From Hyalella azteca (lineage: Eukaryota > Arthropoda > Malacostraca > Amphipoda > Hyalellidae): DNA of 64,000 nt. The DNA lies in assembly GCF_000764305.2 (NCBI RefSeq), contig NW_025942371.1, positions 1-64,000 on the forward strand, given 5' to 3'. Positions 1 through 64,000 of this stretch are shown here, piece after piece (position 1 is the first letter of the stretch; each line of letters opens with the position of its first letter). Below the pieces are notes generated by a model. The model worked only from the letters and a program-made list of their open reading frames with translations, was not told where the DNA came from and did not search any database. The position numbers and the translations under genes are program-made.

Positions 1-345
1 TAGGATAGGTTGCAGTGTTGGATTATGTCTCTCTTTACCACCTCATGTTCTGGAGGTTGCAGTGTTAGATCATGTAGGTATATCCTATTGTATCTAAGGT
101 CTCTCTTTGCCGCCTCATGTTCTGTAGGATAGGTTGCAGTGTTGGATTATGTCTCTCTTAACCACCTCATGTTCTGGAGGTTGCAGTGTTAGATCATGTA
201 TAGCCTAATGGATCTCAGGCCTGTCTATACCGCGTCATGTTCCGTGGCATGCATTGCAGTGTTCGATCATGTATCCAATTGTATCTCAGGTCTCTCTTTA
301 CCGCCTCATGTTCCGTGGTATGCGTTGCAGTGTACGATCAAGTGA
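1..345. repeat. Degenerate tandem repeat, units of about 60 and 120 bases
   Basis: Blocks built on GTTGCAGTGTT, GATCATGTA, TCTCTCTTTACC and CCTCATGTTC recur about six times, and a larger period of roughly 120 bases is visible in the first 240 bases. The window edge cuts the array, so its full length is unknown. Bases 346-948 hold no exon that I can support. Confidence 0.75.
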
Positions 346-948
346 CAGTAATAAACATGCTGAACAAGCTTCCTGGGTTGCTAGGTTATTCTAGTTGCTG
401 TGTGTAAGCACATGGACTGCATTTTGAGTTTATCACGTGAAACCCTTCAATAAAAAGATTGGTATTTCTGATTTGACATTCGCTAACATGAAAGGCTAAC
501 ATTTAAATTAACAAATTAAAATTGTACTCAACGTCACATTTGGTACCTATACTTACTTATCATTTAGTTCACCTGACACTAGGTGCAATAAGAATGGAAT
601 CATATGATTTTTAGTTTTTACCGACTCCGACCCACTTGTGCACTGACGGCAGTGAGGTTTCCCTCGATACTTTAAAATTTTTTGTGCTTCTGAATATAGA
701 GTAGATATTGCATTCATCTCTCCACTGGAAGTCGCACTCGGTGCGTAAAGTTACAACATTGTTTTCCATAATGAATTAACTGACACGAAAATCCCATTGA
801 TAATCTGTGCATTGTGATATGTTGCACTATGCTGATTAAAAAATTGAACACAAAGCACCGAGTCTCATATTTATTTCTTAACTCCATTTTTATCTCCTCA
901 AAAACTAGTAAAATTACTTATCAGAATGAAAAATTTTCCACTGCACAG

Positions 949-3900
949 GTCTGGCGACATGGAAGAAGTCACCACTGGTCACCTGGAGAAGCGTGAACTC
1001 CTGCAGCTGCGTAACGAGATGGCATCATACTTTGCCAGGCCACCTGCTGTGCAGGTAATTTCGAAATCTCGGTATTCCACTTCGATAAAATTCAATTAAC
1101 ATCTCAATTGGCAAATGTGTGTGTACTGCTGCCCAATATTTTTCAAATTTTCTTGCTGATTTGGCTTTAAACATTGATTTTGTTAATATTGGCTTTAATA
1201 CAATTATTCCTCAAATTGCGTTCTAGTTTCAATCTAGTTGCGTTCAGAATTTGATAAGATAAGAACGATCTGGAAGATAAAATAAAATAAGAATACATTG
1301 CAACCATCATATAAACTAAGATAAAATAGAATAACAAGAATCAATCCCTGCAGAAGGATGGGAAACTGGCCTTACCCTCGTTGCCCTCACCCATCGACCG
1401 TGAGAGGGCGTGTCAGGGCTGCCCTCACCTGCTGGTATGCACTGCCCTCAACACAGCTCCTCCCTCACCACCTCATGCCATGGCTTCCCTCGTGCCCGCT
1501 ACCCTCGCACATCTACAACCTGTCAGTTCTTTTATGATTTACAGTTTTTTCCATTTTTATTCATTTTCATTTCATATTTGTTTCATATCATGTCCTACTT
1601 TTCACATTGAGGTTTATTGCAGATTATAAGAAAAACCTTTGGTTTTTTGAATTTTATGAATTGACTTATCTCATTATCACAATATGTTATTGTTCTTTTG
1701 AGAGTAATATCGCCTATGTCGCCTGTGAAGCTTTTTAGCTTAGATACCTGCGCTCCGACGTTTTTTTATTGTGTGCTCTCGTGTGAATAAAGAATAAAAA
1801 AGTACTTTATTTATTATAAAACTTTTCTCCGGGAATGAATGATAAATTATATTGCGGATGATAACTTACAAAGGGAAATGAAAATAAATTACTAACATAA
1901 ATCTTGAAAATATTATTTCATTTCTTTTTCGCGATTAAATAAGAATTTTAAGACTAAATACATATCTGGCATATTCAAACTTTTTTAGATGATAATTGAA
2001 TATTTACTCTATTCGAATACTTGAATGTAGATCATATTCCTATACTTTGATGATATTTTTCGCAGAATGCACTGGAGTTCTTCCGGCACTGGTGTCTGCT
2101 GCTGCACGTGGAGTCCACGCAGAGCAAGCGAGCTCTCACACGCAGCCTCTGGTGCCAGGATCCCATCAAGCGGTGTGTTGTTATTAGGATTCAATGTAGA
2201 ATTTTACATTTTAAAGTTAATTTACCACCATCCATTCACGCGTGTTGGTTTAATTTTCATTTTAAAGTCATTCATGGTGCCTCTGTCTCTAATGTTATAC
2301 TGTTGAAACTGTTTGTTTTGTCTACCATATTTAATGATATTTTTCAATACCTCCTCCACTTTCATTAATACCCCTATCAGATCATTATAAAGATTAAACT
2401 TACACAATAGTGATCCTTCATCTAAATTTCCGTCACAAGGAACCTTCCTCTGCTAAACAAATCATCAAGCTTTACACGCCTTCATCACCTGCATGCCGAT
2501 CCAATCTGCACCCCGACGTTAATTTCTGTACTGAACGCGGCTAGGTGCCGTGACTTGGGTATCGCTGACGGACTAAAGAAACAGACCGACAGTGACGCAA
2601 AAACTATTATTAATGACTGATATATTTTTCTTTTTCTCTACATTTCAGCCTATTTTTCGAGTCTGGAGCGGCTCACCACTCTATACTGCATCACTGCGAA
2701 ATTTGAAAAGAAGAAAAAATTTTGTTCAACTTTCTGTATCCAACTTGGTGTTTTTTTACGTAATATTTAATTAAGTAAATTATTTGTGCAGTGAAAATGC
2801 AGGGGGTGCAGTGGCGTTCCTAAAGCTGAAGTGCAGCGTTGAGCAAGGAATATCTCAGTGGCTACACAGCTTCTCAAGAGCTTGTCCCAGTGAACTGCCA
2901 TCTCACTGCTCTGTACCGGAGACCATTCCTCCTGGGACATTTCAGGTCAGGCTCGCAGCAAGATCTGCTCTGCCGTTTACATCTAACAATTTATCTCTTA
3001 AATGATGAAAACTACAAATCACTGATGTACTGTTAGTAGTTTTTTTTGATGTACCAATGACCGAGCGATATATCCTGTGATAAATGAATAAATCTTTAAT
3101 GATTATATTCCCCGTTAGACTACTTATAATTTTTTAAGTTTGTTTATAATATTTTAACTGATGTTAAATCATCAAATTATTTTTACAGCCAGATCAATGT
3201 GAATATTATTAGTGCCACGTATAATGTGTTTATATTTATTTGTTTGATTACATACAGAATTCTTCCTATTTATTCTAAGCCTGTTTACAGGAGGGAGACC
3301 TGGTTGTAGTGTCCAGCAAGAAATGCATTGCTATCGCTCAAGGAGTTATTCATTCCTGTGACTCTACCGTCGTCTCCGTAATGCTAGACAGGTGAGCCTG
3401 CAATTTTGAAATTACACTTCAGATGCTTATTTANTGAGTATATACCATGACTACACCATCATCAGGGGCTACCCTGGTACAGGTGAGTATATACCATGAC
3501 TACACCATCATCAGGGGCTACCCTGGTACTGGTGAGTATATACCATGACTACACCATCATCAGGGGCTACCCTGGTACAGGTGAGTATACAGTATACGTA
3601 CCATGACTACACCATCATCGGAGGATACTCTAGTACTGGTGATGATCGTGAGTCTGGCTTAAGCTTTGTTGTTTATTCCCAAATGCTGCAAAAAAAAAAT
3701 TAAATTTGGCGCAGGAATTGTAATTCTTTCTCGCTGCCTTGATGATTCGACCGTCATTGAGAGTTTCCAATGCATGGAAGACGTTGTCTATGTTTTTAAG
3801 TTATATATTTCGATGAACCAGGAGCCCGTTTGAAATTTATATATATTCATATTCTAGGCGTTTAGGTTTACAAGTTATATACTCGTGTTTACATATATGA

Positions 3901-6900
3901 ATATATATTGCAGGCAAAAGTGTCTCTGTAGTGGCGCTAGTACAGGTGCTCGTCCTCATGGGGAAGTCTGTACTGCTGACGGCCTACACTCATTCAGCCG
4001 TCGATAACATCCTGCTCAAGCTCAAGGTATGTTGAGCCATGTAAACTTGCGTGTTTAGTGCCACAATTTTCCTTTGCTTACCTCCCTTTTGCGGTCGCCC
4101 TCTCCCGTCCGCCACCTCAGCCGCCCGCCGTGCGCACATGAGCTTCGGCGCAACCAACAACAGTGTGAAAATTAGTGCCATTCTTTCATGTAAATTTCTT
4201 CTCCTTGTTGTTGCAGGAAAGTTTGTCTTTGTTCCTGCCTTCCCTAGTTTTGGTACTTTATATATATTTTTACTGAATGCTTAGCAGTGCTTTCACGTTT
4301 TAACCTACCCAAAAATCTTGAGTTTCTCGGTCATGAGCCATATTCATTCCCAAATGCTTTAACAGGCACAGAAATTGTAGAAATTATTCTAAAAAATGTT
4401 TTTTAAAAATGAAAACGCAAAAATTCATGACCAAAATGCATGCACAAATTCATTTATGATGCCTATTCACTTGCACAATTTTTTTCAGGCAAAAGGCGTG
4501 GATTTCTTGCGTTTGGGTCGACGTTCCCGCATTCACCCTGAACTGCACGGCTACGCAGACGAGATCCTCACCTCGTCATTCACTGACGTCACGCAGCTGG
4601 CAGATTTCTACGCCAGTAAGGTACGAGGTATTGGGAAACTGTGGCAGATAATTTACGGGACTGAGCAGGAAAGATCAATACCGTACCGTACGTCCATCGC
4701 ACCGTACCGTACGTCAACCGTACTGTACCGTACCGTACGTTAATCGTACCGTACCGTGTGTCAATCGTACAGTACTGTATCGTACGTCCATCGTACCGTA
4801 CTGCATGTCCATCGTACCGTACTGCATGTCCATCGTACCGTACCGTGCGTCAATCGTACCGTACCGTGCGTCAATCATATCGTACCGTACGTCCATCGTA
4901 CCGTACCGTGCGTCAATCGTACCGTACCGTACGTCCATCGTACCGTACTGTGCGTCAATCGTACCGTACCGTGCGTCCATCGTACCGTGCCTTACGTCTA
5001 TCTTACCGTACCGTACGTCAATCGTATCGTACCGTACGTCAATCGTACCGTACCGTAAGGCTGTTGGAAATAATAGCAGATCCTTCTCGGTATTGATCTC
5101 TCCTACTCAATATCTTGAGTTCCCTGAGAACACTAATTCCGTTTTTCCCTATCATTGTTTAAATACATACAATGATTCTTATGATTTCGAAGAGTTTACA
5201 AGTTATTTTTTATTATCTGTTTGATTATCAAGTTGATTGATTTCAAAGGTGTCATTTACTCTTATTTTTAAAAGTGTGCAAATAACTCCATTTGAAGCAT
5301 TTCTTAATTTACTTTTCATTTATCAATTTAATACAATAAATGCTCAAAAGCGTAATTATAGTCCCTAAATGCCCTCATTTCTTGTTGTCGTGGTTCTACT
5401 ACTTGAGTAGTGTGGTGATCTCAGATACTGTGCTTTGATCTATAGTTTTGTTGTAGTGGTTCTACTACTTGAGTATTACGTTAGTGTTATGTATCTGAGA
5501 TACTGTATTTTGATGTACAATTTTGTTGTAGTGGTTCTACTACTTGAGTAGTAGTGTTTTCTGAAATACTGTGTTTTGATGTACGGATAGTGTGGTGATC
5601 TCAGATATTTTATTACTGAGCCTTGATGCACCGTGCAGGCAGTGGTGGCCACGACGTGTCTGGCTGTGAACCACGTGCTCTTCTCCAAGCGACGCTTCGA
5701 CGTCTGCATCGTGGATGAGGCTGCTCAGGTACCGCGCCTCTTTTTAATCTCATTAATATTCATTTTACTACAGATTAATATTCAATTCCCTCCAGTTTAA
5801 CATTCTATTTCTTCCATTTAATTATTAAATTCCTTCCAGATTAACATTCGATTTCTTCCAGGTAATTATTCATTTTCCTACAGATTAATATTCAATTGCC
5901 TCCAGATTAATATTTTTCTTTCGAGGTAATTATTCAATTTCCTCCATATTAATAATAAATTTCCTACAGATTAATTTTTAATTTATTCAAGATTATTATA
6001 ATCTCCTTAAATTTGATATTCAGTGTCTGTCAACACATTTCAATGCCGTGTAAACGACCAAAGTTATTCTTGTGGGTTGTGGCATACAGGAAGAAGTTGA
6101 GGCATCAGAAAAGTAATATAATTGATCTGGCATTGTGAGAGAGTCATCTTATTTAGCAACTCATAATTGACTACATTCCATCGATACTAAATTTTGTAGT
6201 CGTTCAGCGACGAATTTATTAAATCAATTTATACCTTAAATTTTGTAAACATAGTTTTTTATTCAAAATATGTTGTACGCTATCACTTGCAATGAAACCT
6301 GTCATTAAGTATAACTGTTTCGAATTCTTTACGTTGATTTATTCAGTATTGTTTGTTTGACAGGTATTACTTCCGGCCTGCACCGCCCCCTTGCTGTGCG
6401 CTGACAAATTTGTTCTTGTAGGAGACTCCCAGCAGCTCCCGCCTGTAGTGCAGAGCACCCAAGCCAGGTTTGTATTCACTCCTTTTATTTTATTGACGAA
6501 TGTCTTTTGTCAATAATTTTGCACCTGCGTTCTTCCATTTCAATGCAATTGTTCACACTGGTTATATAAAATATAACAGGAATCTGTCTGTAAAGAAAAA
6601 AATTTCTGTTGATGTATTATGAGGTGTACTAGAATCGGAATATTTACACTCGTAAGGTCCGTAAAATGTCTTCCTTCCTCCAAAAAATAATTATCCATGG
6701 CCTGTATTTAAATAAATTAATCTTTGTTTATTCAATGGCATGTCTGTATAAGTCAAAATCAGACTTTTGGGCAATGATACTCCATCCAGAAATTGGTACT
6801 CTATCTGTAAGGTACTCCATACAGAAAATTCCAGACTATTAATCTAGTTAATTAAATAATAATCTAAAATACTCCAGGTCTATGGGTCTGACGGAGACCG

Positions 6901-8989
6901 TGTTCAGCATCTTGGAGCGTGGAGGCAACCAGGACTGCTGCTCCAGCCTGACGCTGCAGTACCGCATGGCGGCGCCTATCATGCGCCTTGCTAATGCCAT
7001 CACTTACAACGGTCAGCTACAGTGCGCTTCTGACGCCTTACAAGACGCGCGCTTGCATCTGCCTTACTTCCAAGTACGTCTTTCACGCCTCACTAAAAGC
7101 ATGTCGTCTTATTTCATAGCCTGAAGTATACTTATATCGCATCCAAATTGAACAGATACTTTAGCTTTTATCAGTTATGCATCCATAGCTTAAGTTCTTT
7201 TCGTTTTGTCAGCAAAACTTCGACCGCAAAGACGGCGAACTATTAAATTTTGTATCGCAACAATTTCGCCATTTTATGCCATTTCATGGTTCTCTTCATT
7301 TCTCTCGTGATCATCTGAACAAATTTTTATTACGATGGACGATGCAGCCAACACCGTCACCAGGCAGATAAAGGCTGCGTGCTATTCACTAACATGGGTT
7401 CTTTTGATCTTTACGATATTTTTATCATTGTAAGCAAAACTTTGTAATGATATTTTTTCAGGAGACCAAGGTTACTGGACTTCCTGATTGGCTGAGGACT
7501 GCGGTGCAGCCTGAGCAATCAGTGCTGCTATTAGACACCGCGGGCAGCGCCTGTGAGCAGGAGTGTTCACTTGGTATCCAGAACACCGGCGAGCTGCACA
7601 TAACTGCTGCAATAGTGGCTACGCTGTTGCAGGTAAGACTGTGATGTAGTCAAAGACACAGTTGCCTATGTAGGCTCACTATGCTATGTAGGCTTACTAT
7701 GCTATGTAGGCTTACTATGTTATGTAGGCTTACTATGCTATGTAGGCTTACTATGCTATGTAGGCTTACTATTGTAGGCTTACTATGCTATGTAGGCTTT
7801 TTATGCTATGCAGGCTTACTATGCTATGTAGGCTTACTATGCTATGTAGGCTTACTATGCTATGTAGGCTTACTATGCTATGTAGGCTTACTATGTTATG
7901 TAGGCTTACTATGCTATATAGGCTTACTATGCTATGTAGGCTTACTATGCTATGCAGGCTTACTATGCTATATAGGCTTACTATGCTATGTAGGCTTACT
8001 GTGCTGTGTAGGCTTACTATGCTGTGTAGGCTTACTATGCTGTGTAGGTTTACTATGCTATGTAGTCTTACAGAGCTATGTAGGCTTACTATTACTTGTG
8101 GATCGTTAGAGTGAAAAATGTATTGATGATCATCCATTTAATGAAACGGCTGGTTTGGCCATGGTAACGAACATTGCATCCTTTGATATAAATACGTATA
8201 TGGCACCATTATTTCTTCATGCATACTTTAACTTACAAAGATCATAAACTAAATTTATTCTACTTAATCAGCTCTTGATTGTTTCTTATGTAGTGATATA
8301 TATCCTTTTACGAACAGTTCTACCCCTCTCGCTTAATCAATATAGTTATAGTGTGCAATACAGCGCTGTTATTAACGATTTCTGTACAGCTTGGAGTGCT
8401 CGGCGTAGACATCGGTGTGATCGCCCCCTACCGCGCCCAGGTGCGTCTACTGCAGGAGTCGCTGACGCAGAAGACTCGCGACTTCATAACGTCCCGTCAA
8501 ATTGAGATCACGGATCAAAAGAATGAAGATAAAAACTCTGGACATCTCTTAGCATCCGATGATGCTGACACGAGTGATGGAACTGTCCCCTATAATGAGA
8601 TTAAAAATAGTTGTAGGGATGGAGTAGATTCTGTCAAAAGGGTAGACTGTAAAGAACCAATTACTACTCAAAAAGTTTTAGAGGAAAGCAAAAAGGTAGA
8701 AATAAACACCGTGGACCAGTATCAAGGACGAGACAAGCTCGTCATCATATACTCGTGTGTCAGGAGCTGCACCGATCCTAAGAAAGCTGGAGAGCTTCTG
8801 CGAGACGAACGTCGTCTCAATGTCGCCTTGACGAGAGCTCAGCGTAAGCTCATTGTTATTGGTAACGTAAAGACTCTTATGATGTACGAGCCTCTCGACA
8901 AGCTCGTGTCCGTGCTCGGTGAAGAACAAATAATCAAAATGGACGCCCAAGATGGGTGGCAAAGTTGTTTCTCCAAGTCTTCATCTTGA
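949..8989 (+). CDS. DNA2: DNA2 helicase/nuclease, 5'-partial, 12 complete exons plus a Walker A exon fragment
   Basis: DNA2 is the nuclear and mitochondrial 5' flap nuclease/helicase of Okazaki-fragment processing and end resection. Exons read directly: 949-1054, 1354-1521, 2066-2172, 2792-2945, 3291-3391, [fragment 3449-3482], 3914-4026, 4489-4620, 5639-5728, 6364-6467, 6878-7073, 7462-7632, 8390-8989 (stop TGA). Phases agree except across the N at 3434. The exon at 1354 carries [10 protein letters not shown] (C-x2-C-x5-C), the iron-sulfur ligands that end the nuclease domain. Superfamily 1 helicase motifs follow in order: GYPGTG|KS (Walker A, split by an intron), [10 protein letters not shown] (Ia), IVDEAAQ (II), VGDSQQLPP (III), LQYRM (IV), [10 protein letters not shown] (V) and [11 protein letters not shown] (VI). 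Missing: the N-terminal nuclease exons, upstream of the window, and about 80 residues before Walker A. The last exon contains an extra hydrophilic segment before motif V. The assignment is very secure; intactness of the gene is not. Confidence 0.95.
3434..3434. other. Assembly gap or unresolved base (single N)
   Basis: This N lies 42 bases after the donor of the exon ending at 3391, exactly at the left edge of the 49-base array. DNA2 sequence expected between the end of that exon (...VSVMLDR) and [12 protein letters not shown] is absent, so the N probably marks a collapsed join rather than one ambiguous base. Confidence 0.8.
3435..3640 (+). repeat. 49-base tandem repeat carrying the DNA2 Walker A codons and a splice donor
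   Basis: Copies start at 3435, 3484, 3533 and 3582. The first three are nearly identical. The fourth has an insertion and several changes. Each copy contains codons for [12 protein letters not shown] (fourth copy: [12 protein letters not shown]) and then a GT donor (GTGAGT in copies 1-3, GTGATG in copy 4). The unit is not a multiple of three, so retained extra copies would shift the frame. Copies 1 and 2 differ at one synonymous site (ACA/ACT). The exon at 3914 begins GC-AAA-AGT and completes the P-loop as GYPGTGKS whichever donor is used. Confidence 0.9.
4676..5061. repeat. About 21-base minisatellite in a DNA2 intron
   Basis: Roughly 18 units built from CGTACCGTACCGT plus GCGTCAAT or ACGTCCAT. 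It begins about 55 bases after the donor at 4621. Because the period is a multiple of three, it creates open frames on both strands that code only for repeats such as SYRTVRQ. Confidence 0.92.
5384..5612. repeat. Three-copy tandem repeat of about 80 bases upstream of a DNA2 acceptor
   Basis: The core TTGTAGTGGTTCTACTACTT followed by GAGTA occurs three times, each time followed by a block with CTGAGATACTGT and TTTTGATGTAC. It ends about 25 bases before the acceptor of the exon at 5639. Confidence 0.8.
5745..6005. repeat. Degenerate repeat of about 25-30 bases directly after a DNA2 donor
   Basis: Units resemble TTCCTCCAGATTAATATTCA. It starts within about 20 bases of the donor at 5729. Most units contain a pyrimidine tract ending in CAG, so the array is a row of acceptor-like sequences. 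Confidence 0.75.
7672..8095. repeat. 18-base minisatellite in the last visible DNA2 intron
   Basis: About 23 copies of TATGCTATGTAGGCTTAC with a few substitutions. It begins about 40 bases after the donor at 7633. The 18-base period gives long open frames on both strands (LCRLTM, LHSIVS), which are repeat artefacts. Confidence 0.95.
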
Positions 8990-11047
8990 GTATGCGAATG
9001 AATTCTAAAAATATTTCCAAATACATGATGAATGGGGAGGAGCACACGAGATTAATCCAATGCCGGTAGGAAGTTCGTTCTTCTTGTTTGTATTTTGAAT
9101 CAATAGTCTCCATGATAACCAATATGATAATGACTGATATAAGTAGAATATTTGAGCAAGAGCAAAAGGAAAAGTGAGGCGATCTTGCTCGAGTTTAAAA
9201 CTAATACAGAAGTTGATGCTGGATTATGGATAAAGTATGTTCTTAGCACCTTCTTAGATGCTAGCCTACAAAATTGGAATTTGGTATTGGGTTGAATCTT
9301 CCCCTCGTACTTTTCTGAAACGTGGGGGTTTTCTTTTCTGATGTTGGTGTGCTGACCTACGTACACGTATACGTGTTGTCTCCACCACGCTGCTCAAATA
9401 GTAATTATTTTATTTTGTTGTAAGATGCAGTTTGCGCTGCGACCTACAGTTTTCATGCACTAAGTCTTGGTAACTCTTTAAAGTCTTTCGTGGAGGTTAT
9501 TGTTTATTTTACTCAAGTACAAAAAAAGTTTATAATGAAACCTTGTGTCGAGATATCTTATTCGCTAACACAATTTTTCACTATGAGCTATCTGTTAAGT
9601 TTTATACGCATGCATTGCGCACAAATTAAAACTACAGAAAGTATTATGTACCGTATGCCATACGAGCATGCAAATTCATTTACCTGTTTTCTGTAATTTT
9701 TATTTGATCTGAAAACAGGAAATAGGTTTTCCTATTCCGGTGCGAATATGTCTCCCTGTTGGCCGCTCCGCTCAACGGTCTTATTATTATTTTCTCATTG
9801 TATGGGCGAATTATCTGTCACGACGGTATCAATGTTACTGTGGATATGAGAGAGTTATTTACGTCTTACCCCGTATGTTAGAAGAAGTCTTCTATGAGTT
9901 ATAATTTACCAAGAATTCCTAATACCGCGTTATGGAAGAATGCTTTTGTATCGAATTTGCTCAAAATTTAATTATTTCAATAATTTCAAGTTGTCATCTA
10001 GAGTTTTAATGTTTGAAAATGATAAAGCCATGCATTAAACTTGGAATTCCGTTATCAATTCGCACGCCTTATGCGATTGTTTTTGTAATTTTGACGCAAG
10101 TTATTTGGTTCAGAGTTCAGACACGTCTTCCATAATTCATCTGTTGACGAATGTGATCCTGTAGGAAAAGTGTACCTTTATTTATCGAGTTTTATTGTTA
10201 AACTCGCTCAATGTTTGCTTTTGTTAGTGGTGTTGAATCTCATTGGTTGTTGCACATTCCTGACTAGGACGTTGGAACCTTTTACACATTTTTTATAGTA
10301 CTCTGATCTTGAGAGTAATTGTTTTACCATTATATTCTCATTTTGTATGAGAAGAAAAAACATGGTTTTCTGACCATCAAATAAAATGTGGAGCAACAGC
10401 CTTGTACCTAACCCAAGCTGTTTCACATAATTAATAATGAACAGGCAAGCGAGATACTTTCTTATTGACCTTCCGTTTGAGTCCTATAAGTAGACGTGTA
10501 AGTATCGTGAAAACCAGAATTACCATAAGATATATAGATATCATATTATAGAATAGATACAAGATAACATAATTATGATGTAGATTAGGAAATTTGAATG
10601 AACTGATTCCTAAAAAATATCTCTGTTGCTTCTATGATCATTGAACGTTTTTCGAATTAATATTATTTTCCGTTGCGAGTCCTGAGCTTACGCTCATAAC
10701 CGTACCGTTCAAGTGTCTCGGATGAAGCTAGTAAGAAATCTCAACAATCCCCTACGTCATCTCGTGCGTTCAACTGGTCAGGTTTTATGATGGATTGCAC
10801 TAATTATCAAATGTTAAATATTAGAGGCATCACTGATCGGTTAGTAGAATTGAAAAAAAATTGACTAAGCATGTGATAATTACGTACTCGTATCTGTCGA
10901 AACCTGACCGGCGTGGTTCGTTTCTTACTCGGCAAGTCAGCTCTCGTCAGCTCACTTTCCTACAGCGAAAGCGATCCGTATATTCTGTCTACACTGTGTT
11001 AATTCATTATTTTTAGGTTTTCTCTAACTATGGACGTAACTTTTGGT
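8990..11047. other. Intergenic, no gene seen
   Basis: This stretch follows the DNA2 stop codon. The first part is presumably 3' untranslated region, but no convincing polyadenylation signal sits close to the stop. The short open frames are AT-rich, lack splice context and match nothing I recognise. Confidence 0.6.
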
Positions 11048-11102
11048 ATTTAAAAGTAAAGAAAATAGCCAAAAAGTTCACAATTTCTTATAAGAGAAAA
11101 CG

Positions 11103-11127
11103 TTTCGGAGTCCAGCTCCATCGTCAG
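11103..11127 (-). ncRNA. Hammerhead-ribozyme-like core in arm 1
   Basis: This is the same core as in arm 2, on the opposite strand: CTGACGA at 11127-11121 and GAAA at 11106-11103, separated by the same GGAG/CTCC hairpin. In this arm, bases downstream of GAAA can form a short helix TTTCT/AGAAA, but the base at the expected cleavage position appears to be G, which would disfavour cleavage. Confidence 0.35.
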
Positions 11128-11535
11128 TTCAATACCTAGAACACATGTACAAACAATTAGTAGCCTAAAATTCACATTCAAACAATTCACCTAAACTTAA
11201 GGACATTAGAACTAAAATCGAAGATAACATAAATAAAAATGAGATAAAATGTAGAGAAAGTACTATCTATTTACAATTTGTAGAGGATAGGAACTGAATG
11301 CAGCGTTTAAACTGGGTTTCTGTTTGAAAATATACAATGATTGAAACCCAGTTTAAATGCTGCATTCAGTTCCTATCCTCTACAAATTGTAAATAGATAG
11401 TACTTTCTCTACATGTTATCTCATTTTTATTTATGTTATCTTCGATTTTAGTTCTAATGTCCTTAAGTTTGGGTGAATTGATTGAATGTGAATTTTAGGC
11501 TACTAATTGTTTGTACCTGTGTTCTAGGTTTTGAA

Positions 11536-11560
11536 CTGACGATGGAGCTGGACTCCGAAA
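11536..11560 (+). ncRNA. Hammerhead-ribozyme-like core in arm 2
   Basis: CTGACGA (11536-11542), a short hairpin GGAG-CTGGA-CTCC (11544-11556) and GAAA (11557-11560) follow the order of the hammerhead catalytic core: CUGANGA, stem II, GAAA. One T (11543) is unpaired at the base of stem II. I could not identify a convincing cleavage triplet with stem I and stem III pairing. Such cores are known from Penelope-like elements and related retroelements. Activity is unproven. Confidence 0.4.
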
Positions 11561-11619
11561 CGTTTTCTCATATAAGAAATGGGGAACTTTTTGGCTATTT
11601 TCTTTACTTTTAATATCCT

Positions 11620-12832
11620 GGTAAATTTGCGACTTAAGCAGCCAAGTGATTTTAAAACTTTTGGGATGGTTTGAGTGCCAACTGCGAACCCTTGTATTAG
11701 CGGGCGGGAATGGTTACTGATACCAGTTGACCTATAAAGTGATGCGGCGACACTGCATCGTGACGGCAGTGTGCGTTCAGCACCGGAAGGAGGTGGTGTG
11801 ATGGCTTCTTGCGTACGTGTGCCGATCGCTTTATTTTGAAAAACGCTGCTGCAGTGATACGAGTAGTATGTCTCTGGGAAGAGAATACTCCTGATTTTGT
11901 TAAGCATCAAGATTTAAATTTGAATTGCGTCAATGAGTCGAGAAGTTTTCGGTGTGATTTGGCGGGAAATTAACCTAATTTTGAAACGCAAACTGAGAAT
12001 GAAACTGTCTGTTGGATTGCGGCCGACCTACTCGATAATTTATGAGAGTATCGATCTTCACATTGACCGCACCACATAACACGGCTCAATTATAAGTATT
12101 GCGAATTTAACACACAAAGAAGTTTGAAAGTTTACACTGAGAGTATGAACTGAAATAAACAAAAGTATTTAATGTGCACCTAGTGCGCTATTATAAATAA
12201 TCAAAATAATAATTTAATACATTTTATTATAATAAATATTTTTTTATATAATAAATAATAATTTTTTATAAATCAAAATAATTTACGGATATCAAAGATC
12301 TTGCAATCAGTGAAGGCTAGTCTACGAATTTAAGAGCATAACAGTTAACATGAGAACCAAGAAAACTAAATTAAAACACGTGATTACCGAAGCAACCGCG
12401 TAATATAACATTGTAACCATGCAGATTGTTAATAGTTTCAATTAGCAATCATTTAAAATTAGTATAATAACATCACGTTCGGAATACCGGAGTCTCTTAA
12501 TGATAAAAATGATTAAATTGTAAAGAAATAATCTTATATAACACTAATATTAGTTTTAAATACATTAAACAAGCCGTTTCTTCTGAGAAGAATTCTGCAA
12601 AGGTTTATTGTTAAATGTTTTTGCAAATTATTTCTTATCAGAAAATATTATTGATCGAATATAATTAAAATAATAAAATAAAAATGTACATATTTAAAAT
12701 ATTTAGATGGAAATTTAATTTAATTAAAAATACATCATGACGCTTCTAGTATTGATATCAGCTTATTTTAACTTATAATAATTATTAACAGCATGCATTA
12801 ATTCATTGGAAATATATTTTCTTAGAGTTCGA
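11620..12832. other. Intergenic AT-rich stretch, nothing recognised
   Basis: Mostly AT-rich, with runs such as TTTTTATATAATAAATAATA near 12240. No exon, RNA gene or clear repeat was found. Confidence 0.55.
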
Positions 12833-13135
12833 ATACTCACACAGGTCAATCATCTACTCACACGTCTCATGTCTAGTCACACAGGTCACACATCTACTCA
12901 CACAGGTCACTTATCTACTCACACGTCTCATGTCTAGTCACATAGGTCACACATCTACTCACACAGGTCACTTATCTACTCACACGTCTCATGTCTAGTC
13001 ACACAGGTCACTCATCTACTCACACAGGTCACTCATCTATTCACACGTCTCATGTCTAGTCACACAGGTCACACATTTACTCACTAAAGCCACACATCTA
13101 CTTACAAAGGCCAGACATCTACTCACAAAGGGCAC
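12833..13135. repeat. Higher-order tandem repeat of about 19-base units
   Basis: CATCTACTCACACAGGTCAC alternates with CACGTCTCATGTCTAGTCAC. The alternation gives a larger unit of about 60 bases, repeated four times, with degenerate copies at the 3' end. Confidence 0.88.
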
Positions 13136-14842
13136 ACATTCTTTTCACTCTACTCACAATCATTCCTTTCACTCTTATGCGGCTATGCAGACTGTGTGAA
13201 GAATCTCGAACGCGATTTGTGGATCAATGAAAAACTTGAATCCGTTGACCTGAACCTTCAATTCCTCAAACACGTGGTTTTTCCTACATGTTCTCGCCAA
13301 TTTCTGCATTGAAATTTATGTTCTTCAATGTAAGTTTATTATTCATGCAACATGACGTAGAAAATGAGGAAATATTCTAAGATCATTGTACGGCCTGAGA
13401 TGATCAGGCATGCGACATGAGTTAAAAACAATTACGTATATTGGCAATTATAGATTCTAAACATATGCATATATGTTGAAACATGCTTCGCCTGACGCAT
13501 TATAATTTATTTCGATGACAGTGTTATTATTGTTTCATGGTTGAGTAGAGTTGGGTTCCATTCAATGCATTTCTTTGGAGCAGCGTGAACATTCTAAGTT
13601 CGTATTCATAAGCACATTTCATGGAATTGCATTTCAAAAGAAAGAAACCTTTTGTGCATTTGCGCTGTTGTCGATGCCTCGCATCTAATAGATGCATAAA
13701 CATTATACATTTCTCGTATGTAATACATTAGGGTAGAGTACCATGTTAATTATACGTGTTATAATTCAAATCTACTCCTACCGATACTAACCGTCGTTTT
13801 TCGCTATTTAATCGTAACTGTATTTATGTAAGACATGAAAAAGCATTTAAGCTTACTCGTCGCATGAGTATTCCTCGAAATAAGATTACGATCTACACTA
13901 ACATTTTATGATCTTTCAATATCGGCACTTTCAAATAAAGATGTCATGTACGTCAATGAGTTCGCTCGGTTGTGGTCAAGTTTCTTCGCCCTTCTAACGA
14001 GTGAGTTTTTATGTAGCCTTGCCCCGGAAAAATCGCGGCGATAAAAAAAGGATGCCCTAGAAAGATCACTATGATTAAAATATGCCCGGAAAGATTCCTG
14101 TGATAAAAAATAAGCCCCGAAAAGATCCATGTGATAAAAAAATGCCCTGGAAAGATCGCTATTGTCATTATTTTTCAGCGCCGCAAGCATGCGAGTATTG
14201 TGCGAATTATTTGCTTTTGTACCTAAAAAGGGAAACATTTTCTGAGGTTAATATACACGATTTTGGATATCAACAGATGAAGAAAACGTATGATTTATCA
14301 GACTTTGAGATACCTAACTGTAAAATTAAATATAATTATATATGGTATGTAGGCTCCTAATGAATTTCATGCCTGAATTTATTTATCAATTCTTGTCTTA
14401 TGTGCATATTGCACTTTTGTAATGTTCCTAAAAAAATTCGGCGCAGACATATATTGTATTTTTCACGTGTTGGAAATGGAAAAACAATGGTTCAATAAGA
14501 ATGAAGAGTTTGAAAGAGGTGCAAAAAAAGCACTCCATGAAGAAAGAGATGAAGTACTGATGCTGTTTCATCCTAAAGCATATCAGACGAGGCGTTTTCT
14601 TTTATCATGGCTTATCTCCGATAAGCTTCCACGTACGAGCGCCGGTACTCATACCGCATGAGTCACTGCTTACTATGGTCGGCTCTCTATGAGTCATACG
14701 TATTTTGTAATAAGATTAAAATAAACTTTTAAAATTCATCAGAATTTTTAGTTGTGAGTCTTCAGTTCTTTGCTTCGTAACGTCAACCATGTGAAAATTT
14801 GATCAGAAGAACTGTGTTACTTATTACCTTCTTTTTTTATTA
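13136..14842. other. Intergenic, with a short 27-base repeat at about 14030-14165
   Basis: The only structure is four to five copies of a unit of about 27 bases around 14030-14165 (GGAAAGATC plus GTGATAAAAAA). Read on the minus strand, this repeat mimics a repeat protein. Nearby open frames at 14082-14360 and 14422-14661 show no family resemblance. Confidence 0.6.
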
Positions 14843-15012
14843 AAAAATATAACTCAGTACTCACTGCAGTGAGTGACAGAGAGCGCATTTTCTCGTCGAC
14901 GAAAACTTGAGGTCACGGACGGACGGACAGACGGAAGAACAGACAGACAGACAGACGGATATGGCGAGCACAATAGTGCATTTTTTTCATAAATGAGAAA
15001 ATGCGCTAAAAA
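14843..15012 (+). mobile_element. Dispersed GCGCATTTTCTC element, copy A
   Basis: Layout: AAAAAATATAACTCAGTAC, then the perfect palindrome ACTCACTGCAGTGAGT, GAGAGCGCATTTTCTCGTCG, a GACGGACGGACA-type microsatellite, ATGGCGAGCACAATAG, and GAGAAAATGCGCTAAAAA. The last block is the inverted partner of GCGCATTTTCTC, so the element can fold back on itself. Five further copies lie in this window in the same orientation. No coding capacity. Confidence 0.88.
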
Positions 15013-16852
15013 GCGAGTGATTTGTCTATATATATGGCAAGAATAATACGAATATTAGTTTGATACAAATTGCAAATCAAGCATTGTTGCAGTGCAGGGT
15101 AGAGGTTGAGTTTTCGTGCTGTGAATGCTCAATGGTTTAGAATTAATATATACATTTTAACTGCTACTCTTCAGAACTCTACTAAACGTTTCCGCTATTT
15201 CATTATTGAAGCATCCTACACTGTGAAGATTAGTTTATGACTTAAGCATCATATAAATAATAGGCTACGTATATCACAACATAATTTTTTGAATGCTGAT
15301 ATAAGAAATTTACTGCCATGTATAACGAGAAATTTTCCCTTTAATGTAGTTACAATAAAAAAAACAGGCGTTTTGTTCTGGTACCCAGACAAAATTTTCA
15401 AAATAAACTTTGATGCCAATATTGCGAAATTTTAGTCATTACAATTACTTAGGATTATTATGATGAACAATTTTATTACTGAGCCTTTGGAAATGAACTC
15501 ATTAAAATAATAAATTTTATTAATAATGATTCGTGTGACAGCTAAGGAGCATGAGCCTGATGACGTCACGCACATCGTGTGTCAAGTGCTGAGTCATCAT
15601 CGGTAGAAGCGCTTCTCTGCTCGCATCATCACATGTTAAATATATACCTATATATATTTTTTTGCATTCAATCGCACGCATTATTCTAAGGCATTGCAAT
15701 TTATTCGTGACTGGTGTATAGCTTCGCCATATTACGAATGGTTTTCTTTCAATGATGCAAACATTTATAAAATTCCTTCAAAATTGCATCTCGAAACAAC
15801 ACATGAGTTAATACAATAATATCCTGAATATCTGAATAACGGAAAAAGAGCCGCAGGACAGACATTAACAAGTGGCAAAATTTCTCGCTTCGTTTCGTCT
15901 TTAATTAGGAAAGTTGATTTTTGTGAGTAATTTTTCTATGCTTCGAAAACATAACTGATGTATCGTAATAAAAAATTAGTTCAATTTTGTAATGCATTAT
16001 GTAATATTACGCATTATTCATAATTCTACCAGCCTCATTATTTCGAATAATTACCCAGTTGGCTTTTATCTAGATTTAGGAATTGTACCATATACTGAAT
16101 TTTCGTTCAATAAAAATTACTTCAACCACTGCTGCTTAAGTTAAGACAAATTATCATTCAAAGTTTGCTTTAGACATGCTTAATATAAATAACAATAGAT
16201 AAGTTTAGTACTATAAATATTATAATTCTCAATGATAACAATAATATTGGCATCTAACAAACGTCGTGCTGAATTCGTCGGTTATCAAAAGTGATGAAAT
16301 GAAATAAGATAACGATGGACAACGGAGAAATGAATCGAATCTGCTGTTCAGCTAACTGTTCGTGAGATTTCATTCACAGCTACAAAATATTTGTCTATAA
16401 AATTATAAGTTCAACATTGTCGGCGATTTTAAAGTCCATTGCTAGCATCAAATGTTCACTCTGATGATTCGAGATCAATAAAGTATGATTGAGTTTGTTG
16501 ATGCAGCGAAAAACCCATGAAAAAATATTCCCCTTGAAGATTTTTTATTCGCTGCCCGCTATTGAACTCCTGGAAGCCTTCAACGCGCACTCGACTATCT
16601 TTTTGGCAGGTTTGTTAAGGTGTCAAGTATTTCAATAGGTGATTATAATAAATTATGATAGTTGGTAATAAATAATGGATAGTTTCTTTTAACTATAGCC
16701 TTTTTAATTTATTTAAACCTTAAATTGAATTTATAAATATTAATTTTTGTTTTAATTCATTAGATCGCTGTATCAATGCAATACGATTATACCCGTATTA
16801 AGGACGAAATAATTTAAACAACAAGTCTCCCAATTCGCGTATAGTTATATAG
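15013..16852. other. Intergenic, nothing recognised
   Basis: AT-rich sequence without exons. A TGATGACGTCACG block near 15560 resembles a cAMP-response-element palindrome, but no gene starts next to it. Confidence 0.5.
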
Positions 16853-17445
16853 CTATGCATGTCTGTCATACGTGTGGGTTATACATGTCTGTCAAACGTG
16901 TGAGTTATACATGTCTGTCACACGTGTGAGTTATACATGTCTGTCACACGTGTGAGTTATACATGTCTGTCATACGTGTGAGTTATACAGGGTGAACCAG
17001 AATTAACTGACCCTTTTAATTTGTTAATAAATAAAAAACTAAGAACGTTATGAAGTTGAAACTTGTTTTATTTAAAAGAAGGACATTTTTATGGTAATAT
17101 TGTATCCTAGTTTTTAGGATACAATAACTAACTAGGATACAATATTACATACAATATTTTTACTAATACATATTATTAATACATAATAAATATTTTAACT
17201 AATACAATGATAAAATATTGTAATAGGATACAATATTACCATAAAAAGGTTCTTCTTTTAAATAAAACAAGTTTCAACTTCATAACGTTCTTAGTTTTTT
17301 ATTTATTAACAAATTAAAAGGGTCAGTTAATTCTGGTTCACCCTGTACATGTCTGTCACACGTGTGAGTTATACATGTCTGTCATACGTGTTGGTTATAC
17401 ATGTCTGTCACACTTCTGAGTCTCACATGTAGGCCACGTGTAGGT
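16853..17445. repeat. 26-base minisatellite split by a MITE
   Basis: Units are CATGTCTGTCACACGTGTGA plus GTTATA, with five copies before 16988 and about three after 17345. The last copies degrade into related CACGTGTAGGTCA-type sequence. Removing the MITE and one TA joins the two sides into an intact unit. Confidence 0.93.
16988..17345. mobile_element. Mariner-type MITE, 358 bases, with long terminal inverted repeats
   Basis: It begins CAGGGTGAACCAGAATTAAC and ends with the exact reverse complement. The inverted arms extend about 120 bases each with only a few mismatches. Both sides are flanked by TA, the target duplication of Tc1/mariner elements. The interior is AT-rich and non-coding, so an outside transposase would be needed for movement. 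It sits inside the 26-base minisatellite. Confidence 0.93.
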
Positions 17446-18849
17446 CATCACATCAATACCCCTGCAGGATCCGCAACCAACCATCACGTCTACGCAGCGA
17501 ACATAAGGGCAGGGCCAACACACTCTATTGACTGAGGACCGTTCAGCTACCTGTACGACCAAGCTCATAGCAACGTATCCTATGTACAACATGACTACAT
17601 ACACACCTGTCGTGAGTATTAATACTCCTTCTACCTTGCAGCAATTAGCTCTTTTTCCTCTATCGTGTGTACAACCTTTACCTGTGTGTACGTACGTTGC
17701 ACCTGTCTGTACGTACCCTATACCTGTCTGTATGTAACCAGTACCTGTCTGTATGTACCCTGTACCCATGTCAACCCTTGCACACCTGTTGTAACTATTG
17801 GCAAAAATTCAAACATGGATAAATTATTTCTGAAAGTGAGCAAATTCTGGATTAGATATATTATTGCTTACTACATACACTGCTTGGTATTTGGATTAAT
17901 AGTGATGGGGAATAGTTTTCTGTACTGATTTTGTACGTAAATAAAAATGAGACGTTTAACACTATGTAAACGGAACGTATGCTAACGAGCTCAGCCATCA
18001 AAAGGAACTGACCTCCTCAGGATTGCATATGTTTCTAGACCTTCAACTTGCCGTACAGAGCAGCACAGCTATATACTCGAGTATCTGCACAATACTAGAT
18101 TTGGTCTGTAATCATTGTTTTTCATATAATCTGTATCATGCAGATAAGATAAGGAGGTATAAAACAACATCAGATGTAATTGTTAATGGTTCCCTAACGC
18201 TTGATGGACGTGGGTCTCTGTGCTTCGGTTGTTTCTCATATAGGATGACATTAAAAAAAAACTTCCTTCGCAAGCGATATTGTGTTCAATAACTGTGTAG
18301 GTGTTAACACAAGTTGTTAGTTTCTGCGTGAAGTGAAGAACATAAACCACGAAACATGCATTTAAGAAGTGTTTTAGTTCAAAATAAATAACGAGATATC
18401 CAATCTGTATTACATTGAGCATTCCAGAGAACTATACGAGAATGCTATGACTTATTGTGCGTGATATTCTGATTTGTTATCTTGAGGCTAGAAAAGAAGT
18501 CTGCTTATCTAATTTAATTGAATCAATGGATGCTCTACTTTCTTGCGACGTACTGTGTTTCAAGTAGCAACGTAAAATCACTATTGCATGAAGTCGTACC
18601 TCATTTTTGTATATATGCATTCGAAGTCGATTCTCCTGACCGCATTTATACAAATGACGAATTGTATTTATGGTAAAATTATTGTTTACTGAATTTGATT
18701 TCAATTTCAACTCTTCTACTTCAGCTTTCATCAAGAAATAAACAAGAATTTTCGTTCAACCAATTAAGCATGATGCAGGCGAGTATCTGAATTGAATATC
18801 CATGGTTCTCATGGATCACGAAATACTGAGTTATTCGTCTCATTACGCG
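17446..18849. other. Intergenic, upstream of the visible SLC49A3 exons
   Basis: A short degenerate array of CTGTCTGTATGTACC-type units lies near 17670-17790. No exon was found that could supply the start codon missing from the SLC49A3-like gene. Confidence 0.5.
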
Positions 18850-19350
18850 GACCTAATTTACATTTACTTTCCCCATTACATCCCATTAGACGCACATCAT
18901 CCCATTAGGGATGATGTGCGTTATTTATTATTCGCCGTCATTCATCCCATTAAACGCACACTATTCGTCATCAATCATCCCATTACACGTTCATTATTCG
19001 CCGTCATTCATCTCATTACATGCACTCTATTCACTGTCAGTCATCCCATTACACGCACACTATTCGCCGTCATTCATCCCATTACACGCTCCTTATTCGC
19101 CGTCATTCATCACATTACACGCATACTATTCGCTGTCATTCACCCCATTACACGCACTCTATTCACTGTCATTCATCCCATTATACGTTCATTATTCGCC
19201 GTCATTCATCCCACTACGCGCACATCATTCGCCGTCATTCATCCCATTACACGCTTCCTATTCACTGTCATTCATTCCATTACACGTTCATTATTCGCTG
19301 TTATTCATCACATTAAACGTACACTATTTACTTCTATTCATCCCACTACA
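18850..19350. repeat. Minisatellite of about 30-base units
   Basis: About 16 units of TCATCCCATTACACGC followed by ACTATTCGCCGTCAT. All three forward frames stay open across it, which only reflects the repeat. Confidence 0.92.
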
Positions 19351-19643
19351 TGAAAAGTGTTTGCACTGCTTTCACGTAATTATCCGTAAAACTAGCAATA
19401 AAAAAATGAAAAATTACAAATAACAGGGAAAATTAAAGGTCTTTTATTACTCAGCGGCTACATCCCATGGACCCTGCACGCTTGAACCCATCATCTATGT
19501 TATGTAAAAATAAAAATCATTCGTAATAAATTTCCGACCATGTAATACCTGACTAATAAACTCGATCCAGACTACATCCTTTTACATTTTCTCTAACTAA
19601 ATTCTTCGCGTACGAAACTGAACCTTCTGACCGTATTTCACAG

Positions 19644-22600
19644 CCAACAAATGCCAAGGATGACCCACCTTTGGGCTGTTACCCACCGCCCGGGGATCAG
19701 GCGCCCCCCTCCCAGCCCCAGTTCCGCGCCTACAAGCAGCGGTGGCTCGTCATGCTGGTCGTGGTGCTGCTCAACCTGTCCAACGCTGCTGTCAGTCGTT
19801 ATCTTTCAAATTAATTTGCTTATTTAAGAATGAAACATCACAATTTATAGTGATTTTTACATCAAAGCTGCCGTCAGGCATTATCCTTGAATCGATTGTT
19901 CATTTCACATTCATATTACAATTTTATATCAAATCTACGATCAGTTGACTTCGTTGGTTAGTTTTAAAATACCATATCACAATTTCAATTTGAACTATAT
20001 ATCACTACTACCAAAAGTCATTATACATAAATTACTTGGTTAATTTAACAGGTCTACATACTGATTCTAATTTTTCACTAAAGCTGCCGTTGATTATTTT
20101 CATTAATGATTATTTTTAATATTGTCATATCTCCATTTGTCAAATTTTGCATCAAAGATGATGTCTAATAACTTGATTCATTTAGCAATACAATATATCC
20201 TATTCTAATCGAATTTTGCATCAACGGTAGTGCCGGTAATTACTGAAGTTTCTTTTGTATTACATTATCTCTAATTTTAATTAAATTTTGCAATGCAAAA
20301 TTAGCTTCAGTAAGTTATTATCGTCAGAGTAATTGAATAATTAGGCAATGCAATTTCCCCATTGTGATAAAATTTACGTTAATTCTGCCGTCAATCATTA
20401 CAGTCGAATTATCTTGGCTTGTCTAACAATGCTAGAAAATCTGCAAGAAAATTTTCCTTATTCGAATTGCATAGTTGAGGTGATATGAATTTTTTACATC
20501 AAAATTCCTTCATAATTCAAAGCAATCAAGTAATTTTAATGATTTTTTTAATTGTTACAGTTCCATTGACTGTCATGTAAACGTTTTAACAATGTTTCTT
20601 TGCGTCATTTCTTCCACCATTTTACGTTCGATAAGATGAAACAATTTCCTTGCAGATGTGGATCACATACGCACCTGTTGCAACCATCGTACAAGATTTC
20701 TATGATAAATATGATGGTCAGGTTAATTACTTCTCCGTGGCTTACCTCATCGTCTCCATGCCCTTTGTGTTCATCTGCACCTTCGTCGTGAACAGATATG
20801 GACTTGGCCCGACTGTGAGTTGATTTCTGAACGACTCATTTATTGGGATCATATTTGTTATCAAGGTTTTGTTATCATATAATTTAAATGAATTCGACTG
20901 TGAGTTGATTTCTGAATGATTAATTTATTAGGATCATATTTGTTATCAAGATTTTGTTATCATATAATTTAAATGAATCCGACTGTGAGTTGATTCCTGA
21001 ACGATTCATTTATTGGGATCATATTTGTTATCAAGGTTTTGTTATCATATAATTTAAATGAATCCGACTGTGAGTTGATTCCTGAACGACTAATTTATTG
21101 GGATCATATTTGTTATCAAGGTTTTCTTATCATATAATTTAAATGAATCCGCGCGCGACTGTGAGTTGATTACCGAACGACTAATTTATTGGGATCGAAG
21201 TAACTTATTTCAAGGTTTTGTTATCATATAATATAAATGAATTAATTTCAACGGCTTCATCCTTGCCATTACGCACTGGCTGAAATTAGAGTGTTATTGT
21301 ATAAATAGTAATGCACATTTTGCCTTTGTGATAGTTATCAAGACCCATTTTTGTCCAAGTCAGCTTCCGTTCCGTGCTAGTGCTGAGGGCAAGAAAGTGT
21401 CATTGTTTAAAAATAGCACATCAATTTGTATGAGTGCACCATACATTGAATGAAGAGAAATGGTTTTTCTGTGCTAAGAAATGGTTCCCTGCTAGTGCTG
21501 AGGGCAAGAAAGTGACATTGTTTAAAAATAGCAAATGGTTAATTTTTATGAGCTCTTCATACAGTGAATGGTGAGCAATGGTTTTTCTGTGCCGGCAGAT
21601 ACACTTAGGCGCGGCGCTGAACTGCGTGGGGTCGGTGGTGAAGGCGCTGGGCACCTCAGCCTTCATAGAGAGCCAGGACACGCAGTACGCAGTCAGCCTT
21701 ACGGGACAGGTGACGAAAATAATATATACATATGCAACAACATTAAAGCATTATACAACACCAACAACCAATAATGTATAAAATATTATTAATGGATAGT
21801 ATAAGTAACAACATCAAAGCCTGGCAAACTGGTCAAATGTTCCTCTTACAAATAACAGGCTAGCGCAATATTCCTTGTAAGCATAGTACAACATAAAGTA
21901 ATACCTTCGAAGCAACTTGAATGACGCTTGAAACTAATGTCATCTAAAATGAATTACTGCAGAGAATATTTTTTGCATAAATATTGTCGTGATAAATACA
22001 CGAGTTTATTTAATATTGACTACAATATATCATTAATGCAAAGATGCAGGGAATTAAAAAGAATTTATTTTTTTTTGCGCGAGCAATCAATGCGAGTGCT
22101 CAGTAACTTACTAGAAAACATTCGACAGACCGACTTGCGTGATGGAAAATCCCAAAGCATCTTGATGGGGTGATCATTATCTGAAAATACGTAATTATTC
22201 TGGCGCTAATCAATGATAAAAGATAAATGATAAAGTTTCAGGCGCGAAGGTCTCGATGAGCTTTTCCTAGCTTATGAAGAACGCTTTTGCTTAGCAAGCG
22301 TTCATTTTCGGGCGCTTTGATGGTGAGATCATAGTCTGCCAAAGGCGTTTTTTCTTATTCATTGTATATAGATTGTTTCATCATAGCCATTGTATATAGA
22401 TTGTTTCTTGCCTCTTACACGAGTTAAGCCGTTATATATGGACTCTTTAAAACCTGTATTATAATTTAGGCGATTGTGGATTGTTTATTGGCAATTACAC
22501 TATTTAAACCATTATGAGCAAATTAGTTATTGCCTCTCACACGAGTTAGGCCGTTATATATGGATTTTTTCTTAACTTATACCTAATTTAGAGTTTTAGT

Positions 22601-25600
22601 CTTTTAGACAATTAAAAAAATGAATGTTTCTAACCTCTTACTTGATTAAGGCGACTCTATATTGATTGGTTTTTTGCCTACTCCAATTTCTGCCAATTTT
22701 TCGGAAGTACCGCTATTACTTCACTGATTAAAATATAGAAACAATTCCGCATTCGTCGTATGTCTTCATATTTTATGTCTATTGCAATAAGATACTCGTA
22801 ATTTTAATCTATGATGAAATGTATCGCCGCCATGGCGCAGTCTTTCCTTCTCTTCATCCCCACGAAGGTGTCGCAAGTTTGGTTCCCGGACGAACAGCGT
22901 ACCATCTCAACGACAATACTTTCCATGTGTGAGTTATTTCAATCGTGTTCTCTGCGTGTGTTATCTTGTTCTTTGCATGCACAATCATGTTTTCTTTGTG
23001 TTTGATCACGTTCTCTACTTGCACGATAGTATCAATGTGTACGATCATCAACGTGTATCAACGTGTACTACGTGTATCAACGTGTACTGCGTGTATCAAC
23101 GTGTACTACGTGTATCAACGTGTACTGCGTGGTGTATCAACGTGTACTACGTGTATCAACGTGTACTGCGTGTATCAACGTGTACTGCGTGTATCAACGT
23201 GTACTACGTGCATCAACGTGTACTGCGTGTATCAATGTGTACTACGTGTATCAACATGTACTACGTGCATGATCATATTTACGATAATTTTTTGCGTGAA
23301 CGATGCATTTATCGTGCGTAGTTTCGGCTACGAGCCTCTGGTTTGCATGTTTAACTTTATGTTATACTCCCGAGCTTCACTGTTGAAGCTCGTATGCGTA
23401 TAGATGTTGGAATATTCCTTTGTATTAGGGCAATGAAAAACAACATGTTTGAAGATTTAATTGTATCATGAAATTTATGAAATCCAATATTATGCATATA
23501 ACATGAATTTTCCTTTTATTGAGTAGCAACGCAAAGATTTTTTCAAGTTGGCGGAAGTGTTGACCAATTCTTTCGATTATTCTTACTCTTTCAAGTTTAC
23601 CGACTAATGATGCAATATAACTTATAACCATGTCTGTGGGTGATGATTTTCTTAGCGTAAATAATTATCTGGCATATAACGAGAGAGCGGCCGAGGACGA
23701 ACAGTAGGTGAGAGACTCTTCATGGCGTTTACACCTTGTCACAGTCAAAAATATATTAATCTATTTAAGTGTTTCGAGGTTTTTTGATAACATATTTACA
23801 TTGGAAATACCTCGAACTCAATTATTTATTTTTGTCGCTAGCCAACCCCTTGGGGATCGTTTTGGGGGAGGTTATAACCCCCGCCATCGTCAGGGTCCCC
23901 CAAGACGTGCCCACGAACAACTACGTCTGGATGGGCTTTGCCATCCTCACCCAGTGCTGCACCATCGCTTGCATCACCAGGTTAATATGAATTCATTTAG
24001 GGCAGGGAAAATAAATTATTTTAAAAAATATGTGTCGTATAATCACTCTCAAATGACGCTTGTTATTTAGATAAAAAACTGTTTTCTGATTTGTAATAAG
24101 AAAGATGAATGAGGGTCTAAGGACCTTACTATTTCAATAGCATTGATTGTAATAAAATGTACATATTACAATCTTTCGTGTAATAAGGATTTTTGTAAAA
24201 TTGTATAAAATATTTTTAAATTTGACCAAGCAACATAAAAATTAACATACTGTATCATACTCCTCATAAGTTGTTAATAACCTTGCTTTAGATCGGTGAT
24301 ATTTCTGCAATGTTAAATTGCACAAAAAAATATAACTCAGTAACCACTGCAGTGAGTGGCAGAGAGCGCATTTTCTCGTCGACGAAAACGTGAAGTCACG
24401 GACGGACAGTCTGACAGACAGACGGACGGGCGGACGGACGGACATGACGAGCACAATAGGGCCTTTTTTCCATAAACGAGAAAATGCGCGTTCTGTATAT
24501 TTAGTAGGAAGTATCACTGTCACGGACGGACAGACGGACGGACGGACATGACGAGCACAATAGCGCATTTTTTTCCATAAATGAGAAAATGCCCTAAAAA
24601 TGTGTTGCAGGTAACTCACTGCTACAATTCTGCTGTGCTTAACCGCCCGGCCTCCTCGCCGATTCTAACCAGAAACTGGCGCACAGAGCTGGGATCGAAC
24701 CCACGCCTCTCTGCGCCAATCTTGGTACTCTGAACTTTAAACACTGTCATTACACGTCACCCAGCAGATGTTGTGTGTAGTGGGTTACTCAACGGTGAGG
24801 GCTCATGCAGCATTCATTATGCGTGATAAAAACTATTTATTTATTAATATGTGTGATTCAATGGCCGTTTAAATTATAGAAATTTGACGGGCATAAGTGA
24901 AATTGTGTTATCATGCGTGATAGAGAGCCTATAAATTTAAAACAATTTGTCTGCTCAGAGGCAAAATTGTAATCTACAGTCTGGAAAATGGGTGGAACTT
25001 TATCCAAATATTGACGCACTTTTCTTTTCTGGGTTATCGTGACTCAGTTTGATCCGGAATAGGACGTACTAGTGCCCCACGTACGCTCGGTGCTCGTGCT
25101 GAGATAGAAAAAGTGTGCATTTATTCGGACAATGTTACAAATTCATTTTTCTGAGCGTGAATAATGCCCCAAGCCATTATGAAACCTAATTGAAACCGAT
25201 GTGAAATTTTGATTTGAGATTTAGTGAAGTGTACGATGTATAACTGTTGTGGTCGTGTTCTTAGTAGGCGATCTTGTTATATTGAAGATGCATTTTTGGT
25301 CACGATGTATATTAATAATTTACGATGTAGGTATATTCACAAGTTACCGTGTATTTTCATGAGTTCATAATTGATCGGGTAGAACCTTCCTGTTTTTTGA
25401 GCAGACGTTCAGTGGCTTGTCAACTGGCCTGATGATCTTGGTAGGGTTCGCCGGATCAGCGGTCTTTGGTATCTACGTCGACAGAACCAAACGCTTCACT
25501 CCGGTGTGCAAGTTCTGCTACGCATGCGCCTCCATTTGTGGCATCGCCATGTTGGAAGTAAGCTTTATTTGTAAAAAATAATCGCTCATTGTATTTTTCA

Positions 25601-26797
25601 CCGCGTTCTGGTGATAAAAAATATGAGTAGTCATCCGTTTAAACTGTTTTAACCTGAAACTTATATCATGAATTTAAGAAAAAATTCATGTTTGATAACG
25701 GAGAAAGGTAATAATCCGATAAACAACATCGATAGATTATAATACACGACAGATATTTTCATAGGTCATCCTAAATTTCACCAAAAAATGAAACGCAACT
25801 TTACTTTCTACGCGCAGTTTTTCCTCGTGCCGGACGCGAAGGCCGCCATCCTGATCTTCAGCAGTTTGTTCGGCTTCTTCGGCGTAGGCGGCTACCCCAT
25901 CGGGTTGGAGTTGGCGGTTGAGGCCACATACCCCGTCGAGGAGACATTCAGCACTGCCTTCATATTCCTCGGTGGTCAAGTCTTGGGTAAGCTCATCCTT
26001 ATTCACGTGTCAGATGTATGTACATCATGGTTGAACTAGTATAAGGTTCATGGTTGAACTAATATACCCTAGTATACTAGTAGTATAAAACTAAAACTAG
26101 TATAAGGTTGACCCATCACAAGCCCATTTTTGCGGATGTAGCTCGTTGTTCGCCTGTGACGTCATTGATCTCAGTGACGTCACGGGCATTAACCAATCAC
26201 CGAAATGCGATCAAAGCAGTCAACCAATCCGTCATGGGAATGACGGCCGTTTGTTAACGTTTCTTGATCTCAGTGACGCAACAAAAAAGCTGAACTGAAA
26301 GACGGAAATCCTCATAGTTCTACCTTATCTAGTCCAACCATGTATGTATACATGGTTTAGCAACTCGTTATCATGTGATGAAATAGAGCTGAATTTTATT
26401 TTGCCTTGCCAGCTCCTTTTTCATACCTTTTCTAAAGTTGATCAATTGAATTTACCATCAAAACTTATTAGCGACCTTAACATTAAATAGTTCAACTAAG
26501 TTAAATCGATGCACAAGCGTGCATCATGATAATGTTGTATTTGTTGCAGTGTCGATCGTAATGCTGATGTGTGTGCTCGCAATCCTCGTCTGCATCATGA
26601 TCCTGTTCCTGGACACTCCCTACAAGAGGCGAGAAGCAGAATTGCAGCACCGGAAACCAAGCGAAGGAGTCGTTAGAAACGAGTCTTTCAAGAGTGAATC
26701 TAAAGCTTCTTCCGTTAACAGTTCTGTCAACGGAACAATAATAAAAACCACAGCGCCATGTCTACCAGATGATGTAGTCTTCAACGACCGATTATGA
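19644..26797 (+). CDS. SLC49A3: SLC49-family MFS transporter, closest to SLC49A3/MFSD7; 5'-partial and incomplete
   Basis: A membrane transporter of the major facilitator superfamily. SLC49 relatives (FLVCR1/2) carry haem or choline; the substrate of SLC49A3 is not established. Exons: 19644-19790, 20656-20814, 21599-21709, 22841-22928 (start uncertain), 23842-23980, 25405-25557, 25818-25986, 26550-26797 (stop TGA). Family landmarks: RWLVMLVVVLLNLSNAA (TM1), MWITYAPVATIV, FSVAYLIVSMPF (TM2), LNCVGSVVKALG, VWFPDEQRT after TM4, NPLGIVLGEVITPAIV (TM5), GIYVDRTKRFT (loop after TM8), GLELAVEATYP and a last TM before the cytosolic DTPYKRREAE tail. No start codon was found; the first exon is open at its 5' end. 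The exon ending at 23980 leaves phase 2, but the exon at 25405 needs phase 0, so the TM7 region is missing. About 40 residues expected between 25986 and 26550 are also absent. It is either a real gene with exons I could not see or a gene damaged by insertions. Confidence 0.85.
19850..20450. repeat. Old, degenerate repeat of about 70-100 bases in a SLC49A3 intron
   Basis: A motif like ACATCAAAGCTGCCGTCA followed by ATTA and a T-rich stretch recurs at about 19860, 20078, 20217 and 20378, with weaker copies between. It begins about 60 bases after the donor at 19791. Confidence 0.55.
20811..21243 (+). repeat. 85-base tandem repeat that includes an exon end and splice donor
   Basis: Five copies begin at 20811, 20896, 20981, 21066 and 21157 (the last after a GCGCGC insertion). 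The first copy starts with the final bases of the exon, GACT, followed by donor GTGAGTTGATT. Later copies repeat the same junction, CGACTGTGAGTTGAT, inside the intron. All five therefore carry an equivalent-looking 5' splice site. Confidence 0.92.
21366..21598. repeat. Two-copy repeat of about 115 bases ending at the SLC49A3 acceptor
   Basis: GCTAGTGCTGAGGGCAAGAA begins near 21377 and near 21492, followed in each by GTGNCATTGTTTAAAAATAG and a block ending AATGGTTTTTCTGTGC. In the second copy this last block is the polypyrimidine tract, running into GGCAG, the acceptor at 21598. Confidence 0.85.
22340..22680. repeat. Degenerate repeat of about 50-80 bases in a SLC49A3 intron
   Basis: The block CATTGTATATAGATTGTTTC and variants ending in TTGCCTCTTACACGAGTTA recur about five times with heavy divergence. 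Confidence 0.6.
23010..23275. repeat. 18-base minisatellite after a SLC49A3 donor
   Basis: About 13 units of GTATCAACGTGTACTACGT and the variant with TACTGC. Degenerate related sequence (GTGTTCTCTGCGTGTGTTAT, CACGTTCTCTACTTGCACGA) extends back almost to the donor at 22929. Confidence 0.92.
24326..24600 (+). mobile_element. Dispersed GCGCATTTTCTC element, copy B, with duplicated 3' half
   Basis: Starts with AAAAAAATATAACTCAGTA. The part from TCACGGACGGACAG to GAGAAAATGC occurs twice, separated by about 30 bases. It lies in the intron where the TM7 region of SLC49A3 should be. Confidence 0.88.
24612..24790 (-). mobile_element. tRNA-derived SINE-like fragment
   Basis: On the minus strand GTGGGTTCGATCCCAGC is a perfect RNA polymerase III B box, inside a GGCGCAGAGA...TCTGTGCGCC helix. 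Its 3' side runs towards element copy B. No convincing A box or clean boundaries were seen, so this may be a degenerate tRNA pseudogene. Confidence 0.45.
26015..26353. mobile_element. MITE-like insertion with inverted ends in a SLC49A3 intron
   Basis: The left end ACATCATGGTTGAACTAGTA and the right end, read in reverse as ACATACATGGTTGGACTAGA, both lead into TAAGG, with about 80 percent match over 30 bases. The interior holds two TGACGTCA palindromes, at about 26156-26182, and ATTAACCAATC. It occupies the intron in which about 40 expected residues (TM11 region) were not found. Confidence 0.65.
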
Positions 26798-27038
26798 AGA
26801 ACACTTGTAGAGTTATAGAAAATCAACGATTGATAATGGAGAACGTTTGTAGACTTATGGAAAACAGAGTCGCTACAGGCAGTGGTACCCACAGGTCAGC
26901 CGAAGAATATATCAATGTAATTTAGTGAGGATTTTCAAGTAAGTTCATCTTAGAGACAGATTTTATCTGCATGTCTTCAAGACTATAGTAAAATAAGTGT
27001 GCAAAAGCATTTACGCAGACTTAGGCCAGTAGAATGCC
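26798..27038. other. Probable 3' untranslated region of SLC49A3
   Basis: Follows the TGA stop at 26795-26797. It contains two related blocks, GAAGAACACTTGTAGAGTTA and GGAGAACGTTTGTAGACTTA, about 40 bases apart. No clear AATAAA was seen. Confidence 0.45.
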
Positions 27039-27178
27039 AAAAAAATATAACTCAGTACTCACTGCAGTGAGAGAAAGAGAGCGCATTTTCTCGTGGACGA
27101 AAACATGACGTCGCGGACAGACGGACATGACGAGCACAATATGACATTTTTCCCATAAATGAGAAAATGCGCTAAAAA
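27039..27178 (+). mobile_element. Dispersed GCGCATTTTCTC element, copy C
   Basis: Same layout as copy A, but with the microsatellite reduced to a few units (CGCGGACAGACGGACATGAC). This is the shortest full-length copy in the window. Confidence 0.88.
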
Positions 27179-28420
27179 CCTACAATGGCACCGCGAGAAG
27201 ATGGACCAGTAGATGAATTCGAGGTCCTAGTATCACTACTTCTAGTCACCACTTCAGCAGCGCTGTTATACAACCGAAGTACAAATAACAAAGGCTTACG
27301 TAAATTTCTTGACATATTGGGTAATATTTCAGAGTTAAAACAAAGTTATTCCTACTAGAAATTCGTGAAGTACTTCTAGCTGACGTTTCAAGTCAATGAA
27401 CTTGGGAAAAACCAGCAAAATACACGCCTTTTATGATGCAGTTTAATACTAAACGTTTGCAAATTCTCAAAAATTAACTTGCGAAACGTCGCAGCTAAAA
27501 CTTGACACGCAACGGCACAACGCGCCAATAATGTTAAAATCTTTCGTTAAAGCATTGAAAAAACAAATGACTTTCATTTACCTTAAATTGAAAAAATTTA
27601 TTGAAAAAGCACAAAGTTTCGTAAGAAATTATTGTGAGGGAACATAACTAAACAAATCCAAATGAACGGTCGATCAACGCGCATCCATAATATGAACAAA
27701 TTTTATACGCGCGCTCCAAGAAATTCATTATAATACGAGTATCAAACATAACAAAAACCGTCAATCATTACCCAATATTCAACGCCACGCATTCAATACT
27801 CACAAAAAACTCTCAATTTAGACTTTTAATAAAAGTTTATTTTCCAGGCGATAACAATTGGTGAGGCGAAAGTCTTGACTATGCTTTCAATTTATTTTCT
27901 CGAGAACAGGTGCTTCTAGAATTGTAATGTAACAGCCTAGTCCAGTAACAGTACAACTAATAGAAAAAGTCTGCATGCCATACGTCGAAAATAGCATCTT
28001 ATGAACCAAACCTTTCTTACTCAGCCAGCGCATCGCGTATGAAGTGAACTGGCGAGAAATATCACCGATACTATAAGCGTAATTATATCAAAATTCTGAA
28101 ATAATTCTCGTTCGTAGACAGAAGATAATGAGCAAGAAATAAGCTGGGGGCTCTACATGCAACACACTCGAGAGTTGAGTGGAGGACGCGTACGAAGTTA
28201 GTATTGCATTAGACATTAGTGTCGGCTTCGTTTCTCTAGATTATACAGCAAAATTGAGTTTTGCGAGTAACAACAGTTGAACTTTTGAGGCTGTTTTAAT
28301 CCATATTTTTTTCAGTTAGGTGGAAGAAATTGTCATTTCATTTAATCAAGGAAACATGAAATATAAAATTATTGTTCTGTCAAGAAAAGGCATTTTGATT
28401 TCGGCATCTGACTTGCCTAG

Positions 28421-28590
28421 AACAAAAAAAAATTAGATCAGTACTCACTGCAGTGAGTGACAGAGAGCGCATTTTCTCGTCCGTCCGTGAAGTCACGGAC
28501 GGACGGACATGGCGAGCACAATAACGCCTTTTTCCCATAAATGAGTAGATGCAAAAAATGAGAAAATGAGCATAAATGAGAAAATGCGCA
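28421..28590 (+). mobile_element. Dispersed GCGCATTTTCTC element, copy D, rearranged
   Basis: The left part is normal up to GCGCATTTTCTCGT, then shortened into the microsatellite. The right end has the ATAAATGAG...AAAATG block three times in succession, so the 3' end was duplicated locally. Confidence 0.82.
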
Positions 28591-29732
28591 AAGCGACAGC
28601 ATTGGCACTATCATAACAGTTATACCTTTCAGTCGGACGATTACGCAGCTATCCTGACTTGTATTTTGTTCAGAAGAGCCTTTGAGAAGTACACATGTAA
28701 ATAAATGCGACTAGTTGAGGATAATTAGATAATCAGTGAAGCATTAACGGACTAAAAGCTCGTGTTACGTAAATATTAGGTGACGTAGCAGAGATACGAA
28801 GTAGTGATGGTACCATATTGGTGTTTCGAAACATCGGACACATGCAGGCGCTGGTGTCTCAAAACACTCGAGTTCAGCGTCATTTGAGGGTATCTAAAAA
28901 CTTCAGTAAAGGAAAATGCAGCCGGGTACAAGTTATCAGAGGGCATTAAAATGTTTTTATTAGTTATATGCTCCATACAACATATACAGGGAGCGAAGCT
29001 TTCTGTTGAAGTGCAGATCAACTGTCCACAAAGACAGAAATCATACAACGAAACTAAACGTAAGTAAACCTTAAATCTACCTCAAGATCGGCATTGAGTA
29101 ACTTACAAAGAAAATAAATGGCAATCTATCCTTCATCTTATCGAATGAATCATTTTCTCGTCTCGCAGGAAGCACGAGAAGCAGCCATGCTTAAAAACCC
29201 ATTGTTGGACGATCATTTAGTACAAAAACGTGTAGCTGTCAGAATGATATATAATAAAGATTATATAATTCTCAATAGCAGAGTAAAATAAAACATTCGA
29301 GTGAATCTCATAAGGAAAAGAAGGGAACATTTCGCCACAAAGCCAAGAAATAAAATGTTAATAAATTGGTGAACACCGTCTGTGACTAAAAGACTTATTC
29401 CATAAATATCAACTAATCGAATGTTCCTTGATGCATTTCAACAAACTATATCCCATGCATTAAAGAAACTGCATTTCCTCATTGAGCCCACATCTTAAGA
29501 AATAACAGACATCAAACTACTCCATACCAAACCTGGTTAACACCACCGTATAACCTGTAATCAATGACCTTTTTCAAATTAGCTTTAATAGCTAATAAAC
29601 CGTAACGTAGCCAAACGTAGCCGAAAGTTTCCCCAGATGTTTATGCGAAAAAGAACAAATTTCTTTCCACTTTAATACAAAGCTTCAGTAGAAGATGAAA
29701 AAGCTTCATCATGACGAAATTTCCATCATCGC

Positions 29733-29827
29733 GCAATTTCCATTAACACGCTATTTCCATTAACACGTTATTTCCATTAACACGTTATTTCCATTAACAC
29801 GCAATTTCCATTATCACGCAATTTCCA
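29733..29827. repeat. 17-base tandem repeat
   Basis: Five units of ATTTCCATTAACACGTT with small changes (CGCAATTTCCATTATCACG). Confidence 0.85.
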
Positions 29828-31379
29828 GAATTAACATCGGAATATCACTCCACTATAATAGGTCAGCTCGATAATTACTACCAGACTAGCTATTATGGGG
29901 GATTGGTAGTAAATGGCTATCGTGTAATTATGAACGACCAATAATCTTCACCATTGCACATACATCACGCGTCACTACTCTATAGTGAAACATAAATTCA
30001 AGGAAGTAATTAGAAGTAATGAGCGGACACTCGTCAGTGAACAACAATCTTCCTACACCTGTTCGCTGGCGGTAGGCCGAGCATTAAAGATCAAAGAATT
30101 AGCACAAGTGACAACATATCCACGTTCTGAACAGCCCCCACCCACTCAGAAAAATGAATAGCTTATATTGTCCAAATAGTGACCCGAATTCATACTCACA
30201 TCACGAGCATAGAGAGGACGTAGCACTCTAATGCTCATTTGCCGGGCTAAACTGGGTCAGGATGACTCACACTAGGGCTAAAATTGCTTGGATATTTGGA
30301 CAAATCCTCATTCATTACTCTACGTGCACAACATGGAACTCCTGATGGGACACCTCATCAAGCATGACAATAATCTTGTCACTATATAGGGAGAATTAAA
30401 CTGAAGTTTAAAAAACCCCCGACGAAAAAGTAAAACCAATAGTCAATCAAGTCAGGCAATAAAAGGAGGATAAGAGTAAGCAGAGCAGATAGCTACAAGC
30501 AGTCTGCCTCTGGAAGTATTTTTCACGTTAGAAAATAGTGTGTTAAGGCATTTTACAAAAAGAACATTGTTCGCAAGCCCAATACACAATGAGGCTCGCA
30601 CATAAGATATTAAGAGGAATTTCGTATGACAAATTTACATTAGTTCATGGAAGAAAGTGGAGCCCCGGACACTGGGCTCGAACACAGATCATTATGGGAT
30701 GCAATGGTGTGAATAATAAAAACTATTGGGTCAACTAGACGCAATTGCCATTAGTAACATATGGCAATAATGTATCAATGAATATATTTACTCGTGGTAC
30801 CCAGCAGAATTAGTACACACGGGACTTTCGGCATTGATTTGAAAGGGGAGCCGATGTAGGCGGTGTGGAGAGCGTTCGATGACGTGCAGAAGGTGAGGAA
30901 GAGGGGCTCTTCATGGCGTCTAAACCATGTCAGGATGAGCGGCTGACATCTCAGGAGCGATGCTGTCATCTGAAAAGTATTATAAAGATTGTAAAAAATG
31001 CCGACTTAAACTTAACTTTGAGTAAGATGTGATAAGGAGCTTTCAACGATCATATATAATGCACAGAAAAATTTTAAGGAGAGCTAAAAATTAATTTCAA
31101 TAATACCAAAGGATGAGAATAATTTGTTCAACGAAGTGTAAACTTTGAAACCTATGCAACAAAATGTAGTATAAAAGCTGACGTGAAAGAATCCGTTACA
31201 CTTGTGAAGATATTTAGATATCTCAATGCAAAACCAGAAACCCAAGTGAAAATATTCAAAAACCATTCGACTTCGACTGCATCTACAAGCCAGTTATGAC
31301 ATTTAATTCATATCTTTATAGTAGGTCAACATTGTAAGATGATTTGTCAATACTTTTACTGACCTGATCTTTCAAATGA

Positions 31380-34300
31380 TTAGATAATCGGCGAATAAAA
31401 CGCTATAGAGGCTACATACAAGATATTTGGACTAAATACCGCTATACCTGAGGCGGGAGGATCAACCTGCAGAACCACAGCGCTAGAAGGACCGCTGGCT
31501 GGAGCCACGTAAGGCTCGACGTCGCTTCTATCTCTGTTCTTCTTGCTCTTCTTCTTTTTGACGCTGCGCGTGACCGAGACAACCTTCAGCTGATCGTCCA
31601 AACACTCGTCAGCTGCGGGCTGCATTGCGGCCGCAGCCATGGCGGCTTCAGCATCACTTGCATAAACGTGACCGTCAGCAGAGGCATTGATATCGCTGTC
31701 AGCAGATGAGTGGACATAACCATCGGCCGCCCCGTGGACTGTCGCAATATCAGCACTCGCACGCCTGCTGCTGTCCGAGCTGACGGCTACTACTCCATCT
31801 TCGCTGACATCATCGTCAGATAGACGCCCGTACCTGTAGAGAATTGCAATAAATACCCACTGAAAGGCTAATACATACGCATAAAACGATGACAAGAAAG
31901 TAATGAAAGTTCAAAGTTCACTAATTTTGATGGTGGCACGCGTAGATTAGCCACAAGGCAAGAAATGATGTTCACGGCAAACTCAATCAACAGCTACTTG
32001 AAATTGTGTATTTATACAACTTTTGTAGGGTGAACTAACACAAAAATAAGTGGGGAATAACACGCAAGTCAGATTTATTTGGAGATACTGAATGATAATC
32101 TTGACACTGAATATTGACATTATTAACATGACAATCTAAAATTACAAATAAATTACTTAAGACGTTGAGAATTACTTAAAACTTCGAGAAGATTTGAGTA
32201 ATAATGCTAGGCCGCCCGGCGTTTGTCAGTGTTTTAATTTATAGCTTTAATTTTTATAGGAAAAGTTTGCGAGATGCCTAGATTCTTCTGACACATTCCA
32301 GTTCCAAGCTAATATTTTCCATTTCACCCACCGATTCACCCAATGTAAAATATTACAACTAGCGAATCGCTTCTCTCAAAAATTTTATTAACATTAATAC
32401 TTACAGGTAAATAAAATTTCATTCCCCCACTACCTCTGAAATCTTGATTTATCACCCTCAGTTTGAGCAGCAGTGCATCATGATATAATACAGCTCACCG
32501 CTGGTGACGCCTGGGATTGTTTTCTCGAGCCAGGCGGGTGGCCCTGGCAAAGGGGTTCTCTCTGTTGTTGGCAAAGGTGCCGGACGACACCTGGGTGGCT
32601 TGCTGGAGCAGAGGAGCCCTTTCGGTCACGTGGTCCAGATCCTCGTCATCGGAGTCGTCTAGAGGCTCCCCCGCAGTCCGCACTTTCTGTTTGCAAACCG
32701 GACACACACGACGTCGTTTGGTCAGCCATGGGTCGATGCAGCGGCTGTGGTACGCTGGAATATCAGATGCAATTAATTTAGTTAGATTAAAATTCAAACA
32801 GAACTATTCAAGTGCACGTGCCCAGCAAACATTCAATACATTGAAAATGAAATTATTAACACCAGTACTAGGGACATGTTAGCAGAAGATGCCTTATAGA
32901 AAAAACAAATTGAGGGTCAAAAAGGAAGCTACACATTGAGAAGAAGTGGATTTGAAAATATTCAGATGAACATTATTGAGTTTTTAAAAGAGTAAATTTG
33001 AATATGTTTCATATAACTGATACTAATAACATAAGATAGAGAAAGTAGTGAGCTTTTAGTAGAAAAATTATTCTCTACCAAAGCGGTCAGTAGAGGGTAG
33101 TATAACACAATGTGATCAGACAAACAACACATGAAGGTATAGGTATATAATGCATGCATGAAAATATAATGGAAAAACTCCCAAGATAAGAGGCACTGCA
33201 CGTAAGAGTTCCTGAGGTAATAATCACAGAACACGAAAGTTCTTACGGTAAAAACCACTGACCACGAAAGTTCTTACGGTAAAAACCACTGACCACGAGA
33301 TTTTCCACGGACACAACCACTGATCACGAGATTTCCCACGGTAAACACCACTGACCACCAGATTTCCATCAGTGACAACAACTGACCACAAGATTTCCCA
33401 CGGTAACAACCACTGATCACGAGACTTCCCACGGTAACAACCACTGACCACGAGATTTTCCATGGTAACAACCACTAATCACGAGATTTCCCACGGTAAC
33501 AACCACTGACCACAAGATTTTCCACGGTAACAACCACTGACCACAAGATTTTCCACGGTAACAGCCCACAAGATTTTCCATGGTAACAACCACTAATCAC
33601 GAGATTTCCCACGGTAACAACCACTGACCACAAGATTTTCCACGGTAACAACCACTGACCACAAGATTTTCCACGGTAACAACCACTGACCATAAGATTT
33701 TCCACGGTAACAACCACTGACCACCATATTTCCATCAGTAACAACCACTGACCACAAGATTTCCCACGGTAACAACCACTAACCACAAGATTTTCCACAG
33801 TAACAACCACTGACTACAAGATTTTCCACGGTAACAACCACTGACCATAAGATTTTCCACGGTAACAACCACTGACCATAAGATTTTCCACGGTAACAAC
33901 CACTGACCACCATATTTCCATCAGTAACAACAACTGACCACAAGATTTTCCACGGTAACAACCACTGACCACAAGATTTCCCACGGTAACTACCACTGAT
34001 CACGAGACTTCCCACGGTAACAACCACTGACCACAAGAGTTACCACGGTAAGAACCACTGACCACAAGATTTTCCACAGTAACAACCACTGACCACCAGA
34101 TTTCCATCAGTAACAACAACTGACTACAAGATTTTCCATGGTAACAACCACTAATCACGAAATTACCCACGGTAACAACAACTGACCACAAGATTTTCCA
34201 CGGTAACAACCACTGACCACAAGATTTCCCAAGGTAACAACCACTGACCACAAGAGTTAACACGGTAACAACCACCGACCACGAGTTACCACGGTAACAA

Positions 34301-37218
34301 CCACTGACCACGAGAGTTCCCACGATAACAACCACTGACCACGAGAGTTCCCACGGTAACAACCACTGACCACGAGAGTTCCCACGGTAACAACCACAGA
34401 CCACGAGATTTCCCATGGTAACAACCACAAACAACAAGTGCAGGTAAGGTGAGCAGCACTAACCGTGGTTGCAAGGCAATATTCTGAGCTTATCGCCGTC
34501 CAGGTAGTCGTCGAGGCATATGGCGCACATGTCGTAGGTGTCCACCCCAGCCTTGAACTTGTGCAGAGGGAGGCGACGGAGGGCGCGCCATGACAGACGG
34601 TGACGCATGCTGCGCCGGTAGTCCCGTACACACTTCACAATCTGAACAAAGAAGGGTTTAATTAAGATAAATAATTTAATTACAGTAATTTAATCAAAGT
34701 AATTTAATCAGATCAATTAAAATAAATGGATATGATTAGAGGATGTAGAGTGAGAATCAATAACAATTCATAGCAAAAATTTTTTTAAGCTCTTTAAATA
34801 AATTAGCATACGAATCAAAACTTATTTTATGCTCTGCAGAAATAAATGCACATTACTACTATTATCCTTTCACATCTAAGGGCATGGAATAACTTGTTAA
34901 TTTATGAGCTGATAGGAGAGATACACATGAAAGACTTACCATGCAAAGAAGCATGCCTACAAAGCACACAGCTACGGTGATGGCGAACGGCAGAAGATAA
35001 CTTTCAATGTCAGGTAAATCGGCGCTGATGATCACACCAAACCTGAAAAAATATCAACAAGTATGAGTAGATATAAATTACCAGTTTCACTACAGGAATC
35101 TCAAAACTTAAGTCTTAAACTGATTGAAGAATTGTTTGTTGAAAAATTGATTGTTTAGTGTAATGAACAATACATGTATGCAGAAGCTGTTATTTCAGTT
35201 ACCTTCTATAGTTGAGGAACAGCAACTCGAGGGTATCACCATCAGATTGCCCAATAAACACCGATGGGATTGTGATGTTCTCTGCATCCTTATCACTAGC
35301 ATTCATGGGTTCTGCCATTACATGTGAGGAGTACATTAATCATAAATAAATGCAAAGTGGGGTAATCTTCAGTAAATCGTATATAACTGCAAAATATCAA
35401 GATGTCAAAACATTTTCAAGATGAAGCATTTCTGGCGGAATTAAAAAGAGCTAACAAATCACAATTAATAATTGCATAAAATAAATTCCAATTATTTAGG
35501 TACTCACCTATGTCATCTGATCCAATATTCATGACAATGACAGCAGCAAATCCAGCATTCTGTGCATTCTGAACCTTCTCAGCAAAAGTGCAATTTCTTC
35601 GGTGAATGAGCACAACCCAGTGGGCATAGGCAGGGGAGATGTTGTCAGGGAAAATCGGGGGCCCTTTGATAGCCTGACAAGCATCGGGTGGGTGGGCCTT
35701 CACAAGCAAGCCCTGAAGAATTGCATCAAGAAATGAGACAAAGAATATTATACTCTCTTGAACAGAAAATTTACATCCTGGTTGAGTACGGAAATGAAGA
35801 AAGAGCTTGATTTCTTCAATCAAGTAAAGATAAGAATACAAGAAATAATGTGTTAGCTGCCTAGATAACTCATCATATGTATTTGGTCACTTAAAATCTC
35901 CACAATGGCTTAAAATCTCCACCAGAAAGACACACACCAACCTCCATTTTGTGTTTGTTGCTACATTATCATGCATTTGAATGAAATTTTTAATGCGGAA
36001 TACAAATTTAACCATCTTTCCATGTTTTTCTTGAAAGGAGGAAGTAGCAATACCTATTTAATTAATTAAAGTGATTTGATGAAATAGAAGTACCCCGTAA
36101 ATTGAATCTGGATAGCTACGTACCCTCAACATTTGCATCTTTAAATAGAAGTTACATACCGGTATACAATTTTGTTAAGTGTAGTGACAGTATTTTGTAA
36201 ATTTTTCAACTGCGATTTACTCCTTGAATAAGCAAAATTTTCAAAAATCCACAGGAGAATATATATATTAGAATAGTTCATACTTTCTGGTAATGGAATG
36301 AGATATTTAAATTTTTGCATACAGTACCTATATTGATGTTTGCCCATAAACGGGTTGTGATGGGTAGTACGGTATAGCTGAATCAAGACACAACTGCAGG
36401 GATGTAAAATTATTCCTACACCTTGCTAAATATTGATCAATAACTTCAACAAACAATCCAGAGGCTAATTTGAAACCAGAACCTATCTATTCCAAGCTCT
36501 TACAAGAAAATAATGGAACATTTTTTAGAAAACCTCTTGATTTGCAGGCAGTTTTATCTCATCAATTACAAAAATATAATGCAAAGTTATATTGAATCCT
36601 TGACAGTAAAGATGATTGTGAGATACATACATTAACTGCTTTCTCAGTGAGAGAATAAACAAACCTTGAGACCAATGAAAGAAAGTTCTGGTCCAAAAAT
36701 AGATGCCATGTCAGCCATGACATCATTTGTCTTGTTGAGGATTCGGTCAACTACCACAACCTCAGCCTTGACATGGGGCACAATAACCCATGACAGCCAC
36801 TGAAAAATATTTACCATGAAAAATTTTAGAAATAAATACAATCTTATAACAAAGACAAAATTACTGCATTGAATGTTATATATTAAATAAAATAAAGTTG
36901 TACAAATATTTCTATGTAGGAGTTGCACATGAATTTTATGTCATACAATGGTCACATTATGCTATCTTTTATAGAAAGAACTCTAATAAAATTGGATAAC
37001 TGTAGCTATTCAGTGTAGACTTGTATAGAAGCCTATAAGATGAAGATTATAATTTTTTTGGCATTATGAAGATTTTATTCAACAGAAGGACGACTAATCC
37101 AGGAATAGAAACAGATTAGTATTAATTAAGAAAGAGTGTAAAGGTGGAAGTTGGGCATTGGACAAAATAAAATCATACTCACCAGCAGTGCTGCAGCTGT
37201 TCTTGATAAAAATGTCAT
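31380..37218 (-). CDS. RNF13: RNF13/RNF167-type PA-TM-RING E3 ubiquitin ligase, complete
   Basis: An endosomal/lysosomal membrane E3 ligase. Exons on the minus strand: 37218-37183 (ATG), 36799-36665, 35712-35508, 35311-35203, 35042-34940, 34641-34464, 32754-32499, 31833-31380 (stop). All junctions are GT-AG and the phases agree, giving 491 residues. Residues 1-24 form a signal peptide (MTFLSRTAAALLWLSWVIV...). The PA domain (about 55-160) contains HWVVLIHRRNCTFAEKV and GFAAVIVMNIGSDD. A TM segment lies at about 177-199 (LLPFAITVAVCFVGMLLCM). The RING-H2 spans 235-276, with ligands in CAIC, PCNH, YH, RC and CPVC. After it come DDSDDEDLD and TERAPLL, an acidic dileucine sorting signal as in vertebrate RNF13. 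The last exon is rich in Asp, Ser and Ala with a KKKKSKK block, and diverges from known tails. A possible donor at 31457 (TCAG|gtatag) leaves open an alternative end. RNF13 and RNF167 cannot be told apart by eye. Confidence 0.93.
33240..34437. repeat. 31-base minisatellite, about 38 copies, in an RNF13-like intron
   Basis: Units are CACGGTAACAACCACTGACC plus ACAAGATTTTC. A variant carrying CCATCAGTAACAA recurs at roughly 180-base intervals near 33732, 33917 and 34106, a higher-order structure. The array ends about 26 bases from the exon 6 donor (on the minus strand it begins just after the donor). Open frames across it are artefacts. Confidence 0.96.
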
Positions 37219-40200
37219 TTTTGCTGTCCCTTACATAAGGCCTTGAGCCTTCACCTCAAAATTAACAAGCAATCTGCAGCCCTATTAAAGCTTAAAATAC
37301 TACAGCTGATTTCTAACAAATAAAAATCAATATAGTATTCATTAGTAATTAGAGTAATCTTGGTATAGCTGCTGAATTGCTCTTGAGGTACCGTACAAGT
37401 CGGTACAACATTTCTACAAAATGTTGGAGGACTGTCCCTTATTACCCTGCCTGTCCTTTTTTGCCCTGTTTGACGGTATTCAATCACTTTCTGCACCCTG
37501 GCCTTTGTCTTGCATGAAAAAAGAAAAACCACACATTCTTGCCTGAAATTTTACAAAATTGCCCATAAAACTATAGTTTGTATCTGCAAGACTGCAATTT
37601 TTAAAAAATCCTATATTGATTTATGTATAATATTCTAGATTCCTAGATCGAATGTAGAATTTCAAACATAATTCTACTAAGATTTAATCATAAGTTTCAA
37701 GTTTCGACTTTCATCAGGCTATTCAACCTGGCATATTTGGCATTATTTAACAACAATTGTAGATAAAACAGATTGTTTCACAGGTGATTTCAAGAAATTG
37801 CATGCAAATATGTACCATTATTTTAAATTTTTTTACAAAAGTAAAAAGCCAAGAGCCATAGGATGATAGGCACGATTAAAATTAAACATAAGCACAAGTA
37901 TTTTTCTTATTTACAGGTGGCATTTGCCCCATTCTCCAGTTAGGTAGGCAGCAGTGACCCACTGTGCAGAGAGTGAACGAAGATTTAAAGACCTACGGCG
38001 ACGCATTATCGGCAAAATTTTCATTTACATGATGTAAAAAATGTGATCATTAAAGGGTTAATGACAGCCTTGCAGAAAAAAGGTAGAATGACTCATTATG
38101 ACTGTGACAGACAATCAGATACCTATCAATAATCAGACTTCGGACAGCACTTTTATTTTTTGGTATTTTTGCATTAACAAAAGCAGACAGCAACACTAAA
38201 AGCAACATGAAATAAATGTGGTGGCAACTGGCAACTGCCACCTGGCATACTATGAAACTAATACATCATTTATACATGCTTTATTCAATATTGCTAGGTA
38301 AGTTATTAATGTAACAGGAAATAGATGTTCCATTCTATCAAACAGATGATGACGCTAAAGGTTGAATACGTTGTTCAAATGAATTGATTTGTAGGTATAT
38401 GCTTTCAAGTTACGAAATACAGGATTGTCGTGTCAGTATTTAATGGTCGCTCTTCACAAAGTCAAAACGGCGTTTTTTGGCTATGCAGTCGACTGCCTGG
38501 CCTCTTGTTTTTTCGTCCACTTGAATAGAATACAATACTGAATACACTAATACTAATACAATTATTACAGTAAAAATTTTGACGACTCATTAGAACTGTA
38601 ATCAGAGGCTTCAGGAGTTTTAGCCCTTTGTGTTGCATTAACGCTTAGACATGTTGACAACAAAGACAGAATCTTGCCACCCTTACCCCCAAAACTCCAA
38701 CCTTCAAACCCCTAATCACGACAGACCCCACTCTATGACGCACTTCATTTCCGGATCAGTCCGTCGGACAAGAAATCACCGGACAATTTCAATCCAATAC
38801 CATTCCAATACGTTTATATTTAGAATTATTTATTTTGAATGGAATTTTGGCACCCTCAAATCTAAAATTTCATACCTGAAATAAACTAGTGATTCAATAG
38901 CTTATGATTTACCATGCAATGTCGACTGAGCGAGTTGAGTTAGGATGGAGCAACGAGTTTCCGGTTCAAATTCCCATTAGGATTTGAAATTCTATATCTA
39001 AAAACGAAGAGACACTAGTTTTTGCTTAATCACCGCCGAAGGCATAATTCCTACTTTTTTATACATCTCCATCATTCGAGAATGAAGCAGGGGATGAGGA
39101 TATTGAGCTTTGCTTTTCGATCGTCGTTGCCTTTGGTGATTTGTAATCCCGCTCGTGGTTTCCAAACTGCTTCAAGCATATAAAAGATCATTAAAATCAT
39201 GTGAGGTAGACATAATAAAAAAAACACTGCACTTACTGGTCTCAACTCCGTTTTCTACCGGGAAAGCGTGCACCGCATTTAAAGAATTACCATTTTTGAT
39301 TAAATGGGCCACATTTTACGAGCACTCCTGAGTAGTGATTACAAAATTGTTCGTAATCGAGTACCTACCACTTGTAAATCCCTTTAGTATGTGCCATCCG
39401 GTATTGTAATACTGAATGTCATTAATAATAGATATTAGCGGCTAATATACCTCATTGTTTGCATTATGCATGATTTACACTGCAAATAATTTGTGTTATA
39501 AGAGTTTTTATTACGGTATAAATTTAACGACTGACCGCTGGGATAAGGTGGTTACATGCGGCAAAAGTTGTATATCTTCACCAGAGCATCTTATGTCAGT
39601 CAGGTAATAAAGATTTATGCGAAGTATAAGAAAACTAACTAAAAATCTTCCACAAACCAATAATATTCGTGTGCCACCTGAACAGCCTTCGCAGGCGCTA
39701 GCGATATTCGCACCCGCGTCTAAAAACCAATGCTTTTGGGAAGGGATCAGTGTTGATGAAAACCTCATCCTCTTAGGCCATCTCAAATTTAGAATTATAT
39801 GAGTGAAAAAATTGGATCATTTTGATTTTATTCGCACAAATTTATAACTCACATAACTCTCTCATGAATCACATAACTCGGATAACTCTCTCATGAATCA
39901 AGGAATAAAGTGAAAATAAAAGGAATAGAGAACTGCGCCTTTTTTTAGCTCACCTGAGGAATTATTTTATTCAGCATGCCACATACAAAATCATATGAAA
40001 TTTTCGAATTCTTCTTAATATAGTTGAACAAACTTAATAACCCACTAAATATTAATATTATTATATTGAGACAGCTATTTTCTAAGCCAAAACTTTCAAT
40101 TTATTGGAGAATCCAAATTTTTACTTCTTCTCTGACCCGAAATTTGCTGTGTCAGAACCATCCAAATAATTGGACTGCGTATTTAAGAGAAATCCCAATT

Positions 40201-40594
40201 GAATCTACAACATCAGGATGAATATAAGGCTTACGACAGTTTTTTTATGATATACCTTATTAAGAAGAGACGCATTACATCTGTTCATAATGGCTTCAAT
40301 CATAAATGTCGCCACGTAATTTCATTGGACAAAAATGCTTCGATTACCTAAAAGTGCAACAAATCTTTTCTTGCATTCAAAAAGATTTATTTATAGATTA
40401 CTTGATGCAATGAATATGTAAAATGAATTCTACTAACGACTCGGTAACTGTTTGAATCCAGTTGATATATGAAGAATTTTAGTTATGAAATTATTTTTAT
40501 GTCTGTGCATCGAACATTCACTGTTGTGAATGCACATTCCATGCTGCAGGTGAATGCACATCCGACACAATAAAATCGTTGATAACAAATCGTT
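37219..40594. other. Intergenic, 5' flank of the RNF13-like gene
   Basis: Should contain the RNF13-like promoter and 5' untranslated region, but I could not place a start site or TATA box. A tRNA-like B box (CCGGTTCAAATTCC) near 38960 may belong to a degenerate SINE. No other exon was recognised. Confidence 0.5.
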
Positions 40595-40598
40595 CAAA

Positions 40599-40609
40599 TT
40601 TATTTTATT
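40599..40609 (-). terminator. Polyadenylation signals of the gene at 40661-41560
   Basis: Two overlapping AATAAA hexamers on the minus strand, about 55 bases after the TAA stop codon, followed by the expected short distance to a cleavage site. Confidence 0.6.
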
Positions 40610-40660
40610 TTTTTTTGTTCGGAGCAACTTTGTAGTAAATTACATCAAATTTCAGGAAGA

Positions 40661-41560
40661 TTATAAGACAAAATCAAGATCTGTTTGCCTGAAGAAATCT
40701 TTTCGCACTTTTCCAAGGTAAGTCCGCGTTCTTTCAGCATCAAAAGGTGAGGGACAAGACTTTCGTTCGGCGTGAGCGAGGTAGCAGGAGGTCCCATCGT
40801 AAGGGGTGTCCCTGTAGGTCGGGCTGATGCTGTGCGACAGCGAAGACCTTCGACTTAGACTTCGGATTCCGTTTGGTACGTTGAGATCCCGTGGCGTTGC
40901 GTCATTTTGGAAAGTGACGTCACTGGTTGAAGCTCTTCGGCTCAGAGATTTGCTGTTAGGTGTTCGTGTTTGATGGTTTACTGTCTTCCTGATGCAGTGT
41001 AAAAATAACCAACGGTTCACGTCATCTGTCGACTCTGCGATAATGTGTAAGTGGTGGTCGAGAACTTCGCGCTCTCCATCTGGGTTTATGATGGTTACTT
41101 GGTTGTGGAAAAGGTGACCCGTCATGTTGTTAAAATCAATCTTTTTCAGAGACAATGGGAGACCCGCTGGACTCCTTTTAGTGACAAGTAAACGAGAGAT
41201 AGCCTTAGTGTTTTCGACAAATTCATCGATGAGATACAGCTTTAAATGGGCACCATAATATGCCAGCAGCTTATGAAACTCCAAGTACAATCTTACGTTC
41301 CCGTATGGATCGAAAGAGTCCTCGCATCTGTCTTCCTCTAAGTACAAGACAGGGAAACTGAACTGTGGCAGTGAGTTTTGGTTGAGATGATGTATTGCCC
41401 TGGGCGTGAGACGTCCCAGGTCGTGGCAGTGAAGGGCTTCTTCGACGTGCAGGGAGCACCCGACTCGCCACCACCGCTTGACCAATCCCGCGCCGCTGCC
41501 TCCCGACGCGGACAGTTGGTCATCCTGGTCCGCGAAGATCATCGGAGCTGCTTCCAAACT
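40661..41560 (-). CDS. Unrecognised protein, terminal exon; possible PH-like segment
   Basis: An open frame on the minus strand with a plausible acceptor (CACCCGACAG) at 41561. It could start at ATG 41542-41540 (MIFADQDDQ, 293 residues) or continue from an upstream exon. Composition and codon use look coding over its whole length, unlike surrounding DNA. About residues 75-190 (from LPQFSFPVLYLEED to VNRWLFLHCIRK) are globular. The end, DHHLHIIAESTDDVNRWLFL, resembles the last strand and helix of a PH domain, a weak guess. The C-terminal 100 residues are Ser/Arg-rich with repeated SLSRR motifs (SKSLSRRAST, IRSLSRRSSL), good basophilic kinase or 14-3-3 sites. I do not recognise the family. Two AATAAA signals follow the stop. 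Confidence 0.7.
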   Translation of the reverse strand, partial: SLEAAPMIFADQDDQLSASGGSGAGLVKRWWRVGCSLHVEEALHCHDLGRLTPRAIHHLNQNSLPQFSFPVLYLEEDRCEDSFDPYGNVRLYLEFHKLLAYYGAHLKLYLIDEFVENTKAISRLLVTKRSPAGLPLSLKKIDFNNMTGHLFHNQVTIINPDGEREVLDHHLHIIAESTDDVNRWLFLHCIRKTVNHQTRTPNSKSLSRRASTSDVTFQNDATPRDLNVPNGIRSLSRRSSLSHSISPTYRDTPYDGTSCYLAHAERKSCPSPFDAERTRTYLGKVRKDFFRQTDLDFVL

Positions 41561-43549
41561 CTGTCGGGTGTGGAGAATTGTCAATTCTCTAGTTTTCCAC
41601 AATAATAACATAAATAAGTAGTAAAAGAATAATTTTCGATGTTAAATAAAAAATATGAATTTTCAAGATAAATACAATGGCTCGAATATCACCTAATCTT
41701 GAAACAGAGTTGTGTGCAAGTGAACTAGTTATAATATGTTCGATAAAAAATTCAATAGGCAATTGATCAATCAACGATTCCTTTTAAGATTTTAGCAGCG
41801 TTACAACTTCAGTCATAAATAAAGGAAACTTACTAAAAATGTAGGGACTTGCTTGCAGAACACAGCAATGGTGATTACATGAAGTAATCACTCTTTGAGA
41901 TGGAAATGTGGTTTCCAAGCTGCTATTTTAGTTGCTTTACTTTAATGTATGATTATATGCGGAACCTGAAAAAGATGAATAATTTGTTTAAATTGGTATT
42001 AATATATTTTTATTCCCTACACAATATAAATAGAAAATATATAAGTGCGGGGTAATTAAAAATGTAAATTGCCATATGATTAAAAGAAATTGTTTTCGTA
42101 TATGAGTAGATTCTGTTCGTTGCCAGATTCCATACGTCGATTGAATATGAATGCACGAACGCGGGAACTAGAAATTCATTCTAATTCGTACGCACATGAT
42201 CGATCAGAGCAATAAATGAAAATTGAAAATATTAATAATATATGAATGTGAAAATATTAATCGTAATTGCTTTCAATGCGACCTCTTATCTTATTATCTG
42301 ATCTTTTAGCGATTGATTTATTGGAAATTAAGAGTTCGGTGATGAGTTTGTTCAGCAGCGGCCAAGTTTTAATTAGTTCAGTACTGATTGAATTTGTGTT
42401 GAAATAAACTTGTAGCAATGAAAACATTTTCTTTCACTTTAGAGGTAATTCAGCAATACTCAATGTGCGTGAAAAATCGTATATATTACTAGACGAAATC
42501 TCGGATTGATTTTTTTCCCTTGTAAGAAGCCTAAAAAACTTAGGGCCCATTACATGTGTAAAGGTCATACGAACTCAAACAGGAGAGTAGAAAAAAAAAC
42601 TCACGCTTGCGGTCAACTCGGGACTTGCAGTGATTTTATTAACATTTAAGTGAGCAGTACCACTCGATATTTTTAATTGAAAACTGAGATAAGGTAGTGG
42701 AACCATTTCCATGTAGTAGAACCAACATATGTTCGGTGATGGAAATAAATCAACATGGACACAAATGCTGAATGGAAGCTCTCATATAAATATGTCCTTT
42801 ATGACAAGGATTAACCAAAAAAATATAAGTTTCGCTAGTGTTACGAGTTTTAACGAACCACGTAAAAATTCTTCTGTCGTAATGTTTACATAAACATAAA
42901 GCATAAGCGTAATCATAAAATTAATATTCTGTTAAGTGTGCAGTAAGTTCGCGTTCCTTGATCATAGCTATTCTCCCAGGAGATTCATTTGCTTCTGATG
43001 AAATAAAACAAAGTGCAATTAGTGGGGAAATTCATATCGTAAATCGGCGGAGAAAAATAGAAGTCCAATTAATAGGAACTCAAGAATTTACGAAGAAAAA
43101 ACTCTAAAGCAACGACATCGTTAAGTAACTGTGGAGAAATACTCTAAAATTTGTGGAGAAATACTATAGGTCCAAAGCAACGACATCGTTAAGTAACTGC
43201 GCACGATGTGTTGTGCTAAATTGCGCAACACGAAACCTTGATATTGCGGTATAAATGAATAAAACTTGTGAATAGACTCTTTAATTTTTCAATTGAACGT
43301 AAAAACAATTTATCCAAAATTAACCGCGTATTATGAAACAATGTTTTTTAATTATCGCCTGGAACCATCACAGGAGCTATTTGATAAAATGCAATAATAC
43401 TAGACACTGCACACTTGCGACTGTGATACCGTGCACATCAACTGCTAGCTCAGTACTATACGTAGTGAAAGTGAGTCGTCATTCATCGATCATACAGCAT
43501 TGTTAATGTGTAGTCACGACAACCACCTCCGGGAGGGGGGCCTTCATGG
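41561..43549. other. Intron or intergenic, upstream of the unrecognised gene
   Basis: AT-rich. A 27-base block, AAGCAACGACATCGTTAAGT and following bases, is repeated at about 43107 and 43175. No exon was recognised. Confidence 0.5.
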
Positions 43550-44050
43550 CGGGGCATGAATGCAATTGCATGAATTGTATAAACGTAATGGCATGAATCG
43601 TATGAATGCAATGGCATGAATCGTATGAATGCAATGGCATTAATCGAATGAATGCATTGGCATTAATTCTATGAATGCAATGACATGAATCGTATGAATG
43701 GAATGGCATGAATCGTATGAATGGAATGGCATGAATCGAATGAATGCAATGGCATGAATCGTATGAATGGAATGGCATGAATCGAATGAATGCAATGACA
43801 TGAATCGAATGAATGCAATGACATGAATCGTATGAATGCAGTGGCATGAATCGTATGACTGCAATGACATGAATCGTATGAATGCAATGGCATGAATCGT
43901 ATGAATGCAATGGCATGAATCGTATGACTGCAATGACATGAATCGTATGACTGCAATGACATGAATCGTATGAATGCAATGGCATGAATCGTATGACTGC
44001 AATGACATGAATCGTATGAATGCAATGGCATGAATCGTATGAATGCAATG
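43550..44050. repeat. 23-base minisatellite
   Basis: About 21 units of ATGAATCGTATGAATGCAAT plus GGC, with variants (GACTGCAATGAC, GAATGGAATGGC) in runs. All three minus-strand frames are open with a 23-residue period, which only reflects the unit length. Confidence 0.95.
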
Positions 44051-44532
44051 AACAGATGCAAGACTAGTTTCATCAATATTTTTAATTCATGACCGAAATG
44101 TAATCTAGGTTAATAAGGTAAATTGTTTACTAATGCAAATAAAGTAATATTGCAGTGTATTTCAAGTCGAAGCTATCGGGAGGTAGATGAAATGATGGGA
44201 ACATGAGTATAAAGTCAATTCACGGAATGAATATTTGAACGCGTGAAAATATCTGTTGATGATACTTGTATTAATTGAAATATGTATTTAAATTAATACA
44301 GGTATCAATTGAAATATAATAATGTGATATTATTTTTTGTAACCCATAAAAATAGGTTAAAACAGAAGCGAAAAGTTTCCCATCGTACCGTTATTTAACT
44401 CCATAAAATTATTATAAAATTCGTTGCGCATACGTATCTCGAAACATTACAAACAAGGAATTGTTGAATACACTCAAGCTCAGATAATATAATTCATCAA
44501 CATCATCCTAGGCCTCACTGTACTCACCACCT

Positions 44533-44800
44533 TCCCTCTCTGCTCTCCCCTCGACTCTCCAGGTGTCCAGTGACCAGCCCAGGTTTTTTTCCCCTCAGCT
44601 ACACCGGAATGCTCTCGAGCGTCGCGCCTCTGGGCCCTGCGATTACAAGCCACGCTCTATGGAGCTTAGCCTGCCGCTGTCCCAGCCCTGAAATATCAAA
44701 CGCGACGCATGCATCACTTCGCTTTTCGGCCAGTCTCGCCACATTTGAATATCTGGACTCTATACCTGATTGAGCGTCCATGATACACATAAACACACAT
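44533..44800 (-). other. GC-rich island with a possible 5' exon
   Basis: This block is much richer in GC than its surroundings. On the minus strand it ends in GGGAAGGTG followed by a good donor, GTGAGTACAG, at 44532. It could be a non-coding first exon of the gene at 40661-41560. The frame at 44599-44796 matches nothing known. Confidence 0.3.
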
Positions 44801-46719
44801 ATGGGCTAATGAAACTTTAACTTATGTTAGGAACGGAGCAAAATTAAGACGAATTTTTATCAGAAAATAAAATAAATGAGAAGTGGTTAGGCAGTTCGAT
44901 AGATATAAAGTTAAATAATTATCGATAATATCAGAAGAATGTTGAGTGCATTAGTGGTTGGAATTATCTAGTGTGAAATAACTCGAATGAGTATTGATAA
45001 CCACAAACCAATTTTGCTCACTAAATATTGTAAACTCGTTTCCATTTTTCGCAAAGACTATCTAGCAAGTGATTAAGAAAAAAAAACTGCTAGCTATGAA
45101 TTTCCACGAATAAAATAATTCTGACATGAGAACAAACTGTCAATGCGTTTTTGCTATAAACCTCGACAAGGCTGGCAAGTTTGCCAGTAATATTCTTAGT
45201 AGATCTGAGATTTAGAGCATCTCGGGGGTCTTATTAATATTCAAAGACTATGATACGCGCGTTTAAGAAGCTTTTGAAGAGATCCCGAGCACTGCCGGAG
45301 CCTCGCCAATATGCCAGGGCTATGCATCCAGCCCAACGATTTATAAATTTAGTCCTGCAAGCCATAAAAGTTAATGCCCATACTGGTGGTGTATAAAATT
45401 TACGCGCACACTGAAGGTTTATCGAAATTTGCTCCATAATGAAAGCGGACGCACTTTACGAGCGCCGAGGCGTTCGTTAAGTTGATGAAGCCCGGAGAAA
45501 AAGAATAGAGGGAGGTAGTGGAGGGGGGAGTGAAACAGGGTTAATTAATAAGATGGGGGAAGGATGGTGGAAAAAATAGTATTACAATATTATATGGTAA
45601 ATAATGAGGGAACTAATGAATGTTTCATGAGTAGTAGGAATAATTCAGGTTAAACCGTATGAATATTTTCAGTGAAGGAGCTCTGTTGAAACCTGCGAGT
45701 ACCAAAAGAAGTGTTTGAAAATTCGAGGAATGACTTGGGAGTCCTTAACATGCACTGAAGACAACTGATAGTCTGAATTAGCACCAAAGAAAAACCGGCT
45801 TGTATTTTTGCAGCAGCAAAGCTAAGTAACGAGCAGTATCAAATCTTGAATTGTTCTGCACCCGATCTAAGTTCGCAATCCCGGTGCTAGCAAAATGTTA
45901 AACTCTTCTGCGTGATCTGAATTCAATATAATAATTTTAAAATAATAATTTTAATATAATAATTTATCAGTCGTCAAGGATACGAAACTGATTTACACTA
46001 ATTATTTTCTGTATTTCACTCAAATCTTCACGCTCCCCAAAAGTTGACCAGCGAATTAATTATCGTCGCTTTCAATGTTAAGTTTTATCATCGTGAAAAT
46101 CTATTTCTATTCGAAAGAAGAGTTACCGGCGGTAAACTGGCAACGAAAATGCGTTGCATTCGAAAATGTGGAGCTCACAAATGAATATTGGACTACCAAA
46201 ATATCTAACATAAGTTCAATGACCAAAAGTCCAATGACCAACCAAAAACGCAAACAAACGTAATCATTCAAGCAGTATATCTGTGCCAATTTTTATTCAG
46301 CGAGAATTTATTCGTGTGGACGTAATAAACGTCAGCGACATCAAAAATAACGCTTGTACACCAACATCAACAACTTTTCATTAACAGAAGGTACGAACAA
46401 TTTTGCATCATATTTGCCTGGCTTTGGCTCAGTCTACTCAGGTTTCCGGATCCTACGTTTGCGCCGAGAGGATGCGCTTGAGCGAAGGGTAATCCAAGCT
46501 GACAGTTTGTCGCTGGCCAAACTTCTTGGGCAAACGAGGGTGGACATCCGAGGGTCGCTGTGCCTGCCTTGATCCTACCCTCAAAAGCATCTCACGATGA
46601 TCCCTCCATCAACTTGTTATGAAGTTTGCAACGGCAGCTGGACATGCCGGCCTTTTGAACTCAGCGATGACCAGTTAGTTTTGAAGGGCTCGCTAGATCG
46701 CTGGATGGATCTTAGCAGA
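44801..46719. other. Intergenic, nothing recognised
   Basis: Some blocks are less AT-rich (45240-45440, 46420-46700) but show no splice-framed coding sequence or known family. Confidence 0.5.
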
Positions 46720-46955
46720 CCTGCTTTTGAGATCGCAACAGATCAACTTATGAGATCGCAACAGATCTGTTTTGAGATCGCTACAGATCTACTTTTAAGA
46801 TCGCAACAGATCTGCTTTTCAAGCTGCAACAGATCTGTTTTGAGATCACTACAGATCTGCTTTTAAGATCGCAACAGACTTGCTTTTCAGGCTGCAACAG
46901 ATCTGTTTTGAGATCGCTACAGATCTGTTTTTGAGGTCGCAATAGATATGCTTCT
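46720..46955. repeat. Tandem repeat of about 24-48 bases
   Basis: About nine units of GAGATCGCAACAGATCTGCT plus TTT. ATCGCAACAGATCT alternates with ATCGCTACAGATCT, so the larger period is about twice the unit. Confidence 0.88.
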
Positions 46956-47039
46956 CACTCTGTACTGAAGCTTCGTTGCATCGACTCACAGAACGGCTGC
47001 AGAGTTGCACAGTAAATACAGAAACGGGAACGTATGTAC

Positions 47040-47206
47040 AAGAGTGTATATAACTCATGTACACTGTATACACTGTACACTGTGTACACTGTACACTCAT
47101 GTACATTATTTGAGATCGCATGTACACTCATATACACTCATGTAGACTGTGTACACTGTACAGTGTACCTTCATGTACACTGTGTACACTGTACAGTATA
47201 CACTGG
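47040..47206. repeat. Palindrome-rich TGTACACTG repeat
   Basis: Units such as CATGTACACTGTGTACACTG contain TGTACA and GTGTACAC palindromes, so either strand can form many short hairpins. Both strands give open frames of the type LYTVYTVHSC. Confidence 0.85.
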
Positions 47207-48112
47207 ACAGGCTAATGTTTAGTCATGTGATTACGGGCTGGTGGAAATAGTAACTCAATGAGATAATTAGAATTCGTTTTGAGATGTTGAATTCACACAT
47301 AATGGAAATAAAAGGAAGAATTGTATAATTTACAGGCTTAAAAGAATGCATTTGGCCTCGGAAAAAATAGCTTCGTTATGGTCTAAACAAGATAAACAAG
47401 TGGAATAAATGAGAAAATTCTAATTCTTTTGAATTAAAATGTTTAAATTTTGAATTGTTTTATTCATTAACTGACGCAAATGGCAACAAAATAATCACGA
47501 TTTACCTAAAGAATGCATCACAAATGGAACGCCAACATTCATATTATTTGACTCGAAGGCTGCAATTACGCTATCGTTGTCAGAGGCCATGAAAATACGT
47601 TCGATCAAACGATAATTATTGGAAATTACCAGATCAACAAATTTCTTCTTCATTTCTCAGACGATTGAGAACGATTGCTTGACTGACTTGTGGCACTAAA
47701 TAATTTTAATTACAAACTACGCTCTGTTGGTAACAACATCCCATGTTGTGAACCAATTACTATATTTTATTCATATACTATATTTTATTCATTTTATTCA
47801 TATAATAAACATTTTGTTACTTAAAATTAAATTCCAACAAAAAAAAGCCTCGAACATGGTAACTCTTGCAGCCATTGCGACACATCACATCTCTTGCTCT
47901 TCCTTATGACGGTTGACGCGATCGCTTCACGCTGGTCTAGCCGATGGTTTTGACAGCTGAGATGCACGAAGGCTCTTCCTGAGAGGAGCTTACCTGTGAG
48001 CCTGTTCAGCTTACGGCTCGCTAACTTCTTTTGCCGGCAAACAACATTAAAATATCCTAAGAGTTACAGGAACTTCTTATAAACAGTCGGACAACCGAGA
48101 GGGCGGAAGATC
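47207..48112. other. Intergenic, nothing recognised
   Basis: AT-rich sequence without exons or clear repeats. Confidence 0.5.
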
Positions 48113-48284
48113 TAAAAAATATAACTCAGTACTCATTGCAGTGTGTGACAGAGAGCGCATTTTCTCATCGACGAAAACTTGAGGTCACGGACAGACGGAC
48201 GGACAGACAGACAGACGGACGGACGGACGGGCATGACGAGCGCATTAGGGCATTTTCTCCACAAATGAGAAAATGCGCTAAAAA
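48113..48284 (+). mobile_element. Dispersed GCGCATTTTCTC element, copy E
   Basis: Full-length copy, with AAAAAATATAACTCAGTAC at the left and GAGAAAATGCGCTAAAAA at the right, and the longest run of GACGGACGGACG units in the window. The minus-strand frame reads RPSVCLSVRPSVR, the usual translation of this microsatellite. Confidence 0.88.
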
Positions 48285-51200
48285 CGTTCCTCGTTTCCTC
48301 GCAAACTGAACGCCCAAAAAGGGAACCTAAAAAAAGTAACGGCGGCACGCGCTGGGGACATTTGAAGAAAAACCGAGAAAAAAAGGATTTAGCGGAGTTG
48401 AGTTTGTGACGTAGACCACATGCGTCTTGTGGAACTGGCAGGCAAAATTACGATTTAATTTAGCCTCGTGTTTCACATCAAAGTTACTTGGGCAGAAAAT
48501 GAAACTATGGATGATAAAAGTAGGTATACGCGCAGATACAATTTTTGAGTCATATTATGGCTGGAGAACCTAATTTTCCAAGTTCACTGCATTCGTATCT
48601 TTCTGTCAGAGCAGTCGGGTCGGTCGTATTAACACATCTATCTATAATCATCAATATATTGAAATTACCGACTAGGTTTACAGTATTATTCTGCTTCTAT
48701 ACATCACAATAAAAACTTGAGGTTTCAAACTTGATAACTTTGTTACGGCTATTGGATTATGGATAACAAAAAAAACTGTTTAGTGTTAAAAAAAGTGAGT
48801 GTGTCTGAACACAATAAACTCGGCTTGTTTCTAGACACCATTTCTGAGGTAGAAAAATTTTCGTGATAATATTGGTACACTGAATCTGTGGTATAAGACT
48901 CGAAATTAATACGAAAGTTTTTTAAAAAAATGCTTTGTCGAAAATATTTACTGATTAATAAAGATTGTGTTCATTATATTTTTTGATAAGCTTAAAGTAA
49001 GTAGCACAAATTTTCATTGAAGCAAGAACTTTAGAAAGTAATCCCGCCGTAATCAAACGACCCAAGTAAATCGAAACGTCATTCGTCCATCGAAATCTAG
49101 AAATTATGTTCAATTAAATTCCACCCATTTAGCCTGGCTTCAAAACCCATTTGTCAGGTGAGGACAAACTGAGACTGTGTGCCTAGACAGGCTGTAGCTC
49201 GTCTTGCAAGGAGGCTTTAAGCCAACACAGGATATGGCCATGGTTAACACGCCTGACTTGTGACCCATCTTAATCTGCATGCGTGTTTGCTAATAGACGC
49301 AACAAATGACGTCGTTAAGCATCAGCTTCCTTGCAAGACAACGCAATCGAGGGCTAAGTGTCACATGGAGACAGCGGCTGCCAAGTGTTATCTATAGCTG
49401 CCAGCCTCGATGATTTGTCTTTGGTCTCTGATGACGTTTCTTGGTCTCTGACTTTGGTCTCTGATGACACTTCTTGGTCTCTGTCTCTGGTCTCTGATAA
49501 CGTTTCTCGGCGACTGTTGCTTTGTTACGGACATCTGTTTCAGTTACGTAAATTAGCTCCATCGGTCTTGGTAAGCCTGCCTCTTCTATAATAATTCTGA
49601 TTAAGCATTTCCTGGCTGTCTGTGGTAAAAATTCATAAGAATTTTACCTGAAATCTTTGACTGGCTTTAATTTAGGCAACTGGCTTCATTTATGCATGCA
49701 ATTTTGTCGGGCATTGCTCAGTAGGTATCTGCATGATATTGCCATTTTGGCTTTGACTGAGTGCACTAAACCTAAAATTTATGTATGTATATCCCGCGGC
49801 TTTCTCCTAAGAATCGGCGCGGCCTAAGACCATACTTGAATAGTCCATACTTGATCTAAGAGTTGATTATTCACGAGCTAAACAAGATTTTCACGACAAC
49901 TTCAACATCCTCAGTGTTCGTAATTATTACGAATGAGGATCCTACAGCTCCCTAGGAGGAACGTGACTCTCAAGGTGGGCTGGGCTCTCCCCAGCAAACA
50001 AGCTTTGCCCAACACGGCATAGCAAAGACGACATTTGCTCTCCCAACAGCCCCTGCGCGGCGTCTGTAAACCGACACTACGGCTTCTCTTGTAGCAGATT
50101 TGGCACGGTCTTTAAGGGCCTTAGTGATGAGAGTATAGATCACGCGTCGCTCTCATTAAGACCTGGGCTGTTGACACTGCAAGACCTGTTGAGATCCGTT
50201 ATACGTGCTAACTACTAATGCGAGTCCAAGGGGTCTAACTTGCCGCTACCAGCTTCTGTTGATCAGGATCTGGGCAGGCTTAGCGCTGTAGTAATTCTCA
50301 ACGGCTCTTAAATAGGGCATCATGTCATAAAATAATGTCCTAATTTACATTAATGTTACAATTTTTAATAGCATTCATTAATCGAAAAGAAACGAAGCAA
50401 ATTATCGCGCCAAATACTGTAAAGTTATTTAGTATGCTTATTGTTTGACATTGAAAGAAATATGAGGGGAAAGATCATCTAGATCAGAGCATGCTTTAAA
50501 AATTTTCGTCTGTTGAAACTTTGTCACTCAACATATTACTTTAAAAAAATGACAAAGTAAACAAATTTTGAAGGGAAAAATGATAATTGAAAGTCTCATC
50601 CGTCTCCCACATAGTCGATTTCTAGTTTTTATTCTCTATTCGCTTGCTCATTTGCATTAACCATCATCATCCCAATTATCTGATCCTCATCACAGTTATC
50701 CATCATTGTCCCAATTACGCATCATCATCCTAATTACCTGCTCTCATCATGACCAATGACATCCCCAAGACTAATTAGTTCTAATTAGAGCTAATTAGCA
50801 CGTATTTATACTACCTCACTTATTTTATGTGTTTTTTTTTTCTAATTAAGATCACTTCATCTCTGAGATCGTCAAGGCATTCAAACACTTCAATTCAATT
50901 AATTTAATTGCAGCTTAATTAATTGCGCATGCACGGGCCTTTATTATGAAGGGAAGACATTAAAAATTTTTACATAATATTATACTTTGTGTAAGACGAA
51001 GTTAATTGACTTTAGATGCTAATAATAATTAAGAGAATATCATTCAACAGCAATCATAATTTTTACATGTGTGATGTGAACTTAACGCGCGTGCAGCTTT
51101 ACTTTATATTAGCGAATGGCCTCATCATTAAAATAAATCAATGGGTTATTTTGGTACAAATTGTGAGACACACAAAAGGCGAGTAGAAAGCGGACACTGC

Positions 51201-51299
51201 ACTACCTGATACGCCCTTTTGTCGGGCAAAACTGGGTCAGGATGACTCACTCAACAGCAAAAAATACATGGCTCTATAGGTAGTGACTCACTCATTTAC
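48285..51299. other. Intergenic, with two small structures
   Basis: Holds a short TTTGGTCTCTGATGAC repeat at about 49415-49505 and a strong hairpin at 49907-49942 (CCTCAGTGTTCGTAAT pairs with ATTACGAATGAGG). Sequence at 49960-50280 is relatively GC-rich, but I see no frame or RNA family in it. Confidence 0.5.
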
Positions 51300-51450
51300 C
51301 TGGGGCCATACTTTCAAAACTCGCTAAGTGAACGTAAGTACTTACGCTCTATTTTCTTGTCTATGATTGGTGGATTTTGCTTGAGAGGCCGTCAATGATT
51401 GGCTGATGAACTTACGGTCTCTTAACTTTTTTTGAAAGTATGGGTCCTGG
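51300..51450. mobile_element. Short MITE-like element with inverted ends
   Basis: The left end CCATACTTTCAAAACTCGCT continues to AACGTAAGT. The right end reads CCATACTTTCAAAAAAAGTT continuing to CGTAAGTT on the opposite strand. Inverted ends of about 30 bases on a 150-base non-coding element. Confidence 0.7.
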
Positions 51451-54400
51451 AGGCACCTAAGCAGTCCAGCTCCAGGAATACTATTGATGAAACTGAAGAG
51501 TTCGCATTTGATGAACCTACAGAACATTTAAATAAAATGATATTTTATTTAAAAATTTTATTATTTCATTTAATTTCAGCATTAATGGTTTGAAGAAATA
51601 AATTTATCTTGCCATGGAACAGACCCCTTATTGTTGAAGTACTAATGAGTGTTTCCTTGATCTGTTTTCAGACTGTGCTAAAGTTGCCAGTTTTATTTAT
51701 TATCGTTCTGGGAACAAAGGGTGATCATAAGATTCTATTTAAACTTGCAAAGAGAAGAAAGTATATTGTCTTGTGGTGGTTTGCTTGATAATGGATCCAC
51801 GTCACAAGGCCTCATGTGCATTTCAAAAATCTTTAGTGTAGATGTTGAACTTTTCTCTTGAACCCAACTTTATCATTAATTTTCGTATTATTTTTCGTAA
51901 TTACATTATTTTTATCAGTAGTTTTCGTAATTTTTCTCGTAGTTTAATAAAAAAGTTTGATATTAGAGCACGATCAAAATGTACGTAATTTTATGGTTGA
52001 TATTGAGTTATAGTTGTGGTATCAACACATGGCGTTCTATTACTAGTGATAGTTGTGACTTATTGATCTATAATCGTGATAATCATAGACAGCCGCGTCT
52101 CTAATTGTTATAGATATCGTTACTACGGTGCAATTAATTGTTTTATAAGTTTTATAGAAGAAATTGACACATGTAGAATAGTAGAACTTGCGAATTTAAA
52201 TAATTGAGATCGTCAAAAAATGATCGAAAACTGCCACAAAATATAATATTTTCGTTCTGAAATGTTCAGAATAAAAATCGCACACAAACGATGACGATTA
52301 AGTTGTTAACATTTTTAAAAATCTTAATGCGTTCAGAAGCGTTCCAGATAAAAAGCGCATTTGGACAATGATCTATAAAGTTGTTAAAATTTTCTAAAGT
52401 CTTTAAAAATTATTTAGTGAACGGATGTCGTCTTTTGATGCTCAGTTGCACCACGCATCTCGAGAACAAAGCCGACGTCTGCCACTAATGCTGATGAGAC
52501 GTCGCGCTATAGACACGCTGAAAGAACAAGCTGCTATTACAGCTGTCAGATGCAGCGATAAATGCAGCTGTTATATTCAGCTGAATATCTGACATCTTCT
52601 GGAAATTGGTTTAATTGTTAGTGACAGCTTCAAAACGCAAAGGTTTTTTTTATAGATTTTCTGTCTTCATTTTAGCTGTGTGTATCGGGATCGGGAAATT
52701 TATGAACATTATAGATAAATATTGGATTACATGAACTTTATTATAGTCTCAGTAGTTATTATTTATGAATATTAAGCGATTAAAGGCGTTGCAAGGTAAA
52801 ATTTGTCGTGCATCAAACCAAGAAAATTTACTTATTTCATTACCTATATCATAATTTTGTTTATATTGCTAATTAACCAAGAATTCACAAGCAACAAAAG
52901 TATAGAAATTTACAATATCTCCACCATTATGGTCTTTCAATGAACATGAAGCTTATTTTCGAAACTTTTTTTCGATGTAAACATAGTGAATTTACTTGCC
53001 ATTTGCTTTGAAATTATACATTATATTTAAAGTTTATAAGTTTGAGTTTATAGCCTAAATCTGCGCGTAAAATGTACGGCATTTAATTTGCTGGCTGGAA
53101 CGGCTGCAATTTAAATTATTTGCTGTGCCTGGGGTGCCTTGGGCGGACCTTGCGAGACACATAAAAAAGGGAGTAAGTGAATCATTAGTCGTAATTGAAA
53201 ATTAGATAACAGTGTATTCCAGCTGTTTTTTTGTGTAAAATATATTGCTTCGGTTCGGTGTTAACAGAAATGATACAGGGCTTCTGAAAAAACAAAGCCC
53301 CTATGGGAAAGATAAGATGTAAATATATTTTTTAAAAGTAATAGATATTAGGGAAACAAAAAAGTGGAATGAACGCAAGGAAACTTCACAGGAGTTACAA
53401 TAAACAGGTCGCCTGGATGAAAAAATTGAATTAATTATCAATTCTCGTCAGGCCCACACTTGCATCTTCACCGTCCATTCATTAAGAGGAGCGTACAGTA
53501 ATTGGGGATTACTAAATGTCTGCCTGAGAGCAAAACTTTGAGAGGTTGCCGCCGATTCTGTTTGGCGGAGTAGCCGACGCACAGTCAAGCATAATTGAAT
53601 CAAGAGCAGAACGACAACCTTAAACGACCCGACATGTTAGTGTGATATAGTGAACTGCGAAAGGGGTGAGGGTAAGGGGGTGAGGGTAAAGGGTGAGGGT
53701 AAGGGATAGAATTATCTATCGTAATGTATTATTCATCGTAAATAAATATACCAATAAATCTTTATTGGCAAATTTATTTACGACGGAATGATAGTTACTG
53801 CGAGAAATAAGTAGTTCTGTAGCTGTTGTGGGGTTTCTTATGACTGGTCCTGATGTTGTTTAGGGGATTTAAGGGGTTAAGATCACAATTGAGGTAGTTC
53901 TTAGGGTTGAAGGTTACTGTGGGAATTGGTGAGTGTTGAAAGATTTGGCTACGGGGATCGATGAGGGTTAGGGGAAGATTATTGGCAGTTGGTATGACCT
54001 CGATATGGAGTATGGTGGAACTTAGGATTCTGTATTTTGGGGGGGGCAGAGTTGCGTTTTTGAGAGTTACATCAGCCGTGAGGTTTGCTTAGGCGATTTA
54101 CTCGTGAGGATTTGAGGTATTATTTTTTAACCGCAAGGTTCCGTGCCTCTGATCTTGGGAATAATTGGGTTCGAATCAACTGTGATGTTCTTTGACTTTT
54201 CATAGTCAAATTTCAAGCCGTTTAAGCGTCATGATTAAACGCCACTTCAATATCACAATTTTACGATGCCTCATTGACACAAATAACCTATTTCGAGTTG
54301 ATTTCGTTCACTAACTTACTAAGAAAATTCCCAACCCAAGAACCCGCAAATTCAACGGTTAAGCATCACCTGACTAATTAAGATTTATGAGAAATTAGCC

Positions 54401-54994
54401 TTAATTTTTGGCTGTGAAAGCGTCAGCGATGAATGCCGGAGCTTTTGGCGCGGATTCTAGAGGATGCTGCTGCTGTGGTGCTAGTTCTGCTGGTGCTGGT
54501 GTTGCTGGTGCTGCACTACTGCTGCGGCTACTGCTGAGGCTACTGTTGCTGCTGCTGCGGTGACGAGCTCAGCAATAGAAGTCGCTTCAGTGCAGAAGCT
54601 CGCCGCTATCAAAGTTACTTCATTATGGCGGCTTACTGCACTGCTATTGAATTCATCTTTTCACCAGTTAATTAACTCTCAAGATTAGATGGAAGACCAT
54701 TGTCTCCGCGGCCACGACAGGATCGCTAATATGAACCAACCTTTAGGGCTTCTCAGAGTTCTGAAGTGGGGCTAGAACTGGGCTCTGATTGAGTGGGCTT
54801 GGGACTGTGGCTGGACTTGGTCGATTATGGCGCAAGGGAATATGACTTTTTTATCTAAAATCATTATCGAATTTCATGTATCATTTCTAAAATAATGATC
54901 GAATTACATATATCATACCCTTCCTGCTGATGAGTTATGTTCATATACATATCTCATCATGCTAATCAATGGCATTACGTACCTAATAAACATT
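51451..54994. other. Intergenic, nothing coding recognised
   Basis: Contains a purine-rich GGGTGAGGGTAAGG-type run at about 53657-53706, imperfect GCTGCTGCTG/GCTGGTGCTG triplets at 54464-54560 and a tRNA-like B box near 54166 (GGGTTCGAATC). No exon was recognised. Confidence 0.5.
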
Positions 54995-55640
54995 CTTCGG
55001 TCCTCATTATGGGTTCACAAACAGAAATATGTGTTCTTATGCAGAAATATGGGTTCACACAAAAATATGGGTTCACATACAGAAATATGGGCTCACATAC
55101 AGAAAAATGGGTTCAGATACAGAAATATGGGTTTCCTAAAGAAATATGGGCTCACACAGATATATTGGTTAACATACAAAAATATGAGTTGACATACAAA
55201 AATGAGTTCACATATAGAAATATGGGTTGACATACAGATATATGGGTTCACATACAGAAATATGGGTTCATGTAAAGAAGTATGGGTTCATATACTGAAA
55301 TATGGGTTCACATAAAGAAATATGGGTTTTTATACGGAAGTATGGGTTCACATACAGAAATATGGATTCATATACAAAAATGTGGGTTAACATTCAGAAA
55401 TATGGGTTCACATTTAGAAATATGGGTTTATATACAGAAAAATGGTTTGACATACAGAAATATTGGTCGACATACAGAAATATGGGTTCACATACAGAAA
55501 TGCAGAAATATGGGGTCACACACAGAAATATGGTTTCACATACAGAAATATGGGTTCACATTCAGAAATAGGTTTCACATACAGAAATATGAGTTCACAT
55601 ACAGAAATATGAGTTCACATACAGACATATGGGTTCAACA
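54995..55640. repeat. 20-base minisatellite, about 30 copies
   Basis: Units are CATACAGAAATATGGGTTCA with substitutions, and the 5' end is more divergent. Open frames here code only for repeats of the YRNMGSHTEIW type. Confidence 0.95.
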
Positions 55641-56590
55641 GAAATATTTCGTCATTGTCTCCAGGATCGGTTTTTTATATAAATCAGAAATTTTGTTTTT
55701 TTTGATCAATTGCGATGTGTGGCGTTTAAAGTCATTAGCAACGAAGTCGTTGCTCTTGTTTTGCTTATTAAGCATTTTTCTCTGGTTATTGCCACGCATT
55801 TCGTTCGATTAAAGTGGAAAAATACCGATAGAAAATAAATATAAAAAGACTATGTAAAGAGATTAGATAAGAGCAGTAACGTAGTTAAGTAGAGCAGTGG
55901 ATTAATCAAATGAGAGGAGTAAAGAAATTGAATATTTCAGTAAGATAATTAAATACGAACAGTAAAGTAACTACATTTTGTTTAAACATTACAGTAATGT
56001 GATATTTTCTCGTATTGTAGACGAAGTGAAAGAAGATGGAATAAGGTAATATGTGTTGAATAATAATGATGTATTAATCAAAGATAACAGTCGAAAAATG
56101 CAACCGAGATACCTCAACCGAATGCAACCGAAATACTTCAACCGGAGTTGAGGTATTTGTAACGCTCGTGACAAGAACATCGCAGGATAGAATTCAATGA
56201 AATAATATTGTTAAATGAATAAAATTATTGTTAATAATATAATCAGATTTTTATTTTATATTCGTCAATTCCATGTTTCGTGAGACTGTTACGCCCAGTG
56301 ACTTGTTACCGTTTAATCTTGCTCACATTATTATTATATTAAATAATATTATTCTCCACGCAATTCGATGTGTTGCCTTTCCCTATATCTCTAGCTTCTA
56401 TTTTCCATCATATGATTTTACACCTTTCGCTCCAGACCCTCCACCTCATCTTACTTCTCACGATTTTATTCACCCACTCACAAGCCCCGGTCCCTCACCT
56501 TACCTCACATGTTTACCCACACCCCTTGCGCTCTCCCTACCTCTCTCATAACCCTCACAATAACGCACCCACATGCCTCACCCCTCTCCA
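55641..56590. other. Intergenic, nothing recognised
   Basis: AT-rich, then a pyrimidine-rich stretch at 56420-56590 (CCTCACC/CTCTCCCT). A small ACCGAGATACCTCA inverted or direct repeat lies near 56102-56150. No exon. Confidence 0.5.
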
Positions 56591-56596
56591 TGCCTT

Positions 56597-57460
56597 ACAA
56601 TAGAATAGAAGTGTCGGCACTGAAGAAATAGGCCCATGGCCTGTTGCCGATTCTTGAATTTTTCGTGACTTGATTCACAAGTGATCCAGTCTTTGGAACC
56701 CGATCTTTCCATAACTGACGATTGATTGAGGTCCGTAATTAGGTCACATTCTTATTGCCTGGTCCGTAATTTGATGGGCATTTTAAGACTGAACATATGC
56801 TCCTGCATAGCTTCGTCTAGCCTGTTCTTGAAGGCGTTCATATTCGGATCGTCAACGATGCTATCAGGGAGGCTGTTCCACATGTCGGTGACTCGAAGCG
56901 AGAAGAAATGTTGTCGCATGGATGTGTTAGTTTATAGCCGTGACCTCTGGTGTTGGTTCTTGTTTCAAATTCTAGTAATCCTTCTGGGACCTTGTATAAG
57001 CCATGAGTATACTTGTATGCTTCAATGAGTTCTCCACGTAGACGTCGATAACTGAGGCTTGGAAGCTTCATAATCTTTATTCTTCCCTCATAGGACTTGC
57101 CTTTCAGGACTTGCCTTCGGAATTATCCTTTTTCCACGTCTACTTGAACACTCTCTATTAAATTTTTGTCCTTTTCAAGTTTCAGTGACCACACGACGTT
57201 TCCAAACTCTAGGTTCGGGCGCTGGCGCGACAGCAACAAACAACTGCTTCATCGCTTCTGCATCTAGGAACTCGAAAGAGCGTCTGATCAGTCCAAGTTG
57301 TTTATTGACTTTATTAACTTGACCTTCAATATGCTTAAAAAATTTTAACTCATTGTCGATATAAACTCCTAAATCTTTTTCCATTGACGACTTCGACATC
57401 ATCACTCTGTCGTTGCAACCGTGTCTACTCATACTAAATATAGGGAAGAGCGGTTGTAAA
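56597..57460 (-). pseudogene. Decayed 3' end of a non-LTR retrotransposon (LINE)
   Basis: On the minus strand the first open part (to about 57210) reads MEKDLGVYIDNELKFFKHIE and NKQLGLIRRSFEFLDAEAMK, the C-terminal end of a LINE reverse-transcriptase ORF. After a one-base frameshift the frame resumes as FGNVVWSLKLEKDKNLIES until a stop, then switches again to KIMKLPSLSYRRLRGELIEA and HGLYKVPEGLLEFET. A further shift gives HFFSLRVTDMWNSLPDSIV near 56870. The end, with a short 3' tail, is at about 56597. The catalytic palm is absent, so this is a 5'-truncated dead copy. The clade (CR1, L2 or Jockey-like) cannot be decided from this part. Confidence 0.88.
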
Positions 57461-57589
57461 GGAAGCGCGAACCAACAGATTATATTGCAGTAGGTCACAC
57501 GTTTTATCCTCATTATATTCGTAACTTCACTCCACTCAATCCTTTGATAAATCCCTCCATTCTCCTCCCCATGGACAGATCACCTACTC

Positions 57590-58325
57590 TCAGATCACAT
57601 CACTCTACCCTCAAATCACTCTACCTTCACATCACTCTACTCTCGATTTACGTCATTCTACCCTCAGATCACATCACTCTTCCTTCACATCGCTCTACCC
57701 TCACATAACTCTATCCTCGCATAACTAAAACATCACATTACTCTACCCTCACATCCCTCTACCCTCATATCACTTTACCCTCAGATCACTCTACCCTCAC
57801 ATCACTCTACCCTCACCTAACTCTACCCTCAAATCACTCTACCCTCACATCACTCTACCCTCACATCACTCTACACTCACATCACTCTACCTTCACATCA
57901 CTCTTCCCTCACATCATTCTACCATCATATCACTTTACCCTCGGATCACTCTACCCTCTCATCACTCTACCCTCACATCACTTTACCCTCACATCACTCT
58001 ACCCTCACATCACTCTATCCTCACATCACTCTACCCTCACATCACTCTACCCTCACATCACTCTACCCTCACACCACTCAACCCTCGCACCACTCTACCC
58101 TCACATCACTCTACCCTCACCTCACTCTACCATCTCATCACTCTACCCTCACGTCATTCTATCCTCACCTCACTCTACCCTCGCATCACTCTACCCTCAC
58201 ATCACTCTACCCTCACCTAACTATACCCTCAAATCACTCTACCCTCACATCACTCTACCCTCACATCACTCTACCCTCACATGACTCTACCCTCACATCA
58301 CTCTACCCTCACATCACTCTACCCT
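57590..58325. repeat. 16-base minisatellite, about 45 copies
   Basis: CTCACATCACTCTACC with sparse changes (AAATCACTC, ACCTAACTC, ATATCACTT). The set CACCTAACT, then AAATCACTC, occurs twice about 390 bases apart, so blocks of units were duplicated together. Confidence 0.96.
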
Positions 58326-59329
58326 CAACCAATGCACGTCAGATCAAAGCTTGAGGCCCTGCAAAGCAGCCTAAGGAGGTAAGTAATGAGACAGCTCATT
58401 AAGCAATGATCTGTGAGAATGCGGGGATTTTTAAGTAGTATCCTTGTTTTATTATTTGCCTTGCAGAGCATGTAATGTCTAATTAGGCGCCAGCACGCAT
58501 TTTTGCGGCGCACAATGACGCATTTTTTACGCATGCGATCTCTGAAAGGAGAACAGCTGATTGAAATCCCCGGATAATTAACGAAGAAGATGGGGGTCGA
58601 TAATGACTGCGTGGTGGTGATGGGGGGGGGTGGGGGTGGTGGTTGTGGTGTGAGTGGTGATGATGTCCGGAGTGTTGTGGTGGTGAAGGTGATGTTGCAG
58701 ATGTGGTAGGTAGAACAGTTTGCGTCTGGTGATGTTATTGTAGTGAAGATGTGATCAATAGAATTTAATCTGCATTTTAAACAAATGTTCAGATTTCAAG
58801 ATCAAAGGTACACATTTCGTCGTTTGAAACCAGCGTCCTTTTATTCGAATTAATAATTTTCGTCTTATTTAAATTCCAGAGACACCAACATTTTGATACA
58901 AAACATGAAAGCCACCCTGTAGTGTACCTCATACGGATGAACATAAAAAGAACCTAGCCAAGCGTGTGTTAATAAAGTGGATTTTCTTCTCCTAACAACA
59001 TCAAACACCGCCTCGAAACAATCCAAGTCTATGGAAATTATTTGTTCATTATATTTTATTCGAGATCAAACTAAATTTCTGGGCCGTACGTGCGTGTGTC
59101 AATACAAAAAATCTCTTTGGAACGCAAACTGCAAAATATAACAAAGAGACGAGCTCTGCACAAGAGACTGCACGTAATGAAGTTACCCTCAATAAACCAC
59201 GTATTCATAATGTGAGGGTAAGGAGAGCCCTCGGTATCTCTGATACGAGATGCACAGTCTCTGACCTGGAGCCTGTCGAGTCACCGGCGGAGTTCAAAGT
59301 GATTCTTCACACTGTATTGTGAGGCGTGT
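58326..59329. other. Intergenic, with a G-rich run
   Basis: The only notable structure is the G-rich run at 58618-58652 (GGGGGGGGGGTGGGGGTGGT and following), capable of forming a G-quadruplex. No exon. Confidence 0.55.
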
Positions 59330-59665
59330 TTGTGAGGGAAAATTGTGAGGGAAAGGGAGGGAGGATTGTGAGGGCAAGTGAGGGAGGATTGTGGGGGAGG
59401 ATTGTGAGGGGAGGTGAGGGAAAATTGTGAAGGCAAGGGAGGGAGGATTGTGAGGGTAAGTGAGGGAGGATTGTAAGGGTAAGTAAGGAAAACTGTAAGA
59501 GAAAACTGTGAGGAAAAATGATTTGTAAACTGTAAGGGAAGATTGTGGCAGATGATTGTGATAAAGTTAACAAGGGGAGGTGAAGGATAAGTGTGAGAGA
59601 AAAGTGTGAGGGAAGATTTTCAGGGTAAACTTTGAGAGGGGATTGTGAGGAGGGACTCTGAGGGG
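59330..59665. repeat. Degenerate purine-rich repeat
   Basis: Units of about 15-25 bases around GGGAGGATTGTGAGGG and GAAAACTGTGAGG. A shorter relative lies at 62200-62310, next to the second copy of the duplicated block. Confidence 0.85.
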
Positions 59666-59691
59666 AACACTGTGAGGGAAAACTGAAATGA

Positions 59692-60076
59692 AAAACGCCG
59701 TGTAAAAACGGAATGCATGGTCTCCTTTTAAATATTTATAGTTCAGGTGTCAATAATCAAATAAAAACATTTACTAATAAATTAATCATTACTGCGCTCG
59801 ATTGTTCAATTAAACATAAAAGTGTTTAATGTCATTACCAATAGAAAAAAGGAAACAAAATTTGATTCCTCTTTTTAGATAAAATAAAATTTAAGGTCTT
59901 TCAGGTTTTAATTCATGACCAAACACCCCAATTGTACATGCGACTGCACGTTGTCAGCACTACACATATTTTGTACAACTGTGTTCACTGTACACTGTAC
60001 AGTGAATGTAATTACAGTGCTGCTGCAGTAGCTGCAATAACAGTAGCACCAGCAGCACCAGTAGCAGCACCAGCAG

Positions 60077-60151
<75 letters not shown>

Positions 60152-60330
60152 TTTTGAAGACTTTGAAGACAGCACATGTCTGTCCAGTGCAGTGTATCGT
60201 TGACTTTGTAGTGCAATACCTCATTCTTATAATTGCGATAAGCACTACGAAATTACAATAATAATAAATATTTCATACACTAAAACATTTTAAATTAGAC
60301 AAAGAGTATCTTTCTGGTATCCACTACCGA
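59692..60330. repeat. Duplicated block, copy 1
   Basis: From AACGGAATGCATG to TATCCACTACCGA. Homologous to 62315-62939 plus 63757-64000. Shared landmarks in order: CTAATAAATTAAT, AAACATAAAAGTGTTTAATG, CAGGTTTTAATT, CACTGTACACTGTA, GCAGTAGCTGCAATAACAG, triplet microsatellite, CACATGTCTGTCCAGTG, GTAGTGCAATA. Confidence 0.88.
60078..60148. repeat. (AAT)n microsatellite
   Basis: About 23 uninterrupted AAT/TAA units, following a short CAGCAC run, within copy 1 of the duplicated block. Confidence 0.97.
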
Positions 60331-62199
60331 ACCTGATCTCTAGCTTCAACCTAACTGTAGATAACAAATATATTACCTACAAACAAGTCTGTAACTCCAA
60401 TCGCGAATATTTTTGACCGGGAAGCCTAATCCATTTTTGAGATAAACTGTTTCCTTTGCAAACAAGAATTTATCAAAAGGATAAAAATATTATCTATAAC
60501 AAATCCCGGTGAATTAGTCATCAGGGATCATGGAATCCTTATCAGCAGTCGCTGGCTTCCGGTCCAGCGTAAATGCGTTCATGAAAAGCACCGTGTTACA
60601 CTCACAGCAATGCGTGGGAATTTGTCAAAATATCCATGCAGTTATAGCCCTTTTGTGGGTCATTCTGACCAATTTTTAGCAGACGTATCAGTGTTTTAAA
60701 TCTTTCAGCTGTTGGAAATGTGTAAATTTGAAGTGATGTTTTTAGTCCGCTTACTGCAGGTGCTGTGGATGAGAAAGTGTGTCAATATTGGGACAATATA
60801 ACTCATTTTTTATTTTAGTGAACCTTATCTGACCTTATAGGATATACGTTGCATTAGGCGTGAATCCATGAACACGGGGATTGTTTTGGAGAACGTCACG
60901 AAATGATCGTTGTTGCGGTGATAGAAAAGTTGGATTTCATGATAGCGTTTGCTGTGCTACATATGACATGCAGCACTAGCGGGGTTTAAATTCTTAAAAG
61001 TTTTTAGAGTTTTAAAGTTGAAGTTTAAAGTTTTTACTACTTTTAAAGTTTCAAAAGTTTAAAGTAAAAGTTAAAGTAGTAGTTTTTAAGTAGTTTAAAG
61101 TATTTTTAAAGTTCTTTAAAGTTTTAAAACTTTTAGAACGTTTGTAAATAAAATATTGTCCTTCTGGTGCTTGTGTGTCATATATTAATTTAATTTATTT
61201 GCTAATTAACTAATTTAGTTCGATGTTGGCTCACGACTAACCTGATTGAATGAAATGTTTGGTTCGTGTTTTTGCTAGGAATCGTAATCTATATATTTAA
61301 ACACAATTTTTCTTTGTTTCACATATTTTCGGATATTTTATGTATTTTAATAAGAAAATTCTGAAAATTCGCGCATTCACCATCCTTCACAACGACTACA
61401 ATGTACACAAAATTTGTTATAATTTGGTTCTTATACAAATGAAGTGAATTAAGCGCAGGCAGCAAAAAAATTTTTTTTTTACGAAAGGCAAAAACTCCAA
61501 ATAAAATCTACTGTGATTACCTATTAGTATTGGAAACTTAAATTTTAAAAACTACCCCTGAAGTGTCACGTGTTAAATAAATGCGGGATTAATAATATTC
61601 GCGTTAACAGATAGATTTTATTAAGAGATGCAGCGCGGGAAGTAGCAGTGCGATACATTGTTATTTTAGTCCGAGCACGGAATGAAGAAAACATAACCGT
61701 GCGCTGAAGAATACATAATTCAAGTGGTGCGAAACATAACAACTAGATATAAATAAATATATTTAACGTCTTAGATAACTTAAGAAGATGAAAATGTCAA
61801 AAACGCATGAAAAATGGACCAAAAGAGGCATAAAAATGCATAAAAAAGGCACAAAAAACATAAAAATGCATATAGAGATGCACGAAAAGAGGCATAAAGA
61901 GAGATATAAAAGTGGCATTAAAAAGGCATAAATAGAAGCATAAAAAGATTAAATTGCAAAGATTTGGTACGATTGATGTGTTCACTCTTCATGCCTGTCT
62001 TGGGCTGTGTTCAGAGTGTTCAGTTATTCAATTGTGCTGACTAATGCTGTAGTGTGGCAACTGTCGATGTGTGTTTAATTGTGTTTTGGTGTGTCATGTC
62101 GTAGAGCATATTTCTAAGGCAGATAAGACACCCACTTTCCTCCTACTGTTTGGTCTTGGTCTCAGGCACACTGTGCAGGGTTTTAACTCCTACTGTTTA
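60331..62199. other. Intergenic, simple-sequence rich
   Basis: Holds AAAGTTTTAAAGT-type runs at 60985-61140 and a GGCATAAAAATGCATAAAAA repeat at about 61800-61945. No exon was recognised. Confidence 0.55.
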
Positions 62200-62456
62200 A
62201 GGAAGACTGTGAGGAAAAACTGTTAGGAAGATTGTGAGGGAAAACTGTGAGAGGGGACTGTGAGGGGAGACTCTGAGGGGAAGATTGTGAGGGAAAACTG
62301 TTAGGGAAGACGCTGTGTAACAACGGAATGCATGATCTCCTTGTGAAGGTTTCGAGTTCAGGTATCATGAATCGAGATAACATTTACTAATAAATTAATT
62401 GTCTTTGCGCTCGCTTGTTCAAGTAAACATAAAAGTGTTTAATGTCAATATTCATA

Positions 62457-62611
62457 GAAAAAAAAACAGTACTCACTGCAGTGAGTGACAGAAAGCGCAT
62501 TTTCTCGTCGACGAAAACGTGAAGTCACGGACGGATAGACAGACAGACGGACGGACGGACATGAGGAGCACAATAGGGCATTTTTCCATAAATGAAAAAA
62601 TGCTCTAAAAA
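62457..62611 (+). mobile_element. Dispersed GCGCATTTTCTC element, copy F, inserted in the duplicated block
   Basis: Starts in an A run, then CAGTACTCACTGCAGTGAGT and GCGCATTTTCTCGTCG, and ends GAAAAAATGCTCTAAAAAA. AAAAAACAG occurs at both ends and may be a target duplication. Copy 1 of the host block at 59850 lacks the element and serves as an empty-site comparison. Confidence 0.88.
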
Positions 62612-62835
62612 ACAGAATGGATTCCTCTTATTCAATGAAATAAAATTTAAAGTGTTTCAGGTTTTAATTATGACCAAACGATCTCGTGTAGACTAAACGC
62701 CCCACCGTGTACACGTGAAATAAAACATACATGTGAGTACACTATGTCAGTACAACACATATTTCTTGCAGCTGTGTACACTGTACACTGTATAGTGAAT
62801 GTATCTACACTGTTGCTGCAGTAGCTGCAATAACA

Positions 62836-62939
62836 GCTGCACCAGCAGCAGCAGCAGCAGCAGCAGCACCAGCAGCACCAGCAGCACCAGCAGCACCAGC
62901 AGCACCAGCAGCACCAGCAGCACCAGCAGCACCAGCAGC
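62836..62939. repeat. (CAG)n and (CAGCAC)n microsatellite
   Basis: CAGCAG runs change to about ten CAGCAC hexamers. The minus-strand frames read poly (CWC) or poly (LVL) and are not genes. Confidence 0.96.
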
Positions 62940-63756
62940 GAGGAAGTTCTATCACTGCAGTGATGGGTCGTCGCCAGAGATTTACTTAAGGAAAGGAAAT
63001 TAAAGCAAGAGATTCTCTTGATATCGAGTCTCTGAGGGTGGTAGGAGTATGGGTGGGGAGGCAACAAAACCCTCATATTTTTCTGAGTATACACGTATTT
63101 TAGTGATCGAGATGGTAATGCTGGCAGCGTTTACATATGCTCGTCTACAGGTGGTTAGGTTCTCTAATGGGACTGAGGCTTCGACGGGTGTCTATTTAAT
63201 GAAATAATAATTTTAAGTTCATTTCTTAGTTTAAAACATTTCTTCAAGTTTTAAAGAAATGAGCGAGATTTTTTTAGCGATAGTGACACATTTTTTGCCA
63301 TCATGACATATGATCACACATGTGACCATATATTTATGTCATATATGTCATTATGACCTATGATCACTGAAAGAAATTAGTGAGACTTTGTCCAAAAAGT
63401 GATGCATTTTTTTTTGCCACCATAACTTAAGGTCACTTATATGGTCACTTATCCATAGATCAAGAAAAAATCATGATTCCCATAGTAAATTCGATGATTC
63501 ATATTCGAGGCGAAGGTCGCAAATTTTTTCAAGTCTCCATTAACGATGTTTTCTTCGGTAATGATGACTAATGGAAGAATTTGTTTTTGTTGAAATTCAA
63601 CAAATTCATCATCCATCTTTACTATTTTCAAAAAAAGATAATAAATTTTTTAACTTATGAATGTATGAATGAATATCTTTCAGGAATGAATACCCGAAAT
63701 GAATAAGAAAACAGTGGAGAAGTCTTAGCGACATGACCAGAACATTTGCTCCTTTA
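62940..63756. other. Stretch absent from copy 1 of the duplicated block
   Basis: No exon or clear transposon ends were found. It contains repeated forms of GACATATGATCACA at 63304-63370 and 63395-63450. Either an insertion in copy 2 or a deletion from copy 1. Confidence 0.5.
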
Positions 63757-64000
63757 AAAATAAATAATAATAGTAATAATAATAATAAAAATAATAATAA
63801 TAATAATTTGGAAGACTTGCCGTACTATAAAAACTAGCTGAAGCACATGTCTGTCCAGTGTAGTGCACCGTTGACATTGTAGTGCAATATATCATTTTTA
63901 TAATTGCAATAAGTATTACTAAACTATAATAATTATAAATGTTTCATGCACTCAACATTTTAAATTGAACAAAAAGCAGCTCTCTGATATCCACCACCGA

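Follow-up and report, generated by a model that had tools for sequence, protein, structure and literature searches.

Tandem arrays anchored at 5′ splice sites in Hyalella azteca probably lengthen introns from their 5′ ends

The window analysed here, a stretch of 64,000 nt at the start of contig NW_025942371.1 of the Hyalella azteca assembly GCF_000764305.2, carries the genes DNA2, SLC49A3 and RNF13, within which 22 introns were resolved. Donor positions were taken from sequence and phase and were then checked by homology for all three genes. The RNF13 exons are 100% identical to the annotated H. azteca protein, and this protein (P0001, an annotated model) joins the exons across the array-bearing intron as expected; the DNA2 donors were compared with what we take to be the human DNA2 sequence. 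Arrays were detected with TRF and by self-alignment. In total, 200 kb of H. azteca sequence was covered. A stretch of 50 kb outside the window (C100), with three SLC9B-like paralogues here called X, Y and Z, served as a second sample. Clusters with a TRF score of at least 150 number 45 in the 200 kb, which corresponds to 0.225 per kb and 9% of bases (N counted). One array of the window is split into two TRF rows by a mobile element. Scans for Rfam families and tRNAs gave no matches.

The first-pass annotation of this DNA had described minisatellites with unrelated units placed immediately downstream of donors in about a third of introns. All of the arrays that it named exist (Table 1), including the minus-strand array in RNF13. 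The proportion of about a third holds as well, with seven of the 22 resolved introns, or eight if the weak array at 26014 is counted; two further RNF13 introns gave no TRF row. The degenerate array at donor 19791 reached a self-alignment score of 67, whereas none of 100 dinucleotide shuffles scored above 35. Among 16 arrays that were compared with each other, no cross-match was found at E 0.01.

Table 1. Tandem arrays and duplications at introns of the window. Offsets (+) are counted from the donor.
Gene and intron	Feature	Position	Strand	Details
DNA2	Array, 49-bp unit	3435..3640	+	TRF 3435-3589, 98% match
DNA2, 4621-5638	21-bp array, no donor copy	4674..5057	+	from +54
DNA2, 4621-5638	Second array, acceptor side	5382..5607	+	ends 31 nt before acceptor
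DNA2, 5729-6363	22-bp (66-bp higher order) array	5739..6022	+	from +11
DNA2, 7633-8389	18-bp array	7666..8093	+	from +34
SLC49A3, 19791-20655	Decayed donor-spanning array	19781..20317	+	lag ~82 bp, 62% identity
SLC49A3, 20815-21598	85-bp unit x5	20809..21242	+	TRF, self-alignment
SLC49A3, 20815-21598	~115-bp duplication, acceptor side	21369..21592	+	ends 6 nt before acceptor
SLC49A3, 22929-23841	Degenerate, then clear 19-bp array	22940..23276	+	from +12
SLC49A3, 25987-26549	Weak repeats	26014..26179	+	from +28; score 33, null maximum 24
RNF13, 34463-32755	31-bp array, ~40 copies	33179..34439	-	from +25

At donors 3483, 19791 and 20815 the arrays had been placed at or behind the splice site; they are present, but their units include the exon end and the donor itself. 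The 49-bp unit in DNA2 consists of 36 nt of exon end, encoding the Walker motif, and 13 nt of intron start, with donor copies (CAG or CTG|GTGAGT) at +49 and +98 and a diverged final copy after 3589. An N at 3434, 49 nt before donor 3483, hides part of DNA2; all donor copies that can be seen belong to the array, and this gap may contain the donor that is actually used. The self-alignment at 19791 starts in the exon, 9 nt before the donor, and reaches +527, with a donor copy at +82, and the unit at 20809 includes the exon end GACT and the donor GTGAGTTGATT. When donor windows were searched for copies within their own introns, only donors 19791 and 20815 were found again among the 22 introns.

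Three more donor-spanning arrays lie outside the window. Matched over a 24-nt window, junction copies occur in exon 6 of gene Z (C100 42797-43311) at +127 and +259 (24/24 each) and +386 (22/24), in exon 2 of gene Z at +337 (24/24, 161 bp identical) and in an AMP-binding exon (L001, 5037-5385) at +163 and +291 (23/24). The 337-bp duplication at exon 2 of gene Z is the youngest. The six arrays, with up to five consecutive donors, range in age from 98% to 62% identity. The GT is retained in all 13 junction copies found, although these were found through junction similarity, which favours intact copies; donor scores of the copies equal or approach that of the first donor in five arrays, compared with 2.06 versus 5.04 in the decayed array at 19791. 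If used, each of the 13 copies would put a stop codon (12 copies) or a frameshift alone (one copy) into the protein; hence, the first donor would have to be the one normally chosen. Each copy was checked individually, in place of a frame argument from unit lengths alone, since two of them are offset by a multiple of 3.

The arrays at 4674, 5739, 7666, 22940, 26014 and 33179 do not span the exon/intron boundary and are not assigned to the mirage minisatellites discussed below. In the direct orientation, descent of such units from the donor flank is unsupported in four of the five arrays compared (P 0.52 for 4674, no significant similarity for 5739, 7666 and 33179) and marginal for 22940 (P 0.055); the reverse-complement values for 4674 (P 0.019) and 33179 (P 0.067) are uncorrected and were given no weight. 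Across the window, the donor motif GTRAGT occurs in 6 of 26 array rows compared with 1.04 expected (P 0.0005), a count that was likewise given no weight because two rows represent one array and two others represent arrays already picked.

In 8 of the 9 array-bearing introns of the window, an array starts no more than 60 nt away from the donor, whereas one ends equally close to the acceptor in 2 of 9, with 2.0 expected under random placement in both cases. The donor count, for which intron 19791 was scored by lax alignment and F5 was left out, was matched in none of 100,000 random placements; strict scoring gives 7/9 introns (P 9 × 10−5). That the placement exceeds chance, as had been proposed, holds for the strongest arrays. 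In each of the six introns that carry them, the start is no further than 54 nt from the donor (P 1 × 10−5 to 1 × 10−4 under random placement) and the largest block is closer to the donor (P 0.015-0.028). A position-linked origin is also supported by other sequence of the same assembly. For the C100 paralogues, with intron X12 scored on both sides, 5/9 introns have an array near the donor and 1/9 near the acceptor (null 2.4; P 0.029 at 60 nt and 0.003 at 30 nt; donor-minus-acceptor difference, P 0.013). For ab initio exons in the 200 kb, arrays lie within 60 nt of 4/45 donors (null 0.86, P 0.0065) and of 0/45 acceptors (null 0.84). Overall, the 5′ edges of the arrays range from −47 to +54 relative to the donor.

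Repeats near acceptors also occur. The array at 5382-5607 is a counter-example to the donor bias. Together with the acceptor-side duplication at 21369-21592 and a mid-intron duplication seen by self-alignment at 22347-22665, it was absent from the first-pass annotation. Of the acceptor windows of the 22 introns, only that of intron 20815 is re-copied within its intron, and in C100 the repeats of X12 (identity 0.84) and the decayed repeats of Y12 (0.74) run across the acceptor.

Window introns bearing arrays have a median length of 865 nt, or 397 nt without the arrays, and the 12 array-free introns one of 366.5 nt. The introns behind exons 2 and 6 of gene Z carry donor-spanning arrays, whereas its paralogues X and Y have none of this kind at the same two introns. 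Both the lengths and the paralogue comparison support the earlier suggestion that introns grow by repeat expansion.

We consider it probable that donor-anchored tandem duplication, tolerated as the first donor is used, makes introns grow from their 5′ ends. DNA at intron starts in H. azteca would be duplicated in tandem, again and again. A duplication beginning in the last 5-47 nt of an exon would copy the exon end and the donor together, and one beginning 4-54 nt inside the intron would leave an array immediately downstream of the donor. The original exon would remain joined to the first donor, and if the spliceosome commits to the donor transcribed first, all extra copies would be intronic and harmless, so that arrays could expand, homogenise and decay while the intron lengthens at its 5′ side. 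A duplication across the acceptor would expose the wrong acceptor first and should be tolerated less often.

Tolerance might be the whole story if arrays arose anywhere in genes, were lost at exons, branch points and acceptors and survived behind donors. Arrays are indeed common everywhere, and acceptor-spanning copies are rarer than donor-spanning ones, but such a filter predicts that non-spanning arrays are spread uniformly along introns. Twelve introns have non-spanning arrays only, a set that omits the five introns with donor-spanning arrays as well as X12, Y12 and F5. Of these, 8 have an array within 60 nt of the donor and 1 has one equally close to the acceptor (null 1.8 each, P 3 × 10−5), and barring 6 nt next to the donor and 40 nt next to the acceptor hardly alters this (P 6 × 10−5). 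Because these arrays begin 4-54 nt inside the intron and are biased as well, tolerance is not a sufficient explanation, and we regard a pure filter as improbable; an additional mutational bias towards donors would be needed. Chance ordering in one window of a minisatellite-rich genome, picked out by eye and from small numbers, is more doubtful still, given that other parts of the assembly show this bias too and that the units contain exact donor copies.

The additional bias might arise at a fragile site coupled to transcription or splicing, where an R-loop, U1-bound nascent RNA or a stalled polymerase or fork causes breaks whose repair duplicates the DNA locally. The donor bias follows the direction of transcription in plus-strand and minus-strand genes alike, and donor arrays have a sense-strand excess of T: AT skew is −0.24 (n = 14), and for 27 other introns it is −0.07 over the first 300 nt (P 0.0004). 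By sign, however, the difference is weaker (T-rich in 14/14 versus 21/27, P 0.08), and the excess may reflect selection for intron-like RNA; nine other intronic arrays are mixed (five negative, four positive). R-loops, suggested earlier as a cause, are unsupported: the mean sense G-C skew of the 14 donor arrays is 0.006, with 9/14 positive, and without a G excess the classical R-loop signature is absent. Donor strength shows no link to array presence (P 0.62), and a weak-donor hypothesis was therefore rejected. Taken together, we hold a fragile site of this kind to be rather unlikely. The arrays might instead be functional, with selection retaining U-rich repeats behind the donor, or extra donors, for their help in recruiting U1. 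The uniform T-richness and the retained GT fit this idea, but the arrays share no common sequence, their donors are not weaker than others, paralogues manage without them and the array at 19791 has decayed, so that we give selective maintenance little credence.

On the evidence of their sequence, the donor-spanning arrays are putative mirage minisatellites as in amphioxus, where such minisatellites are described gene by gene, in the Adh3, globin, troponin C and PGBD5 genes, with units of 10 to ~160 bp across exon/intron boundaries of either kind, many of them with AG/GT splice signals and some degenerate (PMC3087553, PMC3902484). The likeness lies in the six arrays that cross the boundary, in the splice signals of their junction copies and in duplication at both boundaries, acceptors being represented by X12 and Y12. 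H. azteca differs in being a crustacean, here likened from a single assembly, in the dominance of the donor side and in its many arrays 4-54 nt behind a donor that carry no donor copy. None of the matches listed from open-licence literature describes arrays that span such boundaries in crustaceans or other arthropods, and a search within a Daphnia tandem-repeat paper gave no passage on splice sites.

Intron gain through tandem genomic duplication of AGGT is also local and involves splice-site sequence (PMC3443670, PMC2891723). Tandem duplication including splice-site sequence is thus common to both, whereas in H. azteca existing introns lengthen. No new intron position derived from exonic AGGT was found in C100, where the positions are common to array-free paralogues. 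Introners, or introner-like elements, are repeats that add intron sequence. The H. azteca arrays do so too, but they are mutually unrelated and known here in existing introns.

Intron growth and the origin of repeats are old questions for which few systems have been caught in the act. With donor-anchored arrays of varied age in about a third of introns, H. azteca offers many replicates, has paralogues that serve as controls and makes it possible to test directly if DNA is marked for duplication by transcription or splicing. Its natural rows of identical donors make the rule of 5′ splice-site choice readable from RNA. More tentatively, H. azteca, and perhaps amphipods at large, may duplicate 5′ splice-site DNA by a mutational process that is oriented with the transcript and still active. 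About a third of introns would carry its products, from fresh identical copies to relics of 62% identity, and the process would be the main source of intron lengthening; its strand signature, T-rich rather than G-rich, would suggest that something other than classical R-loops is the cause.

The first-pass annotation had placed minisatellites just downstream of 5′ splice sites (donors) in three unrelated genes, and all of the arrays that it named were recovered by TRF and by gapped self-alignment with shuffled controls. We surveyed repeat blocks in the 22 resolved introns of the window, naming introns by donor position and counting offsets from the first intron base. For intron 19791, strict scoring found only 337-502; lax scoring gave a self-alignment from -9 to 527 (62% identity, score 67 versus at most 35 in 100 shuffles), and a copy of the donor region lies at +82 (18/24 identical). 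A direct test of the 22 introns found the donor region copied inside the intron only in 19791 and 20815, and the acceptor region only in 20815. The 18-bp unit of the array at 7666-8093 includes CTTAC, the reverse complement of GTAAG in its own donor, which is probably chance.

Genes, intron blocks (as offsets) and donor-spanning arrays (unit containing the exon end and the 5′ splice site)
Feature	Position	Strand	Description
DNA2	exons between 949 and 8986	+	AAA_11, AAA_12 above cut-off, Dna2_Rift below; PDB match to DNA2
SLC49A3	19644-26797	+	modelled multi-exon gene
RNF13	37218-31448	minus	modelled multi-exon gene
Fourth gene	41542-40663	minus	single coding exon; four relatives of similar length
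Intron 4621	54-437, 762-987	+	main blocks
Intron 5729	11-294	+	main block
Intron 7633	34-461	+	main block
Intron 20815	few nt inside exon to 429, 555-778	+	main blocks
Intron 22929	12-348	+	main block
Intron 34463	25-1285	minus	main block
Intron 21710	638-956	+	weaker block
Intron 25987	28-193	+	weaker block
Donor-spanning array	3435		unit 49 bp; 36 nt exon
Donor-spanning array	19781		unit about 82 bp; 9 nt exon
Donor-spanning array	20809		unit 85 bp; 5 nt exon
Donor-spanning array	L001		unit 128 bp; 25 nt exon
Donor-spanning array	Z exon 6		unit 127 bp; 27 nt exon
Donor-spanning array	Z exon 2		unit 337 bp; 47 nt exon

Splice sites were called from sequence and phase and then checked against related proteins, for DNA2 against a human sequence. 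Among the three multi-exon genes modelled (DNA2, SLC49A3 and RNF13), RNF13 has exons encoding a protein that matches Hyalella azteca HAZT_HAZT010081 with 100% identity along the full query and is 74% identical to that of Trinorchestia longiramus, which identifies the window as DNA of the amphipod H. azteca. Because the SLC49A3 model lacks two conserved protein segments and has an exon at 22817 without a preceding AG, confidence is lower for introns 21710, 23981 and 25987 than elsewhere; these defects may reflect a decaying gene or an assembly fault. The stretch 24756-24791 (VTQQMLCVVGYS) is similar to the end of the missing exon. In DNA2, a single N at 3434 follows the exon that ends at 3391 and precedes the Walker A repeats; an expected part of the gene is missing there, and the array at 3435 adjoins this assembly gap.

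Compared with random placement, the summed donor distance of the main blocks in six introns was as small as observed in 1.5 × 10−5 of placements, and all six lay within 60 nt of the donor in 9 × 10−5; the largest block was closer to the donor in 6/6 introns (P = 0.015). When blocks of at least 100 nt were considered, a donor lay within 60 nt in 8/9 introns, a count that includes the weak block of intron 25987 and was reached in 0/100,000 random trials, and an acceptor in 2/9, with 2.0 expected for each. Using the strict block for intron 19791 instead left 7/9 near the donor (P = 9 × 10−5).

The window pipeline was also run on 18 fixed introns of C100, another sequence of the assembly, whose first 50 kb hold three minus-strand genes (X, Y and Z) with the same exons; these match a Na/H-exchanger profile below the cut-off, and we read them as SLC9B-like. 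Arrays lay within 60 nt of the donor in 5/9 array-bearing introns and of the acceptor in 1/9 (null 2.4, P = 0.029; donor-acceptor difference, P = 0.013; donor P = 0.003 at 30 nt and 0.15 at 100 nt), with X12, a 198-nt intron of X almost filled by its repeat, counted for both sides. The donor-spanning array at exon 6 of Z has 127-132-bp units, with junction copies 24/24, 24/24 and 22/24 identical, and 161 bp are identical in the donor-spanning duplication at exon 2; the same pipeline found neither in the matching introns of X and Y. In two other introns of gene X, arrays start at +4 and +27, and acceptor-spanning duplications were found in X12 (84%) and, decayed, in Y12 (74%). In L001, a sampled stretch of the assembly, a donor-spanning array lies at an AMP-binding exon (PF00501). 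The whole data set thus comprises 41 introns (22 + 18 + 1) from one assembly of one species, and the paralogues are not fully independent.

The assembly was also sampled as 20 stretches totalling 200 kb (175,367 non-N bases), in which an exon finder that had been trained with the genes of the window yielded 45 internal exons. Within 60 nt, an array was present at 4/45 donors (null 0.86, P = 0.0065) and 0/45 acceptors (null 0.84, P = 1.0). Because the sides were equal at 150 nt (5 each; null 1.9, P = 0.03 each) and acceptors were ahead at 500 nt (10 versus 6 donors), the donor excess is confined to close range, and acceptors may have a weaker array excess of their own, slightly further off. Minisatellites are abundant in the sample (45 clusters with a TRF score of at least 150, 9% of bases), and repeats 94.5-95.5% identical to those of the window occur in one stretch.

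Other repeats in the window include a 358-bp near-palindromic element at 16988-17345 (84% self-complementary over its length, with 40-nt perfect inverted ends and TA flanks), which looks like a MITE and interrupts a 26-bp minisatellite (16854-16987 and 17346-17421); at E 1 × 10−5, neither the window nor the 200-kb sample yielded a further copy. Another repeat, dispersed and ending in an ACGG-type tail, was recognised by similar translations at 14864, 24347, 27051, 28437, 48124 and 62476.

Two classes of array, donor-spanning and non-spanning, share one position: the non-spanning arrays start 4 to 54 nt into the intron, and the pooled edges of both classes form one continuous run from -47 to +54. 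No sequence relatedness was found between different arrays, and in the five non-spanning window arrays that were compared with their donor flanks, direct similarity between unit and flank was not significant, with 22940 marginal. Identities from 98% to 62% indicate arrays of different age. The six donor-spanning arrays hold 13 junction copies, all with GT (13/13).

A tandem duplication spanning the donor would leave the first donor with the intact exon and place later donors inside the intron. Because use of any of the 13 copies instead would disrupt the protein (stop codon in 12/13, frameshift without a stop in 1/13), we infer that the first donor normally wins. An acceptor-spanning duplication would place the wrong acceptor first, which fits the lower number of such duplications found. 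Such a tolerance filter cannot explain everything, however, because introns with arrays touching neither site are donor-biased too (8/12 within 60 nt of the donor, 1/12 of the acceptor; null 1.8 each, donor P = 3 × 10−5), and a mutational bias anchored at the donor must contribute. Donor arrays showed no G skew (mean 0.006) and arrays no association with donor strength (P = 0.62). Donor arrays were T-rich on the sense strand (AT skew -0.24 versus -0.07 in the first 300 nt of 27 other introns, P = 0.0004), unlike nine further arrays in introns, of which 5 had negative and 4 positive skew; this T-richness may be the sign of a process linked to transcription, or of selection for intron-like RNA.

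In amphioxus, repeats spanning exon/intron boundaries were termed mirages in Adh3 and are also described from the troponin C, PGBD5 and globin genes; the authors of the globin work suggest that new introns may be seeded by them (PMC3087553, PMC3902484). True mirages occur at three places in the window, which also has a wider donor-biased set of arrays outside that label. Among the matches listed from the open-licence literature, none was a crustacean report of boundary-spanning repeats.

Tandem genomic duplication is a recognised route of intron gain (PMC3443670, PMC2891723). The suggestion of the first-pass annotation that introns grow by repeat expansion agrees with their lengths: array-bearing introns are longer in the window (median 865, or 397 minus arrays, versus 366.5 for 12 array-free introns) and in C100 (891, or 491 minus arrays, versus 591 for 9), and the arrays account for the difference.
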